From Sagittula stellata E-37 (GTDB taxonomy: Bacteria; Pseudomonadota; Alphaproteobacteria; Rhodobacterales; Rhodobacteraceae), in assembly GCF_039724765.1 (NCBI RefSeq), contig NZ_CP155730.1:248001-312000 (forward strand): DNA of 64,000 bases, read 5' to 3'. Shown one piece after another: positions 1 through 64,000 of the stretch. The notes beneath the pieces are model-generated. The model did no database searches, was not told the DNA's origin, and saw nothing but the letters and a program-made list of their open reading frames with translations. Position numbers and translations under genes: made by a program. The first letter of the stretch is position 1; each line of letters starts with the position of its first letter.

Positions 1-248
1 TTCATCGTCCAGCCGATCACCTCGTCCTCGGACGGGTTGTCGGTGTAGCCTTGGCCCAGCCGGTCGACGGCGATGGCAAGGCGGTCCTTGCCAATCTCCG
101 CGATCAGGGGTTCGAAATCCTCGGCGTTCGAGGCCGAACTGACGTCTCCGATAGTTCCGCCATGGACGAAGACGATGGGCGTTCCGCCCGATCCCTCCGA
201 TAGGTATCGCGTCCGGATGGCACCGACGTTGATGAAATTTTCCTGCAT
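1..248 (-). CDS. alpha/beta hydrolase, N-terminal part (runs off the window)
   Basis: About 82 N-terminal residues are visible; the gene continues beyond base 1. After a short beta-hairpin (INVGAIRTRYLSEGSG) comes the oxyanion-hole strand FVHGGTIGD, then DRLAVDRLGQGYTDNP, the beta-4 segment seen in alpha/beta hydrolases of the meta-cleavage and ester hydrolase type. The nucleophile elbow and catalytic His lie outside the window, so the substrate cannot be judged. The ATG at 248 starts where hydrolase homology begins. Confidence 0.75.
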   Translation of the reverse strand, partial: MQENFINVGAIRTRYLSEGSGGTPIVFVHGGTIGDVSSASNAEDFEPLIAEIGKDRLAIAVDRLGQGYTDNPSEDEVIGWTM

Positions 249-566
249 GACCCTCTCGCAAAGTTTCCGTCAAGAAAACGGAGGACTACTAACAAGTCAA
301 AAGAATTAAAAATCTTAATCCATTCCCCCTGGGAATACAAAATGCAGCTGGCGTGACGCCCTCCGGATAACCGCGAGGGCCCGACATGCGCTCCTGCGCA
401 GAACTGACGGAAAGTGGGTTTTCCCGGCTGGTCGCCTGCTGAAACGCGTCTCGACAAAACGGGTTTCCGGCAGTCGGACACATGATCCAACAGCCCTCAA
501 TGGCAGGAATAAATCGCTTCTCTGAAAGCACTTATCCGATTGAAGGAGGGCGCAGAGGGTCTGACC
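249..566. other. intergenic region, no gene recognised
   Basis: It lies between the hydrolase start (reading left) and the 3' end of the LysR remnant. Bases about 285-345 are clearly AT-richer than the surroundings and probably hold the hydrolase promoter. The short reading frames here show no family resemblance. Confidence 0.4.
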
Positions 567-1397
567 CTAGCGGTCACTCCGCCACCGGCTCAGCAGCATG
601 GTGTGGAATTGCTCCGCGGCGGGCGACAAGGTCGATTTGGGGACCCTCACGATCCCGGCCGTGCGCGAGACCGTCGGCTGAACCAGCGGGATGGCTGCGA
701 TGAAGGGGTGGGGATCGGCCGGAAGCGATATGCGGGGCAGGGCGGCGATGCCGAGACCCGCCTCGACCATGCCGAGGGACGTGGAGAGGTGCTGAACCTC
801 GTAACAGGGGCGCAGCCGAATCTCTGCGACAGCGAGAGCCAGATCCATGATGAGGCGGTTGCCGCTTGAACGGCCAACCGTGATGAGACGATTCTGCGCC
901 ACCTCGGCCCAGGACACCTGATCCGTCTCTGCAAGCGCGTGATCACGTCGGCAAGCCAGATAGAAGGGTTCCTTGATCAGCGGCTCGAAGGTGGCTTCGG
1001 GTTCGTTCTCTCCCAAGAGCGTGATGCCGAAATCGACCTCGCAGCTGATCACGGATTGCAGCACGCGGTTCGCACCGGCATCGAGGATGCGAAACCGGAT
1101 CGCGGTATATTCCGCCGCCAACTGGCCCATGACATCGGGGAGGAAGTAATTGGCCGCCGTCGGGATACAGGCGATGCTGACCAAGCCCGAGCGCCGCTCG
1201 GCAATCTCACGGACCGACAGCAGCGACGTTTCCAGATCGTCCAGCAAGCGCTTGGCGCAGGGCAGGAAATCGCGTCCGACGGCTGTCAGAAAGACCCGCC
1301 GGGTGGTGCGTTCGAAAAGCAGAACGCCAAGGACGGCTTCGAGTTTCTGGATGCGCCTCGTCAGGGCGGGCTGCGACAGGGTCATGTTGTCCACCCA
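567..1397 (-). pseudogene. LysR-type regulator lacking its first ~22 residues
   Basis: The readable protein starts inside the winged HTH, with the recognition helix LSQPALTRRIQKLEAVLG and the wing LFERTTRRVFLTAVG, and continues through a full substrate-binding domain (about residues 90-290 of a usual 300). The first helix and the start of the second are missing. Any upstream codons read into the antisense strand of an aminotransferase gene (PLP-lysine region near 1420), so the apparent N-terminus is an accident of the junction near 1390-1397. DNA binding is probably lost. Confidence 0.75.
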
Positions 1398-1950
1398 TGG
1401 CATCCGCGCCGACATGATCGTCATCGGCAAGCCCATCGCCTCGGGCATCCCGGCGGCGGTCTATGGCTTTGCCTCGGACCTCGCCCGGACCATCGAAAGC
1501 CGCTATCCCGCGCCGGAAGATGAGGATGCATTGGGCATCGGCACGACCCTGACCGGGTCGGCCGTGACACTGGCCGCCATTCGCGGGACGCTGGAACATG
1601 TGCTGACCGAAGAGGCGCATCGGCACATGAACGCGCTGGCCGAACATTACGAGGCGGGGGTGAAGAGCCTGTTCGCGGACCTCGGGCTTGACTGGTCGGT
1701 GATCCGCATGGGCACGCGGATCGAGTTCCTCTACGAAAACACCAATCCCCGGAACGGGTCGGACGTGCTGAATTCGTTCAAGGATTACGACCTCAACGCC
1801 TATCTGCACGTGGCGCTTCTGAACCGGGGATTCGTGCTGACGCCGTCCCACAATATGGCGCTGATGTGCCCCGCGACGACGCGGGCGCAGGTCGACGCGT
1901 TCCACGCCGCCTTCCGGGAGGTTCTGGAGCCGGTCGTGGGCCGCGACTGA
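1392..1950 (+). pseudogene. class III (GSA-type) aminotransferase, C-terminal fragment
   Basis: About 185 residues resemble the C-terminal part of PLP-dependent class III aminotransferases near glutamate-1-semialdehyde aminomutase. The fragment begins just before the PLP lysine (GIRADMIVIGKPIASGIPAA, Lys in GKP) and runs through TLTGSAVTLAAIRGTLEHV to a normal C-terminus. The N-terminal ~250 residues are absent; upstream of about 1390 the frame is antisense LysR. With the beheaded LysR it forms what was probably a divergent pair fused by one deletion. Not functional. Confidence 0.75.
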
Positions 1951-2430
1951 GCGTCCGCATCTGCCCGGAACGGCGGAGCCTGTCCCGCGAAGCGGCCACC
2001 CTGCGTTTCAGGCAGCACCCACCGCATGGAGACGAAGCCGTTGGTCGCGTGTATCGCCGCGCGGCCTCCGGCCTGCCCCTGCCGCAGCCCCAATCGAAAT
2101 CGTTGTGCGCAAGCCCGTTTTGCGGGTCCAAAGCACAGGGCCGCCATGGGCGGGCGCTTCGCCGAACGCGTGTTCGCTGGGGCGGTCAGCGCGTTTGCAG
2201 GGTCGGGCCCAAGCGTCGCTGCGGCGCATCCTGCGGCAAAACATCCGGCCTGACAGCGGAGGGTTGAGAACGCAGGGGGCAAGACGCCTGGCGCCGTATC
2301 GTCAGGGCTCCGGGCTGTGCGCAGATACTTTGATGACCCGGAATGCAAAGGCCAAGAAAAACGTATGTTACCAGCCTTTCGGGTCCCTACGCTCATTGAC
2401 TGGGAGCAAACCGAAAAATCGGAGATGAAA
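1951..2430. other. intergenic region upstream of the betaine-type transporter operon
   Basis: 480 bases separate the aminotransferase fragment from the binding-protein gene. No convincing gene was found. The promoter for the operon starting at 2431 should lie here, but no clear -35/-10 pair stands out. Confidence 0.35.
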
Positions 2431-3393
2431 ATGATCCGCGAAATGAAAACTTACGGTAGGAAAGTCCTAGCGTCGATGACGGTCCTGTCGATGCTCATGT
2501 GCGGCCCGGTTGCGGCCGAGGATCAGAGCGGGCCCATAAAAATCGTCGTGACCGGGATCACGGACGCGGATTTCATTGCCAACGTCTATGCGACGTTCCT
2601 GGAACAGCAGGGTTTCGAGGTCGAGCGCATCAAGGCCGATTACGCAGCGCAATTCGTCGGCCTCGAGGCGGGCGATCTCGATTTCTCGACCAGCATCTGG
2701 GAAACCAGCCGCGATATCTTCGATGCCGCGCTCGCGACGGGCGATGTCGTGAACATGGGCGCGACCGGTGTGAAGATCCGTGAAGGCTGGTGGTACCCGA
2801 CCTATGTCGAGGAAGTCTGTCCCGGCCTGCCGGACTGGAAGGCGCTGCTCGAAACCGACTGCGTCGAGGCGCTGTCGACGATCGAGACCTCTCCGCTCGC
2901 CAGGTTCGTCGAGGCGCCGGCCGACTGGACGACCAACAATGTCGCGCGGGTGAAGTCGCTCGAGCTGCCGTATTCGCTGGAGTCGACCGGCACGCCGGCG
3001 GCGCTCCACGCTGCCATTGTCGGGCCGATGCAGCGCAAGGAGCCGGTGATCGGCTGGGGGTTTGCCCCTGACTGGATGACCACCGAATACGAGGGCAAGT
3101 TCGTCGAGTTCCCGGACTTCGAGCTCGACTGCATCAACGACCCGGCCTGGGGCGCCGATCCGAATGAGATCTGGGATTGCGACAACCCCGCAGGCTACGT
3201 CTGGAAGGTGGCGCATGCCGGCTCCGAGGCCAAGTTCCCGCGCGCTGCCCGCATCCTGCGCCTGTTCCAGCTGAAGACCGACGACGTGGCATGGGGCGTG
3301 CGCCGGGTCGATGTCGACGGTGTCGACAGCATCGAAGCGGCCACCGAGTGGCTTGCCGAGAATGCAGACATCACCGCGGACTGGGCCCTGTGA
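2431..3393 (+). CDS. periplasmic substrate-binding protein of a glycine-betaine/proline-type ABC importer (OpuAC family)
   Basis: 320 residues with a Sec signal peptide (basic MIREMKTYGRK, hydrophobic VLASMTVLSMLMCG, cleavage after VAA). The mature part follows OpuAC/ProX-like proteins: IKIVVTGITDAD at the first strand, LDFSTSIWETSRD, and WWYPTYVEEV, with Trp residues placed as in quaternary-ammonium binding proteins. The ATG at 2431 is chosen because GGAG at 2421-2424 is well spaced from it; 2425 is too close. The stop overlaps the next start (TGATG). It delivers ligand to the ATPase and double permease downstream. Betaine or a related compound is inferred from the family only. Confidence 0.85.
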   Translation: MIREMKTYGRKVLASMTVLSMLMCGPVAAEDQSGPIKIVVTGITDADFIANVYATFLEQQGFEVERIKADYAAQFVGLEAGDLDFSTSIWETSRDIFDAALATGDVVNMGATGVKIREGWWYPTYVEEVCPGLPDWKALLETDCVEALSTIETSPLARFVEAPADWTTNNVARVKSLELPYSLESTGTPAALHAAIVGPMQRKEPVIGWGFAPDWMTTEYEGKFVEFPDFELDCINDPAWGADPNEIWDCDNPAGYVWKVAHAGSEAKFPRAARILRLFQLKTDDVAWGVRRVDVDGVDSIEAATEWLAENADITADWAL

Positions 3394-4454
3394 TGAAATC
3401 TGTGGCGATTCCGAAGAACGAGATCATGCGCTGTTCCGGTGTCTGGAAGTTCTTCGGACCGCAGTCGCGACAGATAGAAACCGGTCGTTTGCGCGGCGTT
3501 ACCGCCGCGCAGATCGACGCATCCGGGCGCCATCTTGCGGGCGTCCGGAATGTCAGCCTTTCTGTCCGACGCGGCGAAATCCTTGTCCTGATGGGGTTGT
3601 CCGGCTCGGGAAAGTCCACCCTCCTGCGCTGCATGGCGCGGCTGATGACGCCGACCTTCGGAGAGGTGTATTTCGACGGCCTCGACATGGGGGACCTCGA
3701 TCAGCGCCGCCTGATGCAGGTGCGCCGCGACAAGATGGGCATGGTGTTCCAGGGCTATGGCCTGCTGCCCCACATGACCGCGCTGCAAAACGTCAGCTTT
3801 CCGATGCGGGTCAAGGGCATAGACAGAGCGCATCGCGAGGCGCGAGCGATGGACATGCTGGCGCTGGTCGGCCTGGAAGACCGCGCGGACCACTATCCCG
3901 ACCAGCTGTCGGGTGGCCAGCAGCAGCGCGTCGGGATCGCCCGGTCGCTGACGCTCAAGCCCGATATCTGGTTCCTCGACGAGCCGTTCTCGGCGCTGGA
4001 CCCGCTGGTGCGGCGGGAGATGCAGGATGAGATCATCCGCTTGCAGACCATGCTGACCAAGTCGATTGTCTTCGTCACCCACGATTGCATCGAGGCGATG
4101 CGCCTGGCCGACCGGATCGCCATCATGAAGGACGGCGAGATCGTCCAGGTGGCAACGCCGGAGGACCTCGTGCTGCAGCCTGCCAACGACTATGTCGCCT
4201 CCTTCATCCAAGATGTGCGCCGGGCGGAGGTGCTGACGGTCGCATCGGTCATGGACCGCGCCGCCGGTGATGCCGACGCCACAGGTCCGGCCATTCGCGA
4301 AGCGGACAAGATCATCGACATCGCCGGGCCGGTTCTGGGCCAGACCGACCCCGTGACGGTGCTCGGCAAGGACGGCACCCCCGTCGGGGCGATCAGCCGC
4401 GCTGCCGTGCTCGATGTCATGCTCGCCGGAACCACGGAGGGCAACCGCGCATGA
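3393..4454 (+). CDS. ATP-binding subunit of a glycine-betaine/proline-type ABC importer (ProV/OpuAA family)
   Basis: 353 residues. It shows Walker A GLSGSGKST (near residue 68), Q-loop VFQGYGLLPH, signature LSGGQQQRVGIARS, Walker B IWFLDEPFSALD and H-loop VTHD. The tail (about 270-353) includes a CBS-like strand pair near VTVLGKDGTPVGAISRA, as in ProV proteins that sense ionic strength. The N-terminal extension (MKSVAIPKNEIMRCSGVWKF) is also ProV-like. The ATG overlaps the previous stop, and the next gene starts at 4451 inside this stop codon, so the three transport genes are translationally coupled. Confidence 0.9.
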   Translation: MKSVAIPKNEIMRCSGVWKFFGPQSRQIETGRLRGVTAAQIDASGRHLAGVRNVSLSVRRGEILVLMGLSGSGKSTLLRCMARLMTPTFGEVYFDGLDMGDLDQRRLMQVRRDKMGMVFQGYGLLPHMTALQNVSFPMRVKGIDRAHREARAMDMLALVGLEDRADHYPDQLSGGQQQRVGIARSLTLKPDIWFLDEPFSALDPLVRREMQDEIIRLQTMLTKSIVFVTHDCIEAMRLADRIAIMKDGEIVQVATPEDLVLQPANDYVASFIQDVRRAEVLTVASVMDRAAGDADATGPAIREADKIIDIAGPVLGQTDPVTVLGKDGTPVGAISRAAVLDVMLAGTTEGNRA

Positions 4455-6463
4455 GCCGATCCATCTTCAGTGCCTTCACCGCCAACGCGCCGCGGGCGTT
4501 CATCGGCTCGAAGCGCCTGTCGCGGGTCCGGGCAGGGTCGGCGGCCTCGCTTCTGCCGCGGGCACTTTTCGCGATCGGTCTTGCCCTTTGCCTTGCCCCG
4601 ATGGTCGGGCTGGACCTGCCGGAGGCCCTCTCCACGGTGCCGGATGCGTTTGTCCCGCCATTCCTCGAATGGTCGGGCAGGGCGGTGACCTACGTGGCCA
4701 AGGAGGCGGCGATATTCGGCGTCGAGGTCAACCAGATCACACGGGGGTTCGCGAGGGTGTTCCTCTACCCGATGCAATTCCTGCAAGGGGTGCTGGTCAA
4801 GGGCCTGACCGTGGGCGGCGTCACGCTGCCGCCGTTGCCATGGCTCTCGATCATCCTCGTGGCAGGCCTTGCAGGCCTGAAGCTTGGCGGCTGGAAGCTG
4901 GCCGGGCTGGTGTCGGCGGCCTTTCTCTATGCGCTGCTGTTCGACCTGTGGGCCCCGACGATGCTGACCCTCTCATCGGTAATCGTGTCGGTGATCGTGG
5001 GCACGATCATGGGCACGCTGCTGGGCATCGCGGTGTTCCGGCAGCCGTGGCTCGAGAAGATATTCACGCCTGTCTACGACATCATGCAGACGGTGCCGAT
5101 CTTCGCCTATCTGGTCCCTATCCTGTACCTGTTCGGGTTCGGGCCGGTCGGCGCCATGATCGCGACGGTCATCTATGCCACACCGCCGATGGCGCGGGTG
5201 GTGACGCTGGCCCTGCAGGAAGTACCGCCCTCGATCCGCGAGGCATCGGCAATGGCGGGAACCACGCCCTGGCAGTCGATGTGGCTCGTCTTGCTGCCCT
5301 CGTGCCGGGCGAAGCTTCTGGTGGGCATCAACCAGCTGATCATGCTTTCGCTGGTCGTTGTCATCATCGCCAGCGTGATCGGGGCCGATGGTCTGGGCGC
5401 GGTGGTGCTTCAGGCCCTGCAATCGCTCAGGATCGGCAACGGCGTCGAGGCCGGGGCGGCCATCGTGCTGCTTGCCATCGCGCTTGATCGGCTGGGCCGG
5501 GCAGCTGCAACGCAGGTTCCGAACCGGCAGGTGGCCCGCTATCTGCGCGGTCCGACCTTCGGCATGGCTCTGCTCGTGGCGTTGGCCGGTCCCGCCCTGC
5601 TTCAGGTTGCGCTGCCGTGGGTTGTCAGTTTTCCGGACTGGGCCAGCCTTTCGATGGCCTCGCACTGGGACGATCTCGTCCTTGCGATCAACGAGAGCTG
5701 GTCCGAGGAGCTGCGCGCGTTCAAGACCGCCACGTTCATCTGGCTGCTCAAGCCCGCCAAGCTGCTGGCGCTTAGCGTTCCGTGGTCCGGCGCCGTGATC
5801 GCGGTGGGTGCGCTGGCCTATATACTGCAGGGCTGGCGGCTTGCCTTGCCCTGCGTCCTGATGATGCTCTTCGTTGCAACGTCGGGTCTGTGGGTGCAGG
5901 CACAGCTGACAACGTATCTTCTGGCGGCGAGTGTTCTTCCGTCGCTGCTGATCGGCATTCCCCTGGGCATCCTGTGTGTCGCCTATCCGAAGGTCGACGC
6001 CGTGATGAGCTGGGTGATCGACACGGTCCAGACGCTGCCCACCTTTGTCTACATCATTCCGGTCATCATGTTCCTCGGGTCGGGCGACTTCGCCGCGCTC
6101 ATCGCCATCGTGGCCTATTCGTGGACACCAGCAGCGCGCTACACCGCTGCCGCTTTGCGCAACATCCCGGCTGCGGTGACAGAAGTCGCCGACATGTCGG
6201 GCGCTTCGGCGTGGCAACGGCTGGTCTGGGTGCGGCTGCCGGTCGCCCGGTCCGGGCTGATCCTTGCCGTCAACCAGACCATCATGATGGCCTTCGGTGT
6301 GCTTGTCATCACGGCGCTGATCGGAACGAAGGGCCTTGAGGCAGAGGCGCTTGTCTCGCTCAGCAAGGCCGATCCGGGGCGCGGGATCGTGGCTGGGGCC
6401 GCCATGGTGTGCCTCGCAATCATTGCCGACCGGCTGCTCCGCGCGTCACTGGCCAAGAGATGA
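4451..6463 (+). CDS. fused double permease of a glycine-betaine/proline-type ABC importer (two ProW-like domains)
   Basis: 670 residues, about twice a ProW permease, with two complete MetI-like transmembrane domains. The first EAA loop is at about residues 256-282 (VPPSIREASAMAGTTPW), the second at about 570-596 (IPAAVTEVADMSGASAW). Each is preceded by the TVPIFAYLVPILYLFG or TLPTFVYIIPVIMFLG segment typical of the family. Both halves of the membrane channel are therefore one polypeptide. The start overlaps the ATPase stop (ATGA). Tandem permeases of this class are known in Rhodobacterales; specificity is not visible. Confidence 0.88.
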   Translation: MSRSIFSAFTANAPRAFIGSKRLSRVRAGSAASLLPRALFAIGLALCLAPMVGLDLPEALSTVPDAFVPPFLEWSGRAVTYVAKEAAIFGVEVNQITRGFARVFLYPMQFLQGVLVKGLTVGGVTLPPLPWLSIILVAGLAGLKLGGWKLAGLVSAAFLYALLFDLWAPTMLTLSSVIVSVIVGTIMGTLLGIAVFRQPWLEKIFTPVYDIMQTVPIFAYLVPILYLFGFGPVGAMIATVIYATPPMARVVTLALQEVPPSIREASAMAGTTPWQSMWLVLLPSCRAKLLVGINQLIMLSLVVVIIASVIGADGLGAVVLQALQSLRIGNGVEAGAAIVLLAIALDRLGRAAATQVPNRQVARYLRGPTFGMALLVALAGPALLQVALPWVVSFPDWASLSMASHWDDLVLAINESWSEELRAFKTATFIWLLKPAKLLALSVPWSGAVIAVGALAYILQGWRLALPCVLMMLFVATSGLWVQAQLTTYLLAASVLPSLLIGIPLGILCVAYPKVDAVMSWVIDTVQTLPTFVYIIPVIMFLGSGDFAALIAIVAYSWTPAARYTAAALRNIPAAVTEVADMSGASAWQRLVWVRLPVARSGLILAVNQTIMMAFGVLVITALIGTKGLEAEALVSLSKADPGRGIVAGAAMVCLAIIADRLLRASLAKR

Positions 6464-6471
6464 GAGTTGAT

Positions 6472-8136
6472 ATGAAGACTGACGCTTATGATTACATCAT
6501 CGTCGGCGCGGGCTCTGCGGGCTGTGTCCTCGCCGGCCGGCTGACGGAAGACCCGGACTGCCGGGTGCTGCTGGTGGAAGCCGGCGGCGGCGACCGCAAT
6601 CCGCTGATCCGTCTGCCGACGGGCGAGGTCTTTACTGTCGGCAGCAAGATGGACTGGCAGTTCCGGAGCGCGCCAGAACCCGGCATGGGCGGGCTCAGTG
6701 TCAGCCTGCCGCGCGGCAAGGTGATCGGCGGCTCTTCCTCGATCAACGGGCAGATCTATGTGCGCGGACATCGCGACGATTACGACGAATGGGCGTCCAT
6801 GGGGGCAGAGGGGTGGTGCTTCGACGATGTCCTGCCCTATTTCAAGCGATCCGAGAGCTGGAAGGGCGATGACAGCACGGGATTGCGCGGCACCTCGGGG
6901 CCGCTCAGAACGGCGTTCGGCAACTACGACAACCCGATCTTCGACGCCTTCTTCGAGGCGGGCCGTCAGATGGGCCATCCGGTCAACCCCGATCATAACG
7001 GCGCCGAGCAGGATGGCTTCAGCTGGTCGCAGTTCACGCATATGCACGGGTTTCCGCTGCGCTGTTCTGCGGCCAATGCCTATCTGGCACCGGCCCGCCG
7101 CCGACCCAACCTGACGGTGCTGACGGGCACTCACGTCGCGCGGCTGAAGATGGAAAAGGGCAGATGCCTCGGGATCACCTGCGCAACGCGCGGCGGCGTG
7201 CCCTACGACATTCTGTGCGGTCAGGAGGTGATCCTTTCCGCCGGCACCTATCAGTCGCCGCAACTGCTGATGCTCTCCGGGATCGGGCCTGCCGACGAAC
7301 TGCGCCGGCACGGCCTGTCCGTCACGCAGGATCTGCCGGGCGTCGGCGCCAACCTGCAGGAACATATCGGGGGCATGGTGCAGCACGCCTGCCTGAAGCC
7401 GATCACCTATTACAGCCTGCTCAACCCGTTGAAGGCAGCCTCTGCGGCGGTTGAGCTGGCGGCTCTGCGCCGCGGCCCGCTGTCCGTCTTCCCGATGAAT
7501 GCGCAGGCGTTTCTCCGGGGCGGGCAGGGGACGGGCCGGCCCGATCTGCAGTTCTACATGTTTCCCGCCGCGATCACCGAAGACAATTATCGCCCGGCCT
7601 TCCATGGCTACAGCATCCACTGGGCCGTGCTGCGCCCGAAATCACGCGGGCGGATTTCGCTGCAATCGGGCGATCCGTTCGACGCGCCTACCATTCTCAA
7701 CAACTTCCTCGTCGAGCCCGAGGATCGCGCCCTGAATCTGGAGGGCCTGAAGATCGCGCGCGAGATCCATGCGCAGACGGCCTTCGACCAACTCCGCGGC
7801 GCGGAAACCGCGCCCGGCGCGGACATGGTCCACGATACGGACCTCGAGAGCTATCTCGAACGGACCTCCGTTCCCCATTATCACCCTGTCGGCACTTGCC
7901 GCATGGGACGGGGTGACGAGGCGGTTGTCGGGCCGGACCTGAAGGTGAGGGGGGTGGAAGGTTTGCGCGTGATCGACGCGTCGGTCATGCCGCTGCTGAT
8001 TGGCGGCAACACCAACGGACCCACGATCATGATCGGTGAGAAGGGGGCAGACCACATCAGAGGCCTGATCCCGTCTCGGGGACAGCAGAGTGTCGCTGCG
8101 GCTGCCGGTCAACCTGCTGACGGCGTTCCGGCGTGA
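6472..8136 (+). CDS. GMC-family FAD oxidoreductase (choline dehydrogenase-like)
   Basis: 554 residues, a normal GMC length. The FAD dinucleotide fold opens with [17 protein letters not shown], then the GMC signature [20 protein letters not shown], the second signature [16 protein letters not shown], and the C-terminal HPVGTCRMG with catalytic His, then [12 protein letters not shown]. It would oxidise an alcohol to an aldehyde using FAD. The ATG at 6472 has GAGAG five bases upstream; an ATG at 6460 overlaps the permease stop but lacks an RBS. Being co-transcribed with a betaine-type importer, an amino or hydroxy osmolyte is a reasonable substrate guess, but BetA identity is not supported. Confidence 0.85.
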
Positions 8137-8156
8137 GGGAAGGGGAGGATGAAGCG

Positions 8157-9557
8157 ATGAAGACCCGGGACATGCTGTCGGCCAGCGCCATCGCCGCGTC
8201 CGTACGAGCAGGCGAGCTTTCTGCCGTCGAGGTGGTCCGGCATTCGCTCGGCCGCATCGCGGAGATCGACGCGCAGTACAATGCGTTTTGCCTCACTTTG
8301 CCGCAGAGCGCACTGGAGGCGGCCGAAGAGATAGACCGGAAGCGCCGCGCGGGCGAGGCGCTGGGGCCGCTGGCAGGGGTTCCGGTGGCGGTCAAGGATT
8401 TCACGCCAACCGCCGGTATCCGGACAACCTTCGGATCGCGCGCCTTCGAGGATTTTGTGCCCACGACCGACGCGGTCATCGTCCGGCGGCTGCTGGAGGC
8501 CGGCGCCATTCTCGTCGGCAAGACCACGACGCCGGAATTCGCAAGCTCGTGGTTCACCCGGAGCGAGCTGTTCGGCGCAACACGCAACCCGTGGGTGCCC
8601 TCCCATACCTGCGGCGGCTCCTCCGGCGGGGCGGCTGTGGCGGTTGCGACAGGATGCGTGCCATTGGCGGAAGGCTGCGACATGCTCGGCTCGGTCCGTG
8701 GGCCGGCCTCGTTCTGCGGCATCGTCGGCCTCAAGCCGTCGCTGGGCCGCATTCCCTTCGATGCACTGCCATCGACATTCGACGATATCAGCCATTTCGG
8801 CCCATTGGCGCGGACGGTCGAAGATGCCGCCCTTTTCCTGCGCTCGGTCGCCGGGCCCGATCCTGTCGACCTGTTTTCCTACATCCCGTCGCTGAACCTG
8901 CCCGAAACCATCCCGGCGCGGCCGGACGGCCTGCGGATCGCGCTCTCGGCCGATCTGGGCTACGGCGTCGTGCATCCCGAGGTCCGGGCCGCTGTCAAAG
9001 ACACCGCCAAGGCACTCTCCAACACCGGTGCCCGCATCGAGGCGGTCGATCTCGGGCTGGACGCGGACGATGCCGAGCTGACCGCGAATGCCTCGATGGT
9101 CTGGATGGCCGCACATTACGGCGCGCTTCGGGACACCTGTCCGGAGAAGCTTTCGGAACTCACGCTGAAGATGATCGACATCGGCCGGACCTTCGGCGCC
9201 GCCGAGATCAAACGCATCGACTTCCTGCGCGCAAAGCTATGGCGGAAGCTGGCGGGTGTCTTTCAATCGTACGATGTGCTGCTGTGTCCGACGATGGCGC
9301 AACCGGCCCCGGCGCTCGGCGGCGATGATTTCGACTATGGCGGCCGCACCGCCGATGGCCGGATCGCCACGCTGGATCTGACGGGCATGTTCAACCTTGT
9401 CGGCGCATGTCCGGCGGTTTCGGTGCCATGCGGAACGACGGCGGACGGTCTCCCGATCGGCGCACAGATCGTCGGGCCGCCGCATGACGAGGCGCTGGTC
9501 CTGTCGGCGGCGGCGGCCATCGAACGCGTGAGGCCGCAACCCGGCTGGCACCAGTGA
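8157..9557 (+). CDS. amidase signature family hydrolase
   Basis: 466 residues. The Ser-cisSer-Lys apparatus is present: Lys in GVPVAVKDF, the glycine/serine motif THTCGGSSGGAAVAVATG-like segment near residues 153-168 with the cis-Ser, and the nucleophile Ser in GCDMLGSVRGPASFCG, where the family usually has GGS and this protein has LGS. It would hydrolyse a C-N amide bond. The start is set by GGGGAGG at 8142-8148, eight bases from the ATG. It sits 20 bases behind the GMC gene in the same operon. The exact amide is unknown. Confidence 0.85.
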   Translation: MKTRDMLSASAIAASVRAGELSAVEVVRHSLGRIAEIDAQYNAFCLTLPQSALEAAEEIDRKRRAGEALGPLAGVPVAVKDFTPTAGIRTTFGSRAFEDFVPTTDAVIVRRLLEAGAILVGKTTTPEFASSWFTRSELFGATRNPWVPSHTCGGSSGGAAVAVATGCVPLAEGCDMLGSVRGPASFCGIVGLKPSLGRIPFDALPSTFDDISHFGPLARTVEDAALFLRSVAGPDPVDLFSYIPSLNLPETIPARPDGLRIALSADLGYGVVHPEVRAAVKDTAKALSNTGARIEAVDLGLDADDAELTANASMVWMAAHYGALRDTCPEKLSELTLKMIDIGRTFGAAEIKRIDFLRAKLWRKLAGVFQSYDVLLCPTMAQPAPALGGDDFDYGGRTADGRIATLDLTGMFNLVGACPAVSVPCGTTADGLPIGAQIVGPPHDEALVLSAAAAIERVRPQPGWHQ

Positions 9558-9621
9558 CAGCACGCAGATCCCGGAACGGGTGATGCGGACGAGACCCCTT
9601 GCAGACGAAGGACACCGCCCG

Positions 9622-10173
9622 ATGACCAAGAGCATTTCGGTTCTGATCGAACCGGTATCGCCAGAAAACTTTCGCCCCTTCGGTCACATCATGGCCCGAT
9701 CCTCGTACACCCCGGAGTTCTTCGGACCGGACTATTCGTCCGCGCGCATTCCGCTCGTGCTCCGCGGTCAGGCCGACCTGACGATGTTGCGGCACCCTTA
9801 CGGGCCGGTGGCGTGCAGCACGTTCGAAAAACACCCGACGATCACCGAGGTGCGCGTGCCGCTCGACAACGTGCCGTCGATCGTCTTTGTCGCCGATACG
9901 AAGGACATTCCGCAGCCAGAGGACATGAGGGGCTTTCTCGTCGACGGCGAGACGGCGATGCTGATCGGCCAGGATATCTGGCATTCCGCGTCGTTCCCGC
10001 TCGATCCGCGCGGCGCGCATTTCATTCTGGTGTCCGACCGGGAGACCGAGGGCGAACTCGAGGCTGCCGGCGAGAACGGCCCGCCGTCCGTCTACACGCA
10101 GATGGTCGACTGGACCGGCAGGTTTGCACTGGTCCCCGATTATGCGCGGCTTGCCCGCGCGGATGGCGGCTGA
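9622..10173 (+). CDS. ureidoglycolate lyase family protein (AllA-like cupin)
   Basis: 183 residues. The order FRPFGHIM, then LRHPYGPVACSTFEKHPT, then VAD near the middle and IWHSASFPLD matches the AllA family, a single-domain cupin that splits (S)-ureidoglycolate to glyoxylate and urea. The ATG at 9622 is preceded by GAAGGA at 9607-9612. It is the last gene of the first operon and the only ureide-pathway gene here; no allantoinase or allantoate amidohydrolase is seen, so an analogous reaction on another ureido compound is equally possible. Confidence 0.78.
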   Translation: MTKSISVLIEPVSPENFRPFGHIMARSSYTPEFFGPDYSSARIPLVLRGQADLTMLRHPYGPVACSTFEKHPTITEVRVPLDNVPSIVFVADTKDIPQPEDMRGFLVDGETAMLIGQDIWHSASFPLDPRGAHFILVSDRETEGELEAAGENGPPSVYTQMVDWTGRFALVPDYARLARADGG

Positions 10174-10401
10174 ACAGGCGCGGCCGGTCATGGGCCTCGA
10201 GCGCGCGGTCGTGCCGGCCCGGTTGCCGGCCTCTGCCCGGCCAGTGCTGGGCCAGTGCCCGGTCTGCGCAAAGGGCTCGCATTGGTCCTCGGCAATGTTT
10301 GGATTGACCGTTCGATATATCCCGTGGAAGGGCCGTTCCCTACCCTGTGAGCAGATCGCCCGCCTCGGAGCTCAGGCATCCGAAGGCGCGCAGAAAAGCC
10401 C

Positions 10402-11214
10402 ATGGGGAAGGTACGAACATTGCAATCGCAGCAAGACTTCATCGTCTTCGACCAGGTCGTCAAACAGTTCGGGTCCAACAGGATCCTGAACGCGCTTTCG
10501 CTTGGGATTGCGAAGGGAGAGAAGATCTCGATCATCGGCCCAAGCGGGTCGGGGAAGACAACGATCCTTCGTATCCTGATGACACTCGAGACCATTCAGA
10601 GTGGCAAGGTGCACGTCGGCGGCGAGCCGCTCTGGCACATGAACAGGAACGGCGCGGACGTGCCGGCCAACGAACGCCACCTGCGCAAGATGCGGCGCAA
10701 GATCGGCATGGTGTTTCAGCATTTCAACCTGTTTCCGCACATGACGGCCCTGCAGAACATCGCAAAACCGCCGCAGCTTTCGCTGGACGCTGACAAGGCG
10801 GGTTCGGAACGGCGCGCCATGGAGCTGCTCGACATGGTCGGGCTGGCGGACAAGGCCGCGTCCTATCCCTCCCAGCTGTCAGGCGGGCAGAAGCAGCGGG
10901 TCGCGATTGCACGCGCGCTGGCCATGGACCCGGAAATCCTGCTGTTCGACGAGGTCACCTCGGCGCTCGACCCGGAGCTGGTCGAGGAGGTGCTGAACGT
11001 GCTGCGCGACATCGGGACCACCACGAACACAACCATGCTGCTCGTCACCCACGAGATGAGCTTCGCGCACGAATTTTCGGACCGGGTCTTGTTTGTCGAC
11101 GGCGGTGTCATCGTCGAAGAGGGCGCCCCCGACGATATTTTCTCCGCTCCGAAGGAAGAGCGCACACGGGCATTTCTGAAGAAGATTCTGGCCGCCGGCG
11201 TAAGGCTGGACTGA
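10402..11214 (+). CDS. ehuA: ATP-binding subunit of an EhuA-like polar amino acid/ectoine-type ABC importer
   Basis: 270 residues with Walker [11 protein letters not shown]-loop [11 protein letters not shown], signature [15 protein letters not shown], Walker [13 protein letters not shown] and switch His in [20 protein letters not shown] and the insertion around [20 protein letters not shown] are the features separating EhuA-type ATPases from HisP/GlnQ. It is followed by binding-protein and two permease genes in the ehuA-B-C-D order. Ectoine as ligand is an inference: none of the eut or doe ectoine-degradation genes is present in the window. Confidence 0.72.
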
Positions 11215-11261
11215 GTGCCGTCCAAAGTCACCAAAAACAGACAACAGAGAGGAACAGCGCC

Positions 11262-12098
11262 ATGAAAACCACGTTCGGAGTCTTCGCAGCTTCGCTGCCC
11301 GTGCTTGTCGCAACGGGGCATATGTCCCACGCGATCACGCTTGAAGAAGCGCAGGCCAAGGGCAGCGTCACCGTTGCCGTTGCGATCGAGCCGCCACTGA
11401 CCATCATGGATGGAGAGGGCAACCTGTCCGGCGCCATCCCGGAGGTCACCCGCGCCGCTCTTGAGCGGCTCGGCATCGACACCATCGAACCCGTCGTCAC
11501 CGACTGGGGCTCGCTTATCCCCGGCCTGCAGGCACGCCGTTTCGACATGATCGCCGCCGGGCTCTATATCCGGCCCGACCGCTGTGCCGCGATCCTGTTT
11601 GCCGAGCCGGACAGCTGTGCGGTCGATGTCTTCGTGCACAAGACCGACATGGCGGATGCGCCAGCCAGCTTCGCCGATGTCGCCGCCAATCCGGAGCTGA
11701 AACTCGGCGTCTGCGGAGGATGCTCGCAGGAGAAGGATGCGCTTGCCGCGGGCGTGTCCCGCGATCAGCTCGTTCCGATCAACGACCCGCAAGGCGGCCT
11801 CGATCTTTTGATGTCCGACCGGATTGATCTGTTCGCGTTTCCCGATCTGTCAGCGAATGCCGCCGTCGTGGCCAGCGGGGCGGACAACATCACCTCCGTG
11901 ACCATCGAGGGAAGCCAGACCTACTGCGGTGCCGCAGGCTTCCACATGCAGGACGCGGAGTTCAGAGACGCCTTCGACGGCGCTTTGGCCGAGCTCAAGG
12001 ACTCCGGGGCATACTCGGATATCGTCACGCCCTACGGCTTCAACGCGCAATTGGCGTCCGACTATACGCGCGCGGACTATTGCCCCGCGAGCAACTGA
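11262..12098 (+). CDS. ehuB: EhuB-like periplasmic amino-acid/ectoine-type binding protein
   Basis: 278 residues of the PBPb (SBP_bac_3) fold with a Sec signal peptide (to about residue 24, HAI). The mature chain begins with a short lead, then VTVAVAIEPPLTIMDGEGNL, SGAIPEVTRAALERLG, and WGSLIPGLQARRFDMIAAGL, the last matching EhuB. Three cysteines (CAAILFAEPDSCA, CGGCSQEK) may form disulfides. RBS AGAGAGGAAC ends seven bases before the ATG. It should hand its ligand to the two permeases downstream. Confidence 0.75.
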   Translation: MKTTFGVFAASLPVLVATGHMSHAITLEEAQAKGSVTVAVAIEPPLTIMDGEGNLSGAIPEVTRAALERLGIDTIEPVVTDWGSLIPGLQARRFDMIAAGLYIRPDRCAAILFAEPDSCAVDVFVHKTDMADAPASFADVAANPELKLGVCGGCSQEKDALAAGVSRDQLVPINDPQGGLDLLMSDRIDLFAFPDLSANAAVVASGADNITSVTIEGSQTYCGAAGFHMQDAEFRDAFDGALAELKDSGAYSDIVTPYGFNAQLASDYTRADYCPASN

Positions 12099-12183
12099 TG
12101 GACGCGCCCCGGCTCTCACCTCTTCGGGGCAGACCCGGGGCGCCACTGCCGACCCTCGTGCACGCTGACGGACCAACTGGCCG

Positions 12184-12849
12184 ATGAACACTCTCGTAGA
12201 ATATGCGCCCATCCTGTGGGACGGCTTCTTGAAGACGCTGCTTGTCGCCGCCGGCGCAGGCGTCGTGATGCTCGTGACATCCTTCGCCTTCGGTGTCGCA
12301 GGCGTCAGCCGAAGCGGCTGGCTCAGATGGCCGATCCGGGTCATGGTCGAGTTTCTCCGGGGCACATCGGCTTATGTGCAACTGTTCTGGGCCTACTTCG
12401 CCCTGCCGTTGTTCGGCATCTACATCGACGCCATCATCGTCGGAATCATCGTGCTGGGGCTCAATGTCGGCAGCTACGGCTCCGAGGTGGTCCGGGGGGC
12501 CATTCTATCGGTGCCGCGGGACCAGACCGAGGGCGCCGTCGCGCTCAACCTGTCGCGGTTCCAGTCGATGCGGTACGTGATCCTGCCGCAGGCCCTGGTG
12601 TCCATGATCCCGCCGATGGGCAACCTCGCAATCGACCTGCTGAAGATCACGCCGCTCGTGTCGTTGATCACCATCGCGGATCTCACCTTCCAGGCCCAGG
12701 TCGTCCGCCAGCAGACGAACGACACGATCTTGATCTACGGCTTTGTTCTTGTGGTTTACTTCATCCTGTCCTCGGCCGTCGCGCATGTCTTCACGAAGGC
12801 TGGCGCGCATTTCTCCCGCGGCATCGACATCCAGAGAGGAGGCCGCTGA
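12184..12849 (+). CDS. ehuC: EhuC-like ABC permease
   Basis: 221 residues of the HisM/GlnP type with about five membrane spans. It contains VEFLRGTSAYVQLFWAYF at the start of the permease domain and the EAA-type loop around EGAVALNLSRFQSMRYVILP (residues about 119-138). It is separated from ehuB by 85 bases and followed after two bases by the partner permease. Its pair with EhuD forms the heterodimeric channel. Ligand inferred only. Confidence 0.78.
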   Translation: MNTLVEYAPILWDGFLKTLLVAAGAGVVMLVTSFAFGVAGVSRSGWLRWPIRVMVEFLRGTSAYVQLFWAYFALPLFGIYIDAIIVGIIVLGLNVGSYGSEVVRGAILSVPRDQTEGAVALNLSRFQSMRYVILPQALVSMIPPMGNLAIDLLKITPLVSLITIADLTFQAQVVRQQTNDTILIYGFVLVVYFILSSAVAHVFTKAGAHFSRGIDIQRGGR

Positions 12850-12851
12850 CC

Positions 12852-13520
12852 ATGAGGTGGGATTGGGCATATGCGCAGTCGATCCTCCCCCGTATCGCGG
12901 AAGGACTGACGGTCACCCTGCAGGCGACAGTCCTCGCCACGGTGCTGGCGCTGGTCGTCGGGCTGGGTTTCGCGCTAGGGCGGCGCTCATCGAACGTGAT
13001 CATCCGCAACGTTTTTTACTGGCTCTGCGAATTCATCCGGCGCACACCGGTTCTGGTTCAGATGTACTTCGTCTTTTTCGTGCTGCCGCGCCTCGGGCTG
13101 ACCCTTCCCGCCCTGACGTCCGGCATACTCGCGCTCGGGCTGCACACCAGCGCCTACATGTCGGAAGTCTACCGGGCCGGCATCGAATCCGTTGCGAAGG
13201 GGCAGTGGGAAGGCGCCCGTGCGCTGAACATCCCCATCGTCCGGCTCTGGGTGCATGTCATCCTGCCGCAGGCTCTGCCCCCCATGATCCCTGCCGCGGG
13301 AAATTACGTGTTGATGATGTTCAAGGAGACGGCGCTTCTCTCCACCATCACCGTCCTTGAGATGATGGGCACGGCGCGCGTGATCGGAAATGAAACCTAT
13401 CGCTATTTCGAGCCGATCACGATTGTCGGGGCGATCTACCTCGCGATCAGCCTGCCCGCCGCCATGGTGGTCCGGTGGGTCGAGGAAAAGATCAGGCGCA
13501 GCAAGAAGTCTGGCGCCTGA
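12852..13520 (+). CDS. ehuD: EhuD-like ABC permease
   Basis: 222 residues. MRWDWAYAQSILPRIAEGL is the usual lead-in of this permease class, followed by CEFIRRTPVLVQMYFVFF and the EAA loop EGARALNIPIVRLWVHVILP. A charged C-terminus (EEKIRRSKKSGA) faces the cytoplasm. The ATG lies three bases after the ehuC stop with GAGAGGAGG at 12834-12842. It completes the importer. Confidence 0.8.
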   Translation: MRWDWAYAQSILPRIAEGLTVTLQATVLATVLALVVGLGFALGRRSSNVIIRNVFYWLCEFIRRTPVLVQMYFVFFVLPRLGLTLPALTSGILALGLHTSAYMSEVYRAGIESVAKGQWEGARALNIPIVRLWVHVILPQALPPMIPAAGNYVLMMFKETALLSTITVLEMMGTARVIGNETYRYFEPITIVGAIYLAISLPAAMVVRWVEEKIRRSKKSGA

Positions 13521-13602
13521 GCCGGGCACGGCGCCGCCGGACGCCGGCGCGCAGGCCGTTGCCTCGAAGGCGATGGCGACCCGCGTGCCCGACCCGCAAA
13601 GC

Positions 13603-14601
13603 TCAGTTCAGGGCGACCCGGTCTTCCTTGGCCGGACGCCGGGACTGCCACGACGCCACCGCCGGCAGGTCGGACGACATGGCTTTTTCGCGCATCTTTT
13701 CCCCGACCGCCCTATGCACATCCTGGATGAACGCCTTCATCGTCGGTGTCGTGCGTATGCCCTTGCGTGTCGCGAGCTGGAACCACACCGAGTAGGAGGT
13801 CTCGTCGGGAAGCAACGGCCGCAGCTCGCCTTTGTCGACCCATGATTGCGCGTAATGGTTCGGGAGGAAGGCAAGATAGGCTCCGGACAGCACCAGCAGC
13901 AACTGCGCCTCGACCTGTTCGACCGTGGCGGTGTTCTTCTTCGTGCCGATGCGCTCCAGATCCTGATTGCACCAGTAGGACCGGCTGGCGAAGGCATAGT
14001 CCCGAACGGCATCGAGCGACAGATCGTCGTCGTCGATGTCGAACAAGGGGTGCCCCCGCCCGCAGAAGAGCGTGCTCGTTTCGGGATAGAGGTCTTGGTA
14101 GTGGAGGTTTGTGAGCCGCGGCACGAACCCGAAGATCGCGAGATCGATCTGCCGTTCCACCAGGAGTTTCTGGAGGCCGGGAGGGCTGTCCACGACAAGG
14201 TTCACATTCACGTTGTTCGGCCGCGCGGAGAAATGAAGGAAGGCCGAGGAAATCGCCGAATGCGGATCGGTCACAGTGTTGTCCACGATACCAACCCGCA
14301 GGCTGCCCGTCAGGACCGAGTGGAGCGATTCCGTTTCGTTGCTGAATTCCTCGAGCGCCTCGAACAAGCGGATCGACGCCTCGAACACCGTGCGCCCATG
14401 GTCGGTCAGGGCGAAGCCCGAACGCCCTCGCTGACAGAGCTTCAGGCGCAGGCGTTCCTCCAGCGCGATCATGTGGTTGCTGATGGTCGACTGGCTGATG
14501 TTGAGTTCGGCCTGTGCCGCTGAGAACCCGTTGCATTTCACGACGGTGGTGAAAACGCGCAGCAAGCGAAGATCGGCGTTTGCAATATTGACCATAGGCA
14601 T
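13603..14601 (-). CDS. LysR-family transcriptional regulator
   Basis: About 332 residues. The winged HTH is complete: DLRLLRVFTTVVKCNGFSAA, recognition helix ISQSTISNHMIALEERL, wing CQRGRSGFALTDHG. The effector domain follows from about residue 92 (LRVGIVDNTV). The ATG at 14601 has GGAAGAG just upstream; 14595 is an alternative. It converges on the ehu-like operon and reads toward it, with the DUF2848 gene behind it on the same strand. It probably controls the importer and/or the DUF2848/ureohydrolase genes, responding to a pathway intermediate. Confidence 0.88.
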   Translation of the reverse strand: MPMVNIANADLRLLRVFTTVVKCNGFSAAQAELNISQSTISNHMIALEERLRLKLCQRGRSGFALTDHGRTVFEASIRLFEALEEFSNETESLHSVLTGSLRVGIVDNTVTDPHSAISSAFLHFSARPNNVNVNLVVDSPPGLQKLLVERQIDLAIFGFVPRLTNLHYQDLYPETSTLFCGRGHPLFDIDDDDLSLDAVRDYAFASRSYWCNQDLERIGTKKNTATVEQVEAQLLLVLSGAYLAFLPNHYAQSWVDKGELRPLLPDETSYSVWFQLATRKGIRTTPTMKAFIQDVHRAVGEKMREKAMSSDLPAVASWQSRRPAKEDRVALN

Positions 14602-15046
14602 CTCTCTTCCACAATGTCCGGCGGGTCTGCCAGCCGGAGCGACCAGGAGGGAACGGTGCCAATCGTCTATGGAGCCAGTCTCGCGCTTCTTGCCATCGGG
14701 CGCCGCGCGATTATTGCCAACGCGTCGCGACACCCTGGCGGGATGACCCGAAAGATCACTGTCTTACGACATCCACGCGGGCGAAGGTTTCGGCTCCGCT
14801 CTGACAAGGATGTTCGATTTCCCCGCCTTGCTGGCGCTTGTCCGGCGCCCATTCCCACCGCGCAAGTGGATGCCGACTGGGCACTCCGGTCAAGGAATAG
14901 AGGCTTTTGCTCAAACATCCGGCGGGAAACGGCGCTGTGAGCGGAAAGAGTAACCGTTCCGCTCACGTTTTGGGCAGTTTAAATCGCCGTGTTCTGTTCG
15001 TCTCCGCCCTGTCCCTCCTCCTGCTGGAAGGGCCGGGCGCAGCGCC
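14602..15046. other. intergenic region, no gene recognised
   Basis: 445 bases between the LysR start and the end of the DUF2848 gene, both read leftwards. The LysR promoter should lie near 14610-14750. Nothing else could be supported. Confidence 0.35.
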
Positions 15047-15718
15047 TCAGAAGAACGGAACAGTCGGTTCGACCGTGTAGGTGTGGACGATCTTGCGCTC
15101 ACGCACCGGGTCGCTGAGGGTGATGGTCATCTCGGCCGCCTCGCCGGGGCATCGACCGTGCATCTCGAGCGTACCGGAGAAGATCATCCGCCCTTCGTCC
15201 TCGTCGCCGTCGTGCTCGGCCACGAAGGCCTGCAATTGCGCCGGGGTCATGATCTGCGCGACGCTGCCCTGCTGCATGACCTTGCCGTCGCAGACCAGTG
15301 ACAGCTCGAGACTGTCCCAGTGGTCGAGCAGCTCATCGAGAGGCCAGGCTTCAGGTGCAACGGTCTTCAGGCACATGTTTTTCGAAATGGGAGCGTTCTG
15401 CGACTCCATCACGGAATCCGTCTGATCGCTGCCGACCGTCACATAGTCGCGCCCGTCCTGACGGAAAATGACGTATTCCACCTCCGGCGCGGTGTCGGAC
15501 CCGAGGACCTGCGTCTGCCGCGATTGCGACAGCAGGCCGGGAATGATCGGGAACAGCATCGGAATATGCGGCGGCGGCGGAATGCCGATGTCCTTGAGCT
15601 CCTCGATGTGGGTTTCAACGAGGTGGCGGGTCCGCCCCGTGTAACCGGCGGCCACGACGCGCCGGATGCTGGCCGCGAGCGGACCCCCGGGCGTTTCAAA
15701 TGTGATGTCTACAGTCAT
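15047..15718 (-). CDS. DUF2848 family protein
   Basis: 223 residues matching the DUF2848 pattern: early AGYTGRTRHLVETHIEEL, IPPPPHIPMLFPI, QVLGSDTAPEVEYVIF, VTVGSDQTDSVMESQN, SKNMCLKTVAPEAWPLDE and HWDSLELS. The VGSDQTD and EVEY segments recall fumarylacetoacetate-hydrolase-like folds, which is why a hydrolytic role is sometimes suggested, but no function is established. The ATG at 15718 begins where homology starts, with GGAAGG eleven bases upstream. It is divergent from the ureohydrolase gene and probably belongs to the same catabolic unit. Confidence 0.8.
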   Translation of the reverse strand: MTVDITFETPGGPLAASIRRVVAAGYTGRTRHLVETHIEELKDIGIPPPPHIPMLFPIIPGLLSQSRQTQVLGSDTAPEVEYVIFRQDGRDYVTVGSDQTDSVMESQNAPISKNMCLKTVAPEAWPLDELLDHWDSLELSLVCDGKVMQQGSVAQIMTPAQLQAFVAEHDGDEDEGRMIFSGTLEMHGRCPGEAAEMTITLSDPVRERKIVHTYTVEPTVPFF

Positions 15719-15828
15719 GAGTGCACGCGCCTTCCGAGGTGATAACTGTTGTGTGGCAGAGGGTAGGAACGCCGGGCCGCCGGGAAAATCCCGCGTTGCC
15801 AATCATCATTGTGAGGAAAGCGAATGTT

Positions 15829-15842
15829 TGGGCCCGGGCCCA
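15829..15842. promoter_or_regulatory. 14-bp perfect palindrome in the divergent promoter region
   Basis: TGGGCCCGGGCCCA reads the same on both strands and lies in the 258-base space between the divergent DUF2848 and ureohydrolase genes. It could be a regulator site or chance in GC-rich DNA. It does not show the T-N11-A form of a LysR box. Confidence 0.3.
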
Positions 15843-15976
15843 TTACATTGACGGACATCTGAGTATCGTCCGGACTGCCGCTCTTGATCGGCAGCCGCGT
15901 CCCATCGAAGTTGCACCCAGAGCGAAGCTGCCATTGCTGCAAAGCTTCGCGCGAACGACATCAAAGAGGTGGTACG

Positions 15977-16930
15977 ATGAATGTGTCCCTGAACCAGCCG
16001 CAGAGCGGCAATGACATGCCCCGTTTCGGCGGAATCGCGACGATGATGCGCCTGAAGCAGGTCGCGGACGCGTCCGGTCTCGACGCGTGTTTCGTCGGAA
16101 TCCCCCTCGATCTGGGCACGAGCAACCGGAGCGGGACGCGCTACGGCCCGCGGCAGATCCGGGCTGAATCGGTCTTGCTGCGGCCCTACAACATGGCGAC
16201 CCGCGCCGCGCCCTTCGACTCGCTCAAGGTTGCAGACGTGGGAGACATTCCGACGAACCCCTATAGCCTGATCAAGTCCATCGACCTGATCGAGCAAGGC
16301 ATCAGCGAGATCCTGTCGCACGGATGCAAACCGCTCTCGATGGGCGGTGACCACACCATGACCTTGCCGATCCTGCGCGCGATCGCGAAGAAACACGGGC
16401 CGGTCGGGCTGATCCACGTCGATGCCCATGCCGACATCAACGACACGATGTTCGGGGAGCAGATCGCGCATGGCACGCCGTTCCGCCGCGCCGTGGAAGA
16501 GCGGCTCATCGACCCGAAGCGCACCGTGCAGATCGGTCTGCGTGGCACCGGGTATGCGGCCGACGATTTCGACTGGTCGCGTGAGCAGGGGTTCAAGGTC
16601 TACCAGGCGGATGAGCTGTGGTATCGTTCGCTGGCGCCGCTGATGGAAGAGGTCCGCGCCCATGTGGGCGACGGCCCCGTCTACATCACCTTCGACATTG
16701 ACTCGCTGGATCCGGCTTTTGCTGCGGGCACCGGCACGCCGGAGATCGGGGGCCTCACGACCACGCAGGCCCTCGAGATCGTCCGTGGCTGCTGGGGCCT
16801 CGACGTGGTCGGCTGTGACCTCGTGGAGGTCTCACCGCCGTTCGACACCTCCGGCAATACGGCGCTCACCGCGGCGAATTTGCTCTTCGAGCTTCTGTGC
16901 ATCCTCCCCGGGGTGAAAAGGAGAAACTGA
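15977..16930 (+). CDS. ureohydrolase of the agmatinase/guanidino-acid hydrolase family
   Basis: 317 residues. The binuclear manganese site is complete: MGGDHTMTLP (His), HVDAHADIND (Asp-x-His-x-Asp) and TFDIDSLDPAFAAGTGTPE (Asp-x-Asp). N-terminal FVGIPLDLGTSNRSGTRYGP and GLTTTQAL are typical of agmatinase-like enzymes, which hydrolyse a guanidino group to urea and an amine. Agmatine, guanidinobutyrate and guanidinopropionate hydrolases share these motifs, so the substrate is open. RBS AGAGGTGG (15965-15972) fixes the start. It is followed after one base by a 2-hydroxyacid dehydrogenase gene. Confidence 0.88.
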   Translation: MNVSLNQPQSGNDMPRFGGIATMMRLKQVADASGLDACFVGIPLDLGTSNRSGTRYGPRQIRAESVLLRPYNMATRAAPFDSLKVADVGDIPTNPYSLIKSIDLIEQGISEILSHGCKPLSMGGDHTMTLPILRAIAKKHGPVGLIHVDAHADINDTMFGEQIAHGTPFRRAVEERLIDPKRTVQIGLRGTGYAADDFDWSREQGFKVYQADELWYRSLAPLMEEVRAHVGDGPVYITFDIDSLDPAFAAGTGTPEIGGLTTTQALEIVRGCWGLDVVGCDLVEVSPPFDTSGNTALTAANLLFELLCILPGVKRRN

Positions 16931-16931
16931 T

Positions 16932-17870
16932 ATGGCTAAGCAAACGATCCTGTTCGCCTCGAACATCGACGATCCGGCGCCCTGGCAGGCGCTGTTCGCC
17001 AAGGAACGTCCCGATGTCGAGTTCCGCGTCTGGCCTGACATCGGCGATCCGCTGGACATCACGCACGCGTTGGTCTGGCGCATCCAGAACGGTGTTCTGG
17101 CAACCCTGCCGAACCTGAAAGCGGTCTTTTCACTGGGGGCCGGTATCGACCAGATCATTTTCGACCCTGACTTTCCCAAGGACGTGCCGCTCTTCCGGCT
17201 GGTCGACGCGGGCCTGCGTGAGCAAATGACCGAGTATGCGCTCTACGGTGTCCTTCACTGGCATCGGCGGATGCGCGATTACGCCCGCCAGCAGGATCAG
17301 GCTGACTGGCAGATGCATCCTGCTGTTCATCCCTCGAAGCGGTCGGTCGGTGTCATGGGGATGGGCGTATTCGGCACGGATATCGCGCAAAAGCTGGTGA
17401 GCCTCGGCTTTCGCGTTTCGGGCTGGAGCCGCAGCCGCAAGGACGTTGACGGCGTCGAAAGTTTCGCGGGCGACAGCGACTTCGGCAGCTTCCTCACCCA
17501 GAGCGACATTCTGATCAACGTCCTGCCGCTGACCGACGAGACGCGCGGCATCCTGTCGTCTGACCTCTTCGGTCAGCTGCCGGGAGGTGGGGCGCTTGTC
17601 CATCTTGGGCGCGGCGGCCACCTCGTGGAAGCGGATCTGATCACCGCGCTCGACACCGGTCGTCTCGACTGGGCCATGCTCGACGTGTTTCCCACCGAGC
17701 CGTTGCCGGCCCAGAGCCCGCTGTGGAGCCACGAGAAGACATTCGTCACCCCGCATATCGCCGCGCAGCCGGTGAGCGATGCGGCCGAGCGCCTGATGAT
17801 CGACAATTTCAACAGGTTCGAACAGGGCGGGGAGCCGGTGGGCCGGGTTGATCTGAGCGTTGGATACTAA
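16932..17870 (+). CDS. D-2-hydroxyacid dehydrogenase, GhrA-like glyoxylate/hydroxypyruvate reductase
   Basis: 312 residues. The NAD(P) fold has GVMGMGVFGTDIAQ with a following SWSRS. The catalytic trio is Arg in LGRGGHLVE, Glu in DVFPTEPLP and His in VTPHIAAQP. The pattern of short N-terminal domain, FSLGAGIDQI and EQMTEYALYGVL, is that of GhrA. It would reduce glyoxylate to glycolate, or hydroxypyruvate to glycerate. The start codon follows the ureohydrolase stop by one base, so both are co-translated. The neighbouring ureidoglycolate lyase-like gene can supply glyoxylate. Confidence 0.85.
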   Translation: MAKQTILFASNIDDPAPWQALFAKERPDVEFRVWPDIGDPLDITHALVWRIQNGVLATLPNLKAVFSLGAGIDQIIFDPDFPKDVPLFRLVDAGLREQMTEYALYGVLHWHRRMRDYARQQDQADWQMHPAVHPSKRSVGVMGMGVFGTDIAQKLVSLGFRVSGWSRSRKDVDGVESFAGDSDFGSFLTQSDILINVLPLTDETRGILSSDLFGQLPGGGALVHLGRGGHLVEADLITALDTGRLDWAMLDVFPTEPLPAQSPLWSHEKTFVTPHIAAQPVSDAAERLMIDNFNRFEQGGEPVGRVDLSVGY

Positions 17871-18344
17871 GTACGCGGCCCTGCTTTACTGGGCCCGAAA
17901 GGTGGGTGCGCAGCACTCGGCCGGGTGAGCTATCGCAAGATCGCCGGGACGCCGACTGACCTGCACCCTGCCGGTCCCTCATTCATAACGAGAGTCTGCA
18001 AGTTGGTTTTGGGTATTCGGCTTCGTCGTCTTGCGCACGCGCGCCGGGCGCGGAGCCCTTAAATTGCTCAAGCGTCCGGCGCGCTTGCTGCGGCGTCTGG
18101 TTGGACAAGGACGAGTGCGGGCGGACCGTGTTGTAGTCATAGCGCCAGAGGGCCAGCTTTCTCCGTGCGTCGTCCAGGCTGTCGAAAATCTCCTCGTTGA
18201 GCAACTCGGCCCGCAGGCTGCCGTTGAAGCTTTCGATGAACGCATTCTGCTGGGGCTTACCCGGATCGATGTAGTGCCACGGCACTTCGTTCTCATCGGC
18301 CCATTTCAGGATCGCCCGGCTGGTGAACTCTGTGCCGTTATCTA

Positions 18345-18383
18345 CTGCCCGGCAGGGCATCCCACAGGGATGCCCCGAGAGGG
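18345..18383 (+). repeat. hairpin repeat family 1, copy C
   Basis: It begins CTGCCCGGCAG and ends CGAGAGGG. Between them is a perfect 9-bp stem, GGGCATCCC, loop ACA, GGGATGCCC. It interrupts orfB exactly between codons for PGCIVS and DNGTEF, in what would be the catalytic DNGTEF motif. Confidence 0.75.
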
Positions 18384-18571
18384 GCTGACAATGCAGCCGG
18401 GCTTGCCGTAGACTTGGATCAGGGTACTGAGCTCCCGGGCGACCCTTGCCCCGGAGAGGCTGGTGTCCGCCACGAGGCACAGGCATTCGCGCGTGCAGTC
18501 GTCGATCACGGCGAGGGTCCGTAACTTCCGCGAGGCACCGAAGCTGTCGGATACAAAGTCCAACGATCCCG

Positions 18572-18610
18572 CTGCCCGGCAGCCGTTTGCGCAGCATAAC
18601 CGCGAGAGGG
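18572..18610 (+). repeat. hairpin repeat family 1, copy F
   Basis: Starts CTGCCCGGCAG, ends CGAGAGGG, with loop GCA and a partly decayed stem (CCGTTTGC against GCATAACCG). It splits orfB between the MPSAVGVNA segment and the SLDFVSDSF segment. Confidence 0.65.
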
Positions 18611-18789
18611 GCGCGCGCGTTGACGCCCACGGCCGATGGCATCGGGGTTCTTGTGCCACGCGCTCGCTTGCGACCGCGCCGCCTTTTCACGGACAGCCCT
18701 TCCTCGCGGTAGATCCGGTAGAGCTTCTTGTGATTCATGATCATGCCCTTGCGCTCCAACAGGACGCCTATCCGGCGGTAGCCGAACCG

Positions 18790-18830
18790 TCGTCCATTGG
18801 GCTCGGACCAATGGCGCCTTCAATGGACGA
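18790..18830 (+). repeat. palindromic repeat family 2, copy G
   Basis: 41 bp bounded by perfect 10-bp inverted repeats, TCGTCCATTG and CAATGGACGA. Removing it joins AAGCGG to CGGTTCGGC on the minus strand and restores the OrfB reading KRRFGYRRIG, so it is a clean insertion. Confidence 0.75.
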
Positions 18831-18878
18831 CCGCTTGCCGACGATCTCCTGCATCTCCCTGCGGATCTCGACACAGTC

Positions 18879-18918
18879 CCCTCTCGGCAGAGTTGCTGCG
18901 TAAATCGCCTGCCGGGCA
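18879..18918 (-). repeat. hairpin repeat family 1, copy D
   Basis: Read on the minus strand it starts TTGCCCGGCAG and ends CGAGAGGG. The stem is partly decayed (GATTTAC, loop GCA, GCAACTC), with outer GGCA/TGCC pairing kept. It lies in orfB between DYDFSQR and EIRREMQEI, where about twenty family residues are also missing. Confidence 0.65.
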
Positions 18919-18988
18919 ATGGGACGTTGCGAGAAGTCATAATCCCGCATCACGCGGCGCGCCGCGTCTCGCCGCTTGATCAATGTCG

Positions 18989-19252
18989 TCAGTTCTTTCC
19001 CAGGAGGTCCTTCAACACGACGTTATCGAGCATGGTGTCTGCCAGCAGGCGTTTGAGCTTGGCATTCTCATCCTCAAGGGCCTTTAGCCTCGCAGCCTCG
19101 GACACCTCCATACCGCCATACCTGGCCTTCAGTTTGTAGAACGTCGCCGTGCTCAGGCCGTGCCTGCGGCACACCTCCGCAGTCGGCATTCCGGCCTCCT
19201 GTTCCTTGATCATCCCAATTATCTGCGCCTCGGTGAAACGGCTCTTTCGCAT
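18989..19252 (-). CDS. IS3-family transposase OrfA
   Basis: 87 residues, full length. The HTH reads MRKSRFTEAQIIGMIKEQEA, then RRHGLSTATFYKLKARYGGM; a leucine-zipper-like segment follows (LKALEDENAKLKRLLADTML). It is intact although its OrfB partner is dead, so it has no transposase to work with unless another copy supplies OrfB. Confidence 0.85.
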   Translation of the reverse strand: MRKSRFTEAQIIGMIKEQEAGMPTAEVCRRHGLSTATFYKLKARYGGMEVSEAARLKALEDENAKLKRLLADTMLDNVVLKDLLGKN

Positions 19253-19289
19253 GTGTCTGCTCCTTCAGAGTTGGCGCAGACTCTACATC

Positions 19290-19709
19290 GCGGTGAGGGA
19301 TTTCGCGGGGGGCAGGTCACGAGGCCCGAACGCTGCCGGTGCATCGTGGGCAGTACCGCCCGTGCCACGTTCATCGCGCCGAAGAGGTTGATCTCGAACT
19401 GTCGGCGCACGTCCACATCACGGATCGTCTCAAACTAACCAAGCTGCGCGCGACCGCATCGTTGACCAGCACGTCGATCCGGCCGAATGCCTCAATGGCG
19501 GCGTCATGCGCCGCTGAGGCCGCCTCGGGATCGGTGACGTCAAGTGGCAAAACGAGCAGCCTGTCATCCGTGGTGGAGAGATTGTCCGCAATTCCGTCGA
19601 CGGTCACGCTGGTCGCAACGACCCTGTCGCCCGCCTTGAGGACATCGCGAGCGAGCAGATGCCCGAGCCCTTTGCCTGCGCCGGCGATGAACTACACTTT
19701 GTCAGTCAT
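19290..19709 (-). pseudogene. short-chain dehydrogenase/reductase, broken and truncated
   Basis: From the ATG at 19709 it reads MTDKV, a TAG stop at codon 6 where a Trp is usual, then FIAGAGKGLGHLLAR (GxxxGxG cofactor site) and GIADNLSTTDDRLLVLPLDV, then GRIDVLVNDA. A frame change follows, and FEINLFGAMNVARAVLP continues until the IS3 element cuts it off. The YxxxK catalytic segment is lost. Premature stop, frameshift and IS truncation make it a clear pseudogene. Confidence 0.8.
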
Positions 19710-19786
19710 CGTCAGCTCCTTTTGCTGGCTGACCCATGATTAGTACATCTTTGCTAAGTTTGATTAGGGTCAGGACTCGTTCTCTC

Positions 19787-20176
19787 TCAAAGCCAGAAGA
19801 TCACGGTCGCAGCGAGTGCGATCGCTGAGAAGAAGGTCTTTGGGCATCGGTCATAACGGGTCGCCACCCGTCTCCAATCCTTGAGCCTGCCGAACATGAT
19901 CTCGATCCGGTTGCGACGCTTGTACCTGCGCTTGTCGTACGGGACGGGCGTCTTCCGTTTCGTCCGGCCCGGGATGCAAGGGCGTATCTTCTTGTCTTGC
20001 AAGGCTTCTCTGAACCAGTCGGCATCGTAGCCGCGATCTCCGAGCAGCCATTTCACGTCTGGCAGCCCGCCGACCAGCGCACGCGCCCCGATGTAGTCGC
20101 TGACGGGGCCGGCAGTCAGGAACAGGTCGATGGGCCGGCCATGGCTGTCGCAGACGGCGTGCAACTTCGTGTTCAT
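19787..20176 (-). CDS. IS5-family transposase, second reading frame
   Basis: 129 residues shown from an internal ATG, though it is probably made only as a frameshift product with the upstream frame. It carries the second Asp (WLLGDRGYDADWFREAL) and the Glu region RRNRIEIMFGRLKDWRRVAT. No internal stops, so the element may still be active. Confidence 0.85.
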   Translation of the reverse strand: MNTKLHAVCDSHGRPIDLFLTAGPVSDYIGARALVGGLPDVKWLLGDRGYDADWFREALQDKKIRPCIPGRTKRKTPVPYDKRRYKRRNRIEIMFGRLKDWRRVATRYDRCPKTFFSAIALAATVIFWL

Positions 20177-20196
20177 GCCTCCCTTCGTCCGGCCAA

Positions 20197-20550
20197 TCAG
20201 CCGTCCACGCCCCCCTTTTTCACGCCCAGGCTGGACGCCGTGCGATGGGCCTTCAGATGAGTTGCGTCGATCATCACGGTCGTCTCCTCACCATGCTCGC
20301 CCGCCAGCCCAGCCATGATCCGGGCGAAGACGCCTCTATCGCTCCACCGCTTCCAGCGGTTGTAGAGTGTCTTGTGCGGGCCGTATTCCCTTGGCGCATC
20401 TCGCCACCGCAATCCATTGCGATTGATAAAGATAATACCGCTCAGAACGCGCCGGTCATCAACCCGGGGCTTGCCGTGCGACTTGGGGAAGTAAGGCTCC
20501 AGACGCGCCATCTGCGCATCGCTCAACCAGTAGAGATCAGACATGTTCAC
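20197..20550 (-). CDS. IS5-family transposase, first reading frame
   Basis: 117 residues: the N-terminal DUF4096-type segment (LSDAQMARLEPYFPKSHGKP, RVLSGIIFINRNGLRWRDAP, YGPHKTLYNRWKRWSDRGVF) and the first catalytic Asp region TVMIDATHLKAHR. Near its end the minus strand has A5G6 (20220-20210). A -1 shift there joins it to the second frame through GRGRLIGRTKGGMNTKLHAV, as in IS427-group elements. Confidence 0.85.
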   Translation of the reverse strand: MNMSDLYWLSDAQMARLEPYFPKSHGKPRVDDRRVLSGIIFINRNGLRWRDAPREYGPHKTLYNRWKRWSDRGVFARIMAGLAGEHGEETTVMIDATHLKAHRTASSLGVKKGGVDG

Positions 20551-20571
20551 CGCTCGTTTTCGAACGGTGAA

Positions 20572-21771
20572 TCACGCTCGCTCAACCAAATCAATGGGTC
20601 CTGAACCTAGAACCTCGCTGCAGAACTGTTTCAGCGCTTCGGTATCGTCCGAGGGCGCGACCCAGACGCGGTCCAGCTCCAGTGTTCCGATTGGCACAAT
20701 TCGCTCCGCGATTTCGACCGGAGTGGTCTCGTCGGTACGACCACCGGCCCAATCATGAAAGGCCGTAGAATACCGAACGGCCGCTCCACTGGACGAAAGG
20801 TCGATCGTTCCTCCTTCCGCAAAGAATGTCAGCCCGTCCCCCATCTCTTCCCCGATAAGTACGAGCCGTTCCCCCAGACGGTGCTTCAAGATGGCGGTGA
20901 AGACGATGGCGGCGGAGAAGGTGAACTTGTCGATGAGCAAACCGACCCGCCGGCCCTTCGCGCCCTCGGATATCGCATCGATCAAAGGCATGGTCCGAAT
21001 AAAGTCGCCGCCCGTATTTCCTCGAACGTCAATAATCAGGGGAGTGTCCGGGCGCGACCTTACGAGTTCCGCCGCCTTGGAAACTGCAGATGGAAGTGCC
21101 GCTTCACCGGGGTCAAAGAAGCTTGGGAGGACCAGTAATAGCCCGGCTTGGCCGAAGTCCTTGAACTTCAGAAAACACTGAGGTGTCCAGGATGCGTCGG
21201 CTCTGCCATGCTCGCTGCGCGGGTAGACCGTGGAACCGGGAACCCCATTCTTGGGATCCAGAAGAATGTCTCTGATCTGGCCTGCTTCACTCTGCATCCG
21301 GTATTCGATTGCATCGTCGCCTGAAGAAACTCTCAGGTGCCGCAATGCACCTGGCCAAGCGAAAAGGATTGGCCCGATGACACGCTTTCGTTGGCGCGTT
21401 CCCGCCAGAAATTTCTCGGCGGCGACTTCAATGTCACCTGTGGGAACACCATTGATGGATATCAAATCGCCCCCGACCGCCTCAGAGAGGCCCGGTGCGG
21501 CGTCCAGCAGGCGTACAGTGGTGCCGATGGTTGCGAACCTGAGAGGAAGAACCGAGATGGCATCGTTTGGGATCAGACGCGTATGCCCGTTCCCCGGAAG
21601 GGCCAGAAGGCGCATCAAGGAGAGCAGAAACTCATCCTTCGAGTTGGCGAGTGCGCTCTGCCGGGCTTGGTTGACGTGTCGCTCCAACTCTTCGCGCCCG
21701 ATTGATCGGAAGCTGGGGTCGGTCGGCAGGACCGTTGTCACGATTTGCTCTAGGTCTTGGATCATCGACAT
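20572..21771 (-). CDS. S41-family peptidase-like protein, 3' end replaced by IS5
   Basis: 399 residues. A tail-specific-protease core is suggested by PLIIDVRGNTGGD, LIDKFTFSAAIVFTAIL (nucleophile Ser in the FSAA position), RLVLIGEEMGDGLTFF and LPGNGHTRL. No signal peptide or PDZ is obvious. The last ten residues (after EVL) come from the IS5 end, which supplies the stop at 20572. Without the insertion the frame would continue about twenty codons. The catalytic part is complete, so activity may survive. It stands alone, with no operon partners. Confidence 0.65.
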   Translation of the reverse strand: MSMIQDLEQIVTTVLPTDPSFRSIGREELERHVNQARQSALANSKDEFLLSLMRLLALPGNGHTRLIPNDAISVLPLRFATIGTTVRLLDAAPGLSEAVGGDLISINGVPTGDIEVAAEKFLAGTRQRKRVIGPILFAWPGALRHLRVSSGDDAIEYRMQSEAGQIRDILLDPKNGVPGSTVYPRSEHGRADASWTPQCFLKFKDFGQAGLLLVLPSFFDPGEAALPSAVSKAAELVRSRPDTPLIIDVRGNTGGDFIRTMPLIDAISEGAKGRRVGLLIDKFTFSAAIVFTAILKHRLGERLVLIGEEMGDGLTFFAEGGTIDLSSSGAAVRYSTAFHDWAGGRTDETTPVEIAERIVPIGTLELDRVWVAPSDDTEALKQFCSEVLGSGPIDLVERA

Positions 21772-22281
21772 GCGTCATTGTGTAGTCATGTGTGCTGCAA
21801 ACGCCAAGATGATCACGAAGTGATCATGCGGCGCTGCCGCAGGTCACGTGACTACCTGGCAGAGCACCATGACTCTACCGGCCCAGAGCCGACCTCCACG
21901 CTAGGCGCAGCGGATGACCAGTCGCAGCCCTGAAAGTCCGACCTTTGGGTGATGCTGCGCTTTTCACGAGGGGCCGTAAAGGGCTGATCGCGGCGGAGAT
22001 AGGGCAGTCGAAGACCACTCCGGGCACACGGGTCAAGAGCGACGACGTCGATAGCGCCCAAGGGAACGCAGTCGGCGTTTACTGGGCGTAGGTCCCGCAG
22101 CGCCCCGGGCGATCCCTGCGCGAGAGGGACACCGCCAACTGACCCGCCAGAGTCGCGCACTGCGCCCAGCTCGCCGGGGTTGACCGCTTCATGTCCCGCA
22201 CTCGGATCTTCGGACAGCCGCACCGGGTGATGCGAGGGGAGGTGGTTTCACCCGGATCGGAAACGCGCGCATTTCGCAAAA
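21772..22281. other. intergenic region, no gene recognised
   Basis: About 510 bases between the divergent S41 and phoX genes. Several short frames are open, but none resembles a known family. The phoX promoter lies at its right end. Confidence 0.35.
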
Positions 22282-22321
22282 CCTACAAGCGACGGTCACA
22301 AATCTTACAATCTGGTGACTC
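22282..22321 (+). promoter_or_regulatory. candidate Pho box array upstream of phoX
   Basis: Seven-base units recur every 11 bp: CCTACAA (22282), CGGTCAC (22293), CTTACAA (22304) and a weaker GTGACTC (22315), separated by four-base AT-rich or mixed spacers. This 7+4 layout is that of PhoB boxes (CTGTCAC-like half-sites). The array ends 68 bases before the phoX ATG, as expected for a phosphate-starvation gene. The half-sites match the consensus only in part. Confidence 0.5.
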
Positions 22322-22388
22322 TAAAACGACTGGACACCGCCGCCGAGACGACGGCGGCACACTCATCCCCAAAGCCAGAGAGCCAACC

Positions 22389-24269
22389 ATGGATATCAAG
22401 AAGACAATCGACCTTTCCTGGGACGACTTCGATGAACTGCGCGACCCGCGCCCTGCGGAAACCGACTTCGACCAAGTGGTCGAAACGGCCCTGTCCCGCC
22501 GCGGCTTCCTCAGCGGTGTCCTTGCTTTCGGTTCCGGTGCGGTGGCCTTCGGATCGGGCCTGATGGGCTCCACCAGCGTGGCGCGCGCCCAGTCGTCCGG
22601 TTTCGACTTCGAACCGATCGGCATCGCGACGGACTTCGACATTCACGTACCCGCCGGCTACCAGTGGAAGCCGCTGGTCAAATGGGGGCAGCCCCTGTTC
22701 TCAGAGGCTGAAGGCGCCTTTTCGCCCGAAACCGGCGTTTCCGTTGCGATGTCGGACAAGGTCTTTGGTGAGAACACCGACGGCATGGAGCTGTTCGAGG
22801 TCGATGGCGCTCAGGTCATCGCGGTCAACTCCGAGTACGTGAACCCGAAGATCAACCTGCCCGAAGCGTCCGAAGGCATGCCCGCCAACGTCGACGAAGT
22901 GACGCTGCTCAAGAACATGCAGGGCGTCACGGTGATGGAAATTGCCGATACCGGTAACGGCTACGAGGTTGTCGTCGACAGCCCTTTCAACCGCCGCATC
23001 ACCCATGAAACACAGATGACCATGGACGGCCCAGCCGCCGGTTCGGCCCTGGTGCAGACCAATGCGGACCCGGAAGGCATGTCGCCCAAGGGCACCATGA
23101 ACAACTGTGGGTCGGGCAAGACCCTCTGGGGCACCTACCTGACCTGCGAAGAGAACTTCAACGGCTACTTCGGCACCACCGGCGAAATGCCCGAGGGCGA
23201 GGGCTACAGCCGCTACGGTATCGGCGGCGAAGGTCGCTACGCCTATGAAAAGTACGATGCACGCTATGATCTGAGCCAGGAGCCGAACGAACCGCATCGC
23301 CACGGCTGGATCACCGAGATCGACCCTTCGGATGCCTCGAGCACCCCGGTCAAGCACACTGCCCTCGGCCGTTTCAAGCATGAGAACGCCGAGATGGTGC
23401 AGGCCGCGGATGGCCGCGTCGTGGTCTACATGGGCGACGACGAGCGTGGTGAGTTCATCTACAAATACGTCTCGAACGGCACCTGGGCCGAAGGCCAGCC
23501 CACCGATGGCCTTCTGTCGGACGGCACACTCTACGTCGCAAAGTTCAACCCCGACCAGACCGGCGAATGGCTTGCTCTGACCCCCGAGTCCACCAGTATG
23601 AGCCTTGAAGAAATCCTGGTCTTCTCGCGCATGGCAGGCTCGAAGGTCGGCGCGACGACGATGGACCGACCCGAGTGGATCGCCTGCAATCCGCTCAAGG
23701 CCGAGGCCTATTGCGCTCTGACCAACAACAAGAACCGCGGCCTCAAGACCAACGCCGGTGGCGACGAGACCCCGGTTGGCGGCCCTAATCCGCGCGAGGC
23801 CAACAACTACGGCCAAATCGTGCGCTGGACGCCGGAGAACGGCGATCATGGCACCATCGATTTCACCTGGGACCTCTACGTCATGGCGGGCAACCCGGAG
23901 GTTCATGCCGATGCCTATGCCGGCTCGGATAATGTCACGACGGGCAACATGTTCAACTCGCCCGACGGCATGGCCTTCGACACCAAGGGCAGGCTGTGGA
24001 TCCAGACCGATGGCGACGACAGCAACGAAGGCGACTTCGCTGGCATGGGCAACAACCAGATGTTGGTCGGCGATACCGAAACCGGTGAAATCGCTCGCTT
24101 CCTGACCGCGCCGAACGGCGCCGAAGTGACAGGCCTGTGCTGGTCGGCGGACCGCAAGGTGGCCTTTGTGGGTATCCAGCACCCGGGCGGCTCCTGGCCG
24201 GACGGCGAAGGCAAACCGCGTTCCTCGGTGATCTCGGTCTGGCGCGAAGACGGCGAAACTGTCGGCTAA
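22389..24269 (+). CDS. phoX: PhoX-family alkaline phosphatase (DUF839), Tat-exported
   Basis: 626 residues. A twin-arginine signal SRRGFLSGVLAFGSG with cleavage near ARAQ directs folded export to the periplasm. The body follows PhoX: KWGQPLFSEAEG, NNCGSGKTLWGTYLTCEENF, HGWITEIDP, ALGRFKHENAEM, VVYMGDDERGEFIYKYV, RPEWIACNP, NSPDGMAFDTKGRLWIQTDG and GIQHPGGSWP. PhoX is a Ca/Fe-dependent monoesterase used under phosphate limitation. The ATG at 22389 puts the Arg pair about 37 residues in, common for PhoX. Monocistronic, with Pho-box-like repeats upstream and a hairpin downstream. Confidence 0.92.
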   Translation: MDIKKTIDLSWDDFDELRDPRPAETDFDQVVETALSRRGFLSGVLAFGSGAVAFGSGLMGSTSVARAQSSGFDFEPIGIATDFDIHVPAGYQWKPLVKWGQPLFSEAEGAFSPETGVSVAMSDKVFGENTDGMELFEVDGAQVIAVNSEYVNPKINLPEASEGMPANVDEVTLLKNMQGVTVMEIADTGNGYEVVVDSPFNRRITHETQMTMDGPAAGSALVQTNADPEGMSPKGTMNNCGSGKTLWGTYLTCEENFNGYFGTTGEMPEGEGYSRYGIGGEGRYAYEKYDARYDLSQEPNEPHRHGWITEIDPSDASSTPVKHTALGRFKHENAEMVQAADGRVVVYMGDDERGEFIYKYVSNGTWAEGQPTDGLLSDGTLYVAKFNPDQTGEWLALTPESTSMSLEEILVFSRMAGSKVGATTMDRPEWIACNPLKAEAYCALTNNKNRGLKTNAGGDETPVGGPNPREANNYGQIVRWTPENGDHGTIDFTWDLYVMAGNPEVHADAYAGSDNVTTGNMFNSPDGMAFDTKGRLWIQTDGDDSNEGDFAGMGNNQMLVGDTETGEIARFLTAPNGAEVTGLCWSADRKVAFVGIQHPGGSWPDGEGKPRSSVISVWREDGETVG

Positions 24270-24285
24270 AAGCTTCGGCTCCCGT

Positions 24286-24314
24286 CCCGGCGCCGCGCCT
24301 CATGCGGCGCCGGG
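24286..24314 (+). terminator. hairpin after phoX
   Basis: A perfect 11-bp stem, CCCGGCGCCGC and GCGGCGCCGGG, with a 7-base loop starts 17 bases after the phoX stop. It lacks a T-run, so termination could be weak or protein-assisted. Confidence 0.55.
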
Positions 24315-24749
24315 CGACCCCGAGGCCGCTCCGTCTTCAAACAGCTGAAGCTGGAGAAGGACCTCTTCAAACAGAAAGATATCAAGATCGGCATCGTCGC
24401 GTCTTGAGCCAATCGTCGATGCCGATCTTTTCTTTCGAGTTCCGTGGCCCGGATCAGGATCCGAGCGGCGCGCGTCCGATGTCGCCAATCTGCCCGGATT
24501 GCAGCACGCTGAGGTGCAGAGACGCCGCTCCTGCGTTCCGCTTCCTGCGCTTTCTGGACCTTCATCTTCTGCATGGTACCGAGGCCAGCGGCCCGGAGCG
24601 GCCGTTGAGACCCAGCTGCAGCACGTTTGTGGTATGCTTGCGCGCCAGCACGAAGTTGACGATGTGGCTGGGCGCGGCAGATCGGAGGAACTGACATGCC
24701 TACTGCAAACCTACCCGCCATCCGCGCCTGCCGCCCTGCATGGAATAGG
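24315..24749. other. intergenic region, probably decayed sequence
   Basis: No recognisable gene. It leads into the recombinase remnant, and reading frames on both strands are short and without motifs. It may be the worn edge of an integrated element. Confidence 0.35.
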
Positions 24750-25330
24750 GGACGGATCGTCGGTCAAAAAAGTCCACTGCTGCCAAAACACGTCTAGGCG
24801 ATCAGGGTCAGGCTTGAACTTGCGGAGCCGCACCGTGACCTGGCACTGTTCAATCTCACGAGCGACAGCAAGCTGCGAGGTTGTTATCTTGTGAAACTGC
24901 GGGTCGTCGATGTCTTTGCCACGGGTCAGGTCAAGGAGCGGGCATCCGTGATCCAGAGCAAGACCAGTCGGCAGGTTCGGTTCGAGATCACCGAGGGCAC
25001 ACGGCGGTCATTGGCCCGCTGGATGGCCGAGCCGTTGTTGATCTGATCCGAGCATCTCTGGCCCGGACGCTTCAATGAACGCCTTCACATCTCGACGGGT
25101 CAGTATGCCGGGCTCGTGCGTGACTGGGTCACGTCCATCGCGCTGGAACTCTCGTCGTACGGCACGCATTCCATGCGGCGGACAAGGTTAGGGCAGATCT
25201 ATCGGAAGACAGGGAACCTGAGGGCCGTGCAGCTTCTTCTCGGGTACGACCCACGATGGACAGCACTGTCCGATATCTGGACGTGGACCTGGAAGACGCC
25301 CTCACGATCTCAGAGGGCGTCGAGATCTGA
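24750..25330 (+). pseudogene. tyrosine recombinase/integrase, broken
   Basis: Frame pieces line up with a phage-type integrase catalytic domain: GQKSPLLPKHV, a TAG stop, AIRVRLELAEPHRDLALFNL, DSKLRGCYLVKLRVVDVF (first catalytic Arg), VIQSKTSRQVRFEITEGTRR, a TGA stop with frame change, then YGTHSMRRTRLGQIYRKTGN (H-x-x-R) and LRAVQLLLGY. A further shift gives MDSTVRYLDVDLEDALTISE to the stop; its Tyr is the nucleophile position. Two stops and two shifts make it inactive. Confidence 0.8.
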
Positions 25331-25743
25331 CGAAGTGGGGCGGTTGCTACGCCGACCCAATCCTGAACTTCGCAACACGGGATGCGACGGCCGGTGCCAG
25401 CCCTCTTTTCTCATCTGCTAGCCAGAAAAATAGTGGATTCTGAAAGTCTTCTGATCAAACCATGTTAGGGGCAGGATTTGCTCTACGATAAAAGAACGGG
25501 GTTATCTCATGATCGCGTCCTCCGCTGTGCGGGGACGCGTCATGCTTGCGGCGTGACAGACCGGGACTAAGGTCAGGGCACCGCCAAGCGGGCCGACGAA
25601 CGGTTCCGACATTGCTTGTTTGGTCGCCGTCGCGCCTCATGCTTGTAACCAGATGACCCCGGGAATCGGCGTTGCTATTGGGCAAGCTGTTGTCCCTGTT
25701 GTGCTTTTCAAAGCCGAGCGCAACGAGTATCCCTGACCCATTG
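25331..25743. other. intergenic region upstream of the zinc locus
   Basis: About 410 bases without a supported gene, between the recombinase remnant and the first Zur-type palindrome. The GC content drops toward 25740. Confidence 0.35.
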
Positions 25744-25758
25744 CGTTATGATATAACG
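25744..25758. promoter_or_regulatory. Zur-type palindrome 1 (COG0523 operon)
   Basis: CGTTATGATATAACG is a perfect palindrome, CGTTAT-GAT-ATAACG, 40 bases before the first GTPase start. It shares GTTAT-N3-ATAAC with the sites at 31450 and (one mismatch) 35249, in line with Zur boxes of other Alphaproteobacteria. Confidence 0.75.
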
Positions 25759-25798
25759 TTACTTTATATGCTCTGTACCGGGTTTTGGAGTGCCGAGG

Positions 25799-26935
25799 AT
25801 GGTAGCAAAGATGGATGACAGAATTCCGATAACCGTTCTCACCGGTTTCCTTGGGGCGGGGAAGACCACGGTTCTGAACCACTTGATCCGCGATCCCGAC
25901 GCCGGGCGGATTGCCGTCGTGATGAACGAATTTGGCGATGCCGGTCTCGATCACGATCTTATCGAAGAGGCTGTGGAGGAGACTGTGCTGATGCAGTCGG
26001 GCTGTATCTGCTGCACCATGCGCGGCGATCTGCTCCGCACGCTGGGCAAGCTGATGGCGCGGCGGCAGCGCGGGGATTTGGACTTCGACCGGGTGGTCAT
26101 CGAGACCACAGGCATCGCCGATCCGGGTCCGATCCTGCACAGCCTCATCATGGACCGCATCGTCGGACCTCATTACCGGATGGATGGGATCGTCACGCTG
26201 GTAGATGCGGCGAACGGGCTGAACACGCTGGACCGTCAGTTCGAAGCAGTTCAGCAGGTGGCGATGGCGGATCTGATCGTCCTGTCGAAGGTCGATCTCG
26301 TCGCGGCGAGCGCTTTGGCGCGGCTGGATGCGCGGCTTGCGGATATGAACCCATCCGCGAAACGCATGCGGGCCGAGCATGGGCGCATGCCGGTGGGGGC
26401 GCTGTTCGGTGTGACGGCGATGCGCCTTGGGGTCTCTTCCGATGATGTTGGGCAGTGGCTGGGGCAGCCGGATCCTCTGGCCGGATTGTCCGGCTTCTCG
26501 GCAGATCCCAACACCACTGACCGGGCCCCTGCTGTCCTGCCGACGGTTGGAGCCATGCCCGCGAGTGCCGATCACAGAATCGTCTCCGTGTCTTTCGAGA
26601 TCGACGGCCCGATTGCCGCCGAGGTCTTCGATCTCTGGCTAGATACGCTCATCGGGCTGAGAGGTCCGAATATTCTGCGCATCAAGGGTATCGTGCATCT
26701 GAAAGGGCTGGAGTTCCCCTTCGTGTTCCATGGTGTGCAGCACATCTTCGATGAGCCCGTGCCGCTCAAGAATTCGTCGGGGATGGATACTCGCTGTCGC
26801 GTCGTGGTCATCGCGCGGGACATGTCCGAGGCGGATCTGCGTGCCAGCCTCTCGATGCTGAAGATGCACCCCAAGGACATGCCCGCAGCCCCATCCGATC
26901 CTGACCTAATCCACTCCGGCGAAATGCCGTTTTGA
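25799..26935 (+). CDS. COG0523/CobW-family GTPase, putative zinc metallochaperone
   Basis: 378 residues. G1 loop [11 protein letters not shown], Switch region [18 protein letters not shown], the metal-binding CxCC motif [12 protein letters not shown] (Cys69, 71, 72), [13 protein letters not shown], and SKVDL as the guanine-specificity loop. A C-terminal CobW_C domain starts near residue 262 ([14 protein letters not shown]). The start at 25799 has GGAG eight bases upstream. A Zur-type site lies just upstream and a second COG0523 gene follows after 23 bases, so a role in delivering scarce zinc is inferred. Confidence 0.85.
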
Positions 26936-26958
26936 CAAATAAACAAAAGGAGACAGCC

Positions 26959-28170
26959 ATGTCCGCCATCGATACCCGTCTACCCGTCACCGTCCTCAGC
27001 GGATTTCTCGGCGCCGGGAAGACCACGCTTCTGAACCGGGTGCTGAACAACCGTGAAGGCCGCCGCGTTGCGGTCATCGTAAATGACATGTCCGAGGTGA
27101 GCATCGACGCGGACCTCGTGCGCGAGGGCACTGAGCTGTCCCGCTCCGAGGAAAAGCTGGTGGAGATGTCCAACGGCTGCATCTGCTGCACCCTGCGGGA
27201 CGATCTGCTGAAGGAGGTGCGTCAACTCTCGGAAGAGGGGCGTTTCGACTACCTGCTGATCGAGAGCACCGGCATCTCCGAGCCGCTGCCCGTCGCCGCG
27301 ACCTTCGATTTCCGCGACGAGCAGGGCGAGAGCCTTTCGGACGTGGCGCGGCTGGACACGATGGTCACGGTGGTGGATGCGGTGAACCTGCTGAACGACT
27401 ATTCCAGCCATGATTTCTTGACCGACCGGGGCGAGAGCCTTGGCGATCAGGACGACCGCAGCCTTGTGAGCCTGCTGACCGAGCAGATCGAATTCGCTGA
27501 TGTGGTGATCCTAAACAAGGTGTCGGACGCCGGAATGGACAAGACCGACAAGGCGCGCAAAATTATCCGCGCGTTGAACGCCGATGCTAGGATCATCGAG
27601 ACGGATCACTCCGAGGTCGCCTCCGATGCGATCCTCGACACGGGGCTGTTCGACTTCGACACCGCGCATGAGCATCCGATGTGGGCCAAAGAGCTCTATG
27701 GTTTTGCCAACCACGTGCCCGAGGACGAAGAATATGGCATCACCTCCTTCGTCTACAACGCGCGCGCGCCCTTTCATCCAGAGCGCTTGCACGCGGCACT
27801 GAATGGCACGCTGCCCGGCACGATCCGCGCCAAGGGACATTTCTGGATCGCCTCGCAGCCCAATTGGGCGATGGAATTCTCGCTGGCGGGGGCCATGTCC
27901 TCGGTCAAGCCGCTGGGCTGGTGGTGGGCCTCCGTGCCTGAGGATCGCCTGCCCACGCACCCGGAGGCGCAGGCCGAGATCGCGCGTATGTGGGCGGAGC
28001 CTTGGGGCGACCGGCGGCAGGAGATCGTTTTCATCGGCGTCGGACTTGAGCGCGAGGTGATCTGTGCCAAGCTGAATGATGCGCTGATGGATGTGACCGA
28101 GTTCACGCCTGAGGAATGGGCAGATCTGCGCGACCCCTTCCCGCGCATGGACCGCCAGCGCGCGGCATGA
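26959..28170 (+). CDS. zigA: zinc metallochaperone GTPase, ZigA-like (COG0523)
   Basis: 403 residues. [33 protein letters not shown], the CxCC motif [12 protein letters not shown] (Cys74, 76, 77), [16 protein letters not shown] and ILNKVSDAG. The long C-terminal domain with [27 protein letters not shown] and LGWWWASVP is that of the ZigA/YeiR branch, distinct from its CobW-like neighbour. It is linked to zinc starvation in other bacteria. RBS AAAGGAG is seven bases from the ATG. The stop overlaps an in-frame ATG of the next gene. Confidence 0.85.
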
Positions 28171-28178
28171 GGGACGAT

Positions 28179-28655
28179 ATGCAGGCAATCACATCCGAAG
28201 ACATCGCCGCGGCCCTGGTCATCTGGGGCAACGGCAAGGTCGCAATCTCCGTGGCTTTCGAGGATGGCGGGATCGAAGCCGCCCGGCAAACAGCTGCCGC
28301 CAACCTTGATGCCTATTACGGCTACACACTCGGCCCGGTGCTGTTCAAACCGACCATGGCCAGCGGTGCGCAGACCTTCCGCCCGACCCGCGAAGGCGCT
28401 GTGGCCTACTTCTGCGGCCATTCAAATGACTACCCGCTGGACGCGGGCTTCGCGATCCAGGGCTGGCGGTCGATAGAAAGCGAAACCGCAGCCGAGTTCA
28501 TTCAGGGCGATGTTGCCATGTGGATGGGTTGGGTGAGCCTCACGGACAAGACCGGCGCGGCGACCAAGGTCGACAAGAGCTTTGGCTACAAACGCGACGA
28601 TGCGGGGGTGCTACGCATCGTGCTGCACCATTCCTCGCTGCCTTATCAGCCCTGA
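28179..28655 (+). CDS. small NTF2/SnoaL-like protein of the COG0523 operon
   Basis: 158 residues. The pattern of an N-terminal helix (SEDIAAALVIWGNGKVAISV), LDAYYGYTLGPVLFKPTMAS, a beta-rich GDVAMWMGWVSLTDK and the closing LRIVLHHSSLPYQP suggests an NTF2-like cone fold. Similar proteins are sometimes labelled phosphoribosyl-AMP cyclohydrolase, but the HisI metal-binding cysteines are absent. GAGGGA at 28169-28174 supports 28179; 28167 overlaps the zigA stop and is possible. The function in zinc limitation is unknown. Confidence 0.65.
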   Translation: MQAITSEDIAAALVIWGNGKVAISVAFEDGGIEAARQTAAANLDAYYGYTLGPVLFKPTMASGAQTFRPTREGAVAYFCGHSNDYPLDAGFAIQGWRSIESETAAEFIQGDVAMWMGWVSLTDKTGAATKVDKSFGYKRDDAGVLRIVLHHSSLPYQP

Positions 28656-28670
28656 CCCAAGGACGACACG

Positions 28671-29336
28671 ATGACCCAAGCGATGATCTATACGATCAAT
28701 GCCGCCCAGACGCTGGACGACTGCGTGTTTCTGAGTGACGCGACCGAAGAGTTGGCCGCCATCCGCAGGCCGGATTGCGCGGCGGCGATCTGGACACGCC
28801 AGCCTTTGGCACGGTTCCAGAAATGGCTCGACGCTTTGTCGCGTGAGCAATTGCCTGCCACGCGCATGATCCTGCGGCCCGCGCAGGTCTGCGATGCGCT
28901 GATGCGCGTCTCGGACATGCATGGCACCCCAGCGACCCCCGAGCGCGACATGCTGATCGGGGATGCCTCGGCACTGGCCGCGATCTTTGCCGATGTGATG
29001 GACACGCCGTTTCTGCGGCTGCGCTTCGACGTGGTGAGCACCAATGCCTGCCGCAAGTTTCATATCGATGCGGTGACGGCGCGTTTGGTCTGCACCTATC
29101 GCGGCACCGGCACGCAATACGGCCTTTCGCAGAATGGCCAGGATCCGGAGCAGATCGTGACCGTGCCCACCGGGTCGCCCATCGTGCTACGTGGCACACG
29201 TTGGCCGGAGACGCCGCTGTCGGGGCTGTTGCACCGCTCACCACCGATTGCCGGAACCGGCGAGACGCGGTTGTTGCTGGTGCTGGATCCGATCGTCGAT
29301 CCCGAAGAGGAGATCGACTCGGTCTACATAAACTGA
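28671..29336 (+). CDS. DUF1826 family protein
   Basis: 221 residues. LAAIRRPDCAAAIWTRQPL, LRLRFDVVSTNACRKFHIDA, VRLVCTYRGTGTQ-like segment (residues 139-149), IVLRGTRWPE, LLHRSPPIAGTGETRLLLVL are DUF1826 hallmarks. The family recurs beside COG0523 genes under Zur control; its reaction is unknown. The His-x-Asp (KFHIDA) plus later His in LLHRSPP and Arg in ETRLLLVL is reminiscent of an Fe(II)/2-oxoglutarate oxygenase core, an inference from motif spacing only. Last gene of the COG0523 operon, convergent with znuB. Confidence 0.8.
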   Translation: MTQAMIYTINAAQTLDDCVFLSDATEELAAIRRPDCAAAIWTRQPLARFQKWLDALSREQLPATRMILRPAQVCDALMRVSDMHGTPATPERDMLIGDASALAAIFADVMDTPFLRLRFDVVSTNACRKFHIDAVTARLVCTYRGTGTQYGLSQNGQDPEQIVTVPTGSPIVLRGTRWPETPLSGLLHRSPPIAGTGETRLLLVLDPIVDPEEEIDSVYIN

Positions 29337-29367
29337 GGCCGCGCGGCCCCTGACCGGGTCCGCCGCC

Positions 29368-30180
29368 TTAGCGCCGCGCCAGAAGCTGACCCAACGTTAC
29401 CGACAGCGCGAAGAGCCCGGCCACGACGCATACGATGGTCGGGCCGGTGGGCGTATCAAAAATCCAGGCTGCGCGGATGCCGCCCACCACCGAGGCGCAG
29501 GCCATTCCTCCGGCCAAAAGCGCCATGACCTCGGGCGTGCTGGTCAATGGGCGTGCGGCGGCGGCGGGGATGATCAGCATCGCGGTGATTAGCAGCGCCC
29601 CCACCACCTTGATCGCGACGGCCACCACGATGGCCAGTGCCACGTTCAGCATCATCTGCTCGCGCCGGGGATCGACGCCCTCGGCATAGGCCAGGTCGGG
29701 GTTGAGCGTCGCGGTCAGGAGCGCCGACCAGCGCCAGATCAGCAGGGCCACAACCAGCGCACCGCCGCCCCAGATCACCGCGAGATCACGCGGCATCACC
29801 GAGAGGATGTCGCCGAACAGATAGGCCATGAGGTCGACCCTTATCCCTGACAGGAAGGAGGCGGCGACGAGGCCAAAGGCCAGCGCCGAATGCGCCAGCA
29901 CGCCCAGCATGGTGTCCATGGCAAAGCCGCGCCCGCTGAGTGTGGACACGGTGAAGGCCATGACCAGTGCCACGCCCATCACCCCCATGAAGATCGACAC
30001 GGAAAAGGTCAGCGAGAGCGCCACGCCAAGGATCGCCGCATGTGCCGTGGCATCGCCGAAATAGGCCATCCGCCGCCAGACCACGAAGCATCCCAAAGGC
30101 GCCGCAGCGAAGGCCAGACCGATCCCGGCGAGAATGGCGCGCATCACGAAATCGTCGAGTATCGCGTTTGCCCAGCTCAT
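29368..30180 (-). CDS. znuB: zinc ABC importer permease ZnuB
   Basis: 270 residues of the ABC-3 family with about eight membrane spans. Typical segments are FVVWRRMAYFGDATAHAAIL (N-terminal), LGVALSLTFSV, MAYLFGDILSV, AEGVDPRREQMMLNVALAIV and KVVGALLITAMLIIPAAAAR. Its ATG lies within the last codons of znuC (4-base overlap), giving zur-znuC-znuB as one leftward operon. Confidence 0.92.
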   Translation of the reverse strand: MSWANAILDDFVMRAILAGIGLAFAAAPLGCFVVWRRMAYFGDATAHAAILGVALSLTFSVSIFMGVMGVALVMAFTVSTLSGRGFAMDTMLGVLAHSALAFGLVAASFLSGIRVDLMAYLFGDILSVMPRDLAVIWGGGALVVALLIWRWSALLTATLNPDLAYAEGVDPRREQMMLNVALAIVVAVAIKVVGALLITAMLIIPAAAARPLTSTPEVMALLAGGMACASVVGGIRAAWIFDTPTGPTIVCVVAGLFALSVTLGQLLARR

Positions 30181-30917
30181 TGCGCGTGCTCCTTCTGATC
30201 GTCTTTGTGGTCATGCGGATGGTCATGATGGTGTGAGTAGAGCGCCAGCGCCCCGCCAGTGCCTTCGCCGAACAGGGCGCGATATTCCGGAGCGGAGACC
30301 ACATGCTGCGGCGTGCCTTGGCAGCAGATGTGCCCGTTCAGGCAGATCACCCGGTCAGAGGCGCTCATGACCACATGCAGATCATGGCTGACCATCAACA
30401 CGCCGCAGCCATGCTCCTGCCGTACGCGCTCGATCTGCCGATAAAAGGCCGCGACACCCGGTTGATCAAGGCCCTGTGTCGCCTCGTCCAGAACCAGCAG
30501 ATCGGGTTCACCCAGCAGGGCCCGTGCCAGAAGGACGCGCTGCAACTGCCCGCCTGACAGCGCGCTGATCTGACGCTGCTCCAGCCCCGGAACGCCCGCC
30601 TCTTCAAGCGCTTGCGCCATCCGGGCGCGTCTCACGCGCCGTCGCAGGCTCAACAGGCGGTCGACAGTCATCGGCAAGGTCGGATCGAGCGCCAGCTTCT
30701 GCGGCACATAGCCGATCCGCAATCCCGCCTGACGCGTAATCCGCCCGCCGCTCGGCGCGATGGAGCCGATCAGAAGCCGCAGCAACGTCGATTTTCCGGA
30801 GCCGTTCGGCCCGACGATGGTGACGATCTCGCCTGCCGCCATGCCGAAGGACACGGATCTGAGGATCGCGCTGTCTCCGATGGTCAGCCCGACGCTGTCG
30901 AATGTGAAGATTGTCAT
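30177..30917 (-). CDS. znuC: zinc ABC importer ATPase ZnuC
   Basis: 246 residues. Walker A GPNGSGKST, Q-loop GYVPQKLALDP, signature LSGGQLQRVLLARALL, Walker B LLVLDEATQGLD, H-loop VSHDLHVV. The C-terminal tail is rich in His and Asp (HHHDHPHDHKDD), common in ZnuC. The start at 30917 overlaps the zur stop by four bases (ATGA). Supplies energy to ZnuB for zinc entry. Confidence 0.92.
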   Translation of the reverse strand: MTIFTFDSVGLTIGDSAILRSVSFGMAAGEIVTIVGPNGSGKSTLLRLLIGSIAPSGGRITRQAGLRIGYVPQKLALDPTLPMTVDRLLSLRRRVRRARMAQALEEAGVPGLEQRQISALSGGQLQRVLLARALLGEPDLLVLDEATQGLDQPGVAAFYRQIERVRQEHGCGVLMVSHDLHVVMSASDRVICLNGHICCQGTPQHVVSAPEYRALFGEGTGGALALYSHHHDHPHDHKDDQKEHAQ

Positions 30918-31414
30918 GTGCTTGGCGCAACCCCTGCGTCGTCGCAGCAATCGGGGCAGATCCCGACGGCCTCCAGTATCGTTTCCTCGACCACGAAGCC
31001 AGTCTCCCGCGCGAGCCTTTGCATCATATCGGTGGAGGCCGGAGAGGCCGTTTCCGTGACCTTGTCGCAGAGACGGCAGATCATGAAGGCCGGGGCGTGA
31101 TGCGCGTGGGGATGGGTGCAGGCCACATAGGCGTTCAGGTGTTCGATCTTGTGAACAAAGCCGAACTCTACGAGGAAATCCAACGCGCGATAGGCGACCG
31201 GTGGATGCGGCGCCTTGCCGTCGGCCTTCAGCTGGTCGAGGATCTTGTAGGCGGTCATCGCACAGCCCTGCGCCAACAGTATCTCCAGCACCCGACGACG
31301 GATCGGCGTCAGGCGCTTGCGCTTGCCTTCGAAGAAGAGTTCGGCGCGCTCAAGACAGGCAGAGACGGCCCGGTTCGAGGGATCGGGGGACTGTTGGTGC
31401 GGCTTCATCTGCAT
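30914..31414 (-). CDS. zur: zinc uptake regulator Zur (Fur family)
   Basis: 166 residues. Winged HTH with LTPIRRRVLEILLAQGCAMT and PVAYRALDFLVEFGFVHKIE, then the dimerisation/metal domain with CTHPHAHHAPAFMICRLCDK and ICPDCCDD, giving the two CxxC pairs of the structural zinc site. In the presence of zinc it would repress at the GTTAT-N3-ATAAC sites. An ATG two codons in (31408) is an alternative. It lies head to head with znuA across the palindrome at 31450. Confidence 0.92.
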   Translation of the reverse strand: MQMKPHQQSPDPSNRAVSACLERAELFFEGKRKRLTPIRRRVLEILLAQGCAMTAYKILDQLKADGKAPHPPVAYRALDFLVEFGFVHKIEHLNAYVACTHPHAHHAPAFMICRLCDKVTETASPASTDMMQRLARETGFVVEETILEAVGICPDCCDDAGVAPST

Positions 31415-31449
31415 GCGCCCGGGGTCATGTCTTCTTTTTCTTCTTGATA

Positions 31450-31464
31450 GGTTATAACATAACC
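31450..31464. promoter_or_regulatory. Zur-type palindrome 2 (zur-znuCB / znuA divergent region)
   Basis: GGTTATAACATAACC is a perfect palindrome, GGTTAT-AAC-ATAACC, in the 86-base space between zur and znuA. One site can control both directions. It matches the site at 25744 in the core GTTAT-N3-ATAAC. Confidence 0.85.
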
Positions 31465-31500
31465 ATTACATCCTTGGCCAATTAGATCAAGGAGTTCTAC

Positions 31501-32565
31501 ATGTCCCGTACCCTGCTTTTCGGAACCGTCTCGGCCATCGGCATCGCCACCTCCGCTGCGGCGGACGTCCCGAAGGTCGCCACCGATATCGCGCCTGTTC
31601 ATTCGCTTGTTGCAATGGTGATGGGCGATCTCGGCAGCCCGGATCTGCTGGTGCAGCCGGGCGCCTCGCCGCATGGCTATTCCATGCGTCCCTCGGAGGC
31701 GCAAGCTCTGGAGGCGGCCAATCTGGTCTTCTGGATCGGCGAAGGGCTGGAGCCTTGGCTGGAAGGTCCGTTGGAGGCGCTGGCCTCGGATGCGCAGGTC
31801 GTTGAGCTGATCGGAGTCGAAGGGGTGACCGAGCTGGAGGTGCGCGAAGGCGCAACATTTGAAAAGCACAGCCACGATGACGACGAGCACCACGATGACG
31901 AGGATCATGCGGAAGAGCACGGGCACGACGATCATGACGACCGCCGCGAGGAAACGCACGCCGAGGCGCATGAGGATCACGATGACCACGATCACGACGA
32001 CCACGCGCATGAAGAGGCGCATGAAGAAGACCACCATCACAATGGTGGCCACGACCCGCACGCATGGCTTGATCCGGAGAATGCGCGCGTCTGGCTGGGT
32101 GTGATTGCCGCTGAGCTCTCCGAACTGGACCCGGAAAATGCCGAAACCTACAGTGCGAATGCCGCGGCAGGTCAGCAGCTGATCGACGCGTCGATCAATG
32201 ATGTGATGGCCAGCCTCCAACCAGTCCGGGGCAAGGCCTTCGTGGTCTTCCACGATGCCTACCAGTATTTTGAGAACCGGTTCGATTTCCCGGCCGCGGG
32301 CTCGATCCGCGTGGGCGACAGCTCCGACCCCAGCCCGGCCCGCATTCAGGAAATCCATGACAAGGTTCAGGAACTGGGCATCACCTGCGCCTTCTCCGAG
32401 CCGCAGTTCAACGCCAGCATGATTGACACCGTGTTCCGGGGCAGTGAGGCGACCGTCGGTGTTCTTGATCCGCTGGGCGCCGATCTGGAACCGGGCGCCG
32501 ACCTCTATCCACAACTGATCCGCAACCTTGGTTCAAATCTTGCCGAGTGCCTGGGCGCATCCTGA
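31501..32565 (+). CDS. znuA: periplasmic zinc-binding protein ZnuA
   Basis: 354 residues with a Sec signal peptide (cleaved near AAA-DVP). Zinc ligands are in the expected places: His in GASPHGYSMRP, a long His/Asp/Glu-rich loop (about residues 120-185, HSHDDDEHHDDEDH and similar), DPHAWLDPENARVW, VFHDAYQYFENRF and the C-terminal DPLGADLEPGADLYPQLI. It captures zinc for ZnuBC. AAGGAG at 31489-31494 is seven bases from the ATG. Confidence 0.93.
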   Translation: MSRTLLFGTVSAIGIATSAAADVPKVATDIAPVHSLVAMVMGDLGSPDLLVQPGASPHGYSMRPSEAQALEAANLVFWIGEGLEPWLEGPLEALASDAQVVELIGVEGVTELEVREGATFEKHSHDDDEHHDDEDHAEEHGHDDHDDRREETHAEAHEDHDDHDHDDHAHEEAHEEDHHHNGGHDPHAWLDPENARVWLGVIAAELSELDPENAETYSANAAAGQQLIDASINDVMASLQPVRGKAFVVFHDAYQYFENRFDFPAAGSIRVGDSSDPSPARIQEIHDKVQELGITCAFSEPQFNASMIDTVFRGSEATVGVLDPLGADLEPGADLYPQLIRNLGSNLAECLGAS

Positions 32566-32577
32566 GCGTGACTTGAC

Positions 32578-32597
32578 GGGGGCGCGAGAGCGCCCCC
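32578..32597 (+). terminator. hairpin between znuA and the DUF1007 gene
   Basis: GGGGGCGC, loop GAGA, GCGCCCCC: a perfect 8-bp stem with a GNRA loop, 12 bases after the znuA stop and 11 before the next start. With no T-run it may be a partial terminator that lowers expression of DUF1007-NicO relative to znuA. Confidence 0.5.
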
Positions 32598-32608
32598 ATC
32601 TGGCGCCC

Positions 32609-33262
32609 ATGCGCATCCTCATCTCCCTCCTCGCCGTCGTGATCCTCGTGACCAGTTTCCCCTCCAGACCACAGGCCCATCCGCATGTTTTCGTGGATGT
32701 GACCGGCAGCTTCGTCTTGAATGACAGCGGCCAGCTGGAGGCGGTGCGCATCCACTGGCTTTACGATGCCTTCACGACGCTCATGGCCATGCAGAACCTC
32801 GGGCTTGATCCCGACAGGGACGGCAAGCTCGACGAGTCCGATCTGCGCCGCGTCATCGAGGGTGAGACTGACTGGGCACCGGACTACGAAGGTGATACCT
32901 ACCTCCTCATCGACGGCGAAAAGGTCCGTTTGTCGCGTCCGCAGAAGGCCTGGGCGGAGGCGCCCGGCGACCAGATCGGCGTTGGCTTCACTCTCTCTTT
33001 GAGCAAGCCCATCGACATGAACGGACGCACTGCGACGCTCGAACTATACGATCCGATCTACTATTACGCCTACACCGTGACGGACAAAAGCGCGGTCGAG
33101 GGACCGGTGGGTACCTGTCGTTTCGAGATCATCCACTTCGATCCCGATGAAGAAATTGCCAAGCTGCAAGACCAGCTGCGGGCACTGTCACGAGAAGAAA
33201 TCCCGGAGAACCCCAATGTGGGCGGGCTGTTTGCCGAAAAACTCGAACTGACATGTCCCTGA
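32609..33262 (+). CDS. DUF1007 family periplasmic protein
   Basis: 217 residues. Signal peptide MRILISLLAVVILVTSF with cleavage near AHA, then HPHVFVDVTGSFVLND, which gives an N-terminal His-Pro-His after processing, a possible metal ligand. LRRVIEGETDWAPDYEGDTY, LYDPIYYYAYTVTD and KLQDQLRALSREEIP are DUF1007 features. The family is nearly always paired with a NicO-type transporter, as here (10-base overlap). A metal-donor role is inferred. Confidence 0.8.
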   Translation: MRILISLLAVVILVTSFPSRPQAHPHVFVDVTGSFVLNDSGQLEAVRIHWLYDAFTTLMAMQNLGLDPDRDGKLDESDLRRVIEGETDWAPDYEGDTYLLIDGEKVRLSRPQKAWAEAPGDQIGVGFTLSLSKPIDMNGRTATLELYDPIYYYAYTVTDKSAVEGPVGTCRFEIIHFDPDEEIAKLQDQLRALSREEIPENPNVGGLFAEKLELTCP

Positions 33263-34158
33263 CACGCATCGCCTTGATCTTGCTCACTGTTGTCGCGGCG
33301 GTTGTCCTTCTGGTGACTCTGGTGGATACCACGCGGCTGACGTGGTGGGCGGCACAGGCACAGCGGGAGATCCAGAACACCATGGCCACCGGCGTTCGCG
33401 CCGTGCAACGCGGCGATGCGGGCGCTTTGCCGTCCTTGTGCGGCCTGACGTTTACCTATGGTGTGGTCCATGCTCTCGGTCCCGGGCACGGCAAGGTGCT
33501 CTTGGGCGGAACGGCGCTGGCCAGTCGCGCGCAGATGCGTCGACTGACGGTGCTGACCCTACTGTCCAGCCTCGGGCAGTCGCTCACCGCGATCCTGCTT
33601 GTCCTGATTGGCATCGGCCTGATCCGCGTGACCAGCGAGCAATTGGTTGGCCTGACCGAGGAGGCGCTGGCCCCGCTCAGCTATCTGTTCATCGGGTCGA
33701 TTGGTCTGTGGCTTGCCTTCCGTGGCGCGTGTGCGCTGTGGCGGCAGCGCGGGGTTCAGGCGCAGCATAAGCATGGCCACGAGCACATCCATGCCGCCTG
33801 CGGCTGTGGCCATGCGCATGGCCCTGAGCTTTCCGACATCCGCGAGGAGATGAGCCTGCGCGAGATGAGCGCCCTCGTGATCAGCATCGCCATGCGACCT
33901 TGCTCCGGTGCGCTCTTCCTTCTGGTGATCTGCTGGCATTTCGACATCCTGCCCGCAGGGATCATCGCGACCTTTTCCATGGGCCTTGGAACGGCAACCT
34001 TCAACCTTGGTGTTGCAGGTGCCGGGCTTGGCCTCGGGCGGCTGGCGATGCGCCTCGACCCCAATGGCAAGCTGAGCCTCGCCGCACCCGTGATGCAGGT
34101 GTTTGCCGGCCTGCTGATCGTGACGGCGGTTGCGGCACTGCTGCGGCCCTTCGTTTAG
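33253..34158 (+). CDS. NicO/RcnA-like transition-metal transporter
   Basis: 301 residues with about six membrane spans. FTYGVVHALGPGHGKVLLGG carries the HxxxxGHG motif of NicO transporters; a cytoplasmic His-rich loop follows (HKHGHEHIHAACGCGHAHG), then MRPCSGALFLLVICW. NicO members carry Ni or Co, but the position behind znuA and DUF1007 makes zinc or cobalt handling under Zur control plausible. It overlaps the DUF1007 gene and converges with the AraC-type gene. Confidence 0.78.
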   Translation: MSLTRIALILLTVVAAVVLLVTLVDTTRLTWWAAQAQREIQNTMATGVRAVQRGDAGALPSLCGLTFTYGVVHALGPGHGKVLLGGTALASRAQMRRLTVLTLLSSLGQSLTAILLVLIGIGLIRVTSEQLVGLTEEALAPLSYLFIGSIGLWLAFRGACALWRQRGVQAQHKHGHEHIHAACGCGHAHGPELSDIREEMSLREMSALVISIAMRPCSGALFLLVICWHFDILPAGIIATFSMGLGTATFNLGVAGAGLGLGRLAMRLDPNGKLSLAAPVMQVFAGLLIVTAVAALLRPFV

Positions 34159-35171
34159 GCCTGTTCCGATCCCGCTGTCGCAAAGCGTGCGCGGTAGTCG
34201 CGCGGCGAGAGCGAGAAGCGGCGGCGGAAGGCCTTGCGCATCTGCTCATCCGACTGGAACCCGGCGCGGAAGGCCACGGTCTTCAGGGGCAAATCCGTAT
34301 CGAGCAGAAGCGTCTTGGCGCGGTCACAGCGCAGCCGCTCCAGCGTGGCCATCGGCGAGGCCCCGAATTCAGCAGTGAACCCGCGCGTCAGGCTGCGCAC
34401 GCTTATTCCGGCGGCGCGGGCGATGTCTTCCAGCGTCAGAGCCTGATCCAGCCGTGCGTTCATCCACGTCAGCACATCGCCCATGCCCGACGCACCGGCG
34501 GACTGGCCGGTAAGCAGTGTACTGAACTGCGACTGACCACCCGGACGCTTGAGATACATGACCATGTCGCGCGCCACGGCCAGCGCGATATCCCGGCCGT
34601 AGTCTTGTTCGACAAAGGCCAGGGCCAGATCAATCGCCGCCGTCACCCCCGCCGAGGTCCAGAAACTGCCCGCCTGCGCAAAGATCGCATCCGCATCGAC
34701 CATCACATCCGGAAAGCGCTGACGCATCCGCGCGGCGTAGTTCCAATGGGTCGCAGCGCGCTGGCCATCCATAACACCCGCCTCCGCCAGAAAAAACGAT
34801 CCGGTGCAGAGCGCGGCACAACGCGTTGTTTTGCGCCCGAATTGGCGACACCAGCGCACCACCTCCGGCTCCGCGTCGAGCACCTCTTCGATGCGTGGCG
34901 CGCCTGCGATCATCACCGTGTCGCAGGCCCCGAGATCGCGCAGGGCGACCTTCGCCTCCAGCGAGACAACAGTGTCCGAAGGGATCATCCCGGTGCGCGG
35001 CGCGGCGATGCTCACATCGTAACCGCCCCCGAAGCCCTGCGCCGCGAGGTGTTGCGACGCATAACCCAGCACGCTGAGCGGGCCGGTGGCTTCCAGCGTT
35101 TTGAAACCGGGATAGACGATCAGTGCGACGCTGCGACGGCGCTCAGAGCGGCTGCTGCTCGTATGAGACAT
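34155..35171 (-). CDS. GlxA-type AraC-family transcriptional regulator
   Basis: 338 residues. An N-terminal DJ-1/PfpI-like domain ([52 protein letters not shown]) is followed by a two-HTH AraC domain ([40 protein letters not shown]). The ATG at 35171 starts directly before the domain; an in-frame ATG at 35237 would extend it into the region next to the Zur-type site. Divergent from the dehydrogenase gene, which it may control; the GlxA branch often senses small nitrogenous compounds. Confidence 0.85.
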
Positions 35172-35248
35172 CAACAAAATCAGGTTCCTTGGCCGGAAAG
35201 ACAGGTCGTTTGGCCCGATCTGCCGGGTGACCGCCATCGCGGTTTGTC

Positions 35249-35263
35249 TGTTATATTATTACA
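35249..35263. promoter_or_regulatory. Zur-type palindrome 3 (dehydrogenase promoter)
   Basis: TGTTATATTATTACA is a palindrome with one mismatch, TGTTAT-ATT-ATTACA, and fits the GTTAT-N3-ATAAC core of the two zinc-locus sites at nine of ten positions. It lies 32 bases before the dehydrogenase ATG and upstream of the divergent AraC-type gene. Confidence 0.6.
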
Positions 35264-35295
35264 ACCATGGTCTGGGAGATGACAAGGAGAGACCC

Positions 35296-36459
35296 ATGAA
35301 AACCCGTGCCGCCGTTGCCTGGGAGGCAAACCGTCCGCTGGAGATCGAAGAGATCGATCTGGACGGTCCCAAAGAGGGCGAAGTCCTTATTCGCATCGTC
35401 ACGACAAGCCTGTGCCATACCGATATGTTCACCCTGTCCGGTGCCGATCCCGAGGGGCTGTTTCCGGCTGTGCTCGGCCACGAGGCTGTCGGGATCGTCG
35501 AAGAGTTAGGTCGCGGCGTGACCTCGCTCAAGCCCGGCGATCACGTGATCCCGCTTTACACCCCCGAAGACCCGAACTGCCCCTACATCAAGTCCGGCAA
35601 GACCAACCTGTGCCAGACCATCCGCAAGACCCAAGGTCAGGGCCTCATGCCCGACGGCACCTCGCGGTTCAGCTACAAGGGAAAGATGATCCATCACTAT
35701 ATGGGCACCTCGACCTTCAGCGAGTACACTGTTCTGCCCGAGATTGCCGTGGCGAAGATCTCCAAGGAGGCACCGCTGGCCAAGGCATCGGTCATGGGCT
35801 GCGCCGTGCCGACAGGCATCGGCGCCGTGCGCAATACCGCCAAGGTGGAACCGGGCGCGACGGTCGCGGTCTTCGGCCTCGGCGCGGTGGGCATGGCGGT
35901 GATCCAGGGGGCAAAGATGCAAGGCGCGTCGCGCATCATCGGCATCGACACGAACCCCAACAAATTCGCGCTGGCGCGGTCGCTCGGGGCACATGACTGC
36001 ATCGACCCCAAGGATTTCACCCAACCCATTCAGGATGTTATAGTCGAGATGACGGACGGTGGCGTCGATTATTCCTTTGAGTGCATCGGCAACGTCAACG
36101 TCATGCGTTCGGCGCTGGAATGCTGCCACAAGGGGTGGGGCGAATGCACCGTGATCGGCGTGGCCGGCGCGGGCGAAGAGATCGCCACGCGGCCGTTCCA
36201 GTTGGTTACAGGCCGTGTCTGGCGCGGGTCGGCCTTTGGCGGCGTGTTGGGGCGCAGCCAGCTGCCCGGCATGGTGGATGAATGGCTCCGGGGGAACTTC
36301 GACGTCGATCCCTACATCACCCACAACATGACGCATGAGCAGATCAACACGGCGTTCGATCTTCTCCATGCGGGCAAGTCGATCCGCTCGGTCATCCATT
36401 TCCAGCCGTCCGAGACGATGCTGGTCAATGACTTGCCCGGGGTGATCGTACCTGCCTAA
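35296..36459 (+). CDS. class III alcohol dehydrogenase (S-(hydroxymethyl)glutathione dehydrogenase-like) with reduced structural-zinc site
   Basis: 387 residues collinear with class III alcohol dehydrogenases, which oxidise S-hydroxymethylglutathione with NAD. Catalytic zinc ligands are kept: Cys40 (TTSLCHTD), His62 (VLGHEA) and Cys169 (VMGCAVPTG). NAD fold at [18 protein letters not shown]. The structural-zinc lobe reads [19 protein letters not shown] (residues 88-106): the positions of four canonical cysteines hold Asp92, Cys95, Ile98 and Cys106, so two ligands are missing. AAGGAGA at 35284-35290 fixes the start. A Zur-type site is upstream, suggesting a version used when zinc is scarce. 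Confidence 0.82.
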
Positions 36460-36478
36460 GTTGCCACCCCGACCAACA

Positions 36479-36509
36479 GGCCCGTCATTCTCGGAGGGCG
36501 GGCCATTTT
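36479..36509 (+). terminator. terminator between convergent dehydrogenase and XRE genes
   Basis: GGCCCG (36479-36484) and CGGGCC (36499-36504) form a stem followed by ATTTTG on the plus strand, 19 bases after the dehydrogenase stop. It can serve the dehydrogenase and perhaps the convergent gene. Confidence 0.5.
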
Positions 36510-36510
36510 G

Positions 36511-36777
36511 TCAGCAGCAGCTACAGGATTTGCCGTGGGTAAAGTCGAAATCTGAGTCGGTCAGCGGCGCGTCACCTGAAAAGGCCCCCGGCTCTACGCG
36601 AAGGGCATCGGACAGCTGCGTCAACATCTTTGCGCTCGGCGCGTCCTTCATCGGCAAGGCCCCTTCAAGGCGCGCGATCTGTCGTTCCGAGAGGCCGGAG
36701 AGCTTCGCCAGCTTCGGACGCCCCAAGCCGCGCAGCTTGCGGAGTTCGATCAATCGGTCGGGAGAAATCGCGGTCAT
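36511..36777 (-). CDS. small XRE-family HTH protein with C-terminal Cys cluster
   Basis: 88 residues. The HTH is LIELRKLRGLGRPKLAKLSG, then LSERQIARLEGALPM, a cro/CI-type fold. The tail SDFDFTHGKSCSCC ends in three cysteines and could bind a metal. The ATG at 36777 has AGGGGAC eight bases upstream; an earlier in-frame ATG at 36822 lies in IS3 DNA and is not the native start. It lies beside the zinc locus; a metal-linked regulatory role is only a suggestion. Confidence 0.7.
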   Translation of the reverse strand: MTAISPDRLIELRKLRGLGRPKLAKLSGLSERQIARLEGALPMKDAPSAKMLTQLSDALRVEPGAFSGDAPLTDSDFDFTHGKSCSCC

Positions 36778-37122
36778 TGGAGTAGTCCCCTGAAGGTGGT
36801 CCACCAACTGGGATAGATTCATCCCGCTAATTGGAGGATCAGCGATGGCTGGAAAACGAGATAAGCCCGAGGAGACTATATCGAAGCTTCGGCAAGTTGA
36901 AGTTCTGCAAGGACAAGGCGCAACGATTTCCGAGGCGGCGCGTCAAATCGGTGTGACACAGCAGACGTTTTACCGCTGGCGGAAGCTCTATGGCGGGATG
37001 CAGCGGTCTCAGCTTGCGCGCCTGAAAGAGCTGGAGAAGGAGAACCAGCGGCTGCGGCGGGCGGTGTCTGATTTGACGCTGGACAAATTGATCCTGACCG
37101 AGGCGGCAAAGGGAAACTTCAT

Positions 37123-37150
37123 TCGTCCATTGGCCTCGGACCAATGGCGG
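37123..37150 (+). repeat. palindromic repeat family 2, copy G2 (partial)
   Basis: 26 of 28 bases match the left part of the 41-bp repeat at 18790 (same strand): TCGTCCATTG, then CTCGGACCAATGGCG. It contains the inner hairpin CCATTGG/CCAATGG. The right end of the unit is not recognisable. It lies at the orfA-orfB border of the second IS3. Confidence 0.6.
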
Positions 37151-37395
37151 ACAACCGCCTCATCCTTCGCGTCGCCGGAAATGCATCGACCATGTGCGAC
37201 GAGAACTTGGCGTATCGGAGCGCCGGGCCTGCCGCACGTTCGGGCAGCATCGGTCCACGCAGCGCAAGGTATCCCGCGCCGGAGGACGAGGAGCGCCTGA
37301 CCGACAATATCATCGAGCTGGCCGATCAATACGGGCGCAATGGCTACCGCATGGTCACCGGCCTGCTGAACAACGCTGGCTGGCAGGTGATACCG

Positions 37396-37436
37396 CTGCC
37401 TGGCAGGCGATTTGCGCTGCAAATCTGCCGAGAGGG
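37396..37436 (+). repeat. hairpin repeat family 1, copy A
   Basis: Starts CTGCCTGGCAG, ends CGAGAGGG. Stem GATTTGC, loop GCT, GCAAATC is perfect, with outer GGCA/TGCC pairing. It lies at a deletion junction in orfB, between the codons for NAGWQV and DELLNG. It is followed directly by CAATGGACGA, identical to the terminal repeat of family 2. Confidence 0.75.
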
Positions 37437-37525
37437 CAATGGACGAGCTCTTGAATGGTGAAATCCTCTACAGCTTGCGCGAAGCCCATCTCCTGATCGA
37501 GCTATAGCGCATACACTACAACACT

Positions 37526-37564
37526 CCCTCTCGGGACATCACTGCGTGATGCCCTGCCGGGCAG
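37526..37564 (-). repeat. hairpin repeat family 1, copy B
   Basis: On the minus strand it starts CTGCCCGGCAG and ends CGAGAGGG, with stem GGGCATCAC, loop GCA, GTGATGTCC (eight pairs plus one G-T). It is a clean insertion in orfB between the codons for HYNT and RPHSALGY, normally separated by one residue. Confidence 0.75.
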
Positions 37565-37684
37565 TGGTCAGGCCGCACAGCGCATTAGGCTATCGCCCAC
37601 CCGCGCCAGAAAGCGTCATCCCAACGGACCAGAGGCCCACGATGCACCAACAATCAAACCCGACCACCCGATGGGGGCAGACCA

Positions 37685-38018
37685 GCCCTCCGGTCTCCCC
37701 CAGCCGAGAGTAGCCAAGCCGCAAAGCGTCGCGATAGAGAGCAACCTCCTTGGCGGCGGGGGACTGCGGATCTTCAGGAAACAAATCGGCCTAGAACAAC
37801 TCGTCCTGCGTTGTGGCAATGTTTTCGATCTCTGATGACGCCTTGGCTTCTTGCAGAGCCAACGTGTCGATCAGAATGCCCTGGTTCGGGATTGTCTTGG
37901 CTTGGCCCTTGAGGTCGGAAAGGGCACGGCTGGCGCGCGTCAAAGCCTTCAGCACTGGGATCGTTTCAATCTCCGTCGCAGGAGGGAGGTCCGGAATGGC
38001 GTATGTTGGCTTTAACAT
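37685..38018 (-). pseudogene. Fic-family protein, N-terminal fragment truncated by IS3
   Basis: From the ATG at 38018 it reads MLKPTYAIPDLPPATEIETI, then LALQEAKASSEIENIATTQD, ELF, a TAG stop at about 37793 where Gln is usual, then ADLFPEDPQSPAAKEVALYR and RDALRLGYSRLGETGGL, where the IS3 end cuts in. This is the Fic N-terminal domain that precedes the AMPylation core; the catalytic HxFx(D/E)GNGRxxR part is gone. Confidence 0.8.
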
Positions 38019-38839
38019 GTTCCCGGCCTAATGTTAGCAAAGTGCGTTTTGTTTGACGTGAGCGTGGCGTCATGTCGAAAAGAGCCACGTCTTTAACATG
38101 ATGTGCCTTCAGTTCCGTTGAGAACGGCGCTGAGAAATTCGGACACGGTAGCGAAAAACCACGTGATTGGGTCAGCCGTCCGGGAAAATGCTCGTGGTTT
38201 GGGTCAAGTCACTGTCGCAGACACATGCTCTTGGTGTTGGACATTTTGGCTGCGTAATCGCCTGAGGTAACGCGGCCTCCGGGTCCGCGGGGCGCGCATG
38301 CAGCGGTTGTTCCCAAGTCGGCGGCGATCGCGTGTGGTAGGGCAGGTCCTGACATTGAACTTCAGCTTGTTGATATGCGTACCATTTTCACCCTATGGTT
38401 GAGTTCTGGCGAATGCGCCTTGTGTCCAACCAACCCGGCATCCGCTGTCCGTCTCGGAAACCGTACCCACCGTCCAATAGGCAGAGGCGCAAGGTGACGC
38501 GAGAAATCTGAGGGCATGGTTTTCGCCGCCACGGAGTTGGGTAGGGGGTCAACCTGTCCCGACTGGCAAGGGGACATGGGCTGGCATGGGCTCCCCGTAT
38601 CTCTCTGTCTCCTGGGCCATACCTTCGACTGAAAATCCCCTAATCCCGTTCGGTCTCCTGCGCGCAACCCCGCGTCAGTCCGGGCCGTGTTGGCCGCCTG
38701 TGGCGTCCTGCCCGCTCCACCCCGGACCTCTGGGGGTGTCCGGTGTCCATGCTGTCCACCGTGCACGCGTCACCCGACGGGCTTTTTCCGGGTCTTGTCG
38801 AAGGGACGGTCCCGAAGGCAGGACACACAGGAGCTTATC
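38019..38839. other. 820-base region without a recognised gene, upstream of ssb
   Basis: The first third is AT-richer and probably holds the promoter of the lost Fic gene. Near 38247-38265 GGCTGCGTAATCGCCTGA resembles half of hairpin repeat family 1 (minus orientation) but lacks its ends. Short direct repeats occur (CATGGGCT twice near 38576, GGTGTCC twice near 38738). No replication-origin pattern could be supported. Confidence 0.35.
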
Positions 38840-39244
38840 ATGCAGAACATGGTTATCCTCGCCGGCAACATCGGTCAGACCCCCGAAATCCGCACCACCC
38901 AGAGCGGTACCAAGATCACCAACTTTAGCCTCGCCACCTCGCGCCCCCGCCTCTCGGAAGGCCGTGTGATGCGCGACGAGAACGGCTACCGGGTCATGGA
39001 CACCGAATGGCACCGCATCACCTGCTTCAACGGACTCGGCAAGACGGTCGCGGAGCATTGCGAAATGGGCATGAAGGTCCTCGTCCATGGCCGCATCCAC
39101 TACACCAAGTGGATCGGTAGCATGGGGAACGACCGCTACGGCTGCGAGATTATCGCCGAGAAGGTCGACTTCCTGAGCCGCCCGAAGTCGGCCGAGAACG
39201 AAAACCCCGAGCTGGTCGACCGCGACGACGAGATCCCGTTCTGA
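38840..39244 (+). CDS. ssb: plasmid-type single-stranded DNA-binding protein
   Basis: 134 residues. An OB-fold SSB: MVILAGNIGQTPEIRTTQSG, ITNFSLATSRP, WHRITCFNGLGKTVAEHCEM, GMKVLVHGRIHYTKW, and a short acidic tail ending DRDDEIPF, the conserved SSB tip that recruits partner proteins. It is shorter than chromosomal SSB (about 170) because the linker is nearly absent, as in plasmid and phage SSBs. RBS AGGAGC is five bases from the ATG. Binds ssDNA during replication and transfer. Confidence 0.9.
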   Translation: MQNMVILAGNIGQTPEIRTTQSGTKITNFSLATSRPRLSEGRVMRDENGYRVMDTEWHRITCFNGLGKTVAEHCEMGMKVLVHGRIHYTKWIGSMGNDRYGCEIIAEKVDFLSRPKSAENENPELVDRDDEIPF

Positions 39245-39264
39245 GAACGGGGTCTACCCTCGGG

Positions 39265-39286
39265 CCCGGCGGGGAAACCCGCCGGG
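39265..39286 (+). terminator. hairpin after ssb
   Basis: CCCGGCGGG, loop GAAA, CCCGCCGGG: perfect 9-bp stem with a GNRA tetraloop, 20 bases after the ssb stop, followed by TTCGGG. Confidence 0.6.
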
Positions 39287-39710
39287 TTCGGGCGATCTCG
39301 GCCCAGAGCCGACATTCGTGGGACCGACCCTTCCCGAGCGCAGGTTTCCAAGAGCTGCCGTAGATGATCTGAGCAGCATCTCAGCCGTCAGGTGTTTGTG
39401 CTGAGAGCTCCTTCGCGGCATGGGCGGGCGGGCGCCCGCGTCAGGCATCCAAGCCACTGATTGGCCGTTGCTTGTCTAACGCGTATTTGAACAGTGGCCT
39501 GTCCGCCGTATCCTCGCAACCGGCACGCGCCTAAGCTTCGACAATGTCCTGCGCCATCTCGCCAATTCCATCGAGGTGCGCTGCGAAACGCCGCTGCTAT
39601 AGGGTCTGGCCCGAGAATAGTCAGGGCGACCCCGGACTGATCTTCGCCGACAGCGCCGTCGCGCCGGACGGCGCGGTGGACGCCCTGAGCGTGTCTTCCT
39701 GGATTCCGTC
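39287..39710. other. intergenic region, probably remains of a sensor kinase gene
   Basis: No intact gene. From about 39480 the sequence leads into the kinase fragment at 39711, but the frame is broken by a stop at about 39600 (CTATAG), so no clear motif can be read. Confidence 0.35.
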
Positions 39711-40067
39711 ATGACCAAGCTGGCGCTGTCCTGCATCCTCGGAAATGCCCTTCCGCACGGCAGCGATATGGTGGAGGTGTGTTCGCTTGCTGGGCCGGAT
39801 GGGCTTTCTTTCGAGCTCAGGGACAACGGCGATGCCTTGGAAGAGTGTCAGCTCGGTGTTCTGATGAGCCCGTTCCAGACGGGCTTGGACGTGAATACGC
39901 GTAAGACAGGGAGTGTCGGCCTCGGCCTGCCACTTACCAAGTGTCTCGTCGAGATGCAGAGCGGCGAGCTGGAGATCGACCGTCGAGACGGGTGGACCGT
40001 GGTTACGGTCAAGCTGCCGAAGTGGCGGACAGAGATTGCCGCGGTTGAACCGGAGAGAGATTCATAG
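39711..40067 (+). pseudogene. sensor histidine kinase, HATPase fragment
   Basis: 118 residues covering the end of an ATP-binding domain: ILGNALPHGSDMVEVCSL, FELRDNGDALEECQLGVLMS, then the G2-like SVGLGLPLTKCLVEMQSGEL and WTVVTVKLP. The dimerisation domain with the phospho-His and any sensor are missing, and the DxGxG box is altered (DNGDA). Remnant, unlikely to signal. Confidence 0.7.
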
Positions 40068-40330
40068 AGGAATAGGCGGTGCCGGGCGCCTGGCCCGGCA
40101 GCACTACGTGGCTCTGTATCCCGAACGCGGCGAGCTCCAACGCCATCACCTCAGTGAGCGCGTTCACCGCTGCCTTGCTGGCGGTGTAGACCGACAGCAG
40201 GTCGAAGGTCTTCAGCGTCACGCTTGAGGTCCCGTTGATGATAGCCCCCAGCCAGGCGCGCGCAGAACTGCGGCAGCACGACCTGGATCATCGTGATGGT
40301 GCCTCCGCTCAGCCCCCGATTTTCGCAAGT
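40060..40330 (-). pseudogene. short-chain dehydrogenase/reductase fragment
   Basis: Readable pieces are MIQVVLPQFCARLAGG (from about 40295), a frame change, then TLKTFDLLSVYTASKAAVNA with the catalytic Y-T-A-S-K, and LTEVMALELAAFGIQSHVVL, PGQAPGT. Both ends of the gene are lost. It is not the missing part of the SDR at 19.3 kb because the two overlap in the same domain region. Confidence 0.75.
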
Positions 40331-40332
40331 AG

Positions 40333-41211
40333 TCACGCGACCTCAATGAACTCCAGGAAAAGCCTGGCGGCAGGGCTGACTGGGCGGTCACCGCGCCTCA
40401 GGATCGAGATGGGCCGTTCGACAACCGGCAGGAGGGGCCTCAGGGTGATCCGCTCGTCCCTGGCGAAAGGTCTGCATGCCAGTTCCGAGAGCACGCTGAC
40501 GCCTAGACCGTTCCGGACGAGCCCGATGGTTGTCGGCACGAAGGAGCATTCGATGGCGCTTCCCGCCCCCTCGACGCCCAGGTGCCGCCGGACGCTGGCG
40601 CGCGTGTTGGACCCTGCCGCGCCTTCCACCAGTGTTTCAGCCGCAAAATCGGACCAGCTTACCGTCTCCTGCGCGCAGAGCCGGTGTCCGGCAGGCAGCA
40701 CGGCGATGAAGCTGTCGGTGCGGACCACATCGGCAGAGAGGTCGCGCTCCTCTTCTCCGGCGACACCGAAGCCAAGGTCGACCTCGCCCGAGCGGATCGC
40801 CCGAGAGACCTCGGCGTTGAGCGCGTCCCGGACGGCGACGCGGATGCCGGGATAGGCACTGACGAAGCGGCGCAGCGCCGGGGCCACGATCTCGGTCACG
40901 GCCGAGGGCAGAGAGGCAATGGAGAGCTGGCCGATCCGCCCTGCGGCAAGGTCCCGCAGCCGGTCCGTGGCCCGGTCGACATCGGAGAGGATGCGCCGCG
41001 CTTCTGGGATCAGCGTCTCGCCTGCCGCGGTCGGACGCGCGCGCCGCGCTGTCCGATCGAAAAGCGGCAGGCCCACGATCTCTTCTGCCTGGCGGAGCGA
41101 GGCGCTGAGTGCAGGCTGGCTGACGCCCAGGTCCTGAGATGCCGCAGTGATGGACCCTGCGTCTGCGATGGCGAGGATAACGCGGAGGTGACGGGTGGAG
41201 AGTGACTGCAT
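40333..41211 (-). CDS. LysR-family transcriptional regulator of the TAXI-TRAP locus
   Basis: 292 residues. HTH: RHLRVILAIADAGSITAASQ, LGVSQPALSASLRQAEEIVG, LFDRTARRARPTAAG; effector domain from about residue 90 (IGQLSIASLPSAVTEIVAPA), with GLGVSVLSELACR near the end. Divergent from the TAXI binding-protein gene across 94 bases, the usual LysR arrangement, so it probably controls the transporter and the hydrolase in response to their substrate. Confidence 0.9.
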   Translation of the reverse strand: MQSLSTRHLRVILAIADAGSITAASQDLGVSQPALSASLRQAEEIVGLPLFDRTARRARPTAAGETLIPEARRILSDVDRATDRLRDLAAGRIGQLSIASLPSAVTEIVAPALRRFVSAYPGIRVAVRDALNAEVSRAIRSGEVDLGFGVAGEEERDLSADVVRTDSFIAVLPAGHRLCAQETVSWSDFAAETLVEGAAGSNTRASVRRHLGVEGAGSAIECSFVPTTIGLVRNGLGVSVLSELACRPFARDERITLRPLLPVVERPISILRRGDRPVSPAARLFLEFIEVA

Positions 41212-41305
41212 CCCAGAATCTCATGTTATGGCGAAATAAAAACAAACAATTTTTCTTATCGAACGAAAAGAGGGAAAAGGTCGGGGTGTCCAAGGGAGGA
41301 GACCC

Positions 41306-42268
41306 ATGAAACCATTTACCCGCCTCGTCGCGGCGCTTCTTTGCGCCGCCAGCTCCATCGCGGCGCCCGTTGCCGCAGAAACCCAGCTCAACATGGGTGG
41401 CTCGACGACGACTTCGACCTTCTATCCGTACTACAGTTCCCTGGCGAACGGCATATCGGCCGCCAATTCGGAGCTGAACGTCACTGTGGTCAGCCCGGGC
41501 GGCTTCGCCGCAAACTCCGTCCTGATGCAGGAAGGGGACATCGACTTCGGAGGCATCTCGCCCGACCTCATCGCCGATGCGGAAGCCGAGGGCTATGACG
41601 GCTTCCGTGTGCTCTGGTGGACGCTTCCGGCGATCCAAAACATGATGGCGACCGACGCCAGCGGGATCACCGACCTAGCCGGCTTCGAGGGCCGCTGCTT
41701 CCATCCAGGAATGAACGGGTCGTCGCAGCAGAAGAACATGCTGCGCGTGCTGCAGGCGCTCGATATCAAGCCGGACCTTTACATGTCCGACAGCACCGAC
41801 GCGATCAGCGCATTGAAAAACGGCCGCTGTGACGGACAGATGCGCGCGACCCAAGCGCCGCGCCTGGACAGCGCATCGGCCGAGTTGAACCTGACGACCC
41901 CAGTCCACCCCATCGGCTATACCGACGAGCAGATCGAGAAGATCCGCGCCGCGATGCCCTGGATGGGGTTTTACGACATGCCCGCTGGCGTGACCGAAGG
42001 CTCCGAACCCTACACCGTGCACGCGGTCTGGATTGGCTTCACCGCCACCGAAAGGATGGAGGAGGACATGGCCTACCAGCTCGTGAAGGGTATGCTCGAT
42101 TCGACTGACACCCAGGCTGCTGCGCTCCCGGCAATCGAAGGCGTGGACATCGCCCAGCAGACGCTCGATGTCTCGGAATATCCACTGCATGCCGGAGCCG
42201 TCCGAGCCTATCGCGAGGCCGGCTACGAGGTGCCGGCCCGGCTTCTTCCGCCCGAACTTCAAGACTGA
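41306..42268 (+). CDS. TAXI-family TRAP transporter substrate-binding protein
   Basis: 320 residues. Sec signal (MKPFTRLVAALLCAASSIAA, cleaved near VAAE) and the TAXI lead LNMGGSTTTSTFYPYYSSL, VVSPGGFAANSVLMQEGDID, FGGISPDLIADAEAEG, GRCFHPGMNGSSQQKNMLRV, then KNGRCDGQMRATQAPRLDSA. It captures a carboxylate-type solute in the periplasm and docks to the fused permease downstream. GGGAGGAGA precedes the ATG. Ligand unknown. Confidence 0.88.
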   Translation: MKPFTRLVAALLCAASSIAAPVAAETQLNMGGSTTTSTFYPYYSSLANGISAANSELNVTVVSPGGFAANSVLMQEGDIDFGGISPDLIADAEAEGYDGFRVLWWTLPAIQNMMATDASGITDLAGFEGRCFHPGMNGSSQQKNMLRVLQALDIKPDLYMSDSTDAISALKNGRCDGQMRATQAPRLDSASAELNLTTPVHPIGYTDEQIEKIRAAMPWMGFYDMPAGVTEGSEPYTVHAVWIGFTATERMEEDMAYQLVKGMLDSTDTQAAALPAIEGVDIAQQTLDVSEYPLHAGAVRAYREAGYEVPARLLPPELQD

Positions 42269-42351
42269 CCTGGTCTGCCCGGTCCGACCTGGTGAACGTC
42301 CCGGAGCCGATCCGGGGCCACCACCGGCGGACCGGGTCAATTTCCCGGTGC

Positions 42352-42372
42352 GACCGGCCTGAGCGGCCGGTC
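42352..42372 (+). terminator. intercistronic hairpin between TAXI binding protein and permease
   Basis: GACCGGCC, loop TGAGC, GGCCGGTC: a perfect 8-bp stem 84 bases after the stop. This could stabilise the abundant binding-protein mRNA while lowering permease expression, a common setup for transporter operons. Confidence 0.5.
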
Positions 42373-42458
42373 CCCGGACGGAAGGAGAAGCCGCCGTGCG
42401 ACGGCCCTTCCCTGCCGCAGAGCCACCGATCACACAAGCGGGGTGCAGGAGGATTTCC

Positions 42459-44399
42459 ATGCAGACGAGCGAAAAGACATCGGGCCCGGACACTCCGTCC
42501 GATCCGATCGCGTATGAGGGCTGGCGCCGCGCCGTCGTCCTCTCTCTCTCCGCCGGACTCATCGGCCTGACGGCTTGGGGCGCGGCATTCGGGCAATTGC
42601 CCAATGTGCAACATCGCGCCATCGTGCTGGCCTTGGTGGCGGGCCTGGCGGTCATGATCGCGCCGGCCGGACGGTCCGGGCGGCTGGCCGGTCTACCGGG
42701 TCGCGTTCTCGACATCGCAATGCTGGGCACGATCCTCGTCGCGGCAGGCTGGGTATATGCCAACTACTGGGACGTGATGATGAACCCCGTCGCGCGCCGC
42801 CCCGAGGCGGTGGTGCTCGGCCTCGCGCTTGTCGCCGCGATCCTTGAGCTCTCGCGCCGCACGATCGGATGGACTTTTGCCATCCTGGTCGGGATCTTTG
42901 GCGCCTATGCACTCTGGGGAGACCTCCTGCCCGGCCGGATCGGTCACGGCGGCGTCAGCCTCCGGATGCTGACCTCGATGCTGTACCTGTCTACCGATGG
43001 GATCTGGGGACAGGTCTTCGACATCTTTTGCAGCTTCCTGATCCTTTTCATCCTGTTCTCGGCCCTGATGATGGCGACCGGCGCAGGCGAGACCATGATG
43101 GACATTGCCAAGCTGGTCGGCGGGCGCCTGCGCGGCGGACCGGCCAAGATCTCGGTGATCTCTTCGGCCATGGTCGGATCGATGACCGGCTCTTCCGTGA
43201 CCAACGTCGCGATGACCGGCAACTTCACCATCCCGATGATGAAGCGCATGGGCTACCGCCCCGAGGTCGCCGGCGGCATCGAAGCCACCGCCTCGTCCGG
43301 CGGGCAGATCACGCCGCCGCTGATGGGCGCGGGCCTCTTCCTCATGGCGGAGTTCCTGAACCTGCCCGTCGGTCACATGATGACGCTCGCGCTGGTGCCC
43401 GCCCTGCTGTTCTACGCCGGCGTCCTTGCCTCAGTGCATTTCGAGAGCGTTCGCTCGGGGATCGGCCAGTTGCCGGAGGAAGATATGCCGGACGCCGCAC
43501 GGCTGAAGCGTCCGGCCGTCTGGCTGCCGCTCGCCGCCCCCTTCTGCGTTCTGCTCTTCATGCTGTTGTCGGGCTTCGCGGTCGGCCTGTCGATCCTGTC
43601 GGCCTGCCTGACGCTCGCCGCCCTGCACCTCCTGATCGGCGAGTCACAGGGCACAGGTTTGCTCGGACGGGCCAGGAACCTCAGCGCAGCGCTGCTCGAA
43701 GCCGCGGAACCGCTGGTAACGCTGGGCGCGCTCTGCGCGGCCGCCGGGGTGCTGATCGGGGTCATCGGTTTTGTCGGCATCGGCGTGAAGTTCGGCGATG
43801 CCGTCCTGTCGCTGTCCTCGGACAACCTGTTCCTCGCACTGGTGCTGGCAGGCTGCGTCGTCATGGTGATCGGCATGGGGATGCCCACAACCGCAGCCTA
43901 CGTGCTGGCCGTGTCCACCATCCTGACCGCTTTCGATGCACTCGGCATCGCTCCGCTTCAGGCGCACATGTTCGTCTTCTACTTCGCAACGCTCTCGGCG
44001 ATCACCCCCCCGGTCTGCGCGGCGGTCTTCGTCGCGGCGGGCCTTGCCAAGGCCTCGTGGTGGGCGACCGCGGTTCAAACGGTGCGCTTCGCGATCATCA
44101 AGTACCTGCTGCCCTTCCTCTTCGTGTTCCGTCCCGAGACGCTCCTGGAGGGCGCCCCGGTCGAGATCGCGCTGGCACTGGCGGCCTGCCTGATCGGCAC
44201 GATCGCCCTGTCGGCGGCCTTCGCGGGATGGTTCGCCGGACCGCTGGGACGCGCGCTTCAGGGCGTGACGCTGGTGGCCGGGCTGATGCTGCTCTGGCCA
44301 TCCCTTGCGCTGAACATCGTCGGCGCGTTGATTGTGAGCGCGGTCGCGCTCCGCTCCCGGCTGGCGCGTCCCAAGGTGGCAGCGGGAGAGCGCCCGTGA
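42459..44399 (+). CDS. TRAP transporter fused permease (DctQ-DctM type, TAXI class)
   Basis: 646 residues. A short N-terminal 4-TM part (to about residue 165) is joined to a DctM-like 12-TM part: GRLRGGPAKISVISSAMVGS, MTGSSVTNVAMTGNFTIPMM, GYRPEVAGGIEATASSGGQI, TPPLMGAGLFLMAEFL, and GMGMPTTAAYVLAVSTILTA. Na+ symport of the captured solute is expected. The start at 42459 has AGGAGGA six bases upstream. The stop overlaps a GTG start of the next gene. Confidence 0.9.
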   Translation: MQTSEKTSGPDTPSDPIAYEGWRRAVVLSLSAGLIGLTAWGAAFGQLPNVQHRAIVLALVAGLAVMIAPAGRSGRLAGLPGRVLDIAMLGTILVAAGWVYANYWDVMMNPVARRPEAVVLGLALVAAILELSRRTIGWTFAILVGIFGAYALWGDLLPGRIGHGGVSLRMLTSMLYLSTDGIWGQVFDIFCSFLILFILFSALMMATGAGETMMDIAKLVGGRLRGGPAKISVISSAMVGSMTGSSVTNVAMTGNFTIPMMKRMGYRPEVAGGIEATASSGGQITPPLMGAGLFLMAEFLNLPVGHMMTLALVPALLFYAGVLASVHFESVRSGIGQLPEEDMPDAARLKRPAVWLPLAAPFCVLLFMLLSGFAVGLSILSACLTLAALHLLIGESQGTGLLGRARNLSAALLEAAEPLVTLGALCAAAGVLIGVIGFVGIGVKFGDAVLSLSSDNLFLALVLAGCVVMVIGMGMPTTAAYVLAVSTILTAFDALGIAPLQAHMFVFYFATLSAITPPVCAAVFVAAGLAKASWWATAVQTVRFAIIKYLLPFLFVFRPETLLEGAPVEIALALAACLIGTIALSAAFAGWFAGPLGRALQGVTLVAGLMLLWPSLALNIVGALIVSAVALRSRLARPKVAAGERP

Positions 44400-45250
44400 C
44401 GGATGTCCCGAAGACCATGCGGCCCGACGTCGATCTGTCCACCTTCTGCACGGCCCGTATGCTGCCCTCGGGAGGACGGCTGTGGGTCGCGGCCCCTTCC
44501 GGCCCACAGGTCGGAGCGCCGGTGCTGCTGGTCCATGGCGCCTATCACGGCGCATGGTGCTACGCCCTCTGGATGCGGCGCCTCCTGGCGCGCGGCCGCG
44601 CAGTCGCGGCCGTCGACTGGCCCGGACACGGCGGCCTGCCGCAGCCAGCGGGCTTCGCCGCCCTCGGGGTCGCGGACTTTGCCCGGACGGTGGAAGAGGC
44701 GCTGGACCAGATGCTGACGCCGCCTGTGGCGGTCGGCCACTCGCTGGGCGCGCTGGTGCTGGCGCTCGCGGCCGAGGGGCGGAAGCTGCCCGCGGTCGTG
44801 CTTCTCGCCCCGTCGCCGCCGGGCAACATGCTCGGGGTAACAGCCGTTCCGCTCCTTCCCGACGGGCAGCCTTTTGGCCCCCCCGGTGCGGACCGGTTCC
44901 GCGACGTCTACATGGGCGGAGCGCCCGACGCCGGAGACTGGCTGCCCCGACTTGGCCCCGAAAGCCCGGCAGCGCTGAACGACCGTTACGGCCTGAAGAT
45001 CAACGTGACAGGGGGGGCCGACCGGGGGCTTGTGGTCGAGGCGGGGCGGGAAGACCCGCTGCGCCATCCTGAGGGACAGGACGCCGCCGTCGCTGCCTTC
45101 TTCGGCTACGACTACCGGTATCTGCCGGAGGCTCCCCATTGCATGATGATGCACGATCCGGGCGACGCAGCTTTCGCCTGCCTGTCGGATTGGCTGGACA
45201 GCCTGGACGAAACTGAGACCCCGCACTGCGGGGTGCTCGCCGAGCGGTGA
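44396..45250 (+). CDS. alpha/beta hydrolase coupled to the TRAP transporter
   Basis: 284 residues starting with GTG that overlaps the permease stop (GTGA), with GGGAGAG six bases upstream. Oxyanion strand LLVHGAYHGAWCYALW, DWPGHGG, nucleophile elbow VGHSLGALV (Ser in GHSLG), and a C-terminal His in PEAPHCMMMHDPGD. The overlap implies strict co-translation with the importer, so it probably opens an ester, lactone or C-C bond in the imported compound. Confidence 0.82.
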   Translation: MTDVPKTMRPDVDLSTFCTARMLPSGGRLWVAAPSGPQVGAPVLLVHGAYHGAWCYALWMRRLLARGRAVAAVDWPGHGGLPQPAGFAALGVADFARTVEEALDQMLTPPVAVGHSLGALVLALAAEGRKLPAVVLLAPSPPGNMLGVTAVPLLPDGQPFGPPGADRFRDVYMGGAPDAGDWLPRLGPESPAALNDRYGLKINVTGGADRGLVVEAGREDPLRHPEGQDAAVAAFFGYDYRYLPEAPHCMMMHDPGDAAFACLSDWLDSLDETETPHCGVLAER

Positions 45251-45553
45251 GACTACCCGGGCGGCACCACTTGCATCACCTATTCGAACATCGCCCGGGG
45301 CCGCGCCTGAGCCCCCCGATAAGCAGCCTTGTACCAATTCCACCAGGTGCGCAGCATTCAAATGCTGATACGAGTACCTATTTGTGACTCCGGGCAGCCT
45401 TTCTTCTTTCACAGAGCTCAGGAGACGACCAAGCAGGTCAAGTAAAAGAAGGTCGGCTCTGCTTGTTCTACTACATGGGCCGCGCCTATTCCGCGAACTA
45501 CCGCTTTCCGCCGTGACCACCTTCTAGAGTGAGAGGAGTGCCGGTTTCTCGGT
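45251..45553. other. intergenic region, end of TAXI locus
   Basis: About 300 bases with no supported gene. It marks the border between the TAXI locus and the plasmid backbone genes. Confidence 0.35.
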
Positions 45554-45593
45554 GACGGGTTGAGTGCTGGGAGAGTGGCTTCCGGCGCCCGTC
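45554..45593 (+). promoter_or_regulatory. leader inverted repeat upstream of DUF932 gene
   Basis: GACGGG (45554-45559) and CCCGTC (45588-45593) enclose a purine-rich loop containing GGGAGAG. It ends 14 bases before the ATG. Similar stem plus GAGAG loop arrangements precede three other backbone genes. Confidence 0.4.
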
Positions 45594-45607
45594 GCGGGAG
45601 ATAGCCG

Positions 45608-46807
45608 ATGGGCGTTGTGGAAGTTTTGGATCCGGGCGCACCGGCTCGGGCGGGTGGCTGGAAAGTGGACGCGAGCCGGGGTGAGCGAAACGGACGGGTG
45701 TCGTCCGAGTGGTTCAACCGGCCCGATGACGAGCGGTATCTGTCGCTCGAGGATCTCTGGGCCAATGTGAAGGGCCGCTCCGAGCGCAGCCGCAGCCGCG
45801 TAGTGCAGACGGCGGACATCCGCGTCGAGGCAGCGCGCGACAACCCCGGGCGGTTGCACCTGATGCTGCCGAAAGCGCAGGAGCCTTTGGCACCCACGCA
45901 CTGGGCTTTCGGCCAGCTTGCCAGCATCGTCGGCGCACCGGCCTCCTACCTGCGGCAGTTGCCCGCGCCGCTGGCGGGCATCAACCTGCAATACGGCCTG
46001 ACCAACCACCGTGCCGAGCAGGTCAAGACCTTCGAGACCGAAGATGGCCGCACCGAGCTGCGGGCCGTGACCGGCCCCGACTATGGCCGCATCCACGATT
46101 TCGAGCTGGTCGAGGCAGTGCAGCGGATCGCGGGCAATGGCACGGGCGACACTCGCTGGAAGGTGCCGGGCGTACTCGACTGGTCGACCGGGGTCTACAA
46201 CCCCGATGTCGAGATCAACCGCGACACGACCACGCTCTATGCCTCGGACCGTGACGTCTTCCTGTTCCTGGTCGATGATCACAACCCGATCGAGGCAGGA
46301 CGTCTGCCCGACGGCTCCCCCGATCTCTACTTCCGGGGCTTCTATTGTTGGAACTCCGAGGTGGGGGCCAAGACCCTCGGCATGGCGAGCTTCTACCTGC
46401 GGGCCGTGTGCCAGAACCGCAACCTCTGGGGCGTCGAGGATTTCCAGGAGATCAAGATCCGCCACTCGAAATACGCGGCCTCCCGCTTTGCCCATGAGGC
46501 GGCCCCGGCGCTGACGCGGTTTGCCAATTCCTCGCCGCAAGGTTTCGTGAACGGCATCAAGGCGGCGCGGCATCAGATCGTGGCGTGCAGCGACGAAGAC
46601 CGCGCTGATTTCCTGCGCAAGCGCGGTTTCTCGAAGGCCGAATCCGGCAAGATCATCGAGAAGGTGCTGATGGAGGAAGGCCGCCCGCCCGAGAGCATCT
46701 TCGACTTCGTACAAGGCATCACTCGGCTTGCGCGCGACAAAACCCAGCAGGATGCCCGCCTCGACATGGAAGGGCGCGCCAAGAAGCTCCTCGACCGGGT
46801 CGGCTGA
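45608..46807 (+). CDS. DUF932 domain protein of plasmid backbone
   Basis: 399 residues. WFNRPDDERYLSLEDLWANV, FGQLASIVGAPASYLRQLPA, LTNHRAEQVKTFETEDGRTE, LRAVTGPDYGRIHDFELVEA, NSEVGAKTLGMASFYLRAVC, NLWGVEDFQEIKIRHSKYAA are DUF932 (phage/plasmid-like protein) features. The family is common on conjugative plasmids and phages beside ssb, radC and strawberry-notch genes. Function unproven; a role in protecting or processing incoming DNA is a guess. Confidence 0.88.
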   Translation: MGVVEVLDPGAPARAGGWKVDASRGERNGRVSSEWFNRPDDERYLSLEDLWANVKGRSERSRSRVVQTADIRVEAARDNPGRLHLMLPKAQEPLAPTHWAFGQLASIVGAPASYLRQLPAPLAGINLQYGLTNHRAEQVKTFETEDGRTELRAVTGPDYGRIHDFELVEAVQRIAGNGTGDTRWKVPGVLDWSTGVYNPDVEINRDTTTLYASDRDVFLFLVDDHNPIEAGRLPDGSPDLYFRGFYCWNSEVGAKTLGMASFYLRAVCQNRNLWGVEDFQEIKIRHSKYAASRFAHEAAPALTRFANSSPQGFVNGIKAARHQIVACSDEDRADFLRKRGFSKAESGKIIEKVLMEEGRPPESIFDFVQGITRLARDKTQQDARLDMEGRAKKLLDRVG

Positions 46808-46823
46808 CGCCGGACCCGACATC

Positions 46824-46850
46824 GCGACCGCCCTCGCGCGCGGCGGTCGC
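46824..46850 (+). terminator. rho-independent-like terminator after DUF932 gene
   Basis: GCGACCGCC and GGCGGTCGC form a perfect 9-bp stem with a 9-base loop, followed by GCTTTCCCCC. It lies 17 bases after the stop. Confidence 0.6.
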
Positions 46851-46932
46851 GCTTTCCCCCTCCAAATGCATGCCACTGGCCCCGCCCCGAGAGGGCAGGG
46901 GGCTTTGGCCTGTGCAGTTCAGCGAGACACCC

Positions 46933-47373
46933 ATGACCCCGCAGGAAGAAACCATCGTCCTCGAGGCCCGCGACATCCTCGGTCGCTACCTCAGCCAGAA
47001 CCCGGTCATCGGCAGCTGGCAGGCGCTGATGGACTATTGCGCGCTGACCGTCCGCGGCCCGATCGAGCGGTTACACGTCTTCTACCTCGACCGCAAGAAC
47101 CGCATCATCTCCGATGAGCTTCTCTCGATCGGCACGGTCGACCATGTCCCGGTCTATCCGCGCGAGGTGATCAAGCGGGCGCTGATGCTGAACGCCTGCG
47201 CCCTAGTACTGATCCACAACCACCCGTCCGGCGATCCGACGCCGTCCGATGCCGATATCAGCATGATCAAGGAGATCCAGAAAGGGTGCAGGTATCTCGG
47301 GCTGACGCTGCACGACCACATCATCGTCGGCGCCGGGACGGAGCTGAGCCTGCGGGCGCTCGGCAAGCTCTGA
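46933..47373 (+). CDS. RadC-like JAB-domain protein (DUF2466)
   Basis: 146 residues, the JAB/MPN+ half of RadC without the N-terminal HhH part. SWQALMDYCALTVRGPIERL, VFYLDRKNRIISDELLSIGT, VDHVPVYPREVIKRALMLNA, then the metal site HNHPSGDPTPSDADI with the expected His-x-His and Asp. Plasmid-borne copies of this size are frequent; their DNA-related role is unresolved. ATG at 46933 begins at the homology. Confidence 0.85.
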   Translation: MTPQEETIVLEARDILGRYLSQNPVIGSWQALMDYCALTVRGPIERLHVFYLDRKNRIISDELLSIGTVDHVPVYPREVIKRALMLNACALVLIHNHPSGDPTPSDADISMIKEIQKGCRYLGLTLHDHIIVGAGTELSLRALGKL

Positions 47374-47443
47374 CGCTGCGGGCAAGTTCATCACCGTCAC
47401 CCCTTCGAGGAAGAGGGCGGCGGTTTGGTCTTTGACGGATGAG

Positions 47444-47464
47444 GCGGGAAGAGAGGCTTCCCGC
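47444..47464 (+). promoter_or_regulatory. leader hairpin upstream of the 47483 gene
   Basis: GCGGGAAG, loop AGAGG, CTTCCCGC: a perfect 8-bp stem, ending 18 bases before the ATG and just ahead of the GGAGA ribosome site. It could hide or expose that site. Confidence 0.5.
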
Positions 47465-47482
47465 GCCGTCGGAGATCTTCCC

Positions 47483-48001
47483 ATGTTCGACCTGTCCCTT
47501 CCTGTTCAACCGACCACCAATCCACTGGGCTTCGCGCCGCCCTTTCCCTCGGGGGACATCGACTCGAGTCACACTTTCGCGCTGGCCCATTCGCGCCGCG
47601 CGCCGGCCGACCTGCTGTCGGGCCGGGCCGCTCCGCTCGTTATCGCCCGTTTCGCGATGCTGGCCGATGCCATGCAGGGCGCAATCGACCATGCCGAGGG
47701 GATCGCCTCGGATGCTCCGCCCCAGCTTCTGGCAATCCTCGACCGCGACGAGCGGCTTGTTCTGGCCGGGGCCGCCAGCGACCACGCCGTCGCCTGGTGC
47801 CACCCGGTGACGAGCGCGGCCGAGGCACGTGGCGTGGTGACGGAGGCGAGCCAGCTGCGCGCGCAGGCGGTTCGTGCCGCCGATTGGTGCGAGACCGATC
47901 TGGCTCAACGGCTGCGCCACCGCGCCGATCTTCTGGATGCGCGGCTCGTCGATCCGCTCTGGCGAGCCGTTGCCGCCCGGGCGCTGCAGGTCGCGGCGTG
48001 A
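47483..48001 (+). CDS. hypothetical plasmid protein
   Basis: 172 residues, alanine-rich and mainly helical, no recognised domain. LVIARFAMLADAMQGAIDHA, GIASDAPPQLLAILDRDERL, VLAGAASDHAVAWCHPVTSA. GGAGATC at 47471-47477 supports the start. It is preceded by a hairpin leader and sits between radC and DUF6878 genes, a set commonly kept together on alphaproteobacterial plasmids. Confidence 0.65.
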   Translation: MFDLSLPVQPTTNPLGFAPPFPSGDIDSSHTFALAHSRRAPADLLSGRAAPLVIARFAMLADAMQGAIDHAEGIASDAPPQLLAILDRDERLVLAGAASDHAVAWCHPVTSAAEARGVVTEASQLRAQAVRAADWCETDLAQRLRHRADLLDARLVDPLWRAVAARALQVAA

Positions 48002-48043
48002 GGCCAGAGAGGCAGAGGAGGGCAGGGGGGAATTGGAGCTTGT

Positions 48044-48065
48044 CCGGGGGAGAGAGATCGCCCGG
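48044..48065 (+). promoter_or_regulatory. leader inverted repeat upstream of DUF6878 gene
   Basis: CCGGG (48044-48048) and CCCGG (48061-48065) enclose GGAGAGAGATCG. The stem is short, but the GAGAGAG loop matches the other backbone leaders. Confidence 0.35.
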
Positions 48066-48092
48066 TCCGGCTTCGATCCCTTTTCCCATCCG

Positions 48093-48584
48093 ATGACCCT
48101 GACTGAACCCACCCTCGCGCCGCCGTTGGCACCCTCGACCGTCGACATGGGCCAGATCTTCGCGGCGCATGCCGCGCGCGCGGCCCGGATTGACGCGCTG
48201 CGCCCGGGCAACAAGGACCGCCTCTTCGATGGCCTCACGGTGGCCGGCATCACCCATATCACCGTGACCTTCGACGGGGCCGGCGACAGCGGCCAGATCG
48301 AAAGCATCGGCGCATGGTCCGGCGAGACCGCGGTCGATGTCCCGGCGGCCGAAATCGAATACGCCGCGCTCACCTGGGACAACCCCGAAGTCGAGATGCG
48401 TCAGCTCTCGCTGGAAGATGTCGTCGAGCAGCTGGCCTACGACTTCCTCTCCGACACCCATGGTGGCTGGGAAAACAACGATGGGGCCTGGGGCGAGTTC
48501 TGCTTCGACGCCGCGGCCCGCTGCATCCACCTTGAGTTCAACGAGCGCTTCACCTCGTCCGAACTCTACACCCACGATTTCTGA
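48093..48584 (+). CDS. DUF6878 family protein
   Basis: 163 residues. ITHITVTFDGAGDSGQIESI, then SLEDVVEQLAYDFLSDTHGG, WENNDGAWGEFCFDAAARCI, HLEFNERFTSSELYTHDF. The closing segment with WENNDGA and HLEFNER is the family signature. Acidic, soluble. No known function; regularly linked to DUF932, RadC and antitoxin-like genes on conjugative elements. Confidence 0.75.
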   Translation: MTLTEPTLAPPLAPSTVDMGQIFAAHAARAARIDALRPGNKDRLFDGLTVAGITHITVTFDGAGDSGQIESIGAWSGETAVDVPAAEIEYAALTWDNPEVEMRQLSLEDVVEQLAYDFLSDTHGGWENNDGAWGEFCFDAAARCIHLEFNERFTSSELYTHDF

Positions 48585-48594
48585 GGGGGCGGCG

Positions 48595-48972
48595 ATGGCA
48601 CATCCCTATCACCACGCTCTCTCCTCGGTGAAGAAATGGGGCGGCACGGTCGATGACTTCATCGCCGTGCATGACTGGTTCGACCAGAGCAAGGAGATCA
48701 CGGCCGACTTCCGGCACCGGGCGCTCCGTCATCATGCCGAGGGGATCTTCATGGCCGAGACCATCTTCGGGCCGACCCGCACGCTCTCGACCGGGCGCAT
48801 CATCCCGACCCGCTGGGTTGGCGAACAGCATGTGAAGGAAGACCTCGGCTTCATCCCGAGCTTCGCCGATTGGGTGAAGGCCATCCGGCCAGAGCCGTGG
48901 ATGGGCCGGACCGCGCGGATCGAGGCTCTGGTCGATCTGCATCTCGCCTCGCCTGTGGTCGAGGTCAGATGA
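48595..48972 (+). CDS. DUF6915 family protein
   Basis: 125 residues. HPYHHALSSVKKWGGTVDDF, IAVHDWFDQSKEITADFRHR, ALRHHAEGIFMAETIFGPTR, then VKEDLGFIPSFADWVKAIRP. Histidine-rich helices (HHA, HDW, RHRALRHHAEG) look like a possible metal site of the HD or hemerythrin kind, but this is only a visual impression. It starts ten bases after the DUF6878 stop, with GAGGGGGCGG upstream. Confidence 0.72.
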   Translation: MAHPYHHALSSVKKWGGTVDDFIAVHDWFDQSKEITADFRHRALRHHAEGIFMAETIFGPTRTLSTGRIIPTRWVGEQHVKEDLGFIPSFADWVKAIRPEPWMGRTARIEALVDLHLASPVVEVR

Positions 48973-48973
48973 G

Positions 48974-49171
48974 ATGACCGATCCAGCCTATCAGCGCCTT
49001 GGCCTGTCGGCGACCGCTTCGCCCTACGCCGTCCTGCGGGCGGCGGTCCGGGCGCTTCACGCCGACACACGCGCCGTGCGCAGCTTCCGTATGGCGCGCA
49101 AGCGCTTCTACCGGCAAATGGTCTGCGCGCATGCCGCACGACAGGCGGCAGATGACAAGCCAACCGGCTGA
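48974..49171 (+). CDS. small basic protein with J-domain-like opening
   Basis: 65 residues. AYQRLGLSATASPYAVLRAA and VRALHADTR resemble helices I-II of a J domain (YxxLGLxxxAS...), but no HPD motif follows; the rest is basic and helical (RSFRMARKRFYRQMVCAHAA). The ATG is one base after the DUF6915 stop. Too short to assign. Confidence 0.55.
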   Translation: MTDPAYQRLGLSATASPYAVLRAAVRALHADTRAVRSFRMARKRFYRQMVCAHAARQAADDKPTG

Positions 49172-49204
49172 TCGATCCCGGCCGACCCTTCATCCCAATC
49201 CAGT

Positions 49205-49224
49205 ACCCGGCCTTCCGGCCGGGT
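49205..49224 (+). terminator. terminator after the DUF6878-DUF6915 gene set
   Basis: ACCCGGCC, loop TTCC, GGCCGGGT followed by CTTCCCC: a perfect 8-bp stem 33 bases after the stop and 22 before the next start. Confidence 0.6.
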
Positions 49225-49246
49225 CTTCCCCATTCAGGAGGTCCCT

Positions 49247-49666
49247 ATGGCGGATTACTTCACCCATTTCTCTTGCCTGCTCGACGTCGGCACTCCCGAA
49301 AAGGCGGCCCGAGCACTCGCGCTGTTTCACGATCTGCGCGCTGCGGATCAGGACGCCGACGACCCAGATGTCGCTGGCTTCGATCTCGTGCACCAGGATG
49401 CCCCCGAGGGCAGCAGCTTCTGGATCCATGATGACGAACACGGCGATGTCGAAGCCGTCATCCGCTTCGTCTTACGCCTCGCCGAATACCTCGACCTGAC
49501 CGGCCTTTGGGGGTTCCAGTATGCTCTGACCTGCTCCCGACCCCGCCTCGACGCCTTCGGCGGCGGCGCGCATGTCATCGACCTCGGCGCCCGCAAGTCC
49601 ATCGGCTGGACAAGCACGCAAGAATGGCTGGTCGCCGTGTTGAACGGGGAAGACGCACATGCCTGA
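49247..49666 (+). CDS. hypothetical acidic plasmid protein
   Basis: 139 residues, strongly acidic. DYFTHFSCLLDVGTPEKAAR, SSFWIHDDEHGDVEAVIRFV, LRLAEYLDLTGLWGFQYALT, and a final TSTQEWLVAVLNGED. No domain recognised. GGAGGTCCC directly upstream is a strong ribosome site. Its end overlaps the next gene by eight bases, so the two are co-translated. Confidence 0.65.
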   Translation: MADYFTHFSCLLDVGTPEKAARALALFHDLRAADQDADDPDVAGFDLVHQDAPEGSSFWIHDDEHGDVEAVIRFVLRLAEYLDLTGLWGFQYALTCSRPRLDAFGGGAHVIDLGARKSIGWTSTQEWLVAVLNGEDAHA

Positions 49667-50303
49667 GGTCATCTGCACCACCGTCTACCAGTTCCCCGAA
49701 CTCTCGGATGCCGCCAAGGAAAAGGCGCGCAGCTGGTATCGCGAGCTGGGCCCCCACGACGATTGGTGGGACGCGGTCTACGAGGATTTCGAGCGAGTCT
49801 GCGAGATTCTCGGCATCCGTCTGAAGACCAAACCCGTCCGCCTGATGGGCGGCGGGACGCTAGCCAAGCCCTGCATCTGGTTCTCCGGCTTCTGGAGCCA
49901 GGGCGACGGCGCCTGCTTCGAAGGTTACTGGTCACACGCCAAGGGCGCGACCGCGAGCATCCGGGACTACGCGCCCACGGACGCGACGTTGCACGGCATC
50001 GCCGACCGTCTGCAGGCGATCCAACGGCGGAACTTCTACCAGCTTGCCGCCGAGGTCAGCCACCGGGGGCGCTACTACCACGAATACACCATGTCGGCGG
50101 ACGTTACGCGCGACAGCCCGATCTGGCAGCCGGCCACCGAGGATGCTGAAGTATTCGTGACCGAGGCGCTGCGCGATCTGGCACGCTGGCTCTACCGCCA
50201 GCTTGAGGCCGAATACGACCACCTCACCTCGGACGAGGCCATCGAGGAGGGGATCATCGTCAACGAGTATACGTTCACCGAAGGAGGGCGCCGGGTCGGG
50301 TAA
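49659..50303 (+). CDS. hypothetical plasmid protein (antitoxin-of-stability-system-like)
   Basis: 214 residues. YQFPELSDAAKEKARSWYRE, WWDAVYEDFERVCEILGIRL, PCIWFSGFWSQGDGACFEGY, WSHAKGATASIRDYAPTDAT. Relatives are often labelled antitoxin of a toxin-antitoxin stability system, a label I cannot justify from motifs. FSGFWSQGDGACFEGYW is highly conserved-looking. It overlaps the upstream acidic-protein gene. Confidence 0.6.
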   Translation: MPEVICTTVYQFPELSDAAKEKARSWYRELGPHDDWWDAVYEDFERVCEILGIRLKTKPVRLMGGGTLAKPCIWFSGFWSQGDGACFEGYWSHAKGATASIRDYAPTDATLHGIADRLQAIQRRNFYQLAAEVSHRGRYYHEYTMSADVTRDSPIWQPATEDAEVFVTEALRDLARWLYRQLEAEYDHLTSDEAIEEGIIVNEYTFTEGGRRVG

Positions 50304-50334
50304 CGGGGATCACCGCGCATGGTTCATCTGATCT

Positions 50335-50368
50335 TTACATAAAGTCCATATGGCCTATATTGAGGCCA
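50335..50368 (+). promoter_or_regulatory. promoter with overlapping operator of the Xre/RES toxin-antitoxin pair
   Basis: -35 TTTACA (50335-50340), 16-base spacer, -10 TATATT (50357-50362). The inverted repeat GGCCT (50353-50357) and AGGCC (50364-50368) spans the -10, a good spot for repression by the antitoxin. The antitoxin ATG is 12 bases further on. Confidence 0.6.
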
Positions 50369-50380
50369 ATGGAGGACGCC

Positions 50381-50770
50381 ATGTACGTTGCAGAGAAAAT
50401 TCGGGAACCCGCACAGATCAACGCCGTCGCGTTGAAAGCTTATGCACGCGTGGTCGATGCCTGGGGGCTCAGTCTCAAGGAAGCGGCTGGCCTTGCCGAT
50501 ATGTCGGAGAGCACATGGAAGCGCGCCAAGAAGCCGGATTTCGCGGGAGAGCTCACCAAGGACCAACTGCTGCGGCTCAGTGCGGTGATCGGCATCTTCA
50601 AGTCGCTCGAACTCTACTTCTCGGAGCCTGTGGCAAGAAGCTGGTTCACCCGACCGAACACCGGTCCGCTGTTTGGGGGAGGCCGACCAGTCGACACCGC
50701 CATCGACGGGGGCTTGCCGCAGATCCTCGCGGTTCGGACCTATCTTGATGCATTGCGCGGTGGGGCATGA
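50381..50770 (+). CDS. Xre/MbcA/ParS-type antitoxin (DUF2384)
   Basis: 129 residues. An Xre-like N-terminal HTH (ARVVDAWGLSLKEAAGLADM, SESTWKRAKK) is followed by the toxin-binding MbcA/ParS segment: VIGIFKSLELYFSEPVARSW, FTRPNTGPLFGGGRPVDTAI, GGLPQILAVRTYLDALRGG. GGAGGAC upstream supports 50381. The stop overlaps the toxin ATG. It neutralises the RES toxin and probably represses its own promoter. Confidence 0.88.
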   Translation: MYVAEKIREPAQINAVALKAYARVVDAWGLSLKEAAGLADMSESTWKRAKKPDFAGELTKDQLLRLSAVIGIFKSLELYFSEPVARSWFTRPNTGPLFGGGRPVDTAIDGGLPQILAVRTYLDALRGGA

Positions 50771-51468
50771 AGCAGACCGAGATTTCTGATCGTGGTCTCG
50801 TTCGTCTCCTGCCCGCCACTTACCACAAGCCGCCATCCCTGCGCGGTCTCGTCGATACCGAAGGCGAGATGGAGATTCTGGCAGAAATCGAGGGCCTGAC
50901 CAGCGGCCGTCTTCTGGCGGAACGTGGCCGCAACCCGCATCTGGACCCGCGCGAGCTGGCCTGGCAGCGGCGCAGCCGTGATCTGCGTCTCTACGGCGAC
51001 AGTCACGTCAACGCCGCCTTCACCTACACCCGGGCTGGCGGAAACCGGTTCAACACCGAGGAGCGCGGTGCCTGGTACTGTGCGTGGGATGTGATGGTTT
51101 CCGTCAGCGAAGTGGCGTGGCACCGCACGCGCGAACTTGGCTTCACGGGCAGCTATCATGACAGCGCCCGCTATGTGGAAATGCTGGCGGACTTCATCGG
51201 CGTCTTCGACGACATGACCGACGAGCCGGGTCATCCCGCGCTGCATCCGGATCCGGCTGTCGGATATCCCGAGGGCCAAAGCCTTGCCCAGCATCTGCGC
51301 CGGGCTGGATCGCGGGGCCTTATCTACCCCTCAGTTCGGGCTCCCGCGCCGGGCGGGAATTGCCTCGTCTGCTTCGAGCCCCACGCCATCCAGAACGTCC
51401 GGCCGGGCGCTTCTTGGGATCTTGTGTGGGATGGGACACCGCACTACTCGATTGCGGCCGTCGGCTGA
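50767..51468 (+). CDS. RES-domain toxin (NAD+-degrading type)
   Basis: 233 residues, RES family. The three hallmark residues fit: Arg in GGNRFNTEERGAWYCA, Glu in VSVSEVAWHRT and Ser in GLIYPSVRAPAPGGNCL. Characterised RES toxins degrade NAD+ in the cell. The N-terminal 90 residues (VRLLPATYHKPPSLRGLVDT and following) are usual for members paired with Xre-DUF2384 antitoxins. Start overlaps the antitoxin stop by four bases. Appears intact; it would stabilise the element. Confidence 0.88.
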   Translation: MKQTEISDRGLVRLLPATYHKPPSLRGLVDTEGEMEILAEIEGLTSGRLLAERGRNPHLDPRELAWQRRSRDLRLYGDSHVNAAFTYTRAGGNRFNTEERGAWYCAWDVMVSVSEVAWHRTRELGFTGSYHDSARYVEMLADFIGVFDDMTDEPGHPALHPDPAVGYPEGQSLAQHLRRAGSRGLIYPSVRAPAPGGNCLVCFEPHAIQNVRPGASWDLVWDGTPHYSIAAVG

Positions 51469-51505
51469 CGAATTTCAGCGCATGCGCCCTTGGAGGTCAG
51501 AAGAA

Positions 51506-51682
51506 ATGAAAGCAGCAAACAGTAATAGCCCCGACGTCACGAACTTGAAGCCAAGCGACCATCAGGCGTTCTTCGAGGTTTTGGATTCTCCGCCCTCACC
51601 GACGGAAGCGCTGCGGGCGGCATTTCGTAGGCGGAAGGAAGCTTTGGTGGATGCGTGCGCCGACTCGCCATCCACCAACTGA
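51506..51682 (+). CDS. 58-residue protein resembling the tail of DUF1778 antitoxins
   Basis: LKPSDHQAFFEVLDSPPSPT, EALRAAFRRRKEALV resembles the C-terminal toxin-wrapping end of DUF1778 antitoxins (L-x-x-x-D-x-x-x-F, L-x-x-P-P-x-P-x-x-A-L-R-x-A). The ribbon-helix-helix DNA-binding part is absent: only 16 residues precede. TTGGAGGTC upstream is a good ribosome site. It follows the RES gene by 37 bases. It could be a free-standing antitoxin tail or a remnant. Confidence 0.5.
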   Translation: MKAANSNSPDVTNLKPSDHQAFFEVLDSPPSPTEALRAAFRRRKEALVDACADSPSTN

Positions 51683-51688
51683 CAACCA

Positions 51689-51982
51689 TCACTTATTCCC
51701 GTCGATCCACTTCGACATGAGCCCCTTGTCGCGGAAGCATTCGTCCGGAACGGCGCGCCGTTTGATCCGGGCGAGCTTCTCTGCGAAAGCGACCTGCTTG
51801 GAGGTCGGTCGGTTGTCTGACGGCACGGGCGCGCGCTTGGCTTGGGCGTCGATCCAGGCGCTCAGCGCGCGTCGATCTTGCTGAGTTTCCCAAGGCAGGA
51901 GTGTTCCATTGCGCTGTGCGAGGGACCGCGCATAGGCGAGCTGCTTGGCCGTGGCAGGCAGGGTAAAGGTGGTGCTTTCCAT
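51689..51982 (-). CDS. small protein with two tandem ~38-residue repeats
   Basis: 97 residues. Unit 1 (about 10-47): TAKQLAYARSLAQRNGTLLP, then DRRALSAWIDA. Unit 2 (about 59-96): TSKQVAFAEKLARIKRRAVP, then DKGLMSKWIDG. The shared pattern is xKQxxxAxxLAxxxxxxxP with a closing LSxWID. Function unknown. The ATG at 51982 has AGGGAG seven bases upstream. It runs opposite to its neighbours. Confidence 0.6.
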   Translation of the reverse strand: MESTTFTLPATAKQLAYARSLAQRNGTLLPWETQQDRRALSAWIDAQAKRAPVPSDNRPTSKQVAFAEKLARIKRRAVPDECFRDKGLMSKWIDGNK

Positions 51983-52089
51983 CGAAGAACTCCCTTTCTG
52001 GCTCATCTCCTAAAATAGAACATAACGGGAACAACATCAAGCTGTGTGCCGCATTGCCTTGGTGAGAGAGGCAGAGGGTGGATGGGAAA

Positions 52090-52133
52090 GATCAGGTCCG
52101 AGGCTGCCCGAGAGAAGGTGTCAGGACCTGATC
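52090..52133 (+). promoter_or_regulatory. leader hairpin upstream of the strawberry-notch gene
   Basis: GATCAGGTCC (52090-52099) and GGACCTGATC (52124-52133) form a perfect 10-bp stem; the 24-base loop contains GAGAGAAGG. It ends 25 bases before the ATG. Confidence 0.55.
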
Positions 52134-52158
52134 CTGTCCTTCATTCCGGAGTTTCCCG

Positions 52159-54645
52159 ATGACCCATCTTGCCCCTGTTGCGCAGGCGTCCTTGCCCGCG
52201 CCCATTGTCCCGTTGGCCGCAAATCCCGCTCCTGCGATCGTTGCTGTTGCCGAAGCGCTGCAGCCCGACCTGGCGCAAGGGCTTCAGATCGACGCGCTGC
52301 GCCTGCGCGGCGAGATGGAACATGCCTTTGGCGGTTCCGATGCGACCGGTGCCTGGGACTGGAAGCTCGCCTATGAGGCGGGCGAGGTGGCGCTAATCCT
52401 CTTCCTGCGAAAGTTCGGTCGGGCGCTGCTTGCGCGTGCCGGCTCGCCTGCGGCGCTCTTGCCGATCCTCGCCAAGGTGGCAGGCCTCATGCCCACGCAC
52501 ACCCGGCGGTCGGAAGAGATGGAGCGCTTTCAGCAATTCTCGACGCCGCTGCCCATGGGGCTCGCGGCTGTGGCGGCAGCACAGATCACGCCCCGTGATC
52601 TTGTCCTGGAGCCGTCTGCCGGGACCGGTCTCCTGGCGATCCTCGCCGAGATCGCCGGCGGCACTCTGGCTCTGAACGAGTTGGCGGACACCCGCGCCGA
52701 CCTTCTTCGCTTCCTGTTCCCGGGCCGATCGGTCACGGGGTTTGATGCCGCCCAGATCGATGATCATCTCTACGCCTCCTCAAGCCCGAGCGTCATCCTG
52801 ATGAACCCGCCTTTCTCGGCCCAAGCCAATGTCGATGGTCGGTCGACCGAGGCGACGGCCCGGCATCTGCGCTCGGCCCTCGCGTGTCTGGCCCCCGGCG
52901 GACGGCTCGTCGCCATCACCGGAGCCGGTTTCGCGCCGGATGCGCCTGCCTGGGCCGAGACCTTCGGCCGTCTAACCGAGACCGCCCATCTCGTCTTCAC
53001 CGGCGCGGTGTCGGGCGCGGCTTTCGCCAAACATGGGACCACCTTCGAGACGCGGATTTCTGTCTTCGATAAATGCCGCGGCGGTGAGCCGGGCGGCATC
53101 ACCGCCGACCTGCGCCATCCCACGTCTAGGGGCGTGGCGCATCTGATGTCTCGGGTCACTGCCGAGGGTCCGCCGCGCCTCGAACTGGATCCAGCTCCTG
53201 CTGCGGGGCAGGGCCATTCTTCCCCCTTTCCGGGAAATTCTCACCTCACCATCCGCAAACCGGCCAGCCGATCGCACGCGACCTCTGCAGCCAATCCGGC
53301 GAAGCCTGAAACCCAGATTGAGGCCGAGGAACTGGACTACGCTCTCCGCGACGCCGCCGAGGACGAAGATGCCGCACGGCTGTCCGACGCGATTTACGAG
53401 ACCTTCCGTCTGCAGGCTATCGACATCCCAGACGCCGCATCGCACTCAACCAAGCTTGTGCAATCGGCGGCCATGGCCTCTGTCGCACCTCCGAAACCGA
53501 GCTATCGCCCCAAGCTTCCGGCGGCAATCCTGCGCGACGGCCTGCTGTCCGACGCGCAGCTCGAGACCGTCATCTACGCCGGCGAGGCGCATGGCGCGCA
53601 TCTCACTGGGTCTTGGACCGTGGATGAAACTGGCGACATGGTCTCGACCGCGCCCGACGATGCCGCGGACGCCATCCGCTTCCGTCGCGGCTTCTTCCTC
53701 GGCGACGGCACCGAAGCGGGCAAGGGCCGCCAGTCGACTGGGATCCTGCTCGACAACTGGTGCCAAGGCCGCCGCAAGGCGCTCTGGATTTCGAAGAGCG
53801 GCAAGCTTCTCGTGGATGCACAGCGCGACTGGTCGGCCCTGGGTCAGGAGCGGCTACTGGTGACGCCGCTCTCGCGCTTCGCCCAAGGCCGCGACTTCCC
53901 GCTTTCCGAAGGCATCCTCTTCACCACCTATGCGACGCTGCGCTCAGAAGAGCGCGGGTCCAAGAAATCCCGCGGCGATCAGATCTTGGACTGGCTCGGG
54001 GCGGACTTCGACGGAGTGATCCTCTTCGACGAAAGCCATGCCATGGCGAATGCTGCGGGCGGCAAGGGCGAACGCGGCGATACCATCGCCTCGCAGCAGG
54101 GCAGGGCGGGGCTCCGACTGCAGCACAGGCTGCCGAATGCCCGCGTGGTCTATGTCTCGGCCACGGGCGCGACGACGGTCCACAACCTCGCTTTTGCTCA
54201 GCGTCTCGGTCTCTGGGGCGTGGAGGATTTCCCCTTCCAGACCCGGTCGGAATTCGTGGGAGCGATTGAAGCTGGTGGCGTTGCTGCGATGGAGGTCCTG
54301 GCCCGCGACCTCCGGCCGCTCGGCCTCTACACCGCGCGGTCGCTTTCCTATGACGGTGTCGAATAAGAAATGCTGGAACATGCTCTCAGCCCCGAGCAGC
54401 GCGGCATTTATGAAGCCTATGCCGGGGCCTTCACCATCATCCACAACAACCTGACCGCGGCGCTGGAGGCGGCGAACAGTTCCGGCGCGGCCGACGGGCC
54501 GAGCGGGTCGGGCAAGCTGAACCGCCAGGCCAAGTCCGCTGCGCGGTCAGCCTTCGAGAGCGCCAAACAGCGCTTCTTCGGCCATTTGCTCGCCTCGATT
54601 AAGACTCCCACGCTGATTTCCAACATTGAGGCCGATCTGGCTGCG
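52159..54645 (+). pseudogene. strawberry-notch-like methyltransferase/helicase, broken and truncated
   Basis: Residues 1-735 are open. The first part is a class I methyltransferase-like domain (LEPSAGTGLLAILAEIAG, ILMNPPFSAQANVDGRSTEA, LAPGGRLVAITGAGF). It is followed by the strawberry-notch AAA/helicase part: FLGDGTEAGKGRQSTGILLD, VDAQRDWSALGQERLLVTPL, VILFDESHAMANAAGG, VVYVSATGATTVHNLAF. At 54364 a TAA replaces a Tyr codon after SYDGVE; EMLEHALSPEQRGIYEAYAG follows in the same frame. Homology stops at 54645 in a join with pyruvate carboxylase sequence. The C-terminal helicase half (several hundred residues) is lost. Confidence 0.82.
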
Positions 54646-55201
54646 GGCCAAGCTAAACGGAATCGAGATCGACGACGAGGATCTGAACGGCTACCTGATG
54701 TATCCCAAGGTCTTCACCGACTACGCCGCCCGGCATGAACAATACGGGCCCGTGCGCACCCTGCCGACGCATACCTTCTTCTACGGCATGGAGCCGGGCG
54801 AAGAGATCACCGCCGAGATCGACCCGGGCAAGATCCTGGAGATCCGGATGCAGGCGGTCGGCGAAGCCAACGAGGACGGCGATGCGCGCGTGTTCTTCGA
54901 GCTGAACGGCCAGCCCCGGGTGATCCGGGTGCCGAACCGGTCCGCCAAGGCGGCGGTGGCCAAGCGCCCGAAAGCCGAATTGGGCAATGCCGACCATATC
55001 GGCGCGCCGATGCCGGGCTCGATCGCGACCGTTGCGGTCAGCGTGGGGCAAAAGGTCAAGCAGGGCGACCTGCTGCTGACCATCGAGGCGATGAAGATGG
55101 AAACAGGCCTACATGCCGAGCGTGACGCCACGGTCAAGGCCGTCCACGTCATGCCGGGGGCGCAGATCGACGCCAAGGACCTGCTGGTCGAGCTGGAATG
55201 A
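54646..55201 (+). pseudogene. pyruvate carboxylase, C-terminal fragment with biotin carrier domain
   Basis: About 184 residues: LNGIEIDDEDLNGYLMYPKV, FTDYAARHEQYGPVRTLPTH, FFYGMEPGEEITAEIDPGK, VFFELNGQPRVIRVPNRS, then the BCCP domain with the biotinyl lysine in TIEAMKMETGLHAERDATVK and a normal end KDLLVELE. The biotin carboxylase and most of the carboxyltransferase (about 960 residues) are missing. The 5' end joins the helicase gene. A carrier domain might fold if translated, but it would be useless alone. Confidence 0.85.
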
Positions 55202-55263
55202 GGCTGAGGATCAATAACTAACATAATGTTCATTATAGGGTATTTAGTAAGTAACTGTTTTAA

Positions 55264-56384
55264 TTATAAATTTGATACCTCTTGATTGAAGTTCAACCAG
55301 TATCGCGTGTGCCGTCGCTCACCGGTTCGGCTGAGCGCACCTTTCTCGACCAGATCCTGCAGATCACGGATTGTGGTTGCGCGTGACGTTCCGGTGATCT
55401 TGAGATAGTTGTCGGCGCTGAGGCCGCCTTTGAAACCACTAGGGCCATCTCGAAACATTCGAGCGATGACCTTAGCCTGGCGTTCGTTCAAGTGGTCTCT
55501 GTGACGATCGTAGAAGTGTACCTTGCTGATGAAGAAGCCGACGCGGTCGAGTGTTGCCTGTTGGGCCTTCTAGATAACTTCCGCGAACCAGACGAGCCAC
55601 TCGGTCACTTGAAGCGTTTTTTGATGCTGCTCGAGCTGGTCGTAATATGCCTTGCGCTCCTTCTCGATGGTGAAGGCGAGCGACTTAAGGGTCGGCTGGC
55701 CAATGTTCTGCGCCAGCGACTTTTCAGCGAGGGCGCGACCCAAGCGGCCGTTGCCGTCTTCGAATGGGTGGATGCTCTCGAAACAGAGGTGGCCTAGCCC
55801 TGCGCGCGTCAGCGCTGGAAGCGGCTTTGCTCCCCCCGGCCCGGTCTTGTTGAACCAATCCGCGTATCGCTCCATCTCAGGCATGACCCGCTCCGAGGGA
55901 GGCGCTTCGAAATGGATCGGCGGCCGGTCGAGGCGGCCAGAAACGATTTGCATCGCCTCGGCATGTTGTCGGTAGGCCCCGATGGTTTCCAACCGACGGT
56001 CATGGGATAGGAGCATCCGATGCCCGCGAAACAGTGTCTCATGGGTCAGCGTGTCCGCAAAACTGGAACAAACGTCGACCATCATTTCCGCGACGCCCTG
56101 ACGCGCGGTTTGGCAGGGTAGCTGTCCGGATCGAAGCCTAGATGGCGGCGCAGTGAAGACTGGACACTGAGCCGATCGAGGATTTCACCCGCGATGGCGC
56201 TCGTCTGCATCGCTTCCTCGCTGAGCAGTTCGATGCGGAGTTGCTCGCGCTCTGGCCGGCTGACATGATGGACCGCGCCGAGGATTTCTCCGGACGACAG
56301 CAGAAACGTCTGCTCGAACGATTCCAGAGCGGAGGCGTCATACCGGAAATCCGGCCGATCGGGCGGCGTCCAGTTCGAAGCCAT
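55264..56384 (-). pseudogene. Fic-family AMP transferase (DUF4172-Fic-HTH), frameshift and stop
   Basis: From the ATG at 56384: DFRYDASALESFEQTFLLSS, EILDRLSVQSSLRRHLGFDP, then a frameshift near 56085-56105. The second frame holds MMVDVCSSFADTLTHETLFR and the full Fic motif HPFEDGNGRLGRAL. A TAG at 55570 after WFAEVI interrupts, and the HTH tail follows (LNERQAKVIARMFRDGPSGF, LKITGTSRATTIRDLQDLVE) to 55264. All parts of a normal 370-residue protein are present, so this is a recent loss with two lesions. Sequencing error should be excluded. Confidence 0.82.
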
Positions 56385-56388
56385 GAGT

Positions 56389-56407
56389 TATAGACATTCT
56401 TTCTATA
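56389..56407. promoter_or_regulatory. inverted repeat just upstream of the Fic gene
   Basis: TATAGA (56389-56394) and TCTATA (56402-56407) form a perfect 6-bp inverted repeat with 7-base spacing, ending five bases upstream of the Fic ATG. Possible operator or promoter element. Confidence 0.4.
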
Positions 56408-56504
56408 GCTCATTTCTGGACCACTTATGAGGTATAGAAGTCAACTCTAATGCTCTAGGGACCTGTGGGACGGGATGACCTTCATACCGACGCGAGGCCT
56501 TGAG

Positions 56505-56744
56505 CTAGGCCTTTTCAAGGTGCGTCAGATCTTGCTGACGCGGTCTGGGGGTCTTCGGATCGACAGGGTTTTGTTCTGGCGGTCGAATGAATGGTTCATA
56601 GCGAACGTCCGCCATGGCGCCGTCGAACCAGGCAGGCTGCACGTCGCCATTGTTCCATTGGTACAGGTAGCCAACCAGGTTCTCAGACGTTTTGCAGAGG
56701 ATGCGCATGATCGGTTCGCCAGTCAGACGGGGCTTCGTGTTCAT
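56505..56744 (-). CDS. small hypothetical plasmid protein
   Basis: 79 residues. MNTKPRLTGEPIMRILCKTS, ENLVGYLYQWNNGDVQPAWF, VRYEPFIRPPEQNPVDPKTP. AGGAGG nine bases before the ATG is a strong ribosome site, which supports a real gene. The WNNGDVQPAWF segment resembles a small beta-sheet protein. Unknown function, next to the transfer genes. Confidence 0.65.
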   Translation of the reverse strand: MNTKPRLTGEPIMRILCKTSENLVGYLYQWNNGDVQPAWFDGAMADVRYEPFIRPPEQNPVDPKTPRPRQQDLTHLEKA

Positions 56745-56905
56745 AATGCGTTCCTCCTAAATGGACCTCGTAACTCGTCAACAATGAGGTCTGAACTTCC
56801 TTGTGACGCTCATTAGCGCCACGCTTTCCGCAACTGCAAGGCGAGCTTGCACCTGTGGGCGAAAATCCACCGGCGAAACGCAAGTTGTCTTTTCAGATAG
56901 GTACC

Positions 56906-57547
56906 TTACGGCTCGTTCGGTTCATGCGGCGATGCAGCACAAATGGCAATTTCTTCAAGGATCGCATCAATCTCGCCCCATATGCGTGGTTCCACCTGGC
57001 CGCGGATCAGGGCCCATTTACTCAAGACGTCGAGGGGGTCGTGGTCCCGGAGGAGGACACCCAGGCTAGCTGCATCGACTGCCAGAGATGTCCGGGCCTG
57101 CCACTGCGTGTTGCGAGTGCGTCGCTCCTCCGCGACTGGGGCGAATACCGGCGACAGTTGCCAGCCTTTGACCGCACGGCGCAAGGCGGCACGCACCACA
57201 TGTGCTGGCTCAACACCACAAGTCTGCAGCGCTGCTTCCTGTCGTTCGAGTGCGTTGACCCTGATGTCGATCTTCCGGGTTGGACTCTTGGTCGCGGTCG
57301 ATACGGGAGCTCTCAGGCTGGTATGCTGGTCAGAGCTTTCCGCGGGGACTTGGTGTGGCGCCACGGCACCTTCCGGCACACGCTCCGACTCGTGCCGATC
57401 CGCGTCAACGTCAGCGACTGGGGTGCCTGTCTCTTTTTCTGTGACCTGTGCCTCGTCTTCCTTCCCGGGAATCTCGCGGTCACCCTGTTGCAGGGTGGCG
57501 GCGTAGGCTGGGTCGGGCCTGGTGATGGTCGGGATCTTCTTGCGCAA
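56906..57547 (-). CDS. virC2: VirC2-like protein with ribbon-helix-helix domain
   Basis: About 213 residues from a TTG at 57547, which has GAGGAC eight bases upstream; the frame stays open to an ATG at 57625 inside virC1. After a charged, disordered first half comes a ribbon-helix-helix core KIDIRVNALERQEAALQTCG, VEPAHVVRAALRRAVKGWQL, then LDVLSKWALIRGQVEPRIWG. VirC2 binds the overdrive DNA next to the transfer border together with VirC1. Placement directly behind the ParA-like gene supports the call. Confidence 0.72.
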   Translation of the reverse strand: MRKKIPTITRPDPAYAATLQQGDREIPGKEDEAQVTEKETGTPVADVDADRHESERVPEGAVAPHQVPAESSDQHTSLRAPVSTATKSPTRKIDIRVNALERQEAALQTCGVEPAHVVRAALRRAVKGWQLSPVFAPVAEERRTRNTQWQARTSLAVDAASLGVLLRDHDPLDVLSKWALIRGQVEPRIWGEIDAILEEIAICAASPHEPNEP

Positions 57548-57557
57548 TCGACTGTCC

Positions 57558-58277
57558 TCACGCAGCAAGAATGTTGTTGAGGATGTCCGTCGCCTCCTCG
57601 AGCGCCTCGACGACATGACGTACATGTGGACGCATCAGGGGATTCGGATCGGCTTGCTTTTCCAGTGCCAAGGCGTGGAGAAGCCCCTTCTGGTCCATCT
57701 CCTTGTAAGTGTTCCGTCGCATCATGACGGTCTCAATCACCGGAAAACGGGTGAGCGCTTCTTCAATCAGGGCGGCGTCAGCACGGGTTGTTTTCGGGTC
57801 GACCATGTTGAGGACGACGTGGTGGCGCGGAAGGCTGGAGGGGTCGTCAACACGGGATTTCAGCTTCTCAAACCAATCGGCAGTCTGTGTGCCGACATCG
57901 AAATCAGACGTTGATAGCATGACGGGCGTTACAATGTGGTCCGCAAGCACCGCGATGCCGTCTGACCATTCAGCACCGACCCCTGCGGTATCGATGAAGA
58001 TGAAGTCTGCTGTGCCCGCCATGTAGACCTGATCGATCTTATCCTCGACACCCGCCACGCTTTCGACGGTGGCCGAGCAGAGAAGCGGCGAACTCAGCCC
58101 ACCGGCTGCCGCCCGAGCATGCCAGGCCCCGAGTACTCTCGTGCTGTCCGTGTCGATCAACATCACTCTGCGTCCGGCGGCGATCGCAGCGCTGATCAAG
58201 GCGCGCGAAAGCGTCGTTTTTCCACTGCCCTCTTTCCGGGCCATCGCTGCGATCACCACAAGATTTTCGTTGGGCAT
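57558..58277 (-). CDS. virC1: VirC1-like ParA-family ATPase
   Basis: 239 residues. The deviant Walker A reads ARKEGSGKTTLSRALISAAI, then VMLIDTDSTRVLGAWHAR and FIFIDTAGVGAEWSDGIAVL. This fits the MinD/ParA fold, and the short form with GAWHARA is that of VirC1, which gathers relaxosomes at the cell pole. GGAGG lies six bases upstream of the ATG at 58277. It is divergent from the relaxase gene across a repeat-rich region. Confidence 0.8.
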   Translation of the reverse strand: MPNENLVVIAAMARKEGSGKTTLSRALISAAIAAGRRVMLIDTDSTRVLGAWHARAAAGGLSSPLLCSATVESVAGVEDKIDQVYMAGTADFIFIDTAGVGAEWSDGIAVLADHIVTPVMLSTSDFDVGTQTADWFEKLKSRVDDPSSLPRHHVVLNMVDPKTTRADAALIEEALTRFPVIETVMMRRNTYKEMDQKGLLHALALEKQADPNPLMRPHVRHVVEALEEATDILNNILAA

Positions 58278-58425
58278 TCTGATCCTCCGCAAAAATAGTG
58301 AAACGCAACAATAATGCCCAAATGTCGCTAAATGCATGAGACGGAGGGGTCAAACAGAAGACGGGATGCCACCCGCGTCTGGCATGCAGCGGGCGGCGTT
58401 GTGCGATGATCGTGCGACGTCTGCC

Positions 58426-58458
58426 GTGGTGCCTTCAGCATTCGTCGCGCGGCACCAC
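58426..58458. repeat. inverted repeat in the candidate oriT
   Basis: GTGGTGCC (58426-58433) and GGCACCAC (58451-58458), a perfect 8-bp pair with 17 bases between. Confidence 0.55.
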
Positions 58459-58598
58459 ACACCCTCCAAATGTCGGGATGCGCTTGGCGATGTGCTGCGG
58501 ACGGAATGCAGGTGACGGATAGCGCTCTCCAGACGACGGGAGGCAGTCTCGCGTATGGCGTTCCGCGGGTGACGCGAGACGGTCAGCACGCGGCAAAA

Positions 58599-58625
58599 CC
58601 CGTCTTGCGGGGTGCAAGATACGGG
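58599..58625 (+). repeat. bulged hairpin in the candidate oriT
   Basis: CCCGT-CTTGC, loop GGGGT, GCAAG-AT-ACGGG: two 5-bp stem segments separated by a 2-base bulge. Relaxase recognition hairpins often look like this. Confidence 0.5.
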
Positions 58626-58709
58626 GCGCAAAAGACGCGATGCGCGATGCGGAGACCGCAGCGCGTGGTGCAATGAGCGCGAAGCGCGATCCATTTGACA
58701 AAGGACGGG

Positions 58710-58732
58710 AAATCGCCCCTGCAGGGCGATTT
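58710..58732 (+). terminator. terminator-like hairpin upstream of the relaxase gene
   Basis: AAATCGCCC, loop CTGCA, GGGCGATTT followed by TC: a perfect 9-bp stem with a short T-run. A TTGACA lies 9 bases before it. It could end a short transcript in the leader of the relaxase gene (attenuation), or act as a DNA hairpin for the relaxosome. Confidence 0.5.
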
Positions 58733-58829
58733 TCTATATTGAGTACAATCCCTTATGGCCGACTCCACTTGCGTTGGGAGAAGGCCTGCTTGTACGAGGT
58801 TGGCAAGAAATAGGAACGTTAACTTCAAA

Positions 58830-61751
58830 ATGCCCCGCCGCCGCAGACTGTCAGAGATCGAGCGATCGACCATCGCCCAGGACCGCCGGAACGGCGTCTC
58901 CGCAGCGTCTTTGGCCGCGCGCTACGACGTCAGCTTGAAGACGATCTACAACGTGGTGAACCACTGGGGGGAGCGTCAGACAGCGAACGGCAGCCGGTCG
59001 CGGGTTGTGGGGATCCGGGTCTCGGACGACGACCTGCGCCGGTTCGACGCGGCGCTGTCGCGGCGCGGGCTTGCGCACCGCTCGGATGCCATGCGCCGCC
59101 TGATGCTGGCGGCCGAAGGTGTCTTCCTGCCCGACGACGAGTTGTGCGACGAGTTGCGCAGCCTCGGCGCCGCGCTCAACCGGGTCGGCAACAACGTGAA
59201 CCAGATCGCGCGACGTCTGAACGAGGCCAAGGTGCGGGGCGAAAGACTGTCCTACCCGGCCTCAAGTCACCGCGATGTCCGCGCCCTTGCAGGTCTGGTC
59301 TTCGATCTGGCCGACCAGATCCAGGAGATGTCGCGAGCGCGGCGCAGTGTGCTGGACCTTGAGATCAACTCCGCCCTGACGGGCCTCGCGAAAGGAACCC
59401 AGATGGCGAACCGTAACGCCCTCCGGGGCATCGATCCTGCGCTTTGCCACCGTGGCTGGAGCCGAGTGTCGGGGTCCTCGCAGGGGCTTTCAAAACGCGC
59501 GCAGATGGTCCGGGCCGCACGCGGCCATTCGCCTGCGATCTTCAAACCCATTTCCAAAGGCGGCTGCCACACCGGGGCGCAGCTTCGCGCCCAGCTCACA
59601 TACCTGACGACAAAGTCGCCCCATATCCTTGACAGCCGCGGCACCCACGATGGGAAGAAGCAGCTTACCGAGTCAGAGATCAACCGCGTAGCGCAGCGGT
59701 TCGAGAACCAGTGGAACGAGCGCCACAGCCCCAAGCTCGGCCATACCTCGCATCTTCTGATGGCCTTCCCGGTCGGCACAACGGGCGAAGAGGTCCGCGA
59801 TATCACCCAGGCGGTGTGCGAGAAATTCTTCGCCGGCGAGGGGTCGCAGTTCGACTATTTTGCTGCAATACACCAAGATCGCGCACATCCACATGCGCAT
59901 ATCGTTCTGAACCGCCGCAGCAAGGATGGCGAAATGTTCTTTCTCGGGAAGGATCATCACTTCAACTACGATGCCTTCCGCGAGGCGATGGTCGAAGCGG
60001 CCAGAGGACATGGGATCCGCCTTGAGGCGACGCGTCGTCTGGATCGCGGCATCACGACGTACCGCGCCGAGATAGACGAGGTCTACAAAGCCCGTGACGA
60101 GGGCCGCCCGCCGGTCGAGCGCCAGCGCACGGGGACCGACCTCGCGGCGGCCCTGCAGACGGTGGCGCGTCATGCGCTGACCTACCGGGGTCTGGCGGTC
60201 GAAGCGTCCCGGTCGAATTTCGATGACGTGGCCGAGGCGCTCGAGAGGGCCAGCACCATCCTTGCCAGTGGCGGTCAGATTCAATCTGACGGAGCCATCT
60301 ACATGTCCCAAGACGAAGCAGCCTTCGACACGCTGATCACTGAGTTCTCCCAGAATATTCGCCAGATCGAGGCGGTGATCGACAAGGCATCCACGGCAGA
60401 CCGCCCTGAGATCGAACGCAAGCTGACCGACGTCCTCGCCTCGGTCGCCCATTTGAACCCGCTTGGCGATCGGTCTGCTGCTTTGCTCGATGCGCCCTCC
60501 CCGGACGGCATCTATGTCAGGTCCAACGCGGGCGAGGACCATCTCGCTCGACTGGCAGATAAGGAGGTGTCCCCGAAGCTGGTTGAGGCCCTGCAGGGCA
60601 CGGGCATTGATCCGGAGGCTGTTGTTGCGCGTCTGCGCGAAGGCGCGGGCAACGCCGCCTTGGAGCGGCAGTGGCTGGCGCAGGACCTGCAAGCGATTGC
60701 CAAGGAAGAAGGCTTTGATCTGGACAAACCCGAAGACCGGGAAATCGCGCTAGACCGTCTGGAGGCTGTGCATACCAGGTTGGGTGACATCCTATCCGAG
60801 GCACGCGTCCTGCGCGTGCCTGAAGAGGTCGAGGAAACGCAGGATGCCGACGTAGCTCTCGGCGACCCTCTGGCGGCCTCGGACCGCATCAGTACAGATG
60901 ACGGCCCGGACGTCTTTGCGTCGTCAGAACGGCAGGACTTCCGCGCGCTGGTGGCTCAGTTCCGCCAGACGGATTTCACCCATCCGTTCTCTGATGATCC
61001 CTCCGCGCGGCGGGCTGGTGCCGTCGAGGTGGAAGAGGCCCGCGCCGCGTTCGACGCCTACGCGCAGAAATCGCTGCAACATGCCGAACTGGCGTCGATG
61101 GCCTGGGACCAGGCGACTGACAGTCGAATGCCGCAGCAATATGCGGTATCGGCGCAGGACCGCACGCTTCATGCTGGCGACATGGACCTCGCCTTGCGGG
61201 ATCCTTCGGATCATCTCGGTCCGATCACGGAAGAGCTCCGCACCCTCGCCCGCTATCGCACTGAGATGCCGGATGACGAATTCGGGCAGGCCGTCCAGGA
61301 CGAAATCAATCACCTTCGTTCGCTCGGCGCGTCGCGTGCCTATATCAGCGAGCGCAGTTTCGAGATCGAGGACCAGGCGCGACAAGACTACGCCGAGCGC
61401 CGGTATCTGGAAGAGACCGCCCCAACCGTCATGGCCTTTGTGCGAAACAACGACGTCGGGGGCCCGCTCTCCGAGTCAGAGCAGCAGGACATCGTCCGGC
61501 AGGTCAACGAGCGACTAAGCCCCGCCGCAATCGACGCGCTGCGGGCCGGCAACGCGGATGTTCTGGACAAATTCACCGAGGATCCGCTGCGCCAGCTGGA
61601 ACTCGCCAAGACCTATCTCCAGAGCAGCGAGGTCACTGCGCACGGCCCGGCGATGGAGCGCGTTCTCGATGCATTGGCCGAAGAGCAGATCGAGGCGCAG
61701 CGCGCGCGTCACGCCGCGGCTCATGGCGAGAAGGGGATTAGCCATGGATAA
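58830..61751 (+). CDS. fused VirD1-VirD2-like accessory protein and relaxase
   Basis: 973 residues from the ATG at 58830. Residues 1-45 are a Hin-like HTH (RRNGVSAASLAARYDVSLKT); 55-190 are MobC/VirD1-like (GIRVSDDDLRRFDAALSRRG, LNRVGNNVNQIARRLNEAK). From 192 a VirD2/MobA-type HUH relaxase follows: LRAQLTYLTTKS with probable nicking Tyr258, FPVGTTGEEVRDI, and the His triad HQDRAHPHAHIVLNRRS (348-364). The remainder is a long acidic helical tail. An internal ATG at 59403 (Met192), with AAAGGA six bases upstream, could start relaxase alone. Its end overlaps virD4 by eight bases. Confidence 0.82.
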   Translation: MPRRRRLSEIERSTIAQDRRNGVSAASLAARYDVSLKTIYNVVNHWGERQTANGSRSRVVGIRVSDDDLRRFDAALSRRGLAHRSDAMRRLMLAAEGVFLPDDELCDELRSLGAALNRVGNNVNQIARRLNEAKVRGERLSYPASSHRDVRALAGLVFDLADQIQEMSRARRSVLDLEINSALTGLAKGTQMANRNALRGIDPALCHRGWSRVSGSSQGLSKRAQMVRAARGHSPAIFKPISKGGCHTGAQLRAQLTYLTTKSPHILDSRGTHDGKKQLTESEINRVAQRFENQWNERHSPKLGHTSHLLMAFPVGTTGEEVRDITQAVCEKFFAGEGSQFDYFAAIHQDRAHPHAHIVLNRRSKDGEMFFLGKDHHFNYDAFREAMVEAARGHGIRLEATRRLDRGITTYRAEIDEVYKARDEGRPPVERQRTGTDLAAALQTVARHALTYRGLAVEASRSNFDDVAEALERASTILASGGQIQSDGAIYMSQDEAAFDTLITEFSQNIRQIEAVIDKASTADRPEIERKLTDVLASVAHLNPLGDRSAALLDAPSPDGIYVRSNAGEDHLARLADKEVSPKLVEALQGTGIDPEAVVARLREGAGNAALERQWLAQDLQAIAKEEGFDLDKPEDREIALDRLEAVHTRLGDILSEARVLRVPEEVEETQDADVALGDPLAASDRISTDDGPDVFASSERQDFRALVAQFRQTDFTHPFSDDPSARRAGAVEVEEARAAFDAYAQKSLQHAELASMAWDQATDSRMPQQYAVSAQDRTLHAGDMDLALRDPSDHLGPITEELRTLARYRTEMPDDEFGQAVQDEINHLRSLGASRAYISERSFEIEDQARQDYAERRYLEETAPTVMAFVRNNDVGGPLSESEQQDIVRQVNERLSPAAIDALRAGNADVLDKFTEDPLRQLELAKTYLQSSEVTAHGPAMERVLDALAEEQIEAQRARHAAAHGEKGISHG

Positions 61752-63699
61752 AGGCAAGATCGCCCTTGGTGTGCTGAGCCTCGTGCTGGTCGGCCTCGCC
61801 ATGGGCTATGTCGTGGCGACCGGGTTCGTCATGTTCCGCTATGGGCTTTCACCCACGCGTTTCGACGTCACCCTGCTCGCCCGCGAATATCTGGGTCTGT
61901 CTCAGTCTGCGCCGAAGGACTTCCTCTGGGTGAACCTCATCCTTGGCGGCTTCGGCCTGGCATCGCTGATGCTGAGCGTCACGCTTCTGGGGGATGCATT
62001 GACCCGCTTCGGGACGACGCATTGGCAGACCCGCAGCGAGATGAAGCGGAACGGTTTCTTTGCCAAGTCTGGCGGCGGCTTCCTTCTGGGCAAGCTTGGC
62101 TCCCCGAAATCCAGGCGCCCGTTCCTAGTCTCAAAAACCTTCCCCCACGCGCTGATCGTGGCGCCTACAGGCCGGGGCAAGGGCGTGGGGTTCGTGATCC
62201 CGAACCTGCTGACCTACAAGGGCTCGGCCGTTGTGCTCGACGTGAAAGGCGAGAACTTCCGCGAGACCTCGCGCTTCCGCGCCAGCATGGGGGACAAGGT
62301 TTTCCGCTTCGCGCCGACCGACTGGGACCGCCCAACCCACCGCTACAATCCGCTGGCGCGCATCGCGGCCATGACCAATCCCGACCGGCAGCAGATGGAG
62401 CTGAAACTCACCGCGAAGCTCTTCCTGCAGACCGACAATGAAAAGCTGAGCGGGCTTTTGGCCGGGGGTATCGACCTCTTCGTGGCGGCCGGCCTTCTGG
62501 CCTTCGAGCGCGGCGTGCCGACCATCGGCGAGATCTATCGCATCACAGCCTCGGGGGGCGACAAGCAGAAAGAATACCTGAAGCGTTCACAGGAGGTGAA
62601 GAACAAGTCGGCCAAGCTGATCTTCGAGCGCATGGCCTCGACCAACAACGACACCCTGACCTCCTACCTCTCCCTCCTGATGACATCGGGTCTCGACACT
62701 TGGGACAACCGCGCGATTGACGCGGCCACCGCGACCTCGGACTTCTCCTTCCGGGATATCCGGCGGCGCCCGCATGCGATCTATCTCGTGGTCGAGTCAG
62801 AGATGATCCGCCCGCTGGCTCCGCTGATCCGTCTCTTCTTCTCGGACCTGATTGCCTCACTGCAAGCACAGGAACCCGGCGATGACGAGCCCTGGCCGGT
62901 GATGATCATGCTCGACGAGTTTGACCGGCTCGGGAAAATGCCAATCGTCGCCGAGAGCATCAAGACGCTGCGTTCCTTCGGCGGCAACCTCGCCATCGTG
63001 ACCCAGACTATCCCCGCGCTGGACGAGATCTATGGTGAGAATACCCGCAGGTCGCTGCAGGGTGGTGCTGGCGTGAAGCTCTACCTCACCCCTTCCGAGC
63101 AGAAGACTATCGAGGAGTTGAGCCAGGCTGTCGGCAAGACCACCAAGCGCGTGGTGACCCGCTCCCGCGCGGTTGGGCGCAATCCGTTTGAGGGGCGCAG
63201 CGTTTCGGAGCGTACGGAAGATACGCCGCTTCTGACAGAGGATGAGGCCCGGCGCATGGACCTCGACGAGGTCATCCTCGTGATCGACGCGCAGATGCCG
63301 ATCCGGGCACGAAGGGTGAAGTATTTCCAGGATCCGGCGTTGAAAGTGCTGCATGCCGGTCAGGCGGGGAGTTTCCCGTATCCGGATAAAGACAGGCTGC
63401 GGCGGGATCGGCAGATGACGGAGACACGCGAGACGGTGGAGAAGTTGAAGCTGGAACTGCAGGAGGTGCGGGCGGCAAATGTCGGGCGGGATGTCGGCTC
63501 GAACGCGCCGAGCGCACAGACGACTAATCCATTGAGTTCAGGGAAGGCGCGCGGCCGAGCGGCTCGGGCTGCTGCGACAGGTGGTGGCCAGGGTCAGCTG
63601 TCACTTGATGTCGAGGGATTGGGGATCAGGGGTGCCAACCGGGCGGGGCTGGAAGCTGCCGTTCAAACGACTAGGACGATAATTGCGGAGCATGGATGA
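61744..63699 (+). CDS. virD4: type IV coupling protein VirD4/TraG
   Basis: 651 residues. Two N-terminal membrane spans (about 8-30 and 60-82), then FPHALIVAPTGRGKGVGFVI with Walker A, LVVES-type core HAIYLVVESEMIRPLAPLIR, Walker B VMIMLDEFDRLGKMPIVAES, and FGGNLAIVTQTIPALDEIYG. It docks the relaxase-DNA complex to the type IV channel. A Gly/Ala-rich end follows residue 600. ATG within the last codons of the relaxase gene, GAAGGGG upstream. No virB channel genes are in the window. Confidence 0.9.
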   Translation: MDKGKIALGVLSLVLVGLAMGYVVATGFVMFRYGLSPTRFDVTLLAREYLGLSQSAPKDFLWVNLILGGFGLASLMLSVTLLGDALTRFGTTHWQTRSEMKRNGFFAKSGGGFLLGKLGSPKSRRPFLVSKTFPHALIVAPTGRGKGVGFVIPNLLTYKGSAVVLDVKGENFRETSRFRASMGDKVFRFAPTDWDRPTHRYNPLARIAAMTNPDRQQMELKLTAKLFLQTDNEKLSGLLAGGIDLFVAAGLLAFERGVPTIGEIYRITASGGDKQKEYLKRSQEVKNKSAKLIFERMASTNNDTLTSYLSLLMTSGLDTWDNRAIDAATATSDFSFRDIRRRPHAIYLVVESEMIRPLAPLIRLFFSDLIASLQAQEPGDDEPWPVMIMLDEFDRLGKMPIVAESIKTLRSFGGNLAIVTQTIPALDEIYGENTRRSLQGGAGVKLYLTPSEQKTIEELSQAVGKTTKRVVTRSRAVGRNPFEGRSVSERTEDTPLLTEDEARRMDLDEVILVIDAQMPIRARRVKYFQDPALKVLHAGQAGSFPYPDKDRLRRDRQMTETRETVEKLKLELQEVRAANVGRDVGSNAPSAQTTNPLSSGKARGRAARAAATGGGQGQLSLDVEGLGIRGANRAGLEAAVQTTRTIIAEHG

Positions 63700-63877
63700 A
63701 TTTCTCAACTGCGGACCTTCGCGCAAGGCGCGGCGAATAACGGCTCCGAGCCCTTACTACCAGATGCTGCGGGGTGTTTGAACGACGGGTACGGCCGTTC
63801 TCGGTTGTCCCTGTCGACCAGTCCAGATTGCATTGGCTTTGCTTTACGGTCTATGAGGCGCGTTCTGGCAGGAACGC
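63700..63877. other. short intergenic region between convergent genes
   Basis: About 180 bases between the virD4 stop and the end of a gene on the other strand. No clear hairpin terminator was seen. Confidence 0.3.
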
Positions 63878-64000
63878 TTAAACGCCCAGCCATCCCAACC
63901 CTGCGAAGGCGGCCATACCGAGGGCCATGGTCGCAATAACTTGGTTCGTTCCAATCGCGGCACCAACCGCGATAGCGGCCGCGAGCCAGGTCGCCGGTGG
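63878..64000 (-). CDS. C-terminal end of a hydrophobic membrane protein (runs off the window)
   Basis: 40 residues are visible before the TAA: TWLAAAIAVGAAIGTNQVIA, TMALGMAAFAGLGWLGV. This is one or two membrane spans rich in Gly and Ala. A small pilin-like or permease protein are both possible; the rest lies beyond base 64000. Confidence 0.45.
   Translation of the reverse strand, partial: PPATWLAAAIAVGAAIGTNQVIATMALGMAAFAGLGWLGV

Follow-up and report, generated by a model that had tools for sequence, protein, structure and literature searches.

REPs are palindromes of 20-40 bp that occur in many copies, some of them with a bulge in the stem, and the excerpted texts of PMC3733652 and PMC8266576 describe them as thought to move as folded single strands. 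The CGTC-REPs of Di Nocera et al. (2013) are mostly alphaproteobacterial and, according to the same excerpt, are said to have no dedicated transposase (PMC3733652). Rickettsia palindromic elements (RPEs) are presented there as inserts in host proteins, some of which are expressed (PMC3733652).

In the present work we analysed a 64 kb stretch of DNA from Sagittula stellata E-37 (the window), which contains five copies of a hairpin unit. These copies belong to a larger family that is nearly confined to insertion sequences (IS) of many unrelated families. We found no description of this family in the literature searched, which included excerpts of PMC12306157 and PMC8266576.

REPs with RAYTs and CGTC-REPs are nearest to the unit in concept, but their defining tags, tails and locations are different ones. 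GTAG-REPs and REPINs, which go with a RAYT (TnpA-REP), resemble the unit as small, many-copy palindromes, some of them bulged. They carry GTAG at the 5' foot of the hairpin, however, where the unit has CTGCCCGGCAG or close variants (60 aligned copies), and they are mainly intergenic, whereas the units lie inside IS (in or beside IS genes for 55 of the 56 in genome G162, which holds the most exact-ended copies among 16 high-copy genomes). GTAG-REPs are also accompanied by a RAYT gene, whereas G162, in which the unit was recently active, has no match to PF01797. The tag of CGTC-REPs, CGTC and often TGTC in the excerpt of PMC3733652, resembles the word that abuts our units. This tag is part of the repeat, whereas the word of the unit belongs to the target, as seen from empty sites. 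CGTC-REPs further carry a 3' CCA tail and have stems that start with AT, are mainly intergenic, and differ in this from the IS-nested unit with its tail GAGAGGG and a stem that does not begin with AT. With RPEs the unit shares the insertion of a small palindrome inside genes, but units of 41 bp shift the frame and occur almost only in mobile-element genes. MITEs are likewise non-autonomous and spread without coding capacity; the ends of the unit, CRCTGCC and GAGAGGG, however, are not terminal inverted repeats, and no target duplication is present.

Results

Hairpin copies in the window and their IS3 hosts

The original prediction placed five scattered hairpin copies in the window, and a covariance model (cmsearch) recovered all five at those places, with E values of 1.4e-8 to 4.1e-15 and unit lengths of 41-43 bp:

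17983..19264, minus strand: host 1, IS3-family copy (reading frames; tblastn assignment IS3; the ends are reading-frame ends, not IS ends)
18343..18383, plus strand: hairpin unit, 41 bp, 5' TA (cmsearch 55.6 bits)
18570..18610, plus strand: hairpin unit, 41 bp, 5' CG, stem partly decayed (cmsearch 41.0 bits, three broken pairs)
18879..18921, minus strand: hairpin unit, 43 bp class, TTGCC variant, stem slightly decayed (cmsearch 46.6 bits, one broken pair)
36838..37640, plus strand: host 2, IS3-family copy (reading frames; tblastn assignment IS3; ends approximate)
37394..37436, plus strand: hairpin unit, 43 bp class, CTGCCTGGCAG (cmsearch 46.3 bits)
37526..37566, minus strand: hairpin unit, 41 bp, 5' CA, loop GCA, bulged T in the stem (cmsearch 67.3 bits; as one of the 60 sequences used to build the model, this copy has a score that is not independent, the other four copies lying outside the model)

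The constant ends originally described hold, but the unit is 2 nt longer on its 5' side (CA or CG; TA in the first copy). The partial decay noted for two copies is seen as three broken pairs in the 18570 copy and one in the 18879 copy, and both orientations do occur, with the units at 18343, 18570 and 37394 on the plus strand and those at 18879 and 37526 on the minus strand. Both carriers read as IS3-family genes, as had been proposed. In host 1, orfA is open (18989-19264) and three units split orfB; in host 2, orfA is readable and orfB is decayed and split by two units. The unit at 18343..18383 (stem GGGCATCCC/GGGATGCCC, loop ACA) is antisense to the transposase and separates S from D in the IS3 motif SDNGTEF, the translation across the junction reading TLIQVYGKPGCIVS followed by DNGTEFTS. 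The stem of the unit at 37394..37436 is GCGATTTGC/GCAAATC(T)GC. A sixth, weak cmsearch match at 27809 (E 0.026) is probably due to chance, and no Rfam family matched the window above its gathering score.

Anatomy and pairing of the unit

The unit, mostly 41 bp long, follows the plan C[A/G]-CTGCCCGGCA-freely varying hairpin-GAGAGGG, which in the alignment of 60 distinct 41-base copies (A3) takes the form C[A/G]-CTGCCCGGCAG-stem-CGAGAGGG. The stem consists of eight pairs, the first being G-C or T-A and the second G-C or C-G, and has a bulged T on its 3' side in 59 of 65 distinct sequences. The loop is mostly GNA (GCA, GAA, GTA or GGA in 40 of the 65); such triloops are known to be exceptionally stable in a DNA single strand. 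Among the exact-ended copies of the 16 high-copy genomes both the sequence and the length of the stem vary freely, perfect palindromes standing beside bulged ones, and the shortest unit among the matches listed there measures 34 bp. The unit has no recognisable coding content.

Changes on both sides of the stem that keep its pairing had been noted in the window copies, and they recur throughout the family. In A3, whose 60 sequences were preselected partly by pairing (of 65 distinct sequences of the 39 class, 60 were taken, and the five omitted ones include poorly paired ones), 96.7% of the cells are paired, seven of the eight pairs vary on both sides, and 88 double changes were counted versus 19.3 in shuffles and 0-32 in slid-partner controls. 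An unfiltered repeat on all 77 distinct copies from the collected loci that have exact ends and a stem of 20 bases found 94.3% of the cells paired (581 of 616), compared with 68.8% after shuffling, and 120 double changes, against a shuffled mean of 27.3 and maximum of 41. Since the pairing holds without the filter, the covariation is independent of the choice of copies, and the paired substitutions are strong in both sets. Between exact ends, 133 of 136 distinct stems fold with at least 5 bp, versus 308 of 680 letter shuffles. Folding z-scores are modest for DNA (-1.4 to -1.7) and lie at -1.5 to -1.9 for RNA; being alike with both parameter sets, they do not distinguish a DNA from an RNA structure. 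For the collected loci, the folding-energy filter left 163 of 171 pattern matches, the filter on pairing plus energy left 127, and that on the 5' dinucleotide 124; counts on these 124 copies are counts on copies selected for pairing.

Distribution

The covariance search for further copies, with which the original prediction could have failed, returned many, again with paired substitutions. In the host genome the model returns 42 matches at E<=0.1, and 34 of these reach E<=1e-5. Its exact pattern matches number 12 versus 0 for the reversed control, and with up to 3 mismatches allowed a clean gap separates copies (0-1 mismatch) from noise (3). The reversed control was empty in all 16 high-copy genomes as well, and chance is therefore excluded. 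Across the order, 151 of 292 genomes and 70 of 112 genera have matches at E<=0.01; 22 candidates per genome were scored in this search, and copy numbers at that level stand for at least 22. A class-wide sample of 289 genomes gave matches at E<=1e-5 in eight, four from the host family and four from other families; of seven units retrieved from the latter four, three are inside a transposase match or at most 11 bp away from one. A scan of public genomes gave, among the matches listed and with 80 of 120 stretches named, copies judged real nearly all from Rhodobacterales and one from Labrenzia. Phage records yielded one partial, weak match. Six stretches were found in viral contigs; four of these (L152-L155) were judged real units by stem and 5' dinucleotide, at least that of L153 lying in an IS3 gene.

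Host elements

The units are nearly confined to IS of about a dozen families. With transposase pieces as tblastn references, a transposase match lay at most 150 bp away from 115 of 150 units (the best 150 of 156 matches); the remaining 35 were without assignment within that distance, and several of them read as transposase by eye. Pfam searches on the flanking frames (113 of 127 reading-frame pieces) identified transposases of many families. The hosts comprise IS3, IS5, IS21, IS66, IS91, IS110, IS256, IS630-like, IS1182-like, IS6, IS481-like and IS200 elements, with Pfam names mapped to IS names partly by general background knowledge.

In G162, 36 of the 56 units are at most 150 bp from a tblastn transposase match, and 14 more were assigned by a transposase Pfam domain in the adjoining frame or by an identical flank. 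Three are in the leader of an IS110-family element, two were recognised by eye in IS6 and IS3 frames, and a single one, adjoining a sulfotransferase-like frame, has no IS assignment. In all, 55 of the 56 G162 units could be placed within or next to IS genes, with weaker evidence for five. Across the 150 units, those whose junction is covered by a single match are antisense in 52 cases and sense in 24. Of the best matches listed from annotated plasmid records, 54 of 60 and 57 of 60 fall under no listed gene; this fits broken transposases only loosely, given a gene table that leaves out pseudogenes.

Insertion sites and recent movement

Among the collected loci, an uninterrupted homologue could be aligned across the junction, with the unit left out, at 86 of 124 sites. 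At 56 of these empty sites the net length difference was 0, an exact fit; it was one base at 25 sites and 2-3 bases at the other 5. No target duplication was found. The empty sites rule out that the unit is native IS sequence, the possibility by which the original prediction could have been refuted. Together with the covariation they support its proposal of a tiny mobile palindrome, in concept like Rickettsia palindromic elements or REPs.

Insertion occurs at a short target with the consensus C-R-T-C^G (C at -1 in 89/122, T at -2 in 85/122, purine at -3 in 103/122, G at +1 in 86/120). RTC^G was present at 48 of 122 distinct junctions versus 1.2% of the positions in the same flanks, and the words abutting the units were most often CATC (23), CGTC (14) and TGTC (13 of 122). 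The C-R-T-C word is already there in the empty homologous sites. Because homologous IS in different genera carry units at the same site, the 122 distinct junctions do not amount to 122 independent insertions. As a separate observation, insertions appear to lean toward catalytic Asp codons; on the opposite strand the target word is C^GAY.

The unit is mobile. G162 contains eight copies of an IS5-type element of about 925 bp that are 98.4-99.8% identical and all carry one unit; a second unit is present in four of them, while the other four have an empty site, with a length difference of 40 bp. Such near-identical filled and empty copies imply a recent gain or loss of the unit, and precise loss instead of gain could account for them.

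Several units in one IS

In 31 of 101 clusters, 2-5 units occur within 1 kb. G285 has seven full-length copies of an IS of about 1250 bp, 98.8-100% identical and with four units each (regions fetched); in the copy that was read, the four units have four different stems, and further frame breaks are present. G075 has five full-length copies of an IS3-type element of about 1280 bp, 99.4-100% identical and with five units each (regions fetched). Removing the units from the copy that was read gives a single frame that stays open through the five sites, and the C-terminal end of orfB is missing. A 1272 bp IS with units has been multiplied in G000 and contains stops. The unit-carrying IS of G285, G075 and G000 are defective yet multiplied, presumably in trans.

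Search for the mobiliser

A RAYT-type transposase tracking with the copies, as envisaged in the original prediction, did not emerge: the host genome and G162 are without a match to PF01797 (Y1_Tnp), and at E<=0.001 none was found in G000, G158, G162 and G285. Y1_Tnp is present in 30 of 292 genomes and over-represented in those with at least 8 copies (10/38 versus 20/254, p 0.002). In both G075 copies looked at, a shortened Y1 match stops right at a unit, and these Y1 genes look like victims of the unit.

Reverse transcriptase (RVT_1, in 94 of 292 genomes) was rejected as mobiliser, as it showed no association (48/151 genomes with units versus 46/141 without); no match was found in G162, G285, G181, G158 and G000. 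Argonaute was likewise discarded, Piwi occurring in 1 of 292 genomes, below the cut-off, and not in G162. The IS91 transposase Y2_Tnp was found in 43 of 292 genomes, including G162, and in 10 of the 16 genomes with at least 14 copies versus 33 of 276 others (p 7e-6), with no match in G158, G004, G145, G154, G159 and G216. IS91 was set aside as mobiliser, since by eye the ends of multicopy IS91 in G162, G075, G202 and G261 are unlike the unit. We read the excess of Y1 and Y2 in high-copy genomes as a probable reflection of general IS load. No enzyme tracking with the family was thus found among the Y1, reverse transcriptase, Argonaute and Y2 profiles. In the 16 genomes, half-sites that lack a right end are more numerous than in the reversed control (among the matches listed, by eye; those beside Y1 genes were followed), and a longer autonomous relative of the unit may exist.

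Discussion

We consider it probable that the units form a family of very small non-autonomous mobile hairpins, REP-like in concept and moved in trans, with their confinement to IS as the chief puzzle. An enzyme acting in trans would recognise the unit by its constant ends and by the single strand in folded form, with the conserved bulged T and GNA loop. It would cut 3' of the short target word and seal without repair synthesis, in the manner of single-strand transposases. Judged by shape, single-strand transposition would best fit the bulged fold, the lack of duplication and a short target word that lies 5' of the cut. IS DNA might be favoured as a target through its exposure during transposition; alternatively, IS may be the only hosts that are harmless to hit and also spread the cargo. 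An interrupted, defective IS would still be copied, presumably by intact relatives in trans, and the units would be carried along.

Targeting would not be needed if the unit inserted anywhere and only copies inside IS survived, multiplied and were transferred, the IS being a haven and a vehicle. We regard this as a realistic possibility, at somewhat less than even chances. The units in the 1272 bp IS of G000 and in the IS of G285 and G075 were multiplied together with their carriers, and a host should lose little when one of its IS is interrupted. Genomes normally contain more neutral intergenic DNA than IS DNA, however, and copies should have been left there, yet 55 of the 56 units of G162 are in or beside IS genes. 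The four to five units with different stems per IS would moreover require repeated hits on a small target, or recombination between IS copies. Such repeated hits speak for targeting; IS dispersal and recombination between IS copies could nevertheless do much of the work. If targeting is taken to its full extent, the unit would be a hyperparasite of transposons: a 41 bp hairpin directed to IS DNA of any family, hitting the same IS repeatedly and silencing transposases across a bacterial order, by means of a kind of enzyme new to repeats. This we put forward tentatively and hold to be doubtful.

That the unit is a REP-type repeat moved by a RAYT or by a Y1 transposase of the IS200/IS605 type appears unlikely. 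Its size, bulged hairpin, short target word and lack of target duplication do resemble REP and IS200/IS605 biology as described in the excerpt of PMC8266576, and Y1_Tnp is commoner in genomes with at least 8 copies (p 0.002). IS-rich genomes may carry more of everything, however; G000, G158, G285 and the recently active G162 have no PF01797 match, the unit lacks the GTAG tag, and the Y1 genes of G075 are themselves hit by units. Part of the likeness to REPs and IS200/IS605 elements belongs to general background knowledge. A link to CGTC-REPs is worth considering and deserves a test, given the similar tag and target word and the lack of a dedicated transposase that is said to mark CGTC-REPs too.

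An origin of the unit from an IS110- or IS91-type element that also moves it seems to us quite improbable as well. In five copies of an IS110-family element (four in G162 and that of L053) a subtype does occupy one and the same place in the leader, although this may be merely another old insertion. IS91 inserts without duplication, and Y2_Tnp is associated with at least 14 copies (p 7e-6); the multicopy IS91 ends in four genomes are unlike the unit, however, and G158, G004, G145, G154, G159 and G216 have no Y2_Tnp match. An insert removed at the RNA level that leaves the transposase functional (a mini-intron, or a ribosome-bypass element, a category known from general background) might be suggested by the recent multiplication of unit-bearing IS and by the G075 frame, open across five sites without the units, but is highly implausible in view of both orientations (24 sense, 52 antisense), unit lengths of 38-45 that shift the frame differently, the missing C-terminal end of orfB in G075 and the further breaks in the G285 and G000 copies.

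If the preferred reading of a mobile hairpin moved in trans is true, the family would represent very small mobile DNA, recently active, that lives almost only inside other mobile elements. It would open the question of what moves small palindromes without a RAYT, a question shared with the alphaproteobacterial CGTC-REPs, and these marine bacteria would allow a test of whether insertions can be focused within a genome on transposons from unrelated families. The units may also explain many of the broken transposase genes in genomes of the Roseobacter group.

The hairpin units repeatedly occurred at conserved transposase motifs, namely VDGTG, ADGAYDT, SDNGTEF, EPGS^PWENGY and DAYGGYN. In an IS110-family element, a subtype of the unit was found at an identical position of the leader in all five copies (L278, L282, L285 and L294 of the unit-bearing genome G162, and locus L053), and three of these five carried an additional hairpin, led by CACTGCCCGGCA, upstream of it. 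Another observation concerned Y1 (IS200-type) transposase genes: in both copies seen in the unit-bearing genome G075 (loci L264 and L265), the transposase match ended early at the adjacent unit.

A second small palindromic family, approximately CGTTCGCCATTG..CTCGGACCAATGGCG...CAATGGCTC, occupied the same broken IS copies of the window as the units, with the following members:

Second palindromic family in the window, by pattern match
18794, + strand, family member
37127, + strand, family member

A pattern search of 334 records gave 32 distinct matches to a loose pattern, a few of them doubtful; loci L162, L166, L210, L285 and L062 were, among others, also found to carry this family.

At locus L020 of the host genome (G000, C1:3433424), the left flank of the unit corresponded to the site of locus L023 and the right flank to that of locus L006, both in the same IS type. 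Judged from these flank matches, L020 looks like a deletion that would have arisen via recombination between two units.
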